This document shows, one piece after another, positions 1 through 64,000 of a DNA stretch of 64,000 bases. Under the pieces are notes generated by a model. It searched no databases. It worked only from the letters and a program-made list of their open reading frames with translations, and had not been told where the DNA came from. The DNA is from Tribonema minus. Lineage: Eukaryota; Sar; Xanthophyceae; Tribonematales; Tribonemataceae. The DNA is taken from assembly GCA_017506865.1 (NCBI GenBank), contig JAFCMP010000005.1:495004-559003 (forward strand), written 5' to 3'. Numbering within the stretch: the stretch's first letter is position 1; the number at the start of each line of letters is the position of its first letter. The translations under genes were made by a program, and so were the position numbers.

Positions 1-608
1 TCGGGGGCGCATATAGCAGCAGAGCCAGTTGCTTGCTCGTTAGTTTGTCTGTTGCAGCGTTAGGTCATGTGTTGTTTTGCAACAATGTAGTTGCCACTCC
101 AGCCAGACGCGCCACAGTCTTTCTGAGACTTGTTGGTGGCGGAGGGTTGCTGGTATATGCCATATGCCCGTGTTATTTGAGAGTTTCGGCGGTCGTGGAT
201 GACAGCCGTGCTTGCATTGCATTTTGTAGCAGTATTGCATGTGTAGTATCGAGGGCGCTCACATGAGTACTCACATGAGTGCATGGCTTTCGACTTGTGG
301 AGTGGAAGAGCAATGCAGGGGGCGATTGTAGTGAGGCAACCCTAGGTGGAGCAGTAGTTGAAGTAGGGCTTGCATTGCGAATGCCTTTTGTGCAGTAATC
401 AGACACGACTTTAACCTTCAACATGGCACAGCGTCTTCTGCTTCTACCTGTTTAGCCACGCTTGCATATCAGGGTGATATTGCACTTGGGGAGGGCGCTC
501 CGGTCCACCTCCCACGGCACCAGGCAGTGGGCATTTCCGGCTGTTTCAAGTCAAGGTTGAGACTGGGTCTCACACACTTTCACCCTCTGTGGTTGGCACA
601 CCACCACA
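1..608 (+). repeat. Left LTR of element 1 (partial)
   Basis: Direct copy of 2914-3521. About the first 91 bases of the LTR are missing because the window starts inside it. It ends in CA at 607-608. Confidence 0.75.
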
Positions 609-609
609 A

Positions 610-627
610 TGGCTGATCTCGGCAGGT
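610..627 (+). promoter_or_regulatory. Candidate primer binding site of element 1
   Basis: Starts with TGG (complement of the tRNA CCA tail) one base after the LTR end, the usual position. The matching tRNA was not identified. Confidence 0.4.
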
Positions 628-1032
628 GCTGACCTGTCCAGTACTATTTCGGATAGTGCTCCAACACACAGCTTTCGCTGTTTCCGTCGGCACCTCTGCT
701 GCACGCAACCTGAGGTGGCTGGGGTTCAAACTTCTGCACCATTAGCTGTGCCGTCTACTGGCGTCCTTAAGGGGCCACTTACAGCACTCGGTGGATCCAG
801 GGGCTTCAGAACCAGCCACACACGGAGTTCCGGTCAGCAGCAGCAGCTGTAAACGGCGACAGCAGAGTTTTCGGGATTTCTATAGCTGGGGGCGTGCTCG
901 TCGTAAGGCGCCCTTCGGCTCTCCACTACTTAGCAGCAGCAGCAGCTGCTGCTTCAGCATACTGCCACCTTCCTGGCAGCACGTGCTCATCTACTATTCA
1001 GCAGCACCTTAACACCTTTTACTGGAAGCAAA

Positions 1033-2583
1033 ATGGTGGGGGGGAAACGTGCTGTTGCGAGTCGGGCTGAAGCGCTTAGCGTGTACACCCGGCTGCTCAA
1101 GAAGGGACGTTGGGGCTCAGCCTCGGAATGGTTTTACAGCACCGGAGACAGGGACGTGGGGGAAAAGCTTGGTGAGGTGCTCAGCGCAATGACCTATTTT
1201 GTCTCTGCGGACGTCAAACTGCAGGAGGAGCGACGCCGGCTCAGCACGTGCCTTGCAGAAGCCACACAGGGAGTCGCTGAGGAGCAGCAGATAGTCAGCA
1301 TCCTGCAAGAGCGGCTACAGCAAAGCAAGAAGGCTGAGGCAGCAGCGCAGCGAGAGCTGGAGCGGCAATGCGCTGCTGATTCAGCAGCGCTGTTGCAGCT
1401 GCGGAGTCGGGTGTCGGAGCTGGAGGAGGATGCTGCGAGAATGGCTACAGTGCTGGCGTCGGCGCGCGCAGCCGATGGCAACGCGGGCACCAACAGCTGC
1501 GCCAACAACAGCGGCGGCGTATGTGCCGCACGCTCAGCGCCGACGGAGGCGCTTCCAACATCGCAAGCATGCAGCATTGGCAGCAGCGGCACTGCAGTCG
1601 TGCTCTCAGCGCCGACAACGGCGGCGCATGCAGCTGTGCCTGCATGCGACATCGGCGGCTGCAGCGGCGTACGCGGCGGCGGTAGCGGCGGAGCACGGGG
1701 CGGCAGCGGCGGCGCGCGAGGCGGCGCGCTTGGCAGCAGCGGCACTCTCAGCGGCACTGCCACCGTGCTCTCAGCGCCGACAACGGCGGCGCATACAGCG
1801 GTGCGCGCATGCGACAGCGGCGCGCGTGACAGTGGTGGCACTGCAACCCCGCTCCTAGCGCCGGCAGCGGCAGCAGTAACATCAGGGCGTGCGCGCAATG
1901 GAGGCGCGCACAACGATGGCACTTCAGCTGCGCGGACAGCTGCTGCACTGCCTAGGGTGCTTGCACAAGCGCGCAGCGGCGGCGCGCGAAGCGGCGCGTG
2001 CAGCGACGGTGACGGCAGTAGCGGCGGCGCGCGCGGCGGCGGCAGCGGCGGTGGCGGCAGAAGCAGCGGCGCGCGCGGCGGCGGCAGCGGCGGCGGCGGC
2101 GGTAGCGGCGGCGCGCGCGGCGGCGGCAGCAGCGGCGGCGGCAGCACACGCCACAAGAGTGGCGGCACGGGTGTGACGAGCTCGGTAACGGCGACGGTAC
2201 TGATGAAACAGCGCGCCGGCATCAGCGCTGCGCGGCGCAGCACGCGCGCCGCAGGCAGCAGCCTGGGACGACCGCTCTCGCGGCGGCAGCAGAAGCGGCG
2301 GGAGTACTGGTCGGCGCATACGGCTGAGGAGCAGCAGCGCCTCCGCGACTGGCAGGCGCGGCATAAGGCGCTGCACAGGCGGCATGCAAGCGAGGAGAGG
2401 CGTGGCGATGGCGCGCAGCCGCCAGACGCAGCAGCAGCAGGGAGGCGCGGCGGTGCTTACACTAGCACAGCATTGTCTCCCACCAGCAATCAGGCTGTGC
2501 TTAGCGCATATTGCGCTGACATTTGTGAGACACAGACGGCAGCAGCTCTTTTGTGCGCCATGTGTCTCACCAGTGCATCTTGA
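1033..2583 (+). CDS. Coiled-coil, Gly/Ser/Ala-rich protein of LTR element 1
   Basis: ATG at 1033 opens a 516-aa ORF, the only long sense-strand ORF between the two LTRs. Residues about 55-145 are rich in Glu, Arg, Gln and Leu with heptad-like spacing, suggesting a coiled coil. Residues about 150-390 are low-complexity Gly/Ser/Ala with repeated GGARGG-like units encoded by GGC/AGC runs. A strongly basic segment follows at about 410-465 (RRQQKRR and similar). This order of coiled coil, flexible linker and basic tail would fit a structural Gag-like or nucleic-acid-binding protein, but there is no CCHC knuckle and no domain I recognise. Other reading frames are also open here because of the GC-rich repeats, so the true C-terminal part is less sure than the N-terminal third. 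Confidence 0.55.
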   Translation: MVGGKRAVASRAEALSVYTRLLKKGRWGSASEWFYSTGDRDVGEKLGEVLSAMTYFVSADVKLQEERRRLSTCLAEATQGVAEEQQIVSILQERLQQSKKAEAAAQRELERQCAADSAALLQLRSRVSELEEDAARMATVLASARAADGNAGTNSCANNSGGVCAARSAPTEALPTSQACSIGSSGTAVVLSAPTTAAHAAVPACDIGGCSGVRGGGSGGARGGSGGARGGALGSSGTLSGTATVLSAPTTAAHTAVRACDSGARDSGGTATPLLAPAAAAVTSGRARNGGAHNDGTSAARTAAALPRVLAQARSGGARSGACSDGDGSSGGARGGGSGGGGRSSGARGGGSGGGGGSGGARGGGSSGGGSTRHKSGGTGVTSSVTATVLMKQRAGISAARRSTRAAGSSLGRPLSRRQQKRREYWSAHTAEEQQRLRDWQARHKALHRRHASEERRGDGAQPPDAAAAGRRGGAYTSTALSPTSNQAVLSAYCADICETQTAAALLCAMCLTSAS

Positions 2584-2808
2584 GCGGTTTGGCTCATGGG
2601 GGCGCTTGTTTGCAGGTTCACTGTTGAGCCTGTATGTTTAGACACCACACCGCTTACATACCATCAGCAGTGTAGTGTCTGGGGGCGATTGTCGTACAGG
2701 TCGAAATGCGTTGCATTGACCACCTGGGCGCACAAACCCACCCGCCCACCCTTTAGTTTTGTTTCAGCTGTACATGCGCACTTCTTTTGCGTGTGTTACA
2801 CAAACGCT

Positions 2809-2822
2809 GGGGGGGGGATAAG
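2809..2822 (+). other. Candidate polypurine tract of element 1
   Basis: A run of G followed by ATAAG lies directly before the presumed LTR start TG at 2823. The sequence GCGCAGTGCCAACATGTC then occurs twice in the LTR start (about 2824 and 2899). Confidence 0.4.
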
Positions 2823-3521
2823 TGCGCAGTGCCAACATGTCGGGGGCGTACATACTACAGTAGTTGTAGAATGGTGGTGCGCTTGCTTGCGTTGGTTGCG
2901 CAGTGCCAACATGTCGGGGGCGCATATAGCAGCAGAGCCAGTTGCTTGCTCGTTAGTTTGTCTGTTGCAGCGTTAGGTCATGTGTTGTTTTGCAACAATG
3001 TAGTTGCCACTCCAGCCAGACGCGCCACAGTCTTTCTGAGACTTGTTGGTGGCGGAGGGTTGCTGGTATATGCCATATGCCCGTGTTATTTGAGAGTTTC
3101 GGCGGTCGTGGATGACAGCCGTGCTTGCATTGCATTTTGTAGCAGTATTGCATGTGTAGTATCGAGGGCGCTCACATGAGTACTCACATGAGTGCATGGC
3201 TTTCGACTTGTGGAGTGGAAGAGCCATGCAGGGGGCGATTGTAGTGAGGCAACCCTAGGTGGAGCAGTAGTTGAAGTAGGGCTTGCATTGCGAATGCCTT
3301 TTGTGCAGTAATCAGACACGACTTTAACCTTCAACATGGCACAGCTTCTTCTGCTTCTACCTGTTTAGCCACGCTTGCATATCAGGGTGATATTGCACTT
3401 GGGGAGGGCGCTCCGGTCCACCTCCCACGGCACCAGGCAGTGGGCATTTCCGGCTGTTTCAAGTCAAGGTTGAGACTGGGTCTCACACACTTTCACCCTC
3501 TGTGGTTGGCACACCACCACA
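2823..3521 (+). repeat. Right LTR of element 1
   Basis: Bases 2914-3521 match 1-608. The 5' end at 2823 is inferred from TG following the purine tract; the 3' end at CA 3520-3521 is where the two copies diverge. Confidence 0.7.
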
Positions 3522-3828
3522 GCAAGCATGGCAAAGTAGGAGTGCAGCACACATGCTTGTTGATACCACTTTACGTAGCTTCAAGCGCATGCACTGTCCA
3601 GAGGACTTACTCCATGCAGGTTTCATGGCAGTATCAGAAGTGTGCTATCACGTCCTGCTGTGCCAGCTTGGTTGGTCTGCGCCTCAGCCGCTCTCATACC
3701 ACATGATGCTGTTGACACCAGTGCGTTGTTGGTATCACCTGGCCTCATGAAGAATGCATTACCATGGCACCTGCTGCCAGATGGCAGTCCAAAGCTTGCG
3801 AGTCGCCAAGTCAACCGAGCACAACTTG
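3522..3828. other. Spacer between the two LTR elements
   Basis: No convincing gene. Its last part (about 3780-3828) resembles the tandem units found to the right of element 2, so it is host DNA interrupted by element 2. Confidence 0.5.
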
Positions 3829-4082
3829 TGTGGTGCCACTGGGTAGTGTCACCTGCTTCAACTCTCTGTTTCCTCAGGATTGGGACAGTTCTGCTCAGCC
3901 AGAGACAGTTCTTGGTTGGCGGTTACAGGAAGTTGAGTTTGGTTGGTTGTTTTCTGTCACTTTCGGAGTGAGCGACAGCCTGATAACACACACACTTGCT
4001 GGAGTGCTGCTGTGGGTTTCAGTGTGCTGTCTACTCTGTCTGTCACCGCTCTGGTTCGTCAACGTGCAGTGAAACCACGTCA
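3829..4082 (+). repeat. Left LTR of element 2
   Basis: 254 bp, TG...CA, one mismatch to 9195-9448 (GGCGG versus GGCGA near 3920). Confidence 0.88.
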
Positions 4083-4084
4083 TT

Positions 4085-4102
4085 TGGTTTCGGTACAAAC
4101 GA
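4085..4102 (+). promoter_or_regulatory. Candidate primer binding site of element 2
   Basis: TGGTTTCGGTACAAACG lies two bases after the left LTR. TGG matches the complement of a tRNA CCA end; the tRNA is unidentified. Confidence 0.45.
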
Positions 4103-4342
4103 CGCAGTACAGACGACCTGGCTGTTGCATCGGCAGCGAAGTCGCGAACCAGAGCACCCTCACACGCGCACGTCTAGTGCCCAAGGAGCTTCGTCACTTC
4201 TTGGACCACTCTCGGCGGAGAGCATCGCACAGTCCACTGCGCGTGGCGTCACGAGCAGCACGTCAGCCGAGCACGGCTCACCTACTGCCCTTCTGTGGCG
4301 GATACTCCGCTGCAGCTCGTTCAGAGGCGAGACTTGAAGCCT

Positions 4343-5987
4343 ATGGACGCGGGCGGATCGCCTACTATGGCCAATCCGGACGCTAATGCGTATCACAGGC
4401 GCGCTCCCTCTACGACCCACTGGCAGCCGAGTGCAGCAGCTGGCGACAGCCAATCGTCAGCAGCGACACCGGCAGGCCCATTCATCGCCCGTAATGACCT
4501 CGGCTCGGCGGCTAAGGCATCTAGCAGCGGTGACGAGACTTTAGCCCGCGGTTTGGCCGTGGACTACCCTGGCACTTTCAACACGCCTACTCGTGGCAAC
4601 GCGAGCATCCGTTCCACGAGCACCGGCAGTGTTGACGGCCTTTTCGGCCATTCGGAGCAGCAGGATGTCGACCGTTTCGACGCCAGTCCTCGCAGCATCC
4701 GACAAACGACACTCATCAGCGGCAGGGGGGGTGAGGAGCAGCTGCGTTGCCAAGAGCAGCTGCTTGCGTCAGGCGTCTCCGAGCACACGCGTGCCCCACT
4801 GAGCATCGCCTTTGCTGAGTTGCAGCAAAAGTACGCAAAGGTCGAGGCGCAGCTCATGGCGCATCAGGAAGTGGCGGTGGCGCAGGAGGCTGCGCAGGCA
4901 CAGTTTGCGGCGGACGTGCACGCGGATCTCAACGCGTTCCGGCGGCGCCTTGATCGCGCAGAGTGGTGCGCAGAGGAGAACAAGGTGCGCGCCACGAATG
5001 CAGAGCAGTTGGCATCACACCTTGCCAACACAATCTCCCAGCACGTCCTTCCGCAAGTGGACGAGCTACAAATGCGGCAGACGGAGGTAGCACAGCACGC
5101 GGCATGCGAGGTGCAAGCCGTCACGGATTGCGTTACCAGCCTCACCACCCGCGTCGACGAGCTCATGACGTCCATAGCTGGCCTGCGCGAGGCTCAGGCT
5201 ACGCGATTCTACACGCCCGCTTCAGCCTTGCAGACTTCTGCACATGCCAAACTTTGCGAACGCAACCTGCGCGCGCTTGGCAGCAGCGGCGGCCGCGACG
5301 TCAGCCGCCGCGCTGTTGACGTGCGCTCCATGCTCAGCGCCCACGCCGCGCAACCCTCGGCAGCACCCTCGCGCTCCGTCGCTAGCGCGCCAGCGCAGGA
5401 CCTCTCAGGCCGCGCGTCATCATCGTCGATCGCGGCTACCATCCCCGTCCACGCACATACATCTCAGCCGGATCGCTACCCATCTATGGTCGCCGCGCCT
5501 GAGCCTCTTTGCGGCGGCGACTTCGCCTCAGCCTCCAGGCGCAGCAGCCTGCTGGACATGCTCAAGCCTGACGCGCGCGCGCAGCTCGACGGCGCGGCAC
5601 GTCAAGCCAGCCAGCCGCATGTGTATGCTATCACGCAGACGCTGCTAACGCAGGCGCGCCTTGAGGAGCAAACAAGGGCAGAGGCGCTGGCGGCGGCGGC
5701 GCAGCGCGAGCACGACCGCGCTCAACAGCAGCTTGCGGAGCGGCGCCAGCAGGACATACAGCACCGCTGGGAGGAGGAGATAGATGCACGGGCAGCACTG
5801 CGGCAGGGCGCCATGGACGCGCGCGAGCGCGACCTAGATGCTCAGCAACGCGCGCTGGAGCAGGCCCAGTCGCAGCTGTCGCGCGCACGCGCTGACGCTG
5901 ACTACGACGCCGACAGTTACAGTGCCCCCGGACGCAGCAGCCATGCTGGTGGCGCGCGTCGCGCCGCGCCTGGCGCCGGCGCCAGCG

Positions 5988-6039
<52 letters not shown>

Positions 6040-7333
6040 AGGCGGCGGCGGCGGCGGCGGCGGCGGCGGCTTGAGTGCCAGCAGCAGCGGCACAGGCGGC
6101 GCCCGCCCTAGCGCCGCAGCGCCGGCAGCAGCAGCAGCGGCGGCGGCGGCACCAATGGCAGACATCTCCGGCTTCGACGACGAGGGCTACGCGCTCATGC
6201 GCTTCTCCGTCACGCTCCACGAGAAGCAGTACGTGAAGACTAAGGTCGACACGGACAGCGTCACAGCGCTCACCCTCCTCAAGAAGCAGCTTCCAGCCAA
6301 GTTCAAGGCTGCTGCTACCGCCCTCCGCCAGAAGAAGCTTTGGCCGAACCTGCGCAACGCTGACGACTTCGGCTGCGACTGGTTCGAGCAGGCTGCGTAC
6401 GGCATCTGCAACTGCATCACGAACGGCGGCGGCAACCACCATCGCCTGGCGCAGCTGCAACGGCAAGCGCTTGCCTGGGTGGAGAAGGGGCACGCGCTCA
6501 CGCCCGCAAAGCGCGACGGCGCGCTGCTTGAGTGGCTGTTTCACCGCATCGCTACCTTCCTTGAGATCGAGGAGCCCACCACCATCGCAGCTAGCCTCAT
6601 GAGCTGGTCACTGCGTGGGGGCCTCTCTCTAAAGGACTTCATCATCGAGTTTGCGGACGCCAAGACCATCGCGACCTCCCTCGACCCATCGCTGGACGTC
6701 ATCGTCCTGTCAGCGCTCCTCCAGCTACTTCGTCGTCACTACCCGAACCTGTCAGCGCTCTTCAATCCCATCAGCGAAGGCCCCGCGCGGTACACCTCGG
6801 AGGATCTGCTGGCAATTCTTGCCAAGGAGGCCGCCGGCGGCGCATTGCACACCTCGCAGCCCCCTGACCCCCCTTACCCAGTATTTCCCACAGACCTTGC
6901 GTCGTACCATAAGGGGGTTGGCGGCGGCACTGGCAGCAGCACTGGTGGCGCAGTCAAGCAGTCGCCCTACAACAGTCCCGCTAGCGACAGCAGCGCAGCA
7001 CTCACTGTGGATCAGCGCCAACAACTTCAAACGGCGTACGCGATATACGAGTTCCACACTGCACCTCAGGGCCGCGCTTGCTTCAACTGCGGCAGCACTG
7101 ACCACGGATTCGTCAACTGCGATGCAGACTACAACAGCGCAAACTGGGACGCTGCTGTCAAGCGGCTACCATGGGTACAGAGATTCAAGCCGCACAGCGA
7201 CGACGACTTCAAGCAGCTGTGCGCACGCGCGAGGCAGGGGATCAGCAAGGGCGAGCAGGGTAAATCAGCGATAGCGGCACACAGGCGCGACGGCGGCGGC
7301 ACGGGCCGCAACCATGGCGGTCACAACACCTAG
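4343..7333 (+). CDS. Gag-like polyprotein of LTR element 2
   Basis: ATG at 4343 gives 996 aa; the frame is open upstream to 4295 but without an ATG. Residues about 150-250 are helical and coiled-coil-like. Residues about 430-530 are a second Glu/Gln/Arg/Ala-rich helix. Residues about 555-620 are poly-Gly/Ser/Ala encoded by GGC repeats. A folded, capsid-like segment follows at about 620-850, rich in Leu/Ala helices with conserved-looking Trp residues. Near residue 915 is a zinc knuckle CFNCGSTDHGFVNC (C-x2-C-x4-H-x4-C), the hallmark of retroelement nucleocapsid. The protein should package element RNA into particles. It ends with a Gly/Arg/His-rich tail and no pol fusion. The family (Copia, Gypsy or other) cannot be told from Gag alone. 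Confidence 0.8.
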
Positions 7334-9182
7334 GGGTGCGACCCCGCGCCAGCCCTCGGCGTGGGGGGAGCACTTGGGGGTACAAGTGTCGTGGGGTGTG
7401 GGAGTGACGCCCTCCCCCAGACGACAGTCAGCGCGCACGGCGCGCCCGTGGTTGCAGCAGCTTCACTACAGCAGCAGCAGCCGCACATCATCGCTCAGCA
7501 GTGGTCAACTCCGGCGGCATCAGCTCCTCAGCACCAGCAGCCGTCGATCATGGCAGCAGCATCATCCCTGCAGCAGCAGCTGCCATCTCTTCTGCACACG
7601 CACAGCACTGCCACACATGGAACCAGCACACCCGCGCCGGGCACGGCGCCGGGAATAGCTTCCACACTGCGGGCACCCGCACTTTCCTTCACACCTGCAT
7701 CGCCATCCCCGTCGCAGCAGCGCGTGCTGCCGCGGCGCCGCCACAACGCGCAGCAGCGCTCGCCGGACTTAGAGGCGGCAGGATTTGCGACTTCATACTC
7801 TGCAGCTGTGCTGGCATCACGCACGACGAGCGCTGCGCCGCAGCGTGGCGCATTGGTGCGTCGCATGTCAGCGACCAACACAAGCATCGGGGAATCGCGC
7901 GATCAAGGGGGGGTGGGGGCTGCCCCAGCTACTGCGGCAGCAACTCCAGCGACGGCGGCGCCAGCGACGGTGCACGCTGCTTCAACTGCCACATCGACAT
8001 CAACTCCTGCTCCAAGCCCAGCAGCACCCACTTCAGCGGCATCTCATTGGTGTCGACGTCAACTTCAACTGCTCCGACGTCAACTACGTCAGCGCTTTGG
8101 TCTGCGCGCAACGTGCACGCCAACGCTTTCGTCTATGCGCAATTCGCGCGCCGTGGCTTGTGCCATCACGGCGGCGGCGCCTGCGCTGGCGACTTTTCCC
8201 ATGCGCTGCGCGCGCGCCTTGGCCGATGCCGTGGCGGCGCCTGCGCTGGCGACTCTTCCTACGTGCAGCGCGCGCACCGCGAACTACGCCTGCACTGGCG
8301 ACTATACCGACACGCATTCCACGCACCGTGGCCTACGCCATGGCTGCGCCTACGCTGCCAACTGCTTCTGCACGCAGCGTGCGCGCCGCGCCCCACGTCG
8401 CGGCGACGCCTGCGCTCAGCCTGGCGACTTCTTCTGCGCGCAGCGTGCGCGCCGCGGCCCGTGCCGCGGCAGCGCCTGTGCTGGAGACTTCTTCTGCGCG
8501 CAGCGTGCGCGCTGCGGCCCGCGCCGCGTCGGCGCCTGCGGTGGCATCCTCTTCTACGCGCAACACACAAGCGCGACGTGCGACACAAGCTCGCATATGC
8601 AACCATCTGCATAGGCGTCCGCGACGACGCCCTCTTTATCAGTGACAGCGCCCTTAGCGGTGCTGACGCATTCGGCTCCAGCGGCCGACGTAATACTGCT
8701 GTTCCAGTGGCAACGGCTCAGCATCGACGGCGCGCACTCAGCTTATACGCGCCACCCGTGGCTGCCAGGCTTCTGCTTGGTCACCCGCTTTTCGTCGCGG
8801 TGCCACCACATTCAAGCGATCATATCCAGCAGCGCGTGGGCACGTGCCCTGATCAAGCACATATGCTCGGCGGCGTACTGGAGTGATGCAGCTAGAGTTA
8901 GTGGGCTAGGCTAGCACATACAGTGGGGACTATGCAGGGCGACAAGCAGCAAGGCGGAGGCAGACATATATACTATAGTGCTGTGCTAGTTCTGCTGTAG
9001 TTGTATGCCACCTGACAGTAGTACAGATCCGCATTCGTTTTTCGTGCATAGCATACAGGCGCTGGGTGAGAGACAGTTAGCATGTGTGCTATTGTGCAGG
9101 TCTTGCACTTGTGTCATGTTATGACTGCAGTGGCATAGTGAAGTCATGATTGCTTCCCTTTTATCGGGCTTAGCAGAGCCCT
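7334..9182 (+). other. Low-complexity 3' region of element 2, no pol
   Basis: Several overlapping frames stay open (for example 7361-8614 and 7501-8886), which is expected from the GC-rich composition rather than proof of coding. No retroviral enzyme motif is visible in any frame. Bases about 8130-8560 consist of degenerate units of about 60-75 bp carrying GCGCGCAGCGTGCGCGCCGC-like cores. Either this is remnant spacer of a large retrotransposon derivative or a fast-evolving accessory ORF. Confidence 0.5.
8130..8560 (+). repeat. Degenerate tandem repeat inside element 2
   Basis: At least six units with a GCGACTTCTTCTGCGCGCAG-like core and alternating GCGC/GCGG blocks. Confidence 0.6.
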
Positions 9183-9194
9183 AGGGGGGGTGAC
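9183..9194 (+). other. Candidate polypurine tract of element 2
   Basis: AGGGGGGG followed by TGAC lies directly before the right LTR. Confidence 0.5.
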
Positions 9195-9448
9195 TGTGGT
9201 GCCACTGGGTAGTGTCACCTGCTTCAACTCTCTGTTTCCTCAGGATTGGGACAGTTCTGCTCAGCCAGAGACAGTTCTTGGTTGGCGATTACAGGAAGTT
9301 GAGTTTGGTTGGTTGTTTTCTGTCACTTTCGGAGTGAGCGACAGCCTGATAACACACACACTTGCTGGAGTGCTGCTGTGGGTTTCAGTGTGCTGTCTAC
9401 TCTGTCTGTCACCGCTCTGGTTCGTCAACGTGCAGTGAAACCACGTCA
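9195..9448 (+). repeat. Right LTR of element 2
   Basis: Copy of 3829-4082, followed by the CTTG target duplication. Confidence 0.88.
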
Positions 9449-10010
9449 CTTGCTGCGTGCTCACTGCATACATGGCCCAGTGTGACAGCATGCACAGGCA
9501 GCTCCGCAAGCCTCGCATATGTCTTCAGCTGCAGTCAGCCCAAGGCAGTCACCATCGCAAACAGGTGGCAAGGACCGGCCATGGCAGTGCAATGCTCATG
9601 AGTCGCCAATTCAACCGACCCCAATCTGATGCGTGCTCACTGCATACACGGCCCAGTGTGACAGCATGCACTGGCAGCTCTGCAAGCCTCGCATGTTGCA
9701 CATGTCTTCAGCTGCAGCCAGCCCAGGCCAGTCGCCGTTGCAAACAGTTGGCAAGTGCCAGCCATGAACATTCAACTTGAAGACTGATGGGTTGGCAAGT
9801 CAATCGATCGCAGTCTTCTGCCTGCTTACTGCCTCATTTGACAGCATGCAGCTCTGCAAGCCTTAGGCTTGTATGTTGAATCATGGCTCCAGCTTCAGCC
9901 AGCCAGGCCAGTTGCTGTTGCGAACAGTTGGCAAGCACCACCTATGGAGGTTCATTGCTGCCAAAATCAACCAACCACAATTTGCTGCATATCTGCATGC
10001 TTAACTTGGT
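9449..10010. repeat. Degenerate tandem repeat array interrupted by element 2
   Basis: Units of about 150-190 bp start near 9601, 9788 and 9956 with AGTCGCCAATTCAACCGAC-like sequence and share GCACTGGCAGCTCTGCAAGC and CTTCAGCTGCAGCCAGCCC blocks. The broken first unit continues to the left of element 2 (3801-3828). No ORF is conserved between units. Confidence 0.7.
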
Positions 10011-10179
10011 CTTTTCTGTAGCAGCCCATCGTCGGAACACAACACGACACGCTCCGTCCGTCAAGGCAGCCCACGCCATGGGTACAGCTTGCTCAACAGT
10101 TGCACTGGGGCTAAACCTAACCCTTACGTGTAGTTCACAAGCCACCAAGTTGCAGCTTCCCCGCCATGCATGGTTTGTA

Positions 10180-10480
10180 TTTGCCGTACTTGCTGCCGCA
10201 CGTGGCTCAGCACGGTGTTCCGTGAAGCAAGGACTGTTGCTGCACCTCACTCGGCACTAGTTCTCGCGTGCTGCCTTGCCTCATTGCACGCAGCTCCACT
10301 GTGTTGGCACACAGGTGCTGATTGCGGCTCCAGTGGTGCTGCTTCTCCAGCCACCACCATGGGCTTCATTCGCCGTTGTCAACACCAGCATTTGCTGCCA
10401 CACGTGGCTCAGCACTGCTCACCGTGAAGCAAGGGCTGTTGCTGCACCTCACTCGGCACGCTCTCGTGCTGCGTTAGGGT
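10180..10480. repeat. Two tandem copies of a roughly 208-bp unit
   Basis: About 10183-10262 and 10391-10470 share GTGGCTCAGCAC, CCGTGAAGCAAGG and GTTGCTGCACCTCACTCGGC. No gene was recognised. Confidence 0.6.
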
Positions 10481-10619
10481 GCCTGGCTCAGGCTCCGCTG
10501 TGTTCTCCGCGAGCTGTCCGCACGGGGGCTGCTCCTTCTTGTTGCACGCGTCTATTCTTTGAGCTAGGCTCACCATTTGCTACAGGCTCACAAGACCTCT
10601 GCACTTCGTCGTTCTAAGT

Positions 10620-11827
10620 AATCGAGCCAGCTGTTCACGAGTGACATGAATACCGGCGATTTATCGGGTTTTCGGTGGACACACAGACCTGTCCGTATGG
10701 ACTTGTATTGTCTGTAGACAGACTCTTCTTAAAATCCGAATAAATCATATTTTTGAGGCTTTGTAATTACCCACAGCATCACACAATTGGTCTCCTGCAG
10801 ATCTGTTGCATCATCAGTATACCTAACAGTATTATCTGTACCATGCACCAAACAGGATGAGAAACGGGCTTCTAGTTCAGAAGTTGTTGCGATTTTTGTC
10901 TTTTGCACGATGTGCAAACGGAGACCTAGTGACTTCGTCCCTATGTAGGAATATGAACAAGACTCCTTCAAAGTTACTGCATCAGATTTGAGTGTTACTG
11001 TCTAATGGGGACTTTTAAATCACCTGCTTGTGAATGGCCTGCTGTTTAGTAGATATTGTTTCATTTAAACGTACAGTTTGACGACAACTTGCAGATAGGC
11101 AAATGTATTGACGCCCGCTCCCTGCGCACGTTCAGCCGTAAAACGAGGATGGACATGGCGATCACCAGATTGCTTGTGCTCTACGCCAGCGTGCAAGCTG
11201 GTGTTGGGAAACAGCTGCTGGGTGCACGAACATCATGATGCGATGCTGGTGCTTCAAAACTGCCACAAAGTCCTGCGCACTGGCAGCTGCACCCTCAATA
11301 CTTGGGCCTTGATAAATACAAGTCCACAAGTACACCAGCCTATATGCAAGACCACAAGTACTCCAGCATGACCTAGCCAGCCCGAGGCACTGGCTGTCCG
11401 CATGCGCTAGCATATGCCATGTAGCGGTTGGCGCACCACTCGAGCAGATCCGATGTCTGCTCAGTCACTGGCAGTTGGCAGGTCGCTGGCATTGCTCTAC
11501 ACAATTGCCACTTTAATACACATGCAAACCAGCCTGCTGGAGCGCATCTCACGACCATCATGATGGTGACATTGTTGGCGGCATGCTCGGTGACTTCTTA
11601 CTCATGCACAGCATGGTTACAACAATATCACCAGACATTACGATGCAGGATGCCCTATTGCAGCTTCTCAAAACAGCATGCACTACTTAGATGTGCCACA
11701 ACAGTATACTTGTTCAACAGATGTGCACACTTCAAAATAGTATTACGTATTATTTTTATTATTTTGAAAAAATTGCTGGACCGTCTGAATGGCATGTTGG
11801 CTATGGCATTGCGAATGCATCTGCATG
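10620..11827. other. Gene-poor, AT-richer spacer
   Basis: Short ORFs only, none with recognisable features. It lies 3' of the IQ/WW/MORN gene, whose stop is at 11828. Confidence 0.5.
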
Positions 11828-14800
11828 CTAGTACCCAAAAACGCTAACGTTGAGTTTGCTACCGCCAGGCGCGGGCAATGCAAACGTGCCGCGAGCGCCG
11901 CGCACGCTGTCGTGTTCCCACACGCCGCTGTAGCTGCCGCCGCTTAGGTACGTGATCTGCACGCACATGCGGCCGAAGCAAGGAGGTCATGGGTCACAAC
12001 TTGAATGTCAGCGGCGTGGCGGCACACATGTGCTATGCATCAGGTGACTTCAGAACTGCTTTCACACGAGGTGAACTGCTCGAACAAATCATCCGCATTT
12101 GAGTGCATACTTCTGCCCGTCGCTCGCATGTGACCTGCGCATTGTTTGCCACAGCAGGCAGGAGCCGACCGCTCACAATGTCAATGGCGAGTGGTCTACG
12201 AGCATGTATACTTCGCACATGCCATGCCCAGTGTGCCACCATTTTCTAATCACAGCTGTGGTTGCTTACATTTGAGACAGTAGCGCTGGTCTGGCTGTGA
12301 GGGTGGGCGGGCAACACACCTGCCGGAGACCACCACACATGTAAAATTCAATTGCACCCTTAACACGGACTGGGGCGCCATTCATGATGCAGACTGCAGC
12401 AATTGCCAAATGTCATTTGATGCGATGCACGGGGGGCCAAAGCCGCCCCCTGATCCCAGCGCTGTGCTCCTGCGTGAACCCTTTTGCCGCCAATGCGCTA
12501 CAGGGAGCGCCAAAGCCGCCCCCTGCTCACAGCGCTGCACTCCTGCTTGAGGCCTTTTGCCACCAATGACACCCCATTTCAAGGCCTCGCAGAGCCCAAC
12601 ATTAAGGGTACCAGGTCATCGACCTCAACCAGTGCATACCATCGCCCCCCCCCCCCTAGCCCCCTCACTGAGCACTTTTCTTGCTCAAAGCACTTCAAGA
12701 CAATAAGAGCATACTCGAAGCAAGCAGGAGCGTCTCCGTCATGACAGTGCTCACCTGCCCTGCGCCATGCTTCTTGCCGTCCAGGAAGCCTCCGACAAAG
12801 ATGCTGCCGTCGCGCGTCAGCAGCGTGCCGCGCCCGGTGCGCTGCCCCCGGACAAAGTCGCCGTCGTACTGCGTGCCATCCGGCCACGCCATGACGCCGC
12901 GGCCGTGCATCTGCTCCCTGTCGAGTGCGCGTGGTTCGCGTGGAGGTGCATGCTGAGCTGCAGTCACCAATGGTGTTTTTTTCTTGCACAGCAGTTTCAG
13001 GAAAATGCTACCTCATGTTCTACTGTGGAGTAAGATATAAACCCCAGTGCAAAACAAAGTCGCTGTGCCGCCCGGTCACGCCATGACGCCGCGGCCGTGC
13101 ATCTGCTCCCTGTCAGGAGTATGGACACGGCAGCAGCCCGCGCTGAGCAGCAGTCACCAATCATTCTGGTGTTTATCTCTTGCAATGCAGTTTTTGGACA
13201 ATGCTACGAGTTCTACTTCAAATTTGTAAAATCTGAAACTTAATCGGAAAATGAAGTCGCTGTGCCGACGGGCCATGCCATGACGCCGCACCCGTGCATG
13301 CACATCTGCTCCCTGTTGCGTGCGCATGGCACGCATGGAGGTGGCAGCAGTGCATGCTGAGCAGCAGTACCTGTTGTGCCTCATTTGCAATTCAGTTCCT
13401 AGAAATACCACCAAGCTTAAAGGTCTATGAACCTAATGTGAAACGAAGTGCGACTGCGTGCCGTCTCACGCTGGCCATGTCATGATGCAACAGCCGTGCA
13501 TCTGCTACCTGTAGAATGCATGCTGAGCGGCAGTAGTTGATGGGTCGCCAACGATCATCTTCTGGAAGTGACATAGAACAATACTTCAAATGTTGCAATC
13601 ATGCAGTAGTATTTAAGACCTTGATGATGTGTGGACATTGTACTACAACTACAAAATGCAGGTTGCGTAAAACTGCGAGGCGTGCGCGCGGCGGCAGCAC
13701 CACAGTTGCTTCAGCAAGCCTACACAGGCACGGCGGCGCACTGCTCTGACCTTGCCATGTATCATGCCAGTGAATGGCCACAAGCAGGTGCTACTACAGC
13801 AAGTGCTAAATTATTCTCCAGGTATGCACTGCCTGTTTTAGTGTGTAGGCTATTCCAGTGTCAAGTGTGGTCACTATGCTCAAGCGCTGCCTCATATGAA
13901 AATGGCTCAAACATAAATGCTCCTCACTCTTTTTTTCTCCGTGTATTTTAATTTAAAATGGCGCTCCACCCCCTTTTTTTCGCTCTCATAAAAAAACTCG
14001 CCCCATGGGGCTTAATTATAGATAATACGGTAGCTTTTAATGATTCACACAAAGCGTGTTTTATCTCTAGAAAAGATGGAACAAGCTTTTCAATATTTCA
14101 AAAGTATTGTCTTTTGGCAGTCCCTGAAGGGAAAGCTTCAGGTAGTTGTTACAACACACCAGGCGACGGACGCACAGAAAAATGGTTGAACGCCCACATA
14201 TAAAGCCCCATCTTTTTTCTACACAAAAAAGGAAAGTATAATGCCAAAGTTCGTTGGTGCGCTTACATTACAACCCAGAAGTTGCTGACATAGCAGAAGT
14301 CATCACAACCATTATTGTCGGCCTTTCACCGCATGATCACATAATTTTTGTTCACCTCACAAAGTCGCCAACATAGCAGGATCCGTCACGGAATATGAGC
14401 TTTCCAGCGCCGTGCCTGATGCCGTGATCCCAGTCGCCGTTGTAAACTTCTCCTACCGATGCTCTGTAGACGTAGGTGCCCCTGCCATGCTTTTCTCCAG
14501 CTAACCACTGGCCGTCATACGACTGTCAGGGCATAGCGGGCACAATGCAGTCAGCTTGTCAGAGTTAGACTGGCCGTATCCTACGCTCCATCGCGTAATC
14601 ACAATGTGTCTGCGCCAGCAGGCGGAGCATGTTTGTGTGCTGTCACATTTTGGATGAATACCTGCATATTTGTTTGCATGCTATGATAACGTCAGAGCCT
14701 AGGGACACTGTGGCAGACAAATCTGTAGCGCCAATTAGACATCCAATTACACATCCTGCCTGCACCAGCCATAGTAGAAGCGAGGTCTGGCGCTGTGCCC

Positions 14801-17800
14801 ATGTAGTTAACAACTCTTTGGTGCAAACTGAAGTTGCAAGCAAAATAAGCTCTTATTGTTATAAAGCAACACAAGCGGCTGACTCCGCCCGGCGACAGAG
14901 CCATGCAAGCAAAAAAGAAACAGCTGTTGCCGTGGTCCAAACGTATCGCTGGACTAGGCCCTGGCACAATACGTGCACGTCTTTTTTCAAGGAAATGGGC
15001 GGCTTTCGGGGGCAGATCAGGAAAATCAGGAAATGTGGCAAATTTTTGTAGGGTTGGCAGGCCGGGGGAAAAAAAAGAAAGAAAGGGGAAGAAAAGAGAA
15101 AGATTTAGCTCCTTATTTATTACACAAGCTGGTACTATATAGTAGGTAGAGTATCATTCTGTGAATGTTCTGCAAGGTACTGTCTTACTTGGGGTTGTTG
15201 TTGTTGGGCTGCTTCAGTAGAAGGCTCCTGCGTTGCCGGTTGGTGGTCTTGGTTCGTCTCTGCTGCCTGGTTATTTGGGTTGTGATCCCCTGGTCAAAGG
15301 TCAGCACTCAACTTCAACAGTTGAGCACTGCCCATGTCCAAGGGACCCCAGGCCTTGTGAGACAGCAACCAAGGTCCAACTTTATTGATTTACAGCAACT
15401 ACAGACCTTATTACATCATATAGTAGACAATTAGGACAATTCTATACAATAAGTATATTGAGACATAGAACTGTGCGGCAGTACTGAGAACGTTCCCCAT
15501 GGACCGTTCCTAAACTACGCATCTAACCGTGAAATTTAGCTGCTGCTGCTGCATCTACTGAGGCACATTTCTTGGTGTATTCTGCATAGGACAGCGCAGG
15601 ACAAGATTGAACATGATTAAAGTGCTAACATATTATCATTTGAAGCGTATAGTGTGCGTTCCTCGAGCTTCTGACCTCATGCATGTGAGGCCGCAATACT
15701 GTAGTGACTGCGAACTTCAAGTACTACTGCAGTTGTCATTGCACATGTGGGAGGTGTCTGGCTCTCCCAGCTGGCTCCCACTGGCACACAAGTGGCAATG
15801 TTTGCAGTTCAGACATCACAGTGCGCAGCTCTTCAGGCTGTGGAGCAAACAAGGTAAAGGTGCTGCCCAATAATTCATTGAAGAAACCCGTGGGAAGCTC
15901 ACGGGCATTGCGGGCACTCAGCCCCCCGTTGAAGAGTTTGGCCATTGCACTCATTGACAAGACTATGGCACCACGTGGACCAACTTGAACTGAATGTTCA
16001 CAGCCAAGCCGTCAAAGTTTACGTTCACGTCTGTCGTGTGACAAAACATCGACCAGAAGAGGTGAATGTGGTGCGTGAAAGTGAAGCAGCTTCGTGTGAC
16101 AAAACATTGACCAGAATACGTGAACGTGCGTATGAATGTGAAGCAGCTATAGCAGCAGTTATCTGAGCAATTGAGAAATGAGACCCTATCACCATTGAAT
16201 CATAATGAGCACTATGGCAATTAAAATTATATCATTGCACGCATGCCATAATGGTGGTGCCTGCCGCAGCATCATGATGCATGCCATGCAGAAAAGGGCC
16301 ACGGAACTTTGCACATGTGCAGACGCCTAGGGAAACACATGCCAACTAGTAGACATCTTAGGAAAACTTCTAAACTTGAGTCGCCACACAATCTACATCG
16401 ATACCCACAAATATCCTTCAACAAGATTTTCAAGTTACTGCTGTAGCCACAGCAGTTACGGCACCAAGTCCCAAATCGAATGCATTGCCGGAGCGCGGCT
16501 GATACCGTTGGCTCAGGCTGCTATCATATATATGTTACAGTATACGTTACATTGTTCAGCATGACGCATTTAGGTGCAGCATTTGCTGCAGCTGCAGCTG
16601 CCAATTATGGTTGTGTCTTGAGCAAGATGTATACTTGCCAGTGCACTCAGTCTTCAAGTGGCATACATGACATACTATTCAATAAGTTAGCACTGCCATG
16701 GTTTTGAGCCAATTGCTTGAGCAAGCACTTGTTAAGCCAAACTGGCAAAGCTACAGAACTATATATTGACTAGTAGTATATTAATACTTTAAGTCAGTAG
16801 TACGCACCACGAATCGCCATAACCTCAGATTATTGCGTTAAAGCCAGGACACCAATATCATGATGGTTTTAACTGTTCCGGCTGCCATTTTTTTGTTTGA
16901 CAGCAAGAATTTGTTTTTGTTTGACAGCAAGTGCTAATTTATTGTTTACAGCATTATATATAATTTCTGCTGTTAAACCAAAAAATGGCAGTGTGGATTT
17001 GCGCGGCGTTACACCCCCGTGCACCTGGCGATGATCCCAGGCAGTAGAGTGGAAGCCGCGGTTCCGCAAGGTTGACAGACAACAAGCAAGGACACACGAG
17101 AGCGGTGTGCTGTTGCGAGCTGAGAGTGATTAGGATGCAGGCACGCAGACCATGTTGCCCAGGCACAAGAGACTGCGCGCAGTCAGTAGCAACATGGTGC
17201 TGACTACCATGGCCCTTGCCTGAGGGCCCTAGGTGCTGTGATAGGCTGACTGAGCACCAATCCAAGCCTGCAAGCAACTGCTGAACTTGCGCTGACCTAC
17301 AAGGTGTTTGAGCCGTTACATCCTGAGCCCAAATCTGCCAAGAAACTGCAGAATGTAGCCGTGGAAATACGCCAGATTCCCACAGCAGCAGGAATAATTT
17401 TTTGCTGCCAGCGGTGTCAAACAAAAAAATGGCAGCGGGAACAGTTCAAAATTGACCATCGCTGTATGCACTAAAACCCCGCTGCAGAATGCAGACGTCC
17501 GGTCCGATGCACACAGGACTCATGCTGTCCCAACCCAACTGCCCGCTGCGGCCCATCAAGCGTCCAAAGGCGCGGCTGCAGCGGCGTCGAAGATGATCTC
17601 CACTACTTGTTGAGGATGAAAATTGTCATCATACTGGCAGGCTGTGAATGGCACGTGATCAGAAACAACCTGGGGCTTTAGGTTAGCGTCAGATCCCGAA
17701 TCAATTAAATGTTTCGCACTTGTGATGACTGCAGCTTACTGCAGATCGTAGTGACTACGCAGCGGCACGCCAAGACGGCAGGTATTGCTGACACTACTAC

Positions 17801-20800
17801 TAGTAGTAAAGCTGCTATCTGCAGCAGGCCCTTGACAGTTGATCCACACGCTGTTGCATATTTTTTTCAGTATGGCTAAATAGCAACAGCAGCCTGAGGT
17901 CTGTGACCAACAAAGCATTGCCAAGAAGCCTTGCAGATGCTGCATCGCAGCAAAGAGCCCTATGTCAAAGCGAAAATGCCCACCTGTCTTCCTTGTGATG
18001 GCTACTGAGGTGCGAAAAGATGACAGCCGATGCGGAGTTGCAGCGGTTCACGGGGTTGTCTGTCTTGTTGATGATGCTCGAGCATTGCACGTCAGCAATT
18101 CAGCAATACCCTACTCAACTTTCCAGCGCAAAGCGTGCACCTCGCGGCTTCCGTTTTAATGGAGCGTCGCTTGAGTGTGCATCCTGTCGTGTTGGTATTG
18201 CCTGTCGTCGACAGCTCGTCACGTGCACTTGCGCTTCAGTCTTATACTGTTGCAGCGACGTGTACACCAGCTCGGCCTGCAAGCTCTCTTGCGATGGCTG
18301 TATTCTGCAGCATCGGTCGGCCTGAGCGTGACGCGCGCGCGGCCACCCAGTCGACGATTGCAGCACACCTTCATGCGGCTCTCACACTCTATTCTTGGCC
18401 GCATGCTTCTGCTCTCGTTGTGTGTACACACACACATACAACACAACACAGGCGACATCGCAAGAATAATGGCAGTCGTCAGGGAAAACTGAGCAGTTTT
18501 GGCCAGTTTTTTTCAGTTTTGGCTGTCGACAGTCGACAGGCCCCCCCAAAGTAAAATCTGCCTCTCCCGGAAATGTGTGTTCCGAAGCCTAAAAGGACCA
18601 CAGAACCACTCAGAAAGCTGCATGCATACCTCCTGTGCCATCAAGCCTTCATTTCCACAAGAACATTGTGTTCGTGGTGCAGCCTCTGAACTCTGAACTT
18701 CAACAAAGAAGTTGAAGTAGACTTAACCCTAACCCTACTAAGCTACCTTACGCAGCACCAACAGTTTTTGTACTCCACACGTGAAAAACTACATCTATAT
18801 ACATTGGCTAGAGGCCTAGTGACGTAATTAACACATTTGCAGCGTATTGCGGCGCTCTCAGTGTCTATACAGCACAGCTTTAAGCCTAGAACACATCAGG
18901 AAAAAGAGGATAAAAAACAGGAAATGGGGCGTTTTCAACAGGAAAAAAAATCAGGAAATGGGCTAGTGAAAAACACGTATTGTGCCAGGGCCTACGCTGG
19001 ACCCTTGTCACAAGTGGTAAGTAGCTCCAATGCCCTTCTGTCAACTTGGCATGTTCGGCAACCACGGTCGAAGGCAAAGTCACCACCCTCTGCAGTGTAG
19101 ACGAACATGAGGCGTGCGCTGGCAGTGCATTTGATATGGTGGTACTGTTTGACTCGTGGCCAACTGCTGCAGCAGCAGCAACCACGGTTATCGGTAAAAG
19201 GCACTTGCGGCTGACTATCCCCTTTTCACCTTATGTAGAGCTCTATGACCTTTTGATTCATGTTCATTGATGTTGATGCTTTACCTCCTCGATAGCAGTG
19301 CCAGCGGCGAATGTCATCTTGCCAGATCCTTCAATGGTGTCATTGATGAAGTTGCCCTTGTAAATGGTGCCATCAGCATGCCACAATGTGCCGATGCCGT
19401 GTTTCCTGCATCTCAGACAGCCAAAAATGTCTGTAATCAGCACCTTGTGAGGCAGCAGTGCCTTTTAAACCCGGTTTCTTAACAGCTGCGACAGGCAAGT
19501 ACATATAGTGGGCACCAGAAATTGACCAGGTTGCATGCGCTGTTGGCTCTGGCACCGTCAGTGTACGAGGCGGTATCTGTTTGATGTCACCTGCAGCGAA
19601 AAAGCACGCGATCCCATGCCACCAGTACCACGGTGAGGCTGCACCTATCACTGCAGTGATGACACGCCTCAAGTCTCATCACTCCATAAATATGGCATGC
19701 ACGTGCATACTGAAAGAGGAGGCCGCAATGGAAGGAGTCCTATTAGATGAGCGGAGACTACAGTATTTATCTACCATGCCTGCGCACGCGTATACCTGCA
19801 TATGCGCAGCTGAATGTCATCGCATCCTGCAATCCATTGCGGCAACCGCACAGGGCCACCGATGGAGGCGAGGCAAGGTGAAGGGGTACGTACTGCTCGC
19901 AGCGGCATGCTTGCGCCTCAACATGTGATAAGTCATGGCTATTTTTACAGCAATACCAGCCACGCAGGCTAGACCAGTGGAGAACATCACAACGCCTTGG
20001 AGGTGTGGTGCCTTGCTAATACAGAGCTCATGACATGTGCTGTGTCGAGTTGTTGTGCAAATTTCTCAAATCACTCCACAGCGAAGCGACCGGTACAGGC
20101 ACAGACAATCAGCGACTTTCGCATGTAGTCTACTTCCTTCCTTGAGGGGGGGGTACCCCATTGAATTATGCATTTGCAACAATGGTTGTGTTCACCACAC
20201 ACCCATAAGCTCAGCTGCAAGAAGCAGGCGCTGACCTATTTTGGTGCCACAGTCCGCGATACCGGTGCCCCCACTCCCACCCTGCGGGGGGTCTGCACAC
20301 GAGCTCCCCCTCCCCCTGCGCCATGCCATCGGCAAAACCGCCATCATAGTACACGCCGTCTGGCCATGTGTGGCGGCCGCGGCCGTGGCGGCGCGCGAAT
20401 GCAAATTCGCCTGGGCGTCAGATGGGAGGCATGGCAGTGGGAGTGACGCCGATGAAGTTGTCAAATTTGATGTAATGTGACTGGTGATGAGTCTGCAGAC
20501 TGGGGGGCGAGGAAAATCCGAAGCAGGGGCTTGGCGGTGCAGCACAGCTAGCCGAGGCAACTGTACTCTACAGTCCGCCTTTTTGTCCCCTTTTGGAGTC
20601 TGGATAGCGGGGAGTGTCTCTACCCAGCGTGGTACAACATCGAGCACCGCTTGCTTCTTTGCAGCTGCAAAAAGCAAACAAGTGCGTGCAAGCTCACCAG
20701 CGTAATGCTTGCCATTGGCATTATTGCCTCCCTTAAGTATTCAAACAGCGTCTTTTCCCAGAGCCAGCAACACTTGCTTCTGTGCAGTTATGATGCTTCT

Positions 20801-23800
20801 TAGGGTGGAAATTATGCACTGGGGAGGCTCACCGACGTAATGCTCGCCGTGGCGTAGCGCATGGTGCCTGAGCCGTGTGGCAGGCCGTTGAGCCCCCGAG
20901 CAACATTTACTTCTGTGCAGTTTTCAATGTTTCTTGAAGTAGGAGTCATGCACAGGTGACAGGCTCACCGATGTGGTGCTCGCCGTTGGCGTAGTGCATG
21001 GTGCCTGACCCATTCTCTGCCAGCCTACCAGCTAGTACTCTGCTACAGCCGTGTGCCTAGCCTTGCTAATCGATGCCAAGCAAGGAGTGATGCACATGCT
21101 GCTGCCTATCCCAGACTCTTCGCTGAAACTTCACACTTCACACTCTTTAGGGCCTGTTCCCCTTGTGTACTGGTGAGGCTCACCAGCGCAGTGCTCGCCG
21201 TTGGCGTAACGCATGGTGCCTGAGCCGTGTGGCAGGCCGCTGAGCCATGCCCCCTCGTAGCGCACCCCCGAATACTTCTTGAGGTAGGAATTATGCACAG
21301 GTGACAGGCTCACCGGCGTAGTGCTCGCCGTTGGCGTAGCGCATGGTGCCTGAGCCGTGTGGCAGGCCGTTGAGCCATGCGCCCTCATAGCGTGCCCCCG
21401 AGGGCCAGGTGAGCTCGCCTTTGCCGCTGCGGCGGTTGTCACGCCAGCCCCCGCAGTAGATCTCCCCCGTCTCGGCGCTCCTGCGAGCGGAGTGGTTGAA
21501 CAAGTGGGGGTATAAAAAAATCGTTGAGGAAAAATGTGGGGGGCTTCTATTGGCATTTTTGTCAATCTAAACTGAGCTTTACACCACATCAAGATCTCTG
21601 CGCCTTGTTTCTGCTTGTCGTCACGACGGTGGTTGGGTGCGTGTATTGGTGGAATCTGTATAGGCAGGACTCGTGCGGGCAAGCATGCAACTTCGTGTGT
21701 CTCTCAGGAGCGTTCAACCTGCAACCTTGAAGAGGCTAATCTATCACGGTATCACCGTCATGCTGAGCACTGATGTGCCCGTCCAGATCTGCTCAGCGGG
21801 TGTTTTGTCTTTGGTTGTGCAAGCTCAGTCACAGTATTTGCTATGTATCATCATGTGATATTGCACTGACCAGCAGCCCTATGTGTGCCTTCGCCTCATG
21901 TAACATAGTGCCTCATTATTGACTGCATTCTGGAGAGGCTGATTAGACCAGCATCACCTGTACACACCTGTGCTGCGCGCCTTGTCGTCCTTAGGGCATT
22001 GTTTAGGCTGGGGTTAGGGATAGGGTCAGGGGTTCAGGGTCAGGGTTAGGATTACCTGTACACTCCTGTGCCGCGCGCCTTGTCGTCCGCAAAGTCGCCG
22101 TCGTAGACGTCGCCGCAGCGGAACACATAGCGCCCGTAGCCATGTTTGACGCCGCGGCGCCACTGGCCCACATACTTGTCCCCTGACGAGTGCGCGCAAA
22201 TAAGCAGTAAACCAAAATTTGATGCTTCCAGTTCAAGCCAGACTTGAATTGGCATGCAGATGCAAAGAATTTTGATAAATTTGTGTCTACGGGTGTCAAA
22301 ATGGAAGGCGCGGGGCATTCTTTCAAGATGTCATGTAAGCACGGGGGGGGGGGGGGGGCGTAGGGGGGGCAATACTACAGAATTTGTTGTCCGCAATTCT
22401 TTGAATCCCAATCTTGGGGTTGGTGGTACAAGGCAACCCCCCGTTTTGTACTTGCTTTTGAGGTTCTGACTAGTTGGGAGCTGCTGCTGCCTCTCAAGTG
22501 AGATACCTTTGATTGCAGGACACAGTCTACACTGTGGCACTTTTTGAGAACAGTATCATTTTGCAGTGCACTTGCTCCGTATGTGGTGTCACAACGGGAC
22601 AAAATGTTACACTTCAACTTTAAGTGACGTACCACCCGGACCACACGGCCCAGCACAAAAGGCAGGAAGATCAGCATGCCAATCAGCTTGAAGCTCACCA
22701 ATTTGAATCGATGATCGTCTATGTGTGGGAGACGTACAGGGGTAATGACGCCTTCTTTGAGTGCATTGAGGTGAGCGTGCAAGATGGTGATGTCAGACAC
22801 AGCGGCACTCTTGCACAAATAGCATGTAAGATACCCTTTTTTGATAACATGCCACGGGCGCAAGAAGTTGACGCAACACACAATTCACCTTCCGCCAGCC
22901 AAATCGGCAGCGCTGCTTGCGCAGCCAGCCGCTGCAGTAGCGTACGCCGCCAAAGTAGAGGCCAAGCAACTTGAAGCTTATACAACCATTCACAAACAAA
23001 CCACTCACCTGCTGCCAGCAGCAGCACGCCGACCCCGTGGGGTTGGTCACGCAATCCACCGCCGCGCAGTACCTTCGCCGTTGGGACAACGGCCTGCGCC
23101 GTTGGGACAGCGGCCAAGCAACTTGAAGTTCACAATGACCTCAACATACGACTCACCTCCTACCAGCAGCAGCACGCCGAAGCCATGCGGCTGGTGGCGC
23201 AGCGAGTCGCCGCAATACCGCGCGCCGTCGAATAGATGCCAAGTAACATGAAGATTACAGTAAGCTCAACTTAAAACTCACCTCCAGCCAGCAGCAGCAC
23301 GCCAAACCCGTGGGGCTGGTCGTGGGTGCCATCAATTAGAGGTCAAGCAACTTGAAGCTCACACCGACTTCAACGTGCGACTTGTCTCCTGCCAGCAGCA
23401 GTACGCGGAACCCGTGCGGCTGGTCGCGTAGCCAGCCATTGCAGTAGCGCGCGCCATCGGGGCAGACAAACACAACTTAAAGTTCACAATGACTTCAACC
23501 TGTGACTCACCTCCAGCCAGCAGCAGCACGCCGAAGCTGTGCGGCTGATCGCGCAGCCAGCCGCCGCATTAGCCGTCAGTGTAGAGGCCAAGCAAGTTAA
23601 AGTTTACACTACAGCGACTTCAACATGCGACGCACCTGCTGCCAGCAGCAGCACGCCGAAACCGTGCGGCTGATCGCGCAGCCAGCCGCCGCAGTAGCGC
23701 GCGCCGTCAGGGTAGATGCACGCGCCGCGGCCGCAGCGCCTGTCGCGCACGAACTCGCCGCGGTACGTCTCGCCACGCGCGAGGGCGAGGACGCCGATGC

Positions 23801-26800
23801 CGTGCGCGCGGCCCTCCTGCAGTGGTGAATCGACGGTGGCATGGTTTAGACAGAAGAAGAATCGTGCGTTTTGGGTGCACGACAGTGGCTACTATGCTAC
23901 AAGCACTGACGGCACTGGCGCGCAGAACAGGGATGGTGTGTGTGTGTCGATACTACACATAGTATGGCGCACTTCAGCGTATATACATTTACTTTTCCAG
24001 TGAGTGTACATCGTCACTGCCACTCGTGACTTGTAGATTGTAAAGGCAGTTTGCGATGAGTCGCTGCAGCGCCTTTGTGACCAAACTCGCCGTGGTGAGT
24101 CTCGCCGCGCACCAGGCAAGGACGCCGACGCCGTGCGTGCGCCCTTCCTGCGAGGGTGCATCAGGAATGGCGATGCTCGCATAGGCGCCAAAGAGGAAAT
24201 GTATGTTCTTGACAAGTGCAAATATACAGCATGTTGGTACATGATATTCTGAACACTGCTAGAATTGGTACCCCCAATGGGTACACCGAGGTACTTCAAA
24301 GTACAGTATATGCACCGCCTGCTGCCGCCAGCCTCGGTGGCTCGTGATATGCGTATCGATGATGACGTGAGTAGGGAAGTGAGCCAGTGGTATTATATGC
24401 GGCTTTTTAGAGATCAGGAACAGAATCTCGCTTCTCATTGTAATGCGGCCGATCGCAACGTGACCAATCATACATGGGGAAGGTGGACAGCCCACTTCAA
24501 CTGCATTGAGATCCATTGTCACAGGAGAAAAAGCACAGCTACTGCAGCGCCGCCTCAGCGCAGCAGCGCTCACCTGCACGTGCCCGAAGTACTCGTCGCC
24601 GTTCTTGCGCGCGAAGAACACGAGCCCCCGCGGCGCCCCCCTCTCGAACGCCCCCTCCCAGACGTCCCCGTTGGCGCACGTCAGCCGCCCCACGCCTGTG
24701 ACTCTCCCCTCCCTGAACTCCCCCTCGTACGACTCCCCCTTGACGCCGTCAACCATCACGCCCGCCCCGTCGCGCGCGCCGTAGGCAAAACCCCCGACAT
24801 ATGCATACAGCGCGCCGTCAGAACCAGGGGCGCCATCGGCAGTGGCATCTGCAGCAGCGCTCGCCCCGGTGCCAACGCCCGAGTCCCTCCGAACCCCCGA
24901 AAGCGGCTGCTTCTTTGATGTGTAGACAGCTGAAGCGTGCTGCTCGATAGGGGCGCGCGACCGGCGCAGAACAGCGCCGACTCCTGAGCGATGCCCTGCG
25001 TGCCACATCCCCGCGTAGCGCGCGCGCCCGCCGGCTACGCCAGGGTCTGCGTTCGGCCAGTCGCACGTGCCGAAACCGCTGAGCGCTGAGCCGTCGGCGG
25101 TTTCGCCGCGCTGCACGGCACCGCCGCGGAGCGTGCGCTGCAGCAGACTGCTGCTGAGGGCAGCGCTTGATGTGGGGGTTGAAGTTGGCTGTGGAGCGTC
25201 ATCGGATTGGTGTTTGTCATGCTTGCTGGTCGGGCCGCTCCGATGCGATGCGCGCACGCCGCTGCTGCTGGCTGTCATTTTGCGAACGCCGCTGCCGCCA
25301 CCGCCGCCGCCGCTGTTGCTGCTGCTGCTCGCTGACGCGTGGCCGTCAGCAACGCGAGCTGGCACTGAAACAGATTGCGAGTAATCGGTTGCTGAGCATG
25401 CCATGCTGCCGCACGGCTCAAACTCCGCCGCTGCGCTGCTGAGCCCGCCCAGAGCGCCTCCCGCGCGCTCGATGCTGACGCACCCCCCGAACTCTTCCAT
25501 CGTAACCGCCAGGTGGTCACACACGGGTGACAGCGCTCCCATGGACGGCATGCCGCCAGGCGTTGCTGATTTCCACGACGGATCAGCGGAGCGCGGGGGT
25601 GCTGCGGCTGTCGCCGCCGCCGCTGCTGCTGCTGCCGCTGCAGCAGTGCCTGGCGGCTCCGTCACCTGCTGCTGCCATGTGGGGCGTTTGCCGCTAGCGG
25701 ACACTGTGGCTGTATGCTGAGACAGCGCATTGCTGTTGGTGCTGCTGCCGGCGCCGCGGCAGCCGCTGATGCTGTCATATGGCGGCCCCGCAGCGCCGCT
25801 GCTGCGCTGCCGGTGCTGCTGCTGAGCACTGCTATTGTGTGAGTGCTGCGGAGCGCTGCTGTGATGGTGAGCGCTGCCACCACGTGATGCGTGCTGAGCA
25901 GCGCTGCAGCTGCCGCGTGTGCCCGTGCGCGATCTCCTCGCATTGCGGAATCCGTGTGCATCTGCTGCCGTGATGTTGTCGCGGGCGTTCATGGCGCTGC
26001 CGCTGCCGCACAGCGCGCAGCGCGGGAAGCTCAGCGCCGCGTTGATCGCCTCGCACGCCAGGCACTGCCAGCGGTGGGCCGTCGCGCGGTGGGTCTGCGA
26101 GTGCAATCAAGATCAACGGCGACGATAGTGGGGGCTACGGTTGCGTGACGTCAAATTCACCTTCAAGTACACCTTCCTCAACTCATCTTCTTGGTGAGAT
26201 ACGTCAAGTTCACCTTCAAGTTCACGTTCAAGTTCATCTTCAAGTTTTTTTTCCTCAAGTCATCTTCTTGGTGAGACATAGTAGACATCGTCTGGTTGGC
26301 CGCTGCATGGCTTGCTCCCGCTAATCAGCGCGCTGCATGCGGGCTCAAGTTTGCACGCAGCAGGCGCAGGCTGGCTGCACACTAATCAGGCAAGACATCA
26401 CAACCGTGAGTTGGCACAGGCACGTGAGCGTAACTTTAATTGCGCAACTTCAGGGGTCAAAACCGTGCAAGGCAGCTGTGCATGCCAGCTGGCGTTCAAA
26501 TGCGACCGCACCAAAGAGTATGCAGTACAATGGAGAGCATGAGACTGCATGCACGCACCTGAAATTCCTCGTGCGTCTTGAAGGCCTGCCGACATGGCTC
26601 CTCTCCAGCTCCCCTATAAGGGTGCGGCCAGGGGTCCCAATTGCATGTGAGCGCCTCCCTGAAGGCCTCCGGGGCATCCCACGTGCTGCGACGTGTGGCA
26701 TTGTCCATGTACCAGAAGCAGTTGACGTCGGTGTCAAAGTATTCTGTCCAGCCGCTGATCGTCTGCACCCTTCGAGACCGCTGCATCATCAGCGCCAAGG

Positions 26801-27407
26801 AGTACTGCGTTGGCGCCACCTGCACCCTGCTCCAGAACAGATCTTGAGCGACGACTCTGCCTTTGTGGCCGCGCCACATGCGTTGGATGCACGAGGCGGC
26901 GGCGATCTCCTGCATGTACTGGTGCACTCGCAGCCTCGCCTGGTGTCCTCTCAGCGCTCGCTGTATTGCTATCACTGAGGTGAGAAGCAAGGCATTGCGA
27001 GCTCTCATCTTGGACGACAAGGCGGCCGTCTTGTCCTTGCTTTGCCCTTCTATCCATTGCTGCACCTCTAGCAACCTGCGCTTCGCGGCACTCTGGCCCT
27101 CGAACAGCGTCAGGGAAGACAGCATGGCTGCAGCCTCTTCTTTCTGTGTCGCATCAGCTCGTCATGACGCTGTTGGCGGTTATTGCTGATTTGTGCTTAC
27201 GTTTGACAGGTTGGTGTGACGCACGCATCAAGCTGGAAGAGAGCACGGGGCGGCACTAACCATGTGTTTCTTCTCCCTGAGTTCCACTTCCTGATGAAGT
27301 TGGCGCCGTTTCGTCAAACGCCTGACAAGCAGGGTTCTCATCCACCATTGACTTGACTCACCAATTGTTGCGTGCCCATCTCGCCGCACTGTGAATACAC
27401 GCAGCAT
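11828..27407 (-). CDS. IQ-WW-RanBP2 zinc finger-MORN repeat protein, 11 exons
   Basis: Exons on the minus strand: 27407-27261, 27143-26559, 26094-24574, 23816-23636, 22182-22056, 21480-21314, 20410-20236, 19405-19285, 14522-14356, 12917-12755, 11956-11828 (TAG). The spliced length is 3483 nt, 1160 aa, and the phase agrees at all ten junctions. Residues about 107-125 and 133-150 are IQ motifs (IQRALRGHQAR, IQRMWRGHKGR; calmodulin binding). About 180-209 is a WW domain (Trp pair around WYMDNATRRSTW). Trp253 with Cys255/258/270/273 forms a RanBP2-type zinc finger. A Ser/Ala/Gly-rich linker follows, then about 20 MORN units (YxGxW/F...G.G) to the C-terminus. MORN arrays bind lipids or act as scaffolds; the role here is unknown. 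The first exon is the least certain: ATG 27407 is the first in frame, and it contains a GTGAGT that could be a donor. Further exons could hide in the 4.8-kb intron 14523-19284. Confidence 0.85.
12918..13530 (-). repeat. Tandem copies of the acceptor edge of MORN exon 10
   Basis: Partial copies of the exon start (minus strand, GAGCAGATGCACGGC and following) lie near 13070-13125, 13265-13325 and 13460-13520, with period about 195 bp, upstream of the intact exon 12755-12917. Each keeps a CAG-like acceptor region and intron sequence but decays within the exon. Confidence 0.75.
14523..19284 (-). other. Large intron 8 of the MORN gene
   Basis: No further coding exon was recognised in 4.8 kb. It holds a TIR element (16862-17460), an inverted pair of a 21-bp sequence (14955-14975 and 18974-18994) with similar purine-rich flanks, and a telomere-like tract at 18724-18736. 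The flanking exons join in phase 0, with the MORN repeat continuing across. Confidence 0.6.
16862..17460. mobile_element. MITE-like element with roughly 45-bp terminal inverted repeats
   Basis: The left end starts GATGGT and runs through AACTGTTCC, GCTGCCATTTTTTTGTTTGACA. The right end is the reverse complement of the same blocks and ends ACCATC. A third, partial inverted copy lies inside (about 16966-16992), so the left part can also fold on itself. No transposase is present. No convincing target duplication was seen. Confidence 0.65.
20825..21313 (-). repeat. Partial copies of the donor edge of MORN exon 6
   Basis: Copies of the exon 3' end (MRYANGEHYAG coding stretch) plus the GTGAGCC donor occur near 20830-20895, 20967-21016 and 21180-21275, downstream of the intact exon 21314-21480. 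Confidence 0.8.
21960..22000 (-). repeat. Partial copy of the donor edge of MORN exon 5
   Basis: Repeats the last about 33 bases of exon 22056-22182 (ACAAGGCGCGC...GTGTACAG) with a GTGATG donor, about 92 bp downstream of the real one. Confidence 0.7.
22885..23635 (-). repeat. Six-copy tandem array of the donor edge of MORN exon 4
   Basis: Partial copies of the segment coding GWLRDQPHGFGVLLLAAG plus its donor lie near 23508, 23385, 23280, 23155, 23010 and 22890, spaced about 105-145 bp. The intron part of each unit carries a TTGAAGT...ACTTCAA palindrome or a remnant of it. Confidence 0.85.
24085..24165 (-). repeat. Copy of the acceptor edge of MORN exon 4
   Basis: Resembles the first about 65 coding bases of exon 23816-23636 and its acceptor, about 330 bp upstream. 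It is not needed by the gene model. Confidence 0.6.
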
Positions 27408-27896
27408 GCGAGCAAACAAGCGACCCGAACCCCGCAATGGAATCACCCAGATCGCTTGAAGACCATTACTCCACACAACGGCTTGTGAACCCTGGGAGTT
27501 CCTACTTGTTGGGCTCTATGTACGCATGAAGCAGCCACCGATTCTGAGCGCTCATGTTCACAACATGCTATGACGCATGCATGAATGTCGCACTGTCAGT
27601 AGTGGACGACGACGTGCACTCCAGAGCACAAGCCAGGAGCCACATGGCTGGCTGCGTCAGGAAGAGCATCATCACATAGAACACCCATGGCTCCTCGAGA
27701 AGTACCAGTCATGGCAGCAAGCATACCGCCGCCGCCACCACTCTGTCTCGGAGCTTCTCATAATTGATGTACCCGCAAGAGCACACACAGCAGCACACAA
27801 GACTCGTACGTAAAACATGTGCGCTGTTGCAGGTTGGGCAAGCGCACAGCAGCACGAGAAGCACTGCTCATACGGAAGAAGCACAGAAAGTGAGTG
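27408..27896. other. Intergenic region between RRP46 and the MORN gene
   Basis: 490 bp between two minus-strand genes. It holds the promoter of the MORN gene and the 3' end of RRP46. No TATA-like box or poly(A) signal is clear. Confidence 0.4.
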
Positions 27897-30800
27897 CTAT
27901 TGCAAGTTGGCGACGTCGCGCAAGACCTTCGCCTCCACGGCCCTGCGTAGGTAGACGCTGACCGCGTCGCACGCTTTGCGCGCGGCCTCGGAGGCCGCAA
28001 ACAGCTCCTCAGCGCCCAGCTGCCCGGTCATCTGCAACGACTCACGCACGACGCGCAAGCGAATGTGAGTGATACGACGGTTCTTGATGGAAGGCACCTG
28101 CGGGTAACGACCCACACGCGGCGCGCTAACACAAGCGAGCAGTAGCAGCAGTGAGCGATACGTACTGCTTTGGAGTGACTCTACGCAATGACTCACACAT
28201 GACATGAGAAGCGCATACAAGCGAGCAGCAGCAGCAGTTAGCGATACGTACTTTTTATCAATTCTCGCTCAGGGCGCGAAACAGCCCAGATGGATGGTGT
28301 CTAAGCTTGCTGTACGGGATCTACATGCCGCGTGACAGTCTGAAAGTGTCACAATGACAACCACTCAAACGCCGCCGCCGCCAAATGGCATCTCGATATG
28401 TACTTCTTTGGACCGACTCGATGAGGGTCAAACATGACGCGCAAGCATATGTGGGTGATACCACCAGCAGCAGTGTGCGACGCGCACTCGAGGTGACTTT
28501 TGCGAGGGTCACTAAGATGCTATCCGTCTCGACGAAGGTCGGCACGCAGAGTGCGCTGCCGCGAAGCTCGACAGGCGGGGCAATGCATGCGCAGCACTGG
28601 TTTCCGGAGCTATCTGCTGCTGCCCCGCCCGGTGATGTGCAGCGCAGGTTTGCAAGGGGAAAGCTGCAGCGGTCAGGGGCGCTGGAGGCAGTGCTGTCGT
28701 TTGCACCGGACAACCTGACAGCAACTGATGGAGGAGCGCTCAATCCGACCTCCAGGGCTAATTGACATGATGGCAGTGCTCGAGCACTCCACCTGGCGTT
28801 GGATGCCCGACACAATCGCCCTTGTGTTTCTCATTTGATGGCTGCAAAGCTGCACCGCAGGGTACGTACAACAAATGCACATTTGCTGCCAGACCACAAA
28901 CGCTCATGTGGTGGCCTCGCATGAGTTCCATCAATTCGTGAATAGCACATCAAACGACCTGCCTTGATCAAGTCCTGAGGCTGATGTTCATGATTGTTCG
29001 CCGACCACCAACTCAGAATGAGCCCAACACTCAGCACGTATGCTGAGCGCTGCTGTGACGCACGCGACAAGAATTTGCACCTGATCTACTCCTGCTGCTG
29101 GACGTTGACCATCGTATTTGTTGACGTGAGCTACTCAGTATGGAGGACCTCAACATACATGCCGAGCATCGCTGAGTGACATGGTTGACCTTTCAAGAGA
29201 ACACAAGAACCAGCGCCGCGTTGTGTTGTCAAGTCATGGTCACCATGGTTTTGATATGGGCACTTGAAAGCTATCCGCACTTTTTCTGTTGTCGATGTGT
29301 AAAGATTGAAGAAGGCGAGTAGTATATAATCAAATCAATTACCTTCATTGTCAAGATGCCGTCGCTGCCGGCCAGGACTGCCAGCATGACGGTGGCGCGC
29401 GTTGTCGCTTCTTCGGACGCGCTGGGGTCTAACTGCAAGTGTGACTCTCCCAGATGTTGAAGCTGCTCCGGTGCCGCCGCGGCAGCACTGCCGCTGCCAG
29501 AGAAGCACGCAGTGGCGGCGACCGGCATGCCGATCATCTCGACGCCTGCGGCGGCGACGGCGACGGTGGCGCAAGCAGATGGCGCATGGCGACGCATGAG
29601 TCAGAGACACGAAATTTCAGGAAAATTCTGGGGACGCAAGACCGGGCTCGCCGCCGCTGGCGCGCCAACAAAAGCGGCTGTCTGAGGTGGCACGTCACTG
29701 CTTGCCATGGGCAAACTTCAAACATGCTGAGCTCCCCTCCATCTAATGACAGTCAGTGCGTAGGCTAAACGTCAGGGTCAGGGCTATGCTAACCTAACCC
29801 TAGTTCTGCCAACCCTAACCCTAACCCTCTCTGCTGGGGGGCGGTGGCATCAGATGTGCACATGATATGCCATGTGCGGCGATTCGGCGACTCGGCAGTG
29901 ACACTCCAGCAGTGGATGCCGAGCACTGCTGCTGTTATGCAACGCCTGCAGCGTGGCGACGCACGCGCACACGCAGCGCGCGAAATGCGACCCTCCCGAC
30001 ACGCGCGCTGCGCATTCGACGGTGCTGGCCGCCGCTTCCGCAGCAACGTCCGCTTCCTTGGCGCAGAGGCAGCTCGCGGGCGTGCTGGGCACCAAATGCC
30101 GGCACTCAGTCGCACACGCACACCAGGCACGGTGCCGCGTTGGCGAGAACTGCAGCAGCAGCAACGCTCCACGCTCCGCGTCCGCACCTGCGTCCACCAG
30201 CGCCATCGCGCACGCGTTGATGGCGGCGCTCAGCACGGACCCGTCGTCGCACAGCACCTGCACGACGACGCTGATGACGCTGCGCGGGTAGCGCGCCACC
30301 GCGACCGCCTCCTCCAGCGTGCGCCGCACGTACAGCTCGCGCTCCGCGTCAGCGCTCGTCTGCGCGCCTGATGGAGAGCGTTTGGGGGGGGGCGTGTCAG
30401 GCGAAGCTATCATGTGCCATACCTATACTTTTGAAGTACACATACGATGGCATGTGTACCATATATGTACAGATCAGTGTGTGGCGCACGTACAGCTCGC
30501 GCTCCGCGTCGGCGCTCGGCTGTGCGCCTGATGGGGAGCGACGCAGCACGGGAAGGGGGGGGGATCAGGCGAAGGCCCCTACCCAAGTGTTCCCTGTCCC
30601 AGGCAATACCGGTACCATGAGCATAACAACCAGCATGCGCCGCTCACACTCCATTACCGGCACGCATGTGCACACCTGACGAGTGGTGCGCATGTTGCAG
30701 AGGCCCGGCACGGCAAATAGCCCATGGCAGGTGTAGTTTAAATCATGTCGGAACGCATGTAGTGCCATAGTCTTCATCAAGCGACACCTGCAACATGTGC

Positions 30801-31810
30801 ATGTAAACAAGACAGGCGTGTGAATATAAGCCATACGCCGTTAGTGCTCGTCTGCGCGACTGCACAGGTGTACGCGAGTTGCGGCGGGCAACCGTGGCAT
30901 AGCGTACGGCAGGTGCGTAGAGACGCAGACCACATGCCGGCCCTGCGCCAGCATCAATCACTTCCTAATTGGACTGTTTTACAGCAGTATCAGCAGCAGC
31001 AGCCGCTGCGGCTGCCTGCGCTTCTGTGTGCAGTAAGCTGCTCATGTTACCCTCCGCCTGCCATGCTGCCTACAAGTTCAACTTGCTGATGTGATCGTTT
31101 TGCTCCCCCCCGTCATGAAGCATAACACCGCGCCCCCGACATACGCAGCATACTCCGCGTTTGTTGTACGAACAGTGCTGTGCTGTCAGCAGGCCTAGTT
31201 GATGCACCACATCAATATGCTGTAAGCTATCGATGACCCCTACCATTTGAGGGGGTCCGTCTAATTTGAGATACATTAGCGACTGAGGGCTTATGGAGAT
31301 AACAATCATTTTGGCCACATGCCAGAACATGAGCACGGTGCTTTATAAATACTGCATACTTGCTCTTGGGCTCGTAAATTATGACGAGTTCAACATGTAA
31401 TGCATCCATGCACAAAAGCGAAAGCATCAATCACATTCGCTGCGCTGACGCTCGCAAATTGTGCAGCTGTCAAGTCGAAGCCATTTGCTGCTGCTTCAAC
31501 TGGTAAGTCACTGCTCACCTTTGTCTGCTCTCCAGCTCACTTCAATTATGGCGCGATCCGGCTTCTCCTTCTTCTGCTGTGCAGGCTGCGCTGGCCCGTA
31601 GACAGCCACCAGCACAGAGGTATTGCCAGCTCCAAAGCGCACAGATCCGTCGGCTCTGTTGAGTATGCCTTGATCTGCAAAGAGCCCACGGATCTGATCA
31701 CCTGTACGGCCGTCGAATCGCAATCTTCTCCGCATTGTGTGCTGTGGAGCTGGCTGCACGGCTATTGCTGCTGCCGATGATGATGATGCTACTGCGCCAG
31801 CTGCTGCCAT
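27897..31810 (-). CDS. RRP46: Exosome complex subunit RRP46 (EXOSC5-like), 4 exons
   Basis: Exons 31810-31519, 30367-30188, 29545-29343 and 28031-27897 (TAG) splice in phase to 810 nt, 269 aa. The protein has an RNase PH fold: residues about 40-100 contain LNRADGSVRF and GNTSVLVAVYGP. Exon 2 carries the ISVVVQVLCDDGSVLSAAINA block, exon 3 the DPSASEE...ATVMLAVLA block, and exon 4 a C-terminal helix pair. This is the order seen in eukaryotic RRP46, a catalytically inactive RNase PH-like subunit of the six-membered exosome ring used in 3' RNA processing and decay in nucleus and cytoplasm. ATG 31810 is chosen; ATG near 31735 would give a shorter N-terminus. The other RNase PH-type exosome subunits are related, but the length and block order favour RRP46. 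Confidence 0.9.
28247..28360 (+). repeat. Dispersed repeat copy A
   Basis: Roughly 114 bp, similar to 37294-37413 in the same orientation (shared ATTCTCGCTCAGGGCGCGAA and GCTTGCTGTACGG). It lies in intron 3 of RRP46. Confidence 0.75.
30479..30545 (-). repeat. Copy of the acceptor edge of RRP46 exon 2
   Basis: Repeats about 30310-30378, covering the start of exon 2 and its ATCAG acceptor, one unit (about 165 bp) upstream on the coding strand. Confidence 0.75.
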
Positions 31811-31947
31811 ACTCTGCCTTGCCGGCTCGCTGCCTTTTGGGTCCCGTGTCGACACTTCAACACACTAACAAGGTGCTTTTGTGAACAACACACTTCTTTG
31901 AAGTTCAAGTCCCGACCGCACCACCGCACGTTGGCCTGCTAAGCAAA
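31811..31947. promoter_or_regulatory. Shared divergent promoter of RRP46 and the ankyrin gene
   Basis: Only 137 bp separate the two start codons, so both promoters must lie here or overlap the 5' coding ends. It contains one ACTTCAA and one TTGAAGT (about 31853 and 31898), the motif that recurs in introns. Confidence 0.55.
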
Positions 31948-34900
31948 ATGATCGGTACAGCGGCGGCTCCGCTCGGCTTGCTGCTGCTGTCGTTCATGGA
32001 CGTCGGCAGGGCCTTCCTGACGGCCCCTGGCGCACATAATTTGCCGACTTCAACTTTCGCGTGCTGCAGCAGAGGCCTCCGAAGGTATGCAGTGATGCTA
32101 TGCTATGCAATCTTGTTTGAGTTCTTGACTCGTTACTGCTCATGCTCATGCAACGAAAGCCGACAACCGTGTACATATCAGTATGTCAAGGTTTGCTTAG
32201 TTGCATGTGTCGCAGACGTAACATCGCCCGAACGCCGCAACGCACACGCGTGGTGGGCCGTTGTTCCATCATCCTTGCGAGTCACTCACTTCTTACTGCT
32301 GATGGTACAGCAACGTCACGTGGCGTGGTCTTTGATACTTCAACAATTGACTCTGGGGAGTACTTGAACAGTGACCATCGTGCTGGACACTGATTTCCCA
32401 CGTCCCGGCCTATGGTCAATTATTTATGTGGCATCCACTGGGCTGATTAAACATGCTGACTACTACTCCTGATGCTGCCGATGCAACACCTAAATGTCGC
32501 ACCACTTGTCCTCTGCGGGTTGATGACAAGGCAAGCATCCCTGCAACATACACATTCACCAAGTACACAGTGAAGTATTGGCTATGCCCACCACATGTAA
32601 GCATCAGCCCGTGCTATCCTGGCCGCGACAACGCAGGTCCCCCTTCACCCGCTTCGTGACCGTCGAGGGCAACGTGGATGGGCCGTCAATACCTGCCCCG
32701 GATGCAAATACCAACCCCGTTGACATCTTCGACGCAATACTCGAGGGCGACGCCGAGTCCGTCGCCAGGTACTCACAAGCTCAAGTTTGAAGTTGCATTC
32801 ATGAAGGCCCCTCGGGAGGCAGGATGTGTGGTGCGTTCCTATCAATTGCTCCTCCAGGTACTCACAAACTTGCATTTTCACGGGCCCAAGGAGCTCAAGT
32901 GTATGGTGTGTTCCTATGACTTGCAGCTTATGCAGCAACGTGATCTGCACTGCACACAGATAGCCGTGTATGTATGCATGTTGGTCTCCGCCTGTTGCTC
33001 CGCATCGTCAGAGGTAGGCATCAAGGTGACTGAAGCCTCAGGGAACCGACGCCAGTCGTGCTGCTAGTGGTGAGTGTGGTCATGCGTCCACCAGCAACTG
33101 TAACTGTCAGTGTGTGCAACACGATGAGTATGACGCCGTCATGTGTAGGAGCAGTGAGCGTGTAACCGCCACATGCTCCTACAGCGGGTACATTGCACAC
33201 GGCGGCGACGTCAACATCCGCGACTCCATCGTATGGCATTGCCAGTGCAACTGCCTTAACCGCCAGCGTGTAACCGCCAACGCCAACAGCGCTCCCACAA
33301 CAGGCACATTGACAACAGGTACATTGCGCACGGCGGCGACGTCAACATCCGCGACTCAATCGGCAACTCCCCGCTGGTGCTCCCCGCGGAGAACGGCTTC
33401 ACGGACATCATCAAGCAAGTGTAACTGCCGTAACCGCCAGCGCGTAACAGAAATGATCGCTTGCTCCCACAACAGGTACATTGCGCACGGCGGCGACGTC
33501 AACATCCGCGACTCGATCGGCGACTCCCCGCTCATGCTCGCCGCGGAGAACGACTAGTACTGCATTGCCGGGGTAACTGCTGAACTGCCAGCGGTCAACG
33601 ACAACGCCCATGCAACGCTGCGCCGCAGGTACATTGCGCACGGCGGCGACGTCAACATCCGCGACTCGATCGGCGACTCCCCGCTCATGCTCGCCGCGGA
33701 GAACGACTAGTACTGCATTGCCGGTGTAACTGCTGAACTGCCAGCGGTCAACGACAACGCCCATGCAACGCTGCGCCGCAGGTACATTGCGCACGGCGGC
33801 GACGTCAACATCCGCGACTCGATCGGCGACTCCCCGCTCATGCTCGCCGCGGAGAACGACTAGTACTGCATTGCCGGTGTAACTGCTGAACTGCCAGCGG
33901 TCAACGACAACGCCCATGCAACGCTGCGCCGCGGGTACATTGCGCACGGCGGCGACGTCAACACCCGCGACTCGATCGGCAACTCCCCGCTCATGCTCGC
34001 CGCGGAGAACGACTTCACGGACATCATTAAGCCAGTGTAACTGCCGTAACCGCTCAGTTCAACCGCCACACTGCTCGCCTTGCACGACAGGTACATTGCG
34101 CACGGCGGCGACGTCAACATCCGCGACTCGATCGGCGACTCCCCGCTCATGCTCGCCGCAGAGAACCGACTTCACGGACATCATTAAGCCAGTGTAACTG
34201 CCGTAACCGCTAAGTTCAACCGCCACACTGCTCGCCTTGCACGACAGGTACATTGCGCACGGCGGCGACGTCAACATCCGCGACTCGATCGGCGACTCCC
34301 CGCTCATGCTCGCCGCGGAGAACGACTTCACGGACATCATCAAGCTCCTGGTGCACGAGGGCGGCGCGGACATCAACGGCAAGGCGGGCGCGGGGATGGA
34401 GACGCCGCTGATCCTGGCGGCGTACTACGGGTACACGGGGCTGTGCGTGTTCCTGGTGGAGATGTGCGGCGCGGACATGGAGGTCCGCAGCGGCCGGGGG
34501 GACACGGGTGCGTTACAATCGTAAATGTGACTCTGGCCAAGCTGGTGGCGTTTAAAGACAGGGCTTAGATGGGCTGATGGGCTGTTTGTCTTACATGTAT
34601 GGAGGTGTGCGGCGCGGACATGGAGGTCCGCAGCGGCCGGGGGGACACCGTTGGGTGAACAACGTAACTGACAGTGTAACGGTTGCTTTAGTGAGCGGTT
34701 CAGGTTCAGGGGCAGGGTTCAGACAGCAACAGGGGCTGTTTGTCTTCAAACAAGAGGTGTGGGTGGCGGACATAGCGGCCGGGGGGGCACCGGTGAGCAC
34801 TGCTGCCCCTCGCGTGGCAGCACACGTGCTGCGCTGCCGGTGGAGTGGGGCATAAGGGTCAGGGCTAGGGTTAGGCGTACTACGGGTACACGGGGCTGTG

Positions 34901-36972
34901 CGTATTCTTGTGGAGATGTGCGGCGCGGACATAGAGGTCCGCAGCGGCCGGGGGGACACCGGTGGGTGAAAAGGCGTGACTGTGCCTGCCGCACGTCCGG
35001 TGCGCGTGTACGGGTCAGGGTCGGGCGGACAACATTTGCAGCAGCCGGAAAAACAGCAGTATGTAACGTTGAGAACAGAACGACATGATTGCTGGACCCC
35101 TCACGCGGCCGCACATGCCGTGCTCTGGCGCATGCGCAGACGAGCGGGTCTAGCTTGGTGTTCAGGACGCCTGTAAGCAGTTGCGACATTTGCCATGCGG
35201 CTTACCATATGTTCGCGGGACTATGCGTGTTCCTCGTGGGGATGGGCAGGTATAGGGGCCCGCAGCGGCCGGAGAGACACCGATAAGTAACATAACGTAC
35301 ATGGCGTGCCTTATGTGGCAGCGCTCAGCACGAAAGGCGCTTCTGTTCCATAGAGCCGGGCTCTGAGTCTGTCATGCAGCGTTATTTCATGACGTCGACT
35401 CAAGCGTTTCCTGACACTGACCTACTCTGTTTTCTGTCTGTGCTGGTTGTTCCTTGTGTCATCGCTGCTCCGCGCCACGCTGCCGCTGCGCGTCTCGGTC
35501 CGCGGCTGCCATGCGAGCAGCGTTGAATGTGGCTTGCCACTGGGGGAATGTCGACACAGCACAGTGAGTCGCGGCCGCAGTGTGACATGCTGGCTTCATG
35601 CTGGTTGATCCACAGTTTCACAAAGCCTCTTTCATTTGAAAACACTCAGACCCTGTGTGTGGTTTAGACCTACTGTCCAAGTGTCAATTGCTGATGTTCT
35701 TGCTGGCGCCACTTGCATCATTGGTGCCTTCTGCCAACGGCAGCAGAGGGTGTTGGACATGCAGTAGCACACAATCGCTGTGACCCAGCTGAAGGCACCT
35801 TGCCTGTGGTAGACACAATCGATGGCAGCACCTTGCCCCCGGTGGACACCCTATGATGGCAGCCAAAGGAGTCCACGTGCGCATTACTAGATGCATTAAT
35901 GTCAGCAGGTCGAGAGTGCAATAGTGCTCAGCGTAACGGTTACGTCAGTTACAGTGACAGGTGCTACAGTCTTGTGAGCATTCTGTCTGCTGTTCCCCGC
36001 ATCGTACATGGGGCAGAGGCATAAATGGGTGTAAGCCGTTGCGACACCGTATAGTGTACTTCATGTAAAGCGCGACAGGTGCCCAGCGGGGTGATCATTG
36101 AGCCAGTGCCGCAGCGCTGCTCAGCGGGGGGGGGGGGGGTGTCTCGTATCTGCCTCAGCGGCCCGCCTGGCGCTGTAAACGGCTGACTTATCGTTCGCAA
36201 GTACGTTGCGAACATCGCAGAAACGCTTCGGTCGCATCCTGCTGCTCATAAATTGCTGCCTTCAAAGCAAATGATGCAGCGCACTGCGTGTGCGCACCAT
36301 AGTGCGTGATGCCTGCGGCGGTGTGACCCACTCTTGGGACACGCCCACTCTTATGTCAATGAGTCGTTGCTGCTATGATGTTGTGCTCTGTGTGTGTTCT
36401 GCAACGCGTAATGCACATGCGGCGGTGCGCTGAACCTGGCCGCTGCCCCCGCAGGTACCTGGGAGCTGTGAGTGTGGTGTGTGTACTCACCGCGATATGC
36501 AAGTCCTGTCACGGTGTGTGCAACTTTCAGCACACGCACATGCTTCCGCTGATCCGCATTCTGCAATGCGCAGATGTGCTCGAACTCGCCTGCCGGCAGG
36601 TACCTGCCGGACGGGGCGCTGACGTTGCTGGTACACACATACTTTTCAATCCACATTTACTTTGATGCGTGTGGTGTGCGCGCTCACCACTATGTGCAAA
36701 TCCTACGGCAGTGTTTTCAGCTTTTAGTACACGCGGCTGGTTTCACTGATCTGTGTTCTACAATCTGTAATAACAGATGGTATCCGCCGAACTCTACTGC
36801 CTGCAGATACCTGCTGGACCGGGGAGCTGACCCCAACTGCGCGAACCACGACGGCAAGCGCGCCGGCGACGAGTTTGAAACCGTATTCGTCGACGGCCGA
36901 GACGAGGAGGCGATAAGAGAAGCGCTGGAGAAGGCGCGCGCGGCGTGGCCGACGCGCGCCGCTAAGGCATGA
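31948..36972 (+). CDS. Ankyrin-repeat protein with bipartite plastid-type presequence, 5 exons
   Basis: Exons 31948-32084, 32637-32768, 34248-34507, 35521-35563 and 36807-36972 (TGA) splice in phase to 738 nt, 245 aa. Residues 1-22 are a signal peptide with a hydrophobic core (LGLLLLSF) and a GRA-F site. The next 25 residues are Ser/Thr/Arg-rich and acid-poor, a transit-peptide composition. This pattern targets proteins across the four membranes of red secondary plastids. From about residue 70, ankyrin repeats appear (DSPLMLAAENDFTDIIKLLV, TPLILAAYYGYTGL, ALNVACHWGNVDTAQYLLD). Exon 4 is a 43-nt microexon that completes a repeat and fixes both phases. The C-terminus is charged and helical. The partner is unknown; ankyrin domains mediate protein binding. 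Confidence 0.87.
32085..32636 (+). other. Intron 1 of the ankyrin gene
   Basis: 552 bp, donor GTATGC, acceptor CGCAG. An ORF from ATG 32453 with a GTAAGC donor was considered as an extra exon, but its phase does not fit exon 2. Confidence 0.6.
32850..32940 (+). repeat. Copy of the donor edge of ankyrin exon 2
   Basis: The CCAGGTACTCACAA block at the exon 2 donor (32766-32779) recurs near 32858, with similar flanking sequence (TTGCAT, GGCCC, CTCAAG) at a period of about 95 bp. Confidence 0.65.
33181..34247 (+). repeat. Seven-copy tandem array of the acceptor edge of ankyrin exon 3
   Basis: Copies of GTACATTGCGCACGGCGGC and about 80 bp of following exon start at about 33188, 33319, 33476, 33629, 33782, 33935 and 34091; the true exon starts at 34248. 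The four starts from 33476 to 33935 are exactly 153 bp apart, and these units are nearly identical. Three of them (33476, 33629, 33782) end the exon-like part with an in-frame TAG (GAGAACGACTAG); the copy at 33935 continues GACTTCACGG, like the true exon. If spliced in, the TAG copies would truncate the protein. Confidence 0.9.
34595..35290 (+). repeat. Four partial copies of the donor edge of ankyrin exon 3
   Basis: Copies of the GTCCGCAGCGGCCGGGG stretch with GACACCG and a donor-like GTGGGTG/GTGAGC lie near 34600-34660, 34755-34795, 34875-34970 and 35200-35285. The third also repeats TACTACGGGTACACGG. They alternate with telomere-like GGGTCAGGG tracts. Confidence 0.85.
36435..36806 (+). repeat. 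Two partial copies of the acceptor edge of ankyrin exon 5
   Basis: CGCAGGTACCTGGGAGCTG (about 36451) and GGCAGGTACCTGCCGGACG (about 36595) mimic the true CTGCAG/ATACCTGCTGGACC at 36801. Upstream intron sequence is duplicated too (TGTGTTCTGCAA-like, GTGCGCGCTCACC). Confidence 0.75.
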
Positions 36973-37293
36973 TTTTTTCGTGTGATGAGATGAATTTTAC
37001 GCAGGCCGCGGGGGCTGCGCGTGGGCACGCGCGCGCACGCTGCGAATGTACTACTTCACCATTTGAAGGGCGTGTTGGTCATCGCCGCCGCCGTCGCCAG
37101 GCAGGCGCTCTGCTTTGCTGTCCTGTCAATCTGCTGTGCTATATATATGTAAATAGATGTATATAGCATATATGTAAGCTGAGTTCAATGTGCAAACGAA
37201 CAGCGCCCCCTCCCCCCCCCCCTTAGCGTACAACGGTGCTCGTACGCTTGAAAATCAGCATGTTTTATTGTGAGGTGACTGTCATGCGTGAGC

Positions 37294-37413
37294 GCGTACT
37301 TTCTATTAATTCTCGCTCAGGGCGCGAAAAAGCCCGGATGAATGGCATCTAACTTGAAGCTTGCTGTACGGAATCTACATGTCGTGTGACAGTCGGAAAG
37401 TGTCTCAACAACA
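37294..37413 (+). repeat. Dispersed repeat copy B
   Basis: Similar to 28247-28360 over its whole length, with a short insertion containing ACTTGAAG. It lies in intergenic DNA. Confidence 0.75.
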
Positions 37414-38638
37414 ATCCCTCGTACATGTGGCGCAGCAGAGCACCCAGATGGCCGGGCATCTCCTCTGCCATATGGTTATGCCATGCAGAGTTGCTTGCGG
37501 TTCTCCTGCGCCGTGTTTGTCTTCTGCAGAATATGGTTATGCCACGCGGAGTTGCTCTCGGCTCGCTCGCGCCGTATTCGTCTTTTATAGAATGTTTTGA
37601 AAGGCGGCACCAACCTTCAGCACCATGGCGGCTCGCGCATTTACTCACTCATTTACTCACGCATTCACTCTCAATCACGACGAAGTTTCAAGCACACATG
37701 CCACTTGATGCAAGTCAGCGCACCATTGTGTGGCCACACCATTCAGCCCAACATACAACAAGCGATCATTCAATCATTATCATTCTCGCAACGACATGGC
37801 CAAACAGTCAGCTGGCTGTGCACGTCGCTGGCAATGTTGTGCTGTGCGCCAGCTCCAATGCGCATTTCCCCTTCAGTGTGCGGGCCTCTGCGCCCGGGCA
37901 GGTGTTTGCCGCTGGAGTGCATGCGCGGATCGCCAGCAACACATTGCTAGCAATGTGATCAAGCCAGTATGCAGAGATACAAGTCCACAAGTACGTAGAG
38001 GGTGGCATGTAGTTCAGCAGGCATGAAGGGAACGGCAGCATAATTGTCACCGTATCACCGCATAATTGTATCAGATGGTGGCATGCAGTTCAGCAGGCAT
38101 GAAGGGAACAGCAGCATAATCTTATCACCGGACACATCCAATCCGGCAGAGCGTGAGATCGCGCAGCAGACCGGCAGTGCACGAGATAGCAAGGTGGTTG
38201 CCATTGACAGTTGAACAGAGCATGAGACCGCAAAGCAAGCAGAGAGTTGAAGCGTGACAGTAAGGTTGGCCTCAATTATTGCAGGTTCATGGCACATGTC
38301 GGATTCACTCATTCACTTCCGCCCGTCAATGTCATCGTTGACTGACGCTCTCACCAGGTAATGTACAGTTTGTAGGCAAGCTTATGGTGCTTGTCCACCT
38401 TTTCTTCCTTCTACACTTGTGCATGGCGGGCCGCATTTGAACCAATCCTTACACCCGGTGTTATTTACCCCTTGCACCATTTCACAACAGAGCGAGCCAG
38501 CTTGCGCCACTGCCCGCTGAGATGGCTTGCTTTACTGTATGCCAAAGCGCCCGCTTAACACACAACTACAATCCCTGCTTCGCCACAAGCGCATACAAGG
38601 AAGCACTGTCAATGAATACGCTTTTCACCCTGTTTGCC

Positions 38639-38641
<3 letters not shown>

Positions 38642-38674
<33 letters not shown>
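38642..38674. repeat. Poly-C run (33 bp)
   Basis: Uninterrupted C run near the 3' end of the VWA gene. Similar runs occur across the window. Confidence 0.9.
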
Positions 38675-38676
<2 letters not shown>

Positions 38677-38833
38677 ACACCACACTACCAGCGCACCCTC
38701 CCCCAGCCGAGATGGCAGGCTCTGGCCGTGCCCCCCGTTCTGCGCTCAAATTGAGCCACAAACCTTCAAGTTGCAGTCCCTCTATCTTCAATTGCCGTGG
38801 AGCGATGCTGCTGAGCGTTGCTTCTCAGCGCTG

Positions 38834-40174
38834 CTACGCCTTCTTGCCAGCGGTGCTCCTCGCAGCGCTCTTCTTCATCATGCGCGACACCTGGCGGCAG
38901 CGGACGGCGCAGGACAGTCAATGAGCGTACCTTCTTGAAGAAGTACTTCAAGCAGTTCGTGGCAGTTGCGTCAACTGGTGCATGCTGCCCAAATTACTGA
39001 TAATTACAGTACCTAGTGTACACCACTTGTGATGCTTTCACTCAGTATTACTGCAGTGCGTGCAGTTTGCTAGCTGAACACCAGACTCTGCAGTCAGAAC
39101 TGACGATGATGGGCATGCACCTGATGCAGCCGTGCTTGAGGTCCAAAACGCGGTACGACGCGTGTTGCGATACGTGACAGCTTTGACGTGAAGCACTTCG
39201 AGCTCACGCCTCCAGTGGAATGCTAAATGCAGGCATCCCGCAATCTTACGATACAGTGAAGGGCCTGAGTCTAGACTTTGTCAAGAAAGCTTACTCAATA
39301 ATCTGTCAACGGCGTAGGCTGCCATACCACACAAGTCCTGCCAGCAACTCCTAACCCTAACCCTAACCCTAACCCCAACCCTAACCCTGAACCTAAACCC
39401 TAACCCTAAACCCAGGATGCGCAACAACAAGAAACTGAACCGTAGTGCAGGTACTCGGGAATTGACGGGGACAGCTGATTTAATTATGCTCGATATTGCT
39501 GCTGCCTGCACCGCCTATGAGAGACAAATGCTCCTCGAGCACTGCCTCGTATCAACCCCGACTCTGACACAAGTCGACAGCACTTGATACTGACCAATAA
39601 TACGCACACTCATCTTGATACTGACCAAAAGAACGCATCTCATCCTGGCCGCAACTCACTGGAGAACTCCATGGCACTGCAGTCGTTGAGAAGCGATCGC
39701 CAATGTGCGTTGAGACACATTCAACGTGTTCACAAGGCATATGTGTACCACGAAAAAATGCAACCTGCAATTCTGCAGAAGATAAGCACCGCACCTGAGC
39801 GTAAGACACGTCGCCGACCTCCGTGGTGACCTTGCTGCCGCCCGTGCTGTAACCGCCGCCGCCGCCGCCGCCAGCAGCGCTCAGCTCGGCTTCGTAACCG
39901 CCGCCGTAACCGCCCGGCGCAGCTGCGGCGCATGGCATCGCGCACGGCACGGGCGCCATGGGCGGCATCGCGCAGCACTCCTCTGCCATCGCCATTGCAG
40001 CGGGCGGCGGCGGCGGCGCGGAGCGCGCACCAAACATGCTGCGGCGGGCAGTGCGCATGTGTTATTCAATGAGGACAGGCGGGGCTTTGCATTGCGCACT
40101 TGAAGAACAGCAACGCCGGCCCGACCGCGCAACAGCACACACCTTTGTACCCAGCCGCCCACACACGACACACT

Positions 40175-40219
<45 letters not shown>

Positions 40220-43200
40220 CCCCCCCCCCCCCCCCCCCCCCCCCCTCCCCCCCCACACACACACACACACGTACTACTATGCGCGCAGCCGCCCAAACAT
40301 ACATACGCGCACACACACAACTACGCATGCAGCCCACCTCATGCCGCCGAGCATACGTCCGCGCCGCTGCCGCCACTCGCATCCCAACCGCTTACACCCA
40401 GCCGCCCACACACGCACACACACACACACACACACACACTACGCACGCGCAGCGCAGCCCACCTCATGCCGCCGAGCATGCGGCTGCGCGCCACCGGCGC
40501 CGCCGCCGTCGCCGCGGCGCCGCAGAGCGCAGTGGGCTCGGGCTCGCTGGCCACAACCTCCGTGCGCCAGCGGTCGAGTCCCGCGGACTTGGCCATCTTG
40601 GCGGCCTGGGGGGCGGCCATGGCGCCGTCGTGCGCGACGCGGCGCGCCTTGATGCCCTTGCCCGCCATGTTGCGCGCGACGCGCGAGGAGAGCTGGACCT
40701 GCGGGGAGGAGGGGGGGGAAGGGGGGGGAGGGGGGGCAAAAGTTGAAGAAAATTGTATCAAGATACAAAATGTAGGTCAAAAAGAATCATATAGGACATA
40801 CTGATAATTTGTACAAGGTATTTCATCCCACGTCGACTGCAGGGGGGGCGGGTGGGGGGGGGGCGTGGGGACACAAAACAGACATGGTGCGACATGTTGT
40901 GAGCGACGCTCGAGGAGAGCTGGACCTGCGGGTGGGTGGAGGGGGGGGGGGGGGGGGGAGGCGAAACAGACATGGTCAGACTTGGTGCAGATGAGCACAG
41001 TGTATTGTATTGGGGAACAGACATGGTCAGACATGGTCCAGGTGAGCACAGAGTGTTGTGTTGAGGAGCAGACTTGGTCAGACATGCATGGTGCAGATGA
41101 GCACAGGGTCAGACATGCATGTTGCAGATGAGCACAGAGTGTTGTATGTATGTCTTTTGTGAGTGTGGTAGTCGCAGCGCTCGCCGCCTTGGGGGGGGGA
41201 GAGGGGCAAGCGGCCGCGGCGCATTCAGTGCTTGTCGACGCTTGTTGCACAGGTCAGGATGATGGCGTACTGCTGAGTAGGTTGACGTGGAGCCAAAAGC
41301 CCTTGCCGCCACACCCTAACCCTAGTGGGGGGGGGAGGGGGGGGGGCAGGGTTCGGGGAGGGGGAGGGGGGGGGCTGAGTGCTGCTGCAGAGTTGATCGC
41401 AAATCATCTGTGCATGCCGCGAGAGATGTCAGCCGTCATGATGCGGCAGATGCAGCGGCCAGAGACTGGGCTTCGCGCGCGGGGCCTTTAGCTTGAGTTC
41501 GCGGTATGCTGTCGAATCAGAGGGAATGCGTGGTGAGGAGCAGGGCTTGTGGGGTATGTGGCACATCCGTGTGCGCATCGCCAAAGCATGCACTGCACTC
41601 CGCAGTTCACACTTCACAGTAGACACCACGTGCTGCTTGTACTCGGATTGCTTCAGAGGTTGACAACAGGCGTTCATTGCAGGAGCGCACTGTACCGCGG
41701 GGTGTGCGGTTCACGGCACGCACATCATACTGCTCATAGCGCACAGTGGAAGAGCCTAAGTTCACCACGGGAGTACACCGTACCACACGTCACACTTCAC
41801 AGTTCACAATACGCACCTCGTACTGCTCGTACTCGGCGGACGTCTCCTCGACCTCCGGCGCAAGGCCGGCGCTCACGCGCTCCGCCGCCACCTGCTGCCG
41901 CGCTTCGCTGCGGGGGCACGCAGAGCATGCGGCGGAGGGAGGGAGGGAGCGGTCAGTCAATGTCAATATTGCTTGCGCACCGGTACATGCAGTTGCTGCT
42001 GCCAAGCTTCGCTGCAGATGCGCGCAGTGTGCGCAGCGGAGGCAGGGCGGCAGCGATCAGTCGACGTTCGCACGCCGGTGCAAGTGCTTTCTGCTGCCAA
42101 GCTTCGCTGCAGATGCGCGCGGTGTGCGCAGCAGAGGGAGGGAGGCAGCGATCAGTCAATGAAATCAAAAGGTGGTAGAGCTCCAAGTAGGTCACAAGGT
42201 GTGCTTAGCCGCAAATGCCCTCCACAATCAATGTTCGCACGCCAGTATCAAGTACTTGTTGCTGCCGAGCCTCGCTGCGGATGCGCGCAGTGTGCGCAGT
42301 GGAGGGAGAGAGGCAGTGATCAGTCAGCGCTCGCGCACCGCAAGTACGCCCTTGTGAGTGTCAAGGTCATCAGCAACATCCTGGGGCATAAAATGGAGCC
42401 AAGGGCCAGGAACCAGCGAGGGGCTGCAGGGGGGGGGAGGAAGTTGCGGCGCTGGTGGCCATTTTAATTCTGCTCGGTCACGCACAATCAGAGCTCTTGT
42501 GGATGCGGCAGCACCAGCCGGGCAGACAAGCACCTCACTTCAACATCAAGGTTGCAACTCCAGGGTTGATTCTGACTCTGACTCTGCCTAACTTTCTCGT
42601 TGGATGTCGCCCATGAGTCTGTCCAAGTCCAGCAGGTCTGTCTTTGACTCTGACTCTGCCTCTCCAGGTGCAACTCTGACTCTGACTCTACCTGACTTCC
42701 TGGTTGACGTTGCTATGTGTCTCTCCAAAATTGACTCTGACTGTGAATCTGACTCTGCCTCTCTCTGACTCTGACTCTACCTGACTTCCTCGTCGATGTT
42801 GCCCATGAGTCTCTCCAGGTCCAGCTCCTCTCTGGCGCCGCCCAGGATGACGTCCACCAGCAGCTTGGCAGAGCTCAGCGCGATGGCTTGCCCCTGCGCA
42901 GTTGGGGTTAGCATCACAATGTAGGGCTGGGGATCAGGGCTCGATTCGGAAGCGGTATGTACAGGAACAACCACGCCAACTTGAAGTCAAGGGGGGCGGC
43001 ATGCGCCTGTAGGTTGGCGGTGCTTGATACAGTGGCTCGTCCCCCGCGCATGACGATGCATGGGAACACCCCAGTTCAACTTGAACCTACAGAAGCACCA
43101 GACACAGCGCTCTCACCTGCGTGATGGCGGCAACGCCGCGGCGACCATGCAGGCGCGCGCAAAGCGATTGCGACCCCAGCGCGGGCTGGCAGCCAAGGGC

Positions 43201-46200
43201 GCAACAGTGCTCAAAGCACGATGCTCAGGGCATAACACAGAGTGGCCATGTGCAGGGCGTGGCATAGAGCGGCTACACTGTTTTCAAAAAGTAGTCAAAC
43301 CAGCGCCCGTACCTGCATGTGGCGACGGCGACCCTGAAGTCGCGCGCAAAGCGGTTGGTGCCTAGCGCGGGCTCGCAGCCAACGGTGTAGACGGCAATGC
43401 CCGCCTCGAGCATCGCGCGCAATGCTCAGGGCAAGATATGTAACTTCAAATTGTAGTTGAAGTATGTCAATTGGCAGCAACAGCGCTCTCCTCACCTGCG
43501 TGATGTCCGCGACGGCGACCATGAAGTCGCGCGCAAAGCGGTAGCTGCCGAGCGCGGGCTCGCAGCCGACGGTGTACAATTGCTCAGGGCAAGGTATGAA
43601 ACTTCACATTATAGCTGAAGTATGTCAACTGAAAGCGGCAGAAACAGCGCTCTCCACACCTGCGTAGTGTCGGCGACACGACCATGAAGTCACGCGCAAA
43701 GCGGTAGCTGCCGAGCGCTGGCTCGCAGCCGACGGTGTAGACGGGCTCAGTGCGCAATGCTCAGGTCAAGATAATAAACTTCAAGTAAATATTGAAGTTG
43801 ACACAGCGCCCTCACCTGCGTGATGTCCGCAACGGCGACCATGAAGTCGCGCGCAAAGCGGTAGCTGCCGAGCGCCGGCTCGCAGCCGACGGTGTACACC
43901 GTGATGCCCGCCTCGAGCATCGCGCGCGCGATGGCGAGCGGGTCGCGCCCCTCCGGGCAGCCGTTGGGGAAGCCGTCGCCGTGCTCGCCGAGGCCGTGCG
44001 GCGGCGCGTCAGCGATCAGCACGACGATCTTGACGGCGTCCGGGCGCCACGCCATGTGGAGCGCTTTTTTTTTTGGGAGGGTTGGCAGGGGATGCGCCGT
44101 GTCTGTTAGTGTTATGAGTGGCGATGTGTCGTCCACACGATGTGTGTTGCGGCGATGTGTGTTGCGGCGGCGCGTCAGCGATCGGCACGACGATCTTGCC
44201 GGCGTTGGGGCGCTACGCGACGTGGAGCGCTGTGTGGTGTGTGTGTGTGTGTGACAGCACTCCTACGTTGACATTGGCATCAGCATTTGTGAAGTAGTCA
44301 TGAACTTCAAATCAGACCCATTCCTTCAAGTACCTGCGTGCAGCCCACAGCACACTGCCTTGGGGCCGTCGCCGCCGCCCGCGGCGCTCATCGCGTTGCG
44401 CATTGGCACCGCACACGTCAGAAGCAGAAGCGGTCCTACTGAACTCCATCATGAATATTAACCACCTCACCTGCGTGCAGCCCGCAGCGCACGGCCTCGG
44501 GGCCGTCGCCGCCGCACGCGACGCTCATGGTGTTGGCATCTGGTTGTCGTCAACTGCAACATTAAACACAGCACTTCAAGCACCTGCGTGCAGCCCGCAG
44601 CACACGGCCTCGGGGCTGCCGCCGCCGCCCTCAGCACTTGTAGTGTTGACGTTGGCATTGGCCTTTCTCAACGTAGCCATATAATTTAACATCACACACA
44701 GTACTTCAAGTACCTGCGTGCAGCCCGCAGGACACGGCCTCTGAGCCGTCGCCACCGCCCGCGGCGCTCATGGCGTCGACGTTGGTACCGCATACTTCAG
44801 AGCAGTAGTCCTACTAAACTTTAACATCAATATTAATCGCCTGCATGCAGCCCGCAGCACACGGCCTCGGGGCCGTCGCCGCCGCCCCCGGCGCTCATGG
44901 TGTTGGACAATTCTTACATCAGACACAAGTATGAACTTCAACATCAGACATACTACTTCAAGCACCTGCGTGCAGCCCGCAGCACACGGCCTCCGGGCCG
45001 TCGCCGCCGCCCGCGGCACTCATGGTGTCGACGTTGGCGCGCATGGCGCCCACGGCGCTGGTGAAGTCGCACTGCTCCGACACAAACGTGGACTCCTGCG
45101 GCGGGTGGTCGCGGTACTTGACGAGGCCGAAGCGCACGTCGCACTTCTCCGCAGCGACGAGCGACTCCACGATGCTCTGCACGTTGCGCTGCGCCTCTGC
45201 TCGCGTTTGTAGCGCGGGGGGGAAGCAGTTGAAGTTGAAGGGGGGGGTCAGGAGGGGGTGGAAGGGTGAAAGGAAGTTCTTGAGGAACATGAGGCGCGTT
45301 GTAGCGGGGCAAGGAGACAGTTGAAGTATGAGGGGGGGGGGGTCAAGAGGGGGTGGAGGGGTGGACGGGGGGCAAGGCGTCGGTCTGTGTGAGGAAGACG
45401 TGCGACGTGGCTGAGCAAGGCGTGCAGCGTCAGTTCATGACGACACAACGACCGACTTCTTCAGTGTGGTATGGACGACAAGCACGTCGCACTTCTCCGA
45501 GGCGACGAGCGACTCCATGATGCTCTGCACGTTGTGCTGCGCCTCTGCTCGCGTTATCGCGCGGGGGGGAAGTAGTTGCGGTATGAGGGGGGGGGGGGGT
45601 CAGGAGGGGGTGGAGGGGTGAACGGGGGGTGGGGGCGCCGGTGGGTGTCAGGAGGACGTGCGATGTGGTTGAGCTAAGTGCACACTGCCAGTGCACAATT
45701 GTCAATAAATCACCACTTCGCTTGCACGTTGCGCTGCGCCTCTGCTCGCATTGCCGCGGCAAAGAAGAAGAAGGAGGTTCAAACGTGGGTTCAGAAGAAG
45801 GGGGTGGGGGTGTGGGTGAGGCCGGTGGCGTGCGACGTGGCTGAGCACTTGGTATTGCGTCGATTCAAAATGAGATGACACTGGGCTTGCGGGCGCCCTG
45901 GCAAGATACAACATAGTCTAAAGTGAGGGTACTTTATTGACTTCCGCTTGAGGGGCGGGAGCCCTATGAGAAATACATAATACATATTTGAAGTATGCAG
46001 CTTTAGTGCTCATCTCAAGCGTGTGCTCACACACATGTGTGAACGCAGCTGAACGCATGTGCTACCATTAAGTATCAATACAGTCAAGGAGTACTCGTGG
46101 AAAACCGAGGAGTACACGCATTGCACCACGAACCCCCGCTGCCTGGCCGCTTGAAGTGCTGCAGAGGTAGTGGCCGAGCGCCAACAGTGCAAGTGCCCAA

Positions 46201-47229
46201 ATGCACGCTGGTTCAAGTGCACATCGCCAGTCTCAGCGGCATAACGCGACAACATGTTTCCTTGAGTGCAAGGCGCTGGTGTGGCTACATCCAAGGCGCA
46301 CCTGAAATGTAGGAGCCCATGGATCCCGTGCAATCGACAGCGAACACGAGGTCGATGCCGTTGACAAGCTCTTCCTTCTTCAAGTTGAGGTTTGCATCGC
46401 CCTTTTGCGCGTTTGCGTCGGGCTCAGGCTTGACGTCCGCCGTCTCTTCCTTCTTGACCTCTGTGAGTTCTGTCTTGTCCTCAATCTTGACTTCCGTTGC
46501 CTCCGCCTTGACCGGCTGCACGCGTGGTGGCAGCAGCAAGCAGCGCAGAGTGCAAGCGTATTGAAATGCAGGTCAGTACTTGCGCGCATTGTCATGGCTT
46601 GGTGCTCCACATCGATAGAATCGGCGCACTGCAGAGAGCAGTCACGGAGAAGAGCAAGCTCTCCTCCCCCATCATTGAACTGAGTGAACCATGAGCTGAA
46701 CGTTCAGTCCTGTAAGGGGGAAGGTGACATCTCATTCTCCCAGCCTGTCACATGTCAGCGGGCCTGTTGCGTGGTGCAAAAAAGCAAATATTTGTGGTGT
46801 GCTGCTTAATTCATAAATGTAGCTGATCTCAAGCAATGGAGTGTCACCTCAAACTCATTAAACCAGCCTCATCGTGATGCACCACAGGAGTCTCCAGATT
46901 CCGGACCGTATGTCCAGTGCGGACCTTCGTACCGCACCGAGCACCGCAACTGAGGGTTTGTACGAGAGGCATGTGCGTGTGGTTAATGCCCAGCGCGCAT
47001 AAATCTCTAGAGTACCGCGCACCAAGCGACGGGGTTGAAACACAGGTCGCGGCAGCCCTTGGTAAGTCTGCGCTCAGGCAGCAGCGTCCGCCTCGACACA
47101 CATGCTGTCGGAGAAATTCAGGTGGTTGCAGCTTACCTCAGCACTGGTGGCAGTATCGCTGGCGGTGTCCATGACTTCGGGCTCAGGTTTTGCTGTCTTG
47201 CCTCGAAGCTTGTTGAGTAAGCCGCTCAT
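38834..47229 (-). CDS. VWA-domain protein (VwkA-type A domain), 9 exons
   Basis: Exons 47229-47137, 46515-46302, 45196-44966, 44063-43816, 42893-42781, 41907-41817, 40698-40463, 40038-39795 and 38890-38834 (TAG) splice in phase to 1527 nt, 508 aa. After a Lys/Glu-rich N-terminus, a von Willebrand factor A domain begins near residue 78 with the MIDAS motif DCTGSMGSY. It continues through YRDHPP, GGGDGPEA, LIADAPPHGLGEHGDGFPNG and VGCEPALG to about residue 290. The pattern resembles the A domain of Dictyostelium alpha-kinase VwkA and its relatives, but no kinase domain follows. The C-terminus is helical, then Pro/Gly/Met-rich, and ends in a Lys/Arg/Ser tail. Exon 4 has an AAAAAG acceptor without a pyrimidine tract, its weakest point. 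The function is unknown; metal-dependent binding is likely. Confidence 0.87.
39351..39417. repeat. Interstitial telomere-like tract (CCCTAA)n
   Basis: About ten CCCTAA units with CCCTAAA, CCCCAA and CCTGAA variants, inside the last intron of the VWA gene. It is the longest of many such tracts (others near 18724, 22010-22050, 29790-29826, 41321, 57248-57294, 60446-60487). Confidence 0.85.
40174..40276. repeat. (CA)n microsatellite with embedded 27-bp poly-C run
   Basis: CA repeat 40174-40217, C run 40219-40245, then C-rich and CA again. A related CA tract lies at 40405-40439. Confidence 0.9.
40335..40380 (-). repeat. Copy of the donor edge of VWA exon 7
   Basis: GCAGCCCACCTCATGCCGCC at 40456-40475 recurs at about 40331, so the exon end and its GTGGGC donor are duplicated about 125 bp downstream. 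Confidence 0.75.
40838..40960 (-). repeat. Copy of the acceptor edge of VWA exon 7
   Basis: Read on the minus strand, a C-rich tract, CGCAG and GTCCAGCTCTCCTCGAGCG recur at about 40905-40960, matching the true exon start 40698 and its poly-C tract. Confidence 0.75.
41630..41760 (-). repeat. Degenerate donor-edge copies of VWA exon 6
   Basis: Near 41722-41745 and 41635-41650 the sequences ATACTGCTCATAG and TGCTTGTACTCGG echo CGTACTGCTCGTACTCGG of the exon end at 41817-41840. Confidence 0.5.
41985..42335 (-). repeat. Three copies of the acceptor edge of VWA exon 6
   Basis: The sequence CTGCCAAGCTTCGCTGCAGATGC with GCGCAGTGTGCGCAG and a GGGAGGGAGG...CAGTCA block is repeated near 41998, 42090 and 42260. 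It matches the exon start and acceptor at 41890-41950. Confidence 0.8.
42540..42780 (-). repeat. GACTCT-rich repeats with donor-edge copies of VWA exon 5
   Basis: Copies of CTACCTGACTTCCTCGTCGA (true end at 42781) lie near 42590 and 42690 between GACTCTGACTCTGCC hexamer runs. Confidence 0.75.
43110..43815 (-). repeat. Four-copy array of the donor edge of VWA exon 4
   Basis: Partial copies of the segment coding YTVGCEPALGSYRFARDFMVAVADITQ plus donor lie near 43655-43745, 43490-43575, 43310-43420 and 43115-43200. Intron parts contain ACTTCAA-N7-TTGAAGT hairpins at 43443-43463 and 43777-43799. Confidence 0.88.
44150..44235 (-). repeat. Copy of the acceptor edge of VWA exon 4
   Basis: GGCGCGTCAGCGATCGGCACGACG...GGAGCGCT repeats 44003-44065, about 160 bp upstream of the true exon start. 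Confidence 0.8.
44335..44965 (-). repeat. Five-copy array of the donor edge of VWA exon 3
   Basis: The block CACCTGCGTGCAGCCCGCAG...CGGCCTCGGGGCCGTCGCC recurs near 44340, 44470, 44585, 44715 and 44845 below the intact exon (44966-45196). Most units have ACTTCAAG directly next to the donor. Confidence 0.88.
45480..45770 (-). repeat. Two copies of the acceptor edge of VWA exon 3
   Basis: GCACGTCGCACTTCTCCGAGGC...GCCTCTGCTCGCG at about 45480-45555 and a shorter copy at about 45722-45765 repeat the exon start 45130-45200. Confidence 0.8.
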
Positions 47230-48168
47230 TTTGCTGCTATTGTGGGAGCCGACGAAAACTACAGTGAAGGCTTTGCGTGCCCGATTGCTGGTGTTTCACT
47301 GCTGCTCTGCTGTGCAAGGTTTGCTGCGCCGTCGTGCAAGCCTCTATTTGCAAAAAAGCCAGTGCAAACTTTTTGAAGTTCGGCTCAACTGGATAACGTT
47401 GCAGGAACGTTGCTGGCGTGAGAAGAGTGTGACACAGGGAGAAATCATTCAGGAGGAGGGAAGGCCAGCTACGCTGTGGCATGAATTGTCAGCCAGGCCA
47501 ACCGCTTTCTGAGCCATGCAGGCCACAGGTGCCCGCACATATATTGGCAAACACTCAGAGTCGACCGCGTTCAGTAGTGCCAGTGCTGTGTGTGTGTGTG
47601 TGTGTCCCTATGTGTGTATCCCCTACCCCACATAGTCCACCTGCGAGCCGCCAAGGACAGGGACAAACCGTGCCGCCATGATCAATACTTCCAATGTCAT
47701 GTCAGCACACCAAAAGTTTGGATCTGAGCGATGGTGGACAATAGCGGACAGATGAATCAATTTGAAATGATGCACCGACGCTTGGCGCCTGTAGTGTTTA
47801 TGGCAGTACCCACTGGTACTCCTGCAGCCAGCTGAAATGTATCATGTATACCTCCACATGATGCTGCCCGGAACGCTTTGTCCATGTACTAGGTTCTTTC
47901 GTCAACGCATATTGCACCCGCCATATCATATGCGTGATGTCGTCCATCATATCTAACAGGCAGGCTGAATGCCAAGATACTGCACATCGCAGCAGGTGTG
48001 CAAGAGATCACACCAGCCCATCTCCCCTGCTGTTCCGATCCCACACGCACAAAAGAGGGTAGGTACGGGTATAGGAGTGCAACTTGAAGTTCATTTTTTC
48101 AAAGCTTGCGTGACGCGGCTGTGCTCCGAGAGCAGGCACGAGGGCCAGTGGCAGCACAGAACTGGTTT
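47230..48168. promoter_or_regulatory. Divergent intergenic region, VWA and DUF829 genes
   Basis: 939 bp between two start codons on opposite strands, so it should hold both promoters. No defined core element was recognised. It includes a TG run (47588-47606) and TTGAAGT motifs near 47373 and 48085. Confidence 0.5.
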
Positions 48169-51100
48169 ATGGCGCGGCAATGGCTGCAGCTGACCGTGTG
48201 CCTGGCTTGCCTCGCCCAGGCCTACTCATGGAATGCACCACCGCACATGGCCAAGACGCTGCGGCAACACAGCTACAAGCACGAGCTTCGAAAGCAGCGG
48301 CCTCGGCAGCAGTCATTGGGTTTGGAGGCTGTGGCTGCGCCCTTGGAAACGGAGGCTGGCAGTGCACCTGCTGATACATTACCGGGAGCGACGGCCAAGT
48401 ACCTTAGCTTGCTCAAAAGCAAGCAGGCAGGCGAAGAGGATGCTGCACAGCGAACGAAGTCGGTGCTGGTGCTCTCATGGTTTTTCGCCAACCCGAGGGA
48501 GCTCAAGGCAAGTGAAACCGTGGCACTCGATGCTGGCTTCGAAGCCAGGATCAAGTACTTGGTGCAGCGGCTCATGCAAGTTGGCAGTCGGTGAACACAA
48601 CAATCCGTGATGTGTTCCGTCTATTTTCGGCAGCGGACCCACACAAAGCCTGCGCTAACGTTCACTGGTGTAGCTGGTGCACCACGACACCTATTGCTGT
48701 GCAAAGCACGCAAAGCTCAGCCGCTCCTACTACATGTGCTCATGTCTCTGTGTGTCACTACGTCCGTTGCGCGGTGTGTGATTCCGCTCAGAGGCACATT
48801 CAACAGTAATGCATCAAGGCGAAGCTGTTGTACCGCCATCTTCGTTGTTGCCGCTGCATCCAGACAATGCGCCTAGCCCCCAGCACCATTTCATTCCAGA
48901 TCCCCCGTTAATGACTGTTGGCACTCTGGGTCACCCATTTACTGTTGAAAGGCTGGCGATTCCATCGCCTTGTCACTTGTAGATTGCGAGTTTACTTTCT
49001 CACAGGTTGCATGAGTGGTGCGTGTCTGGACATTGCTGCTAAGTACAACCGGCAAATATGCGTGGCATTGCAAGGAGAATTGCCAAGTACCGTATATGCC
49101 CCAGTAAACGCCCCCCCGGGCGTGCGGATCTGGGACTTTGCACAGCACGCCCATGGGCGTATACAGGGGGGGGGGGCTTAGCTGCTCCATTTGAATTACC
49201 AGCTAGCAGGGGGGGCGTTTACTAGGGCCGGAGGCGGGGGCGTTTACAAGGTGCGAGCACAAAAGTTGTGGTGGCAATAGCGGACATCTCTGATAACGGC
49301 AATGGCGGTGCTGGCGAAGCTGCTGCAGCTACGTCAGCTCTTGGCAAGCGAGCATTGTTGCCTGTGTGACCATGCGTCGGCAGTAGAGAAGCTCAGAACG
49401 ATAACATGAGTTCAAGTTCGGCTTTGAAGTTCGGCTTAATTCCTTTCGGGGGGTGTTTTTTGCGAGGCCCGCGCCAACCTGCAACCATTTTGGTTGCTAG
49501 GGGGCGTTTACAAGGGGGGGGTGGGCGTTGTTGCCCACTTTGCCCTGGCAAGCACGCCCATGGGCGTTTACGAGGGGGGGGGGCCTGTACAAGGGGGGGG
49601 GGCGTTTACTGGGGCATATACGGTACTGGCCTCGAGCATTGTTTCTCAAGCACTATGGTAATGGCGCAGGCCGCAGTTGTAGCAAATATCTGGAGGCACT
49701 GCTGCATTGCGCTTTTTTACTCAATCCTGAGTCCCTGCTGCAGCGTGCTCTTGGGAAGCCTTTTATACACCATCTTGATGCTATAGTGAATCAACATTGA
49801 ATCGTAGTGTTCTAATTGCGAACATCGCTGGTATCAAGCAGCTGGCGCAGATGATGCTCCCTGGCGCCGCAGACGCGCAGAATACACGAGTGCTGGGTGG
49901 CAACACTCCCCAAGCGCATTGGCTTGCGCAGCCCCGACACAAAGCAGCGCTTGCCTGCCCCTCCCGCCGCTCCGCACTGTGTCACACTGCTCATATACCT
50001 ACGCATACCCATCCACCCCGCAGCTGGTGGAGCGCGTGTACCGGCGCTTCGGCTACGCGGACGTACTCATCTATGAGTCGCCCGTAGCAGCGCTCAGCAA
50101 GCCGCGCGGCTGGTACCGCACCTTCATTGGCTCGCTGCGCGAGGACGGCAGCGGCGGCGGCGGCGGCAGCAGCGGCAGCAGCGGCGGCGGCAGCGCGGCG
50201 CTCGCGCGCAGCTTCGACCTCGTGCACTGCATGTCAGGGGGGTTCCTGCAGCTGTACCTGCTGCTCGCGGCGGGCGTGGCGCTGGACTTTAAGACGCTCG
50301 TGTTCGACTCGACGCCGATCATGCCGCGCCCCGCGAGCTTCGTGCGCTTCACGCGCGCGTACCTCGAGGACAACGGCGGGCGCGCGTTCAACCGCCTCGT
50401 GCCGCTGCGCGCGCATAAAGGCGCAATCCGCGCCAAGTGGAGCGTCGGCTGCATGTGAGTTGCTTTGTTGAAGTTTAGGGGTTGTCAGCACAAGTTCAGG
50501 TTGAAGTTTTTAGCAGCAGCGGATGCTTGTACCGCGGCGCGATCCGCGCCAAGTGGAGCTTCGGCTGCATGTGAGGCGCTGTTGAAACAATGTTGAAGTT
50601 AGGGTAGGCAATGTTGAAGTTGTGGTTCATGTGTGTATCTCGACAACAGACAACGGCGGGCGCGCGTGCCTTGTGCCGCTGCGCGTGCACCGCGGCGCAA
50701 TCCGCGCCAAGTGGAGCGTTGGCATGGTGAGAAGGTAGGTAGGCAATGTTGAGGTTGAAACATGTAATGTTGAAGTTGGGTTTTTAGCACAGTTGAAGTT
50801 GAAAGTTGGCACACAAGCGGGCGCCTGCCTTTTCCACCACCTTGGACCATTACGCACGCACAATGGTGCGACCCGCGCCAGGTGGAGCGTCGGCTGCATG
50901 TGAGGCCACTGGTAAAGTTTAGAAGGTTCTCAGCACAAGTTGATGTTGTACATCAAGACAGACGCAGCCCCCCTGTTCCGCCGCCTTGGTTGTGTTGCGC
51001 GCGCACAGCGGCTTGATCTGGGCCAAGCAGAGCATCGGCTCCATGGGCGCTGTTGCTGTTGTTGGATTCTATTTGGGGCACAGAAAACGTCTGGTGTCAT

Positions 51101-53359
51101 CAGTGTCAAAGTTGAACGCAGCGAACTGTGAGATGCCAGACGATGCGGGCACCTGACTCCGACAGGCGTGTGCTGCTGCGCGCGAACGGTGGCTGAACCA
51201 CGGGACACGCGTGCAGCAGCATGACCACAAGCCCTCACCCTGACTCGCACCCGAACCCCCAGTGTGTGGGCTGACAAACACGCCCTGACACTCAGAACCT
51301 AACTGCACTTCGCAGGTACGTGCGGTTAAAACACAGGCTGCGCGTGCGGCGGCGGCTGCAGCAGGTGGGGGAGGCGGCGCGCGCGCGCGGGGACCACTGG
51401 GAGAACACTATTGCCAGGGCGGCGATGAAGGGGGACTACGCACGCGTTGTGGTGAGTGCATACGCGTAACTTAGCCTACGTGTGTGTGCACATGTACACA
51501 TGTACTTCAAGACAACACTATTGCCAGGGCGGCGATGATGGAGGACTGTGTGCGCGTTGTGGTGAGTGCATACGCGGCGCGTAGCAGTGTAGTACGTGTG
51601 TTCACATGTATGCGTATGTGTACGTAAGTGTAACTGCTGTATACGTCAAGCGCGCCAACGCCAATGGACCACTGGGAGAGCACTATTGCCAGAGCGGCGA
51701 CGAAGGGGGACTATGCGCGCGTTGTGGTGAGTGCATACGCATTGCGTAGCCTCTACAATGTAGTCTAAATGGTGTAGGCATGTGTATACATGTGTACTTT
51801 AAGAGAACGCCATTGCCAGGGGCAGCGATGAAGGGGGACTACAAGCGGGTCTTGGTGGGTGCATACACCTAACGTGGCCTGCAAGTGTATACGTATGTAT
51901 ACATATGAACGCGAAGAAAACACCCTTGCCAGGGCGGCGACGAAGGGGGGCTATGCGCGCGTCGTGGTGAGTGCATACGCGTCACATAGCCTCTGCGTTT
52001 GAATATGTATGCGTATGTGTGCGCAAGTTTATACTTCAAAGGAAGACCATTGCCATGTCGGCAGTGAAGGGGGACTATGCGCGCGTCGTGGCGAGTGCAT
52101 ACGCATCACGTAGCCTGCAAGTGTATACTGCACGTATATGTATATGCATGTTGAAGCGGGGACAGCTGCTGCTCACTAGCTCGTTGCTCCACAGAGGTAG
52201 ACATCAATGTGACCTATGCAACAGAAGGCTGAAGCCCAGGTCTGCATGCATATATGCACTGTGATCACATTCCACTTGGTTGGGGTTGTAGAAATGCCTG
52301 CATGCACTGAAGGGTTGTTCTGTAAGCCGCTCTTTGCGTGAATATGGATGAAAAACACGTGAATGCTGTGGCATATTGCAGATGGATTCACAGCGCCCTT
52401 TGGAGGGCCGTGAAGAACAATTAAGTGAATGAATCGGAAACCAGCCAATCAGATCGCGCGCAGCTTGTGATGAGGGTCGCTGGCCATGCGTCACTCAGCA
52501 CTGGAGACATGGCTGTGCAGCGCCATGACTACTAGCCTTTGAGATGCCGCTGCCTGCGCCACGAGCGGTGCGCTGAAGGGATATACCTGCGCTGGTTGCT
52601 AGCGCTGCGACCGACGTTGCGTTGGCCACGTATGTGAAATCTAGGCGCTGTACAGAACGGGTCTAAAAGTGTATGAGTTGCATACTTGAGGCCGGCAGGG
52701 ACAGTCAAGCCTACTACTTCAACCGTTCATGAACATGATTTCTTGTCCGCATGTCCCTTCCAACGCAAGTGCTGGACAGTTTTTGTCAGCCGGTGCAGCG
52801 ACATGCTCAACGTCCCTTTCTTGCAGCTGAACACTTCGGCAGCGGCTGGGGCTGTGAATGCCAGACAGAGTTTCGATCGCACGATGCGCACTATGCTGGT
52901 GCATGCTACAAACGGCAGATTTGAGGCAAGGGGGTCTAGAAAATGCTGTTGTCGTAGTTGAAGTTGCACACAGGCGTCTGTTCTGCAGCATGCTGGCCCG
53001 TTTCCCCCATCATAACATTGGAAGCAGCTGATGAATTTCCTGGCGCAGCTGTTTAAGTCTGTTGTCACGTTTATCTGACACCTCCCATATGCATGTCAAT
53101 GCAAACTTCAACACCTCAGGACCACGCGCTCTCCACCATCTTCAACCGGCCGCACCCGATCTCGTGCGTGTTTGTGTACAACCCGAACGACAAGTACATA
53201 GATCAGGCGGACATAGGCACGGCGGTGGCGCGCGCGGCGGCGGCGGGCAACGCCGTTGTTCAAGTTGAAGTTGACACACCCCACATCCAGACCATCTTCC
53301 GCAAGCCCGCCGCGCTGTTCGACGCGTTAAACGATGCCGAGGGTGGCGACGGCGCATGA
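48169..53359 (+). CDS. DUF829/TMEM53-like alpha/beta hydrolase with signal peptide, 4 exons
   Basis: Exons 48169-48507, 50024-50454, 51316-51451 and 53120-53359 (TGA) splice in phase to 1146 nt, 381 aa. Exon 1 ends in a GC donor (AAG/GCAAGT). Residues 1-20 form a signal peptide ending AYS, followed by Trp and a basic, Ser-containing stretch, so export or plastid routing is possible. The family core follows: SVLVLSWFFANPREL, then FGYADVLIYES, a Ser in LVHCMSGG (about Ser184), VFDSTPIMP, VFVYNPNDKYI (Asp about 326) and VDTPHI (His about 357). These fit a Ser-Asp-His triad as in TMEM53-type proteins. A Gly/Ser insert of about 20 residues precedes the nucleophile. The substrate is unknown. Confidence 0.87.
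48508..50023 (+). other. Intron 1 of the DUF829 gene
   Basis: 1516-bp GC-AG intron with a MITE-like element (49086-49627). The ORF reading through the donor to 48594 lacks family features. Confidence 0.7.
49086..49627. mobile_element. MITE-like element with roughly 30-bp inverted ends and TA flanks
   Basis: The left end AGTACCGTATATGCCCCAGT, continuing AAACGCCCCCCC, is the exact reverse complement of the right end (GGGGGGGCGTTTACTGGGG...CGGTACT). TA at both borders fits a mariner-like TA target duplication. The inside has several more GGGCGTTTAC...GGGG segments. A related single end lies at about 58153-58171. No transposase is present. Confidence 0.75.
50525..51050 (+). repeat. Donor-edge copies of DUF829 exon 2
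   Basis: The exon end GCAATCCGCGCCAAGTGGAGCG..GGCTGCATGTGAG recurs near 50535-50578, 50690-50730, 50868-50905 and, more decayed, 51005-51045. TTGAAGTT follows most of them. Confidence 0.85.
51500..52115 (+). repeat. Five-copy array of the donor edge of DUF829 exon 3
   Basis: CATTGCCAGGGCGGCGA.GAAGGGGGACTA...GTGGTGAGTGCATACGC is repeated near 51513, 51670, 51812, 51925 and 52045 after the intact exon (51316-51451), with spacing about 110-155 bp. Confidence 0.88.
52116..53119 (+). other. Remaining part of intron 3 of the DUF829 gene
   Basis: No exon or repeat recognised in about 1 kb. The acceptor is ACCTCAG at 53113-53119. Confidence 0.5.
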
Positions 53360-54767
53360 GCACATAGTGTTTAAGTTGCACTGCAGGAGCCTCTAAGTTT
53401 GCTTCTCCCAGCGACGGTGGTGATGCGAAGTGGCAGCAGCAACGGCAGCAGCGGCGGCGGGCAGCGGTGGTGGCGTTGGTGACGTTGGCGGCAGCGGTGG
53501 CAACGGCGGCACCCGTTGCTGTGATTGCAGCAGCGACAGCGGCGCTGCCGCAGCAGAGGTCTGCATGAGCAAGGGGACAATACGCCGCAGCGGCATTGGC
53601 GGCAGCGGCGGCAGCAGCAGGGGAGTCGCGCGCGCTGCAACGACGTGTGCGTAAATTCGGCGGGAGTGTGTGGGAGCCACGGTGACAGTAACGGTGGTGT
53701 GCGCGTTTGGGCGGTGCAAGGAAGCCTGTTTTGCGCCGTGTTGTCCTTCAGGCGCCGCGGCGGCAGCCGTGTGCATCGCCCCAGTGTGTGTGCGGGGATA
53801 GAGGGGGGGGGGGGGGGGGGGGGTCGCTTGGGCATCTCACACAACAGCAGCACTTCATGTCCCTCAATATTTACGTTCAACAGGTGATAGATGCTTGGGT
53901 AGGTGCAATTAGGGGTGATTAGCAGCCTTTTGGCTACATAGCAGGCATCACAGCAGGCACCATTGGGTGACAGGTATTCTAATAGCGGCGGCAGCTGCAG
54001 CCATAGCAGTGCTCCGCACTAGCCTGAGGGTTCACATTACATATTGCACGCCAGCCACTTGCGGCGCGCGTACGCTGATCATTCATGTAGTTCGTGGTCA
54101 CTAGTGAACCACTCACTCCTTTGTTTGAAGCCCTCTCTGCGTCCTGCCACTGCTGTTGCCACCGCTTTTGCGCACTTCAATGTTGAAGTATTGCTGGCCG
54201 GTTTCCGTGCGTGCTGTTGCTGCGCGCATGCCGCAATGCGCTGCTCTGCATTGGCTGTCGCGCATCCGCCGCTCTACGAGGCACTTGCGATCGCGTGTTT
54301 CGCGTGTCAAGGCTTGCCATGCATTGCCACCACGCGGCCGTTGGCAGTGTGCGCTGTTTGTTGCTGCAGCCCCAGGATTCACGATGAATCTTGCCGTACT
54401 CAGGAGTACTTTTCATTCATCCCTGCTGAGGACATGAGTTCAGAAGGATCATGCAGGTACTTCGAAGTAGTAGCAAGCTCGCGCAAGGCCAAGCTCACAG
54501 TCGCAGGCACAGTAGAAGATGCACTGCTGCATCGCAACCTAAATTTGCTTAAAAATTGACATGAGAAAATCCGCACACTGGCGCAGGTAAGAGGGGCACC
54601 GGACGCTGCAGCAGCCCATGTCGTTGCGTGCAGCCCAACATGGGTTGCGCATGCACACAACAGCTGCATAAAGTGTGTCGCCACTGGCGACAATGAGCTC
54701 AAAGTCAATTGGACGGTGTTTGTGTCGCTGCCGTCATTACTTCAGGCCATGCCGCTGCGGCCGGCAT
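53360..54767. other. Convergent intergenic region
   Basis: Between the DUF829 and URB1 stops. It has a GGC/AGC-rich low-complexity stretch (53425-53640) and a 21-bp poly-G run (53803-53823). An ORF at 54044-54559 (171 aa) has no recognisable domain and is not called. Confidence 0.5.
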
Positions 54768-57700
54768 TCAGCTGCTCTTGCGGCGCTTGCGCTTGCTGGG
54801 CACTGCTGCCTTCACAGCGGTGGCGGGCACTGCAGCAACACTCTTACTGCCACTTTTCCGCTTGATGCCGACTTGATGGCTTCCGTCGCCGCCGCCGTCG
54901 CCATGCCTCTTCTTGCGCTTCACACCATCGCCTCCCGCACTCGACCTGTCGCCGAAGCCGCTGCCGCAAACTGGGCGTAGTGCCGCGACGATGCGCTGCA
55001 CCGTGGCATCGTCGCACAGTCCCGGGGGGACCGCACGCGCTACATCAGAACAGTCTGCGCTCGGACTGAGCAGCAGCCGCTGCAGCGCCGTGCACGCCAT
55101 GCGCGCCGCCCACCGCGCGCTGCCATCGCCGTTGTCGCCGTCGCCGTCGCGCACAGCATCGGCGGCAGCGGCCGCAGCGGCTACGGGCGGCGGCGGCAGC
55201 GCTTGCAGCAGCGCGTGTGCCACCTGCACGCGAACGCTGTTTGCCTCCTGCTGAGGCGGTGACGCGGTCGCTACGATGGAAGCGACGACGGTCGCCGCGA
55301 GCAGCGGCAGCAGCACCGCCGCCGCAGCCGCCGTCTTCGCTGCGGCAGCCGGCGCTGCCGCCGCAGCGGCTTCGCAGTTGCGCGCGTGTGAGGTGACAGC
55401 GCTCGGCAGCGCGAGCAACGCGCACAGCAGGCGACGGTCTGCGGCGAGCGCGTGCGTGACCTCGTCGTCTGCGGAGACGGCAGCAGCGAGCCGCAGCACC
55501 GCCGCCGCCTGCGCCGCCGACAACTGCGCCGCTTGCGCTGCGCACCAGCGCAGCACGGCAACGGCGGCACACGCTGACGCGGTATCGGCAGCGTGGTCTA
55601 GCTTTGACCCTTGTTGCAGGTTGTCAGCAGCACCATCCAAATCCACTGTTGGTGACAGTGCCTCGCTGGTTGTATGCTCTTGCCTTAACCCTGCCTTTAA
55701 CCCTGCATCCAAGCGTGACCCTACATGCCGAACGGCGCCCTGAGTGCACAGCAAGCGCCGAACAGCCGCGATGGCTGCGGGCGCCGCCGGCGCGACGCGC
55801 TGCGCCGCCAGCAGCAGCTGCTGAGCCGTTGACACTGGCAGCAGCAGCCCCGGCCGCCCCTCCGCCGCCGCCGCAGCCGCCGTGTCAGCGAGCAATTCGA
55901 GCGCTGCCACCACCGCCTGCGGCTCCTGCTGCACTTCAGCAGTGACATCCGCCACCGCTGTTGACGCAGGCGCCTCAGCATCGTCATCGTGCTCGCCGGA
56001 GGGCGAGGCGGATAGCTGCGGGAGCCACGCCGCCGCCGCCGCTGCCGCCGCCGCCGCCACCTCCGGCGCCAGCAGGGCGTACTCTTCCGGCAGCAGCGGC
56101 ACGCGCAGCTGCAGTCCTGCGGACAGCAGGTCGCGCAGCAGGCGCAGCAGCGCCGCCAGCGACGCGGCGGTGGCGGCGACGCCTGCCTGGCGTCGATACA
56201 TGTGCGGTCTGCAGCGGGCACGGGGGGGGGGGGGGGGGTGTGCACAGGGGGAGGCCTGTGAAGCGCTTCCGCAATTGGTTTGAATTGGCGAAGGGAGGGG
56301 GGGGGGGGGGGGGGTGACACGCAGTGGAAAGCTTTCGGATCGGTATAGCAATTGGCTCCTGCATTCATACCTACAACAGGTATGTGGCTGCCAAAGGCTC
56401 CACATTCTAGAGTTTCGCCACAAGTCTGTCAATCATGCAGAAAAATCTATGAAGTGTGGCGGAAGTTCTTGCCGTTTGCAGCAGCCAGCTGTTCGCCTGA
56501 AGCACCTTGCCTCAAGACAGCAGTGAAGCACAGCCGAGCGGAGCGATGGACAGCGTACCACAGAGCAGGTTCTAGGAAACACACCTTGCATGCATGCCCC
56601 CCATCGCCTCAGAGCTCTGGCACAATACAAACAGCACGACCCTGACCCCAGCCTTCACTGACCTCGAAGAGCGCCACAGAAACCCTACTTCATACCTTGC
56701 GTCCGCCGCCGGCGCCGCCGCGCGCGACAGCGCGAGCCGCGCCCACGCGACGACGCCGGCGCGGCGCAGCAGGTAGCGCGCGCCGCCGCGCCGCAGCCGC
56801 GCCACCGCCGCCAGCGCCTCCAGCGCCGCGCCGCGCGTCGCCGCGCCGTCGGCGGCGTCCAGCAGCAGCAGCAGCAGCGGCGCTGCGTGCGCGCGCGCGG
56901 CCGTGCCGAGGTCCTGGCCGGTGCGCACGCCGTCGCGCAGAAGGCGCAACGCCTGCGGCGCGCGGCGGCGGCGGCAGCGTCGTGTCGTGGATGCGATTTC
57001 CGGGTTCGCACTGTGTGCGCGTACGACGAAGCGCTTCCATGTTTCCGCTTCGTGTATGATCGTATAATACTCTTCCTTGGCATGCGTGTGTATGGGGGGG
57101 GGGGGGGGGTTACATCCGTGAAAGTCCCGTCCAGCACTCTTTGGCAATGTGTCTAGATATGTTAGGGCGCAGCGCGCTCTGCGGCACCCGTTTCCTGCCC
57201 CGGTGAGCCGTTCGCCGGCACACGGCTAACGTCACGCAGTGATTCTAGGTAGGGCTAGGGCTAGTGCTGGGGCTGCGCTAGGGTGAGGGTTAGGTGACGG
57301 TTGCCGCGCGCGTGAATGTGCGGAAGCATGTATTTTCGAGGGACCGCGGCATGTACGCGAGCGCGCCTGCCGTGGAACTCCTGGCTGACGCACAAGTTGC
57401 ACATGCAGCAGCTGCTGCGATCGACAGCACTGGAGCAACTCATTGTGGATTGTCTAGATGCATCGTATGTGCAGCCGGCAGCGCGCACAGCAATCACAGC
57501 GGACAACCTGCACTTCGTGTTTGCTGGCTGCGCAAGTCTGCTGCACCCGCCGCGGCAGCGGCGGTGGCGACGGCGGCGGCGGCGGCAGCGGCAGCGGCAG
57601 GCGTAACCCAAAGCACGGTCTACCCCCTGTTGAACAGGTCTTGTCAAAGCATGCAGCCGAGAGGTTGTACCGTACAACCTTGGAAAAAGTGAGCATTGTA

Positions 57701-60145
57701 ACTGTAATGTACTATTTCCAATGTACTTTCATGCCGTGAAGACAATGCAGCCATACATTGTGAACATACACTCACCCAGTTGCATGCGCGCGCTGCAGCT
57801 GCGCCGGCGCCACCGGCGCCGTAAGAGCTCGCAGCAGCGGCGGCGGCGGCCGCAGCGGCGGCGGCGCCGGCAGCGGAAGCGGCGCTGCTGCTAGACCCTG
57901 ACACTAGGGTGGTGAAGAATGGAACTTCATTCATCTTGATGTTCGGCCGGCGGAGCAGAAACCTGAAAAATGGGGGGGGGGGGGGGGATGGCAATGGCGT
58001 ATGAGCATTGCAGCAGCTTCCGTTGATGACGTGCTGGTACAGATGTAGCAGCATGAAGCAGGTGCTTGATGATAGGCTCCTGGCAAGGGCTCTCTGTTGG
58101 GCCCTGACCCAGAGCCTGATTTTTGTTTTTACCTTTATTTTGCAATGCTTATACCGTAAATGCCCCAGGGACAGGTCCTGTATGTCTCTAGTGCGTTGAC
58201 TGCCATAATGTGCCATTGCCCGATTCACATGATAAGCCACTACTGCAACTGCTTTGAAGTTGACGTTGAAGCGTACCACCAAACACTGCAGTCCACGCAT
58301 GCCTCTTGATGGTACACACGCGTCGTGCGCGGGCGCGGACGCCAGTGTCGTCGGCACGGCCTCATATACTTCAACTTGCAGTGAAATCAGACGATACACA
58401 GCAGCACTCAGCTCACCTGTCAATTATCACGCACGCGGCCGCCAGCACCGCAGATACTTCAAGCTGGTGTTGAAGTACACCTCACGACCAGACACTTCAA
58501 CTTGATGTGAAGCCAGACCACACAGCGCTCAGCTCACCTGTTGATGGCTACGTATGCGTCGTGCGCGGGCGTGGACGCCAGAACATCGGCGGCGTGCGCC
58601 AACGACACGGCGACGAGCGTCGGAACGCGCGCGGAAGGGTCCGTGACGCCGTCGCGCAGGCTGCGCAGCAGCAGCAGCAGCTGCGCGCAGGGGACACGGC
58701 GCGGGCAGACGGTGGCAGTGAGCAGCAGCAGCAGCGGCGGCCGCGGCAGCAGCAGCGGCAGCAGCGGCGGCAGCGGTGGCAGCAGCGGTGGCAGCAGCAG
58801 CAGCGGCGGCGGCAGCAGCAGGGTTGGCGGAGGGCGACAGGGAGCAGGTGGTGCTGCAGCAGCGCAGCTAGGGCCGCAGTAGCAGCAGCAGCAGCGGCGG
58901 CACCAAGCCACTTCAATGTTGTGGTCCAGTGCAAGACAAAGAACTCTCCCGAGGGGGGAGTTCGGCGGGACAACATGTAGTACGGCCGCGAGTCAGATAT
59001 CGGCACACTGTCAACTTCAGCTGACACCATGGGTCCCTGACGACACAACGGCCTTTCGCCGCAGTGCTGTAGCATAGATGCCCCTGTGCTGACTGTCGAA
59101 CGCGCCGAACGCACGCGCAGCACAGCGCAGACGTGTGCGCCCCAAACTTGCCTGCGGTCGCTGCTTGAAGGCCGTGTCCGCGGCGCACGCGTCGCCCTCC
59201 ACAACGCTCAGCAGCCGCTGCAGGCACGCGAGCGCGGCGGCGCGCGTGCAGGCGCGCAGGCTCGCCGTCGCCGCAAGGCAGTACGCAAGCGCCCCCGACT
59301 CGCACACCTGGGGGAGGGGGGGGGGGGCAAGGTATGCATATAAGTATGGGTCAGAGAGCATCAGCCGGTGCGTACTGCGGCATAATGAAACAGCAGTACG
59401 CGAGCGCCCCCGACTCGCACACCTGGGGGGCAGGTATGTTAGTATGGGTGGCCGTGAGCATCAGCTTCAGGTACAGTGTGACATCAAAAAGTAGAGTATG
59501 TTGCGCTGTCAAGCTCATGATGATAGATTGGATGTTCGTGTGGAGCGGTGCAGGCTCGCCGTCGCCGCGAGGCAGTACGCTAGCGCCCCCGACTCGCCCA
59601 CCTGGGGGGGGGTTGGGGGGGGGGGCAGGTATCTTTTCAAAGTGGTTGGCAGCGAGCATCAGCCGGTGCGTAATGCGGCACATCATTTATCGATAATACA
59701 GCCGTACGCTAGCGCCCCCGACTCGCACACCATGGGGGGGGGGGTTGTAAGTATGGATGGCACTGGTACTTATCCTCGCAACGGTATACTTCCAAGTAGT
59801 TTAATGCGCTGGCATGCTCATGACGCTTGATGCGAAGGTCCGCGTGCAGCGGTGTAGGCTCGCAGGCAGTACGCGAGCGCCCCCGGCTCGCACACCTGGG
59901 GGACAGGTATGTATGTAAGTGATGGGTGGCAGTGAGCATCAGCGGTAGTAGGTACTGCACAGAACGAGAAGTAGTAGGCGAGTACCCCTGACTCAAAATG
60001 GGGGGCAGGTATGTAATAGATTCCAGTGGCAGCGAGCACCAGCCGGTCGGCAACTGCACTGTCTGGCCGTGCTCGTGATGACGAGGTATCTGCGTGTCTT
60101 TGATGGAGGGCAGTGTGCGAGCACGCTGCCAGCAAATGAGTGTTG

Positions 60146-60225
<80 letters not shown>

Positions 60226-62393
60226 ACACACAAACATGCACACATCACACACACCACACCGCACAACGCGCTGACACACGCTACACACCTCACATAGCAA
60301 CAACACGCACACCTCATGAGTGCAAGCGCTTTGTGAGGTATACCACCCCCAGGTACATGTACTTTGAGCACTGTCTGTTAAGTGTTCGCAGGACACATGT
60401 GTGGGTGCTGGTAGCCAGGTGGATATACTTGGGAGCCTATGTACCAGGGTTAGGGTTAAGGTCAGGGTTACCTAACCCTAACCCTAAGCTGTTTCACGCC
60501 CTGAAGTGAGACTCAATTAAGCAGTACATGAGCACAGCTGACCTGTCTCGCGTCGGCGCACCCTGCAGTCGACAGCGCATCGTCCAGCAACGGCAGCACA
60601 CGCACAACACACGCCTCACATAGCCTTCACAACACAACTGACGAGTGTAGGCACGTTGTGAGGTATACCTGCAAGCACACATACTTCGATCGAAGCACCT
60701 CAAAAGCCAATTTTCGCGCCCTTCGCGAGAATTTTCATGGAAAAGTACAGTAATTGAGCTCACCTGTCTCGCGACGGCGCACCCCGCAGTTGACAGCGCA
60801 TCATCCAGCAGCGGCAGCACAAACGCGGGGTCCAGCACCTCGTGCGCCGCCGCGGCGTCCGCAGCTGCCGAGCACTGCTGCATTTCCATCTCGCTGCGCG
60901 GTGACTCTGACTCTGACTCAGACTGGCCGCCCTCCGCGTCGGTCCCGTCGCTGGCCGCATCCGCTGCGTCGTCGCCTGCGAGTGATGGCACGGGAAAGGA
61001 ATGCAGTTGTGCGTCAGTTTGAGGAAGCACAGCTGCGCTCGAGGGTGGTGCAGTGCTTACATCGAGTTAAGCGGTGACTCTGAGTCTGACTCAGACTGGC
61101 CGCCCTCTGCGTCGGTGCCCTCGCTGGCGGCGTCAGCCGCGTCGTCGCCTGCGAGTGATGGCACGAGAAAGGAATGCAGTTGTGCGTCTGATTCAGGAGG
61201 AAGCGCTGCAGCGCTTGAGAGCAGTGCAGTATTTACGTCGAGTCGAGCGTAGCCTCTGAGTCTGATTCAGACTCGTTGATCGCGTCAGCCTCGCCGTCTG
61301 CTGCGAGCAACACAATTTCCGGATGGCTAGCACCCACTCTACCCACTGCTGGATGTAATGACTGCAACGAAGGCTGTCATGTGGAGTGTGGAGGTGACTG
61401 AGTGTGAGCTTGAGCTGGGTGCTGCACTTCCGAGCACTGAGGCACATTCAGCAAGTTGCACAGCGATGCTGACTCAGATTCAGACTCACTCCTGCTAATC
61501 TGCGTCGGTGCCCTTGCTGCCTGCATCAGCCCCAGTCACGCCTGCCAGTAACAGCAACAGAGATGACCGCAGAGTGACGCAAATGTGTGCGCGTCACGCA
61601 TGAAAGAAACGGTTTGGAGTGCCAAGTCCTAAGTATAGGCAAAGGATGACGGTGGGCACGATTAAGCTAACCTTATCCCTAAGTCGCCATTAGATCACAG
61701 CATCCCAAAGTGGTTCAGGCTTTGACAGCCGCGTGCTACGACTCGACTCAATCCCTGACTCACTCGACTCCGCCGTGGCCACTCCAGCTCACCGTCAACG
61801 CTCATCGCATCCCCATCATCTTCAAGTTGAACATCACCATTGCCGCTCCCCGGCGCTCCTTCGCGCCCGCCCTCGCCCCCCATTTGCTCGAACGCAGGCT
61901 CAAACGGCAGCGGCGGCGGCTCCAGTGGCCGCCGCAGCGGAAATGCGCCTATGCTGGCGCGGAACCGCCGCGCGATGGACGGTTCCGACAGCCAGGGGGG
62001 CGGCGGAGGGCCGCGCGCGTAGGCGCTGCCGTGCCGCCTGCCGTGGTGCCATGGCACCTGCAGGAGGGGGGGGGGTTGGAAGGGGGGGGGGGCGTGTGTG
62101 TGTTTAGTGGAGCACTCTGCATGCAGTGGCAGCACCGCAATCTCACTGCGGCATTGGGATCAACACGGTGCGTAGGCGCTGCCGTGCCGTCTGCCGTGGT
62201 GCTGCGGCGCCTGCGAGGATTTGGAGGAGAGGGAAGGGGGTGGGGGGGGGGGCGTTCAGTGGAGCACTGCTGCCTGCGGCGGCGGCGCTGCATACAGCGC
62301 TGCAATACTGGTGTGAGGGTGGGACGAGTAGCCTCAGTCAGGGTGGCGGTGCTGCCGTGCCGTGGTGCCACGGCGCCTGGGAGGGTGGGGGTC

Positions 62394-62434
<41 letters not shown>

Positions 62435-63450
62435 CGTGGGCTTGTAGCTGGATGGCGAACACCCGAAAAATGGGATCTTGAACCCATAAGGTTAATGGCG
62501 TACGTGCTGCCGCACCCCGTCTGCCGTGGTGCAACGGCGCCGGCGAAGATTGGGGGGGAAAGGGCGAGCGATGCGATGTGCACACTAAGTTGAGCGCTGC
62601 TGCATGCAGCGCCAGCGCCGCCATCTCACTGCAGCGTTGTGATCAACACGCTCAGATTTAGGTTCAGCCAGGGGTGGCGGCAGGGAGTGCATGTGCAGGT
62701 GCTGCCCCCCCCCCCCCCCCCCCCCCCCTGCCGTGGCGCCACGGCGCCTGTGCGAGGCCCGGGGCGATTGGGCCGGGATCAGGGCCACCGTTGGGGTCAG
62801 GTCGCAGTGAGGTTAGATCTAGGGTTAGGTCTACGCTTGTGAGCGCTGCTGGGTGTTGCGGCAGTGCTCCGGCGTCGCCGCCACGGCCAATCACTCCGCA
62901 ATGATCCTCGCTGGGGAGGCCAAGTGGAGCCTTGTTGCTCCCCGCGCGCGTCAGCGCTGGCCGCTGCCGCCTTCTCCGTGCCTGTCATTCTCATTACCCG
63001 CTGTGTTCCACAGTTTAGGACTGTCACCGAGCTCATGTATGCGCACACTTTACATCAATGGGGTAGGTACGGAGCCACCAACAACACTGATACCAACAAA
63101 CCTTGGGTTGCAGCGGCGCCTGAGCGTCAGCGACCGCGTCCTCGTCCTCCGCCCACGCCCAGCACAGCGCCACACTGTTCAGGACTATCACAGAGGTCAT
63201 GTATGCGCACATACACACAGGGTAGGTATGAAGCCATTGTCAATCCTGATACCAACATACCTTAGGTTGCTGCTGCGGCGGCTGAGCGTCATCGACCGCG
63301 TCCTCGTCCTCCGCGCACGCCCAGCGCAGCGCCGCGGCGCGCGGCGGCAGCGCGCCGGCGTCCTGGTACAGGCGCAGCAGCCGCGCCGTTAACACGTCGC
63401 GGCTTGAGAGCGAGCCCGTGTAGTGCGCCAGCAGCGGCGCCATGACGCCC
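54768..63450 (-). CDS. URB1: URB1-like nucleolar pre-ribosome protein, eight 3' exons (5' end outside the window)
   Basis: Exons 63450-63261, 62057-61793, 60975-60764, 59307-59152, 58680-58538, 57962-57776, 56952-56696 and 56208-54768 (stop) are in phase throughout, 2851 nt. The order of blocks follows the C-terminal NopRA1 region of URB1/Npa1: LLAHYTGSLSSRDVLTARLL; RASIGAFPLRRPL; DPAFVLPLLDDAL; ESGALAYCLAATAS; VPTLVAVSLAHAADVLASTP; FLLRRPNIKMNEVPFF; LRLLRDGVRTGQDL; a long Ala/Leu helical repeat; and a Lys/Arg-rich nuclear-localisation tail (KRKKRH, KRKRRK). URB1 is a HEAT/ARM-type scaffold of early 60S pre-ribosomes in the nucleolus. An acidic Ser/Glu/Asp linker splits exons 2 and 3. The intron after 59152 has a GC donor (CAG/GCAAGT). 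The gene is incomplete at the right edge. Confidence 0.85.
58300..58537 (-). repeat. Donor-edge copies of URB1-like exon 58680-58538
   Basis: GATGGTACACACGCGTCGTGCGCGGGCGCGGACGCCAG near 58306 and a decayed copy near 58418-58450 match the exon end 58538-58590. A TACTTCAA-N7-TTGAAGTA hairpin lies at 58455-58477. Confidence 0.8.
59308..60020 (-). repeat. Array of acceptor-edge copies of URB1-like exon 59307-59152
   Basis: The block GCAGTACGC.AGCGCCCCCGACTCGCACACCTGGGGG (minus strand: C tract, CAG, exon start) recurs near 59393, 59570, 59703, 59868 and, more decayed, 59970, with spacing about 130-180 bp. Each copy keeps its poly-C tract. Confidence 0.9.
60149..60236. repeat. (CA)n microsatellite
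   Basis: About 40 CA units with a few TA/AA interruptions at the 3' end, in a URB1 intron. Confidence 0.95.
60535..60610 (-). repeat. Donor-edge copy of URB1-like exon 60975-60764
   Basis: CTGACCTGTCTCGCGTCGGCGCACCCTGCAGTCGACAGCGCATCGTCCAGCA matches 60759-60812, about 220 bp downstream of the true exon end. Confidence 0.85.
61070..61550 (-). repeat. Acceptor-edge copies of URB1-like exon 60975-60764
   Basis: GACTCTGA.TCTGACTCAGACTGGCCGCC...GCGTCGTCGCCTGCGAGTGATGG is repeated nearly exactly at 61074-61172. Decayed copies lie near 61252-61310 and 61468-61550. They include GATTCAGAC-rich acidic-linker sequence. Confidence 0.88.
62100..62760 (-). repeat. Acceptor-edge copies of URB1-like exon 62057-61793
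   Basis: Copies of GCTGCCGTGCCG.CTGCCGTGGTGCCA.GGC.CCTG followed by G-rich tracts lie near 62175, 62350, 62505 and 62728. The G runs (C on the coding strand) reach 36 bp at 62396-62431 in front of one copy. Confidence 0.88.
62850..63170 (-). repeat. Donor-edge copies of URB1-like exon 63450-63261
   Basis: CCTTGGGTTGCAGCGGCGCCTGAGCGTCAGCGACCGCGTCCTCGTCCTCCGC near 63100-63150 repeats 63261-63315. A weaker copy lies near 62930. GTATGTTGG-like donors and GTAGGTA..GGAGCCA flanks are shared. Confidence 0.8.
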
Positions 63451-64000
63451 CTGCAAGCGCAGCGAAACAGCAGCGCAACAATCGTCAAATGCTTCGCGGC
63501 AGGGACGCGCATGCGGAGTACGCTGCGATGTTGGAAACGGCGAGCGAGTGCGTCATGCACACGCGCGTGGCACGGCTCAGGAGACGGTGTAGCACGCCAG
63601 TAGCGGCGCCGTGGCGCATCTGCGAGCGCAGCGAAGCAGCAGCAGACGGCGCAGCGGCGCTCCGACTGTCAGACCTTTGCGGCATGCGCACACGCTCAAG
63701 GAGACTTTGCGATCTGGAGCGGCCTGCGCCTGCGACGTGGGGGCGGTGCAGGGTGTATAGGCGCGGCACCGCTCAACAGCGAGCCGGCTAGCAGCGGCGC
63801 TGTGAATGCTGGGGGCAAATGGCAGCAGCGCTCCAATCTTCCAATGCTCGCGCAGCGAGGACGCGCATGCATGCTGCGGTGGGGACGGCGGGAGAGTGCG
63901 TCGTGCACACGCGCGGCGCTGCTGTACGGAGAGCTGGAGTCGTACGCCGGCAGCGGCGCCGCGGCGCATTGGCGCGCGCAGCAGAACAGCAGCGACGCTC
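63451..64000 (-). repeat. Acceptor-edge copies of URB1-like exon 63450-63261
   Basis: Blocks like CCAG.AGCGGCGCC.TGGCGCATCTGCGAGCGCAGCGAAGCAGCAGC recur near 63596, 63790 and 63950 with spacing about 160-190 bp. No further exon was recognised before the window edge. Confidence 0.75.

Follow-up and report, generated by a model that had tools for sequence, protein, structure and literature searches.

Tandem exon duplications and mutually exclusive exons are tandem exon copies inside a gene. In plants, tandem duplications of up to a few hundred base pairs arise from the repair of adjacent nicks, with fill-in at the nicks as their source; we know of no link between these duplications and exon–intron junctions. 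Other described systems concern the gain and spread of introns. Tandem duplication is a recognized route of intron gain in the portions available to us of a review (PMC3443670), and in the potato RdRp gene, according to the available parts of that report (PMC4974935), one boundary-crossing tandem duplication made a new intron by way of a cryptic donor. Introners, as characterized in the accessible text of PMC9860276, are mobile and alike between genes; the word “Tribonema” is absent from the main text of that paper. Among the papers listed in a literature search, no title or beginning of an abstract describes serial exon-boundary arrays.

Here we describe such arrays in Tribonema minus, a yellow-green alga of the PX clade, to which the brown algae also belong. 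The window, the whole 64,000-nucleotide stretch that was analysed, spans C5:495004–559003 in a genome of 158 Mb on 554 contigs. Like tandem exon duplications, the arrays contain tandem copies of exon sequence within a gene, set head to tail as direct repeats in one place; unlike them, they consist of one-sided exon pieces, each with a single splice site and free of reading-frame constraint. No whole exon with both splice sites was found among the first copies at 31 edges, which hold 21–112 nt of exon beside one junction plus the adjoining intron. Relative to the potato event as given in the available parts of PMC4974935, the events here are many and serial, affect donors and acceptors, and lengthen existing introns, and no intron was added in the genes compared. 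As in the route to intron gain outlined in the available portions of PMC3443670, local tandem duplication interacts with splice sites, but that model duplicates exonic sequence into a new intron, whereas the unit described here reaches across a junction that already exists, and no intron gain was seen. A new intron between duplicated exonic sites, as in the AGGT model, was not found in CCT-gamma, where the four of eight introns that bear copies splice at the exon-adjacent sites; the published gene models compared were those of CCT-gamma and CCT eta only. The arrays resemble introners, as these appear in the accessible text of PMC9860276, in changing intron content on a genome scale; unlike introners, every array is its own gene’s sequence, and similar sequence in the introns of different genes was virtually absent (one match in 1496 cross-gene tests, and a whole-genome search with one unit). 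With the plant nick-repair duplications they share a size of up to a few hundred base pairs, and nick repair is a candidate mechanism here. Judged from sequence, the kind of duplication is a known one and its frequency here appears unusually high.

Anatomy of the arrays in the window

The original prediction placed arrays in eight intervals of the window, and self-BLAST and Tandem Repeats Finder reveal local direct repeats in all of them. Searches with 60-nt exon-edge queries (cut-off at least 28 bits) find copies at both donor and acceptor edges, both kinds having been named. Eight edges carry six, four, five, five, and three donor copies and seven, four, and four acceptor copies; in addition, there are one and two acceptor copies at the two internal VWA exons and one at the exon beginning at 60975. 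In window coordinates, the features are:

22879–23635, minus strand: donor-edge array of exon 23636–23816, six copies of the exon end, most with GT
33187–34247, plus strand: acceptor-edge array of ankyrin-like exon 34248–34507, seven copies of the exon start, period about 155
34248–34507, plus strand: intact ankyrin-like exon, with arrays on either side
34508–35283, plus strand: donor-edge array of ankyrin-like exon 34248–34507, three copies; junction 34507 from the gene finder
43116–43815, minus strand: donor-edge array of VWA exon 43816–44055, four copies
43816–44055, minus strand: intact VWA exon ALHMAWRPD...ADITQ, 5′ end uncertain by a few bases
44065–44230, minus strand: acceptor-edge copy of VWA exon 43816–44055, 166 bp upstream
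44334–44965, minus strand: donor-edge array of VWA exon 44966–45199, five copies, spacing about 125
44966–45199, minus strand: intact VWA exon AEAQRNVQ...CCGLHA, 5′ end tentative
45200–45744, minus strand: acceptor-edge copies of VWA exon 44966–45199, 348 and 545 bp upstream
51452–52138, plus strand: donor-edge array of predicted exon 51337–51451, five copies
59308–59896, minus strand: acceptor-edge array of predicted exon 59152–59307, four copies
60976–61273, minus strand: acceptor-edge duplication of predicted exon 60764–60975, one copy, 173 bp upstream
62058–62650, minus strand (strand unsure): acceptor-edge array of the exon starting at 62057, four weak matches

The donor array of the ankyrin-like exon (junction 34507, plus strand) and the VWA acceptor copies are absent from the original list. 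The VWA gene, on the minus strand, displays the full arrangement: the intact exon is central, with copies of its first part upstream and of its last part downstream. The interval 61070–61550 contains one acceptor copy over the cut-off, and self-BLAST adds a repeat of 61106–61179 against 61499–61572. The array near 62 kb was read as a minus-strand acceptor, and the gene finder put a plus-strand exon there. Copy spacing has a median of 143 bp and a 10–90% range of 99–204 bp, in agreement with the proposed period of about 100–210 bp. Internal expansion of arrays is visible in the ankyrin array, which has near-identical units in a row, and in the CCT-gamma donor array, in which short and long units alternate. 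A 166-base unit of the ankyrin array has nine matches in the whole genome (very common words skipped), all at C5:528190–529348, which is its own array.

The window also holds repeats of other kinds. Two 258-bp direct repeats (3829–4086 and 9195–9452) that start with TG are 99.2% identical and lie 5.4 kb apart; CTTG precedes the left repeat and ends the right one, and the pair resembles the LTRs of a young retrotransposon. The three open reading frames in or near this putative element (4178–7333, 7334–8614) match no Pfam family at E 0.01. A pair of 608-bp direct repeats (1–608 and 2914–3521), the left of which runs into the window edge, is 99.7% identical, and the open reading frame between them (934–2583) likewise matches no Pfam family at E 0.01. 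Interstitial telomere-like repeats of the CCTAAC type are present at 39350–39414 and 22010–22050.

Frequency and position of edge copies across the genome

Exons of conserved families (Cpn60/TCP-1, HSP70, kinesin, and actin) were located by profile, and some of the loci were used; four profile hits were not counted as exons, being edge copies themselves. Intron calls combined frame and splice signals with profile hits, except at L001, where the published CCT-eta protein P0121 was used. The first set comprises 30 introns (27 called; four of L001 replaced by eight from P0121; one of L003 omitted for its low score), the second 29 (30 called; one of L026 with two possible acceptors dropped; five exon pairs gave no call), and the third the seven of 14 calls with a score of at least 5, for 66 introns in all. 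The automatic calls agree with the published CCT-eta and CCT-gamma proteins in all eight introns compared.

Edge copies are present in 22 of these 66 introns outside the window (10/30 in the first set and 8/29 in the second) and affect 26 of 132 edges, 14 of them donors and 12 acceptors, with four introns having both. In predicted introns, copies occur in 13 of 44 in nine 10-kb regions, chosen by round coordinates on five contigs carrying Cpn60/TCP-1 genes, and in 17 of 30 in the window, where some predicted exons are themselves copies. These counts lie far above the cross-gene null, in which exon edges were matched against other genes’ introns (one match in 1496 tests for the first 30 introns; two in 1420 for the predicted introns of the window and the nine regions). 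The exons of the predicted set come from a simple gene finder that, of the 66 donors and 66 acceptors in its training genes, placed 59 and 58 exactly; it called 11 exons inside the 66 introns, seven of them at edge copies. The arrays occur on many contigs rather than being confined to the window, as the original prediction had asked to be checked. Its claim that most exon–intron boundaries are affected holds only as far as arrays being common: roughly a third of introns bear copies, unevenly, and 26 of 132 edges is well short of most.

The unevenness is marked. Copies occur in all introns kept of L006 (5/5) and L026 (3/3) and in none at L002 (0/2), L003 (0/6), L023 (0/4), L025 (0/5), L007 (0/1), and L009 (0/1); CCT gamma (L005, contig C5) has copies in four of eight introns, and CCT eta (L001, contig C235) in one of eight, with one weak copy. 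Genes of the same family differ sharply in array content, L001–L003, L023, and L025 on the one hand and L005, L006, L024, and L026 on the other, and L003 and L004 differ despite sharing one contig. Of the 30 introns called at L021–L026 (HSP70 and one kinesin gene), 29 are in phase 0, many after CAG.

The position of the repeats was assessed with self-repeat clusters found from intron letters only. In the 66 introns, a splice site is no more than 15 nt away for 13 of 26 such clusters, compared with 1.55 (sd 1.19) under random placement; 23 of the 26 are near a splice site or contain an exon-edge copy, and three are neither. Predicted introns behave similarly, with 6 of 20 clusters near a splice site in the nine regions (expected 1.96, sd 0.95) and 5 of 17 in the window (expected 1.49, sd 0.68). 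Across the window and the nine regions, 49 of 80 repeat clusters fall at a predicted junction (shifted mean 27.8, sd 3.6), a count not fully independent of the prediction, since the gene finder may take copies for exons; the junction excess is judged from the intron-letter counts instead. The other 31 of 80 have no predicted junction, so duplication happens elsewhere too; the cluster at 43997–44230, scored without a junction owing to a gene-finder mislabel, is actually an acceptor copy. For the junction excess, a genuine bias in the duplication process is the preferred reading. G+C content is 63% at exon edges and 53% in introns, which may or may not be relevant.

Fate of the copies and length of the introns

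Copies aligned to the junction are on average 88–95% identical to the exon, an average difference of about 10%. At the 20 edges with at least two copies (12 outside and 8 inside the window), the nearest copy resembles the exon more closely than the farthest in 17 cases, less closely in two, and equally in one, and the fall in similarity with distance reported in the original prediction is thus borne out. GT or AG is kept in 63 of 79 junction-aligned copies (48 outside and 31 inside the window), where identity squared predicts 65.4. Frameshifts are present in 18 of 91 copies, copy spacing is without three-base phase (33/24/34), and an in-frame stop occurs within the aligned exon part of 2 of 72 copies. 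Mismatch by codon position is 0.073/0.046/0.125 between exon and copy and 0.121/0.085/0.141, nearly flat, between copies; the third-position excess relative to the exon, slight between copies, fits constraint on the exon but not on the copies. By these measures, the splice dinucleotides, reading frame, and codon pattern of the copies decay at about the level expected of unconstrained DNA.

Homology points to use of the exon-adjacent site, and so do the two published gene models compared (CCT-gamma and CCT eta). The published CCT-gamma protein implies eight introns, four of which contain 18 copies, and none of the copies is included in the protein. The suggestion that the arrays supply alternative exon ends is not supported: splice dinucleotides are at expectation, some copies are frameshifted, codon positions are nearly flat, CCT-gamma uses none of its 18 copies, and the coding or splice-site constraint of an alternative exon end was not found on the copies. 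Low-level use of copies in splicing may occur.

Exon parts of copies are more alike than intron parts when copies found by exon similarity are compared with each other (identity 0.88 and 0.61, respectively), and the identity profile falls within about 15 nt of the junction. This contrast is largely due to the copies having been found by exon similarity. The reverse search, by intron flank, yields 37 copies at 20 edges with an average identity of 0.81 in the exon part and 0.80 in the intron part, where chance identity for anchored pieces is 0.58. In eight of the 37, the exon part does no better than chance; among the remaining 29, similarity is somewhat higher in exon parts (about 0.87) than in intron parts (about 0.79). 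The contrast in the exon-based search exceeds simple decay, and the reverse search removes most of it, perhaps not all, leaving some exon-limited homogenization possible. Strong constraint on the exon parts of copies was considered and set aside as mostly a detection effect.

The eight copies mentioned above represent the splice-site side without a recognizable exon part, that is, duplications stopping at or near the junction; loci of such copies are L003:5056, L009:2865, L005:7089, L001:1773, and L028:6240, with one at L005:5212. At L003 and L021, duplications were suspected of stopping precisely at the 3′ splice site, but this was rejected, the sequence running a few nucleotides into the exon.

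The arrays account for extra intron length. In the 66 introns, median length is 927.5 bp with copies and 492 bp without (p 2e-5); after subtraction of the array extent, the median of copy-bearing introns is 536.5 bp, comparable to that of copy-free introns (p 0.71). Two HSP70 paralogues, L023 and L024, share intron positions, two of which were compared. The intron before VVLVGGSTRI is 450 bp long with no copies in L023 and 793 bp long with two donor copies in L024, and the intron before VYEGERAMTR is 278 bp with no copies in L023 and 971 bp with three acceptor copies in L024. Because the surplus length equals the array extent, the arrays constitute a mode of intron growth, as the original prediction had proposed, and they do so on many contigs.

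Origin of the arrays

Serial local direct duplications across junctions, the decay of their copies, and the growth of introns are all visible in the data, and we consider it on balance probable that recurrent tandem duplication across exon–intron junctions, silent to splicing, is a mode of intron growth in this genome. The arrays would then be stacks of tandem duplications, mostly of 100–200 bp, with a unit that straddles the junction. Such a duplication would be silent because splicing keeps to the exon-adjacent site, and it could drift to fixation. Selection would keep the exon intact, so that it remains the template; younger copies would tend to adjoin the exon, older ones would sit deeper in the intron, and existing arrays would also expand internally. 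We infer that the duplications are silent to splicing, that new copies come from the intact exon, and that mutation itself favours junctions. At 5 of 31 edges, the first copy lies within 10 nt of its source, adjoining or overlapping it; at the other 26, more than 10 nt between the units fail to align, through decay or because they were never copied. Microhomology at the breakpoints is not readable because the breakpoints are too decayed. A plausible candidate route starts from staggered nicks close to the junction, perhaps where transcription and splicing pause, that are filled in and end-joined during repair; the unit size fits duplications of the plant type. We raise tentatively, as a possibility, that junctions are duplication hot spots caused by transcription or splicing, through pausing, nicks made at splice sites, or RNA–DNA hybrids, possibly combined with RNA-guided repair, such that the splicing map directs where introns grow.

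The junction bias would be only apparent if duplication of about 140 bp occurred evenly throughout the genome and exon edges stood out through longer recognizability and purging inside exons. The 31 of 80 clusters off predicted junctions, with none wholly inside a predicted exon, agree with this account, and finding copies by exon similarity does exaggerate how conserved their exon parts are. However, intron letters alone place 13 of 26 clusters near a splice site where 1.55 are expected, and the predicted introns give 6 of 20 (expected 1.96) in the nine regions and 5 of 17 (expected 1.49) in the window. Were units of the observed lengths placed uniformly, 38% would be expected at a junction, a figure from single units that is somewhat generous to the junction-bias reading for long arrays, compared with 23 of 26 clusters touching a junction or holding an edge copy. 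We regard even duplication as rather unlikely. If instead the arrays were maintained, their exon parts being homogenized through gene conversion involving the intact exon or through repair templated on spliced RNA, one would understand the identity of 0.88 in exon and 0.61 in intron parts, the drop within about 15 nt, and the near-flat codon positions between copies; but copies found by their flank (0.81 and 0.80) trace that contrast largely to the search method, and exons closer to identity are also expected if only the exon is constrained, which leaves homogenization improbable as the general explanation.

The remaining accounts are less probable still. That the copies function as alternative exon ends or splicing decoys is consistent with GT or AG in 63 of 79 and an in-frame stop in only 2 of 72, but retention matches the neutral 65.4, 18 of 91 are frameshifted, three-base phase is lacking, codon positions are nearly flat, and none of the 18 copies enters the CCT-gamma protein; function is very improbable, and alternative exons were rejected as the main explanation. 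The location of arrays at exon–intron borders would suit mobile or introner-like elements inserted at splice sites, an account hardly credible when the 166-base ankyrin unit matches its own array only and edges match foreign introns once in 1496 tests; an introner or transposon was rejected on these grounds. Tandem repeats are hard to assemble, yet the copies are 88–95% identical to the exon with individual differences and lie in unrelated genes on many contigs. An assembly artefact was rejected because copies differ and many loci are affected, and is very unlikely.

Under recurrent duplication across junctions, much of the variation in intron length traces to duplications of the exon’s own edge that can be seen and dated, and intron growth becomes measurable event by event. 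Brown algae also have long introns; for Ectocarpus, the available parts of PMC12477816 give a median of 524 bp on autosomes. The arrays also provide a natural set of good-looking decoy splice sites beside real ones for the study of splice-site choice. If the junction bias is true genome-wide, it would mean a mutation process guided by gene architecture.
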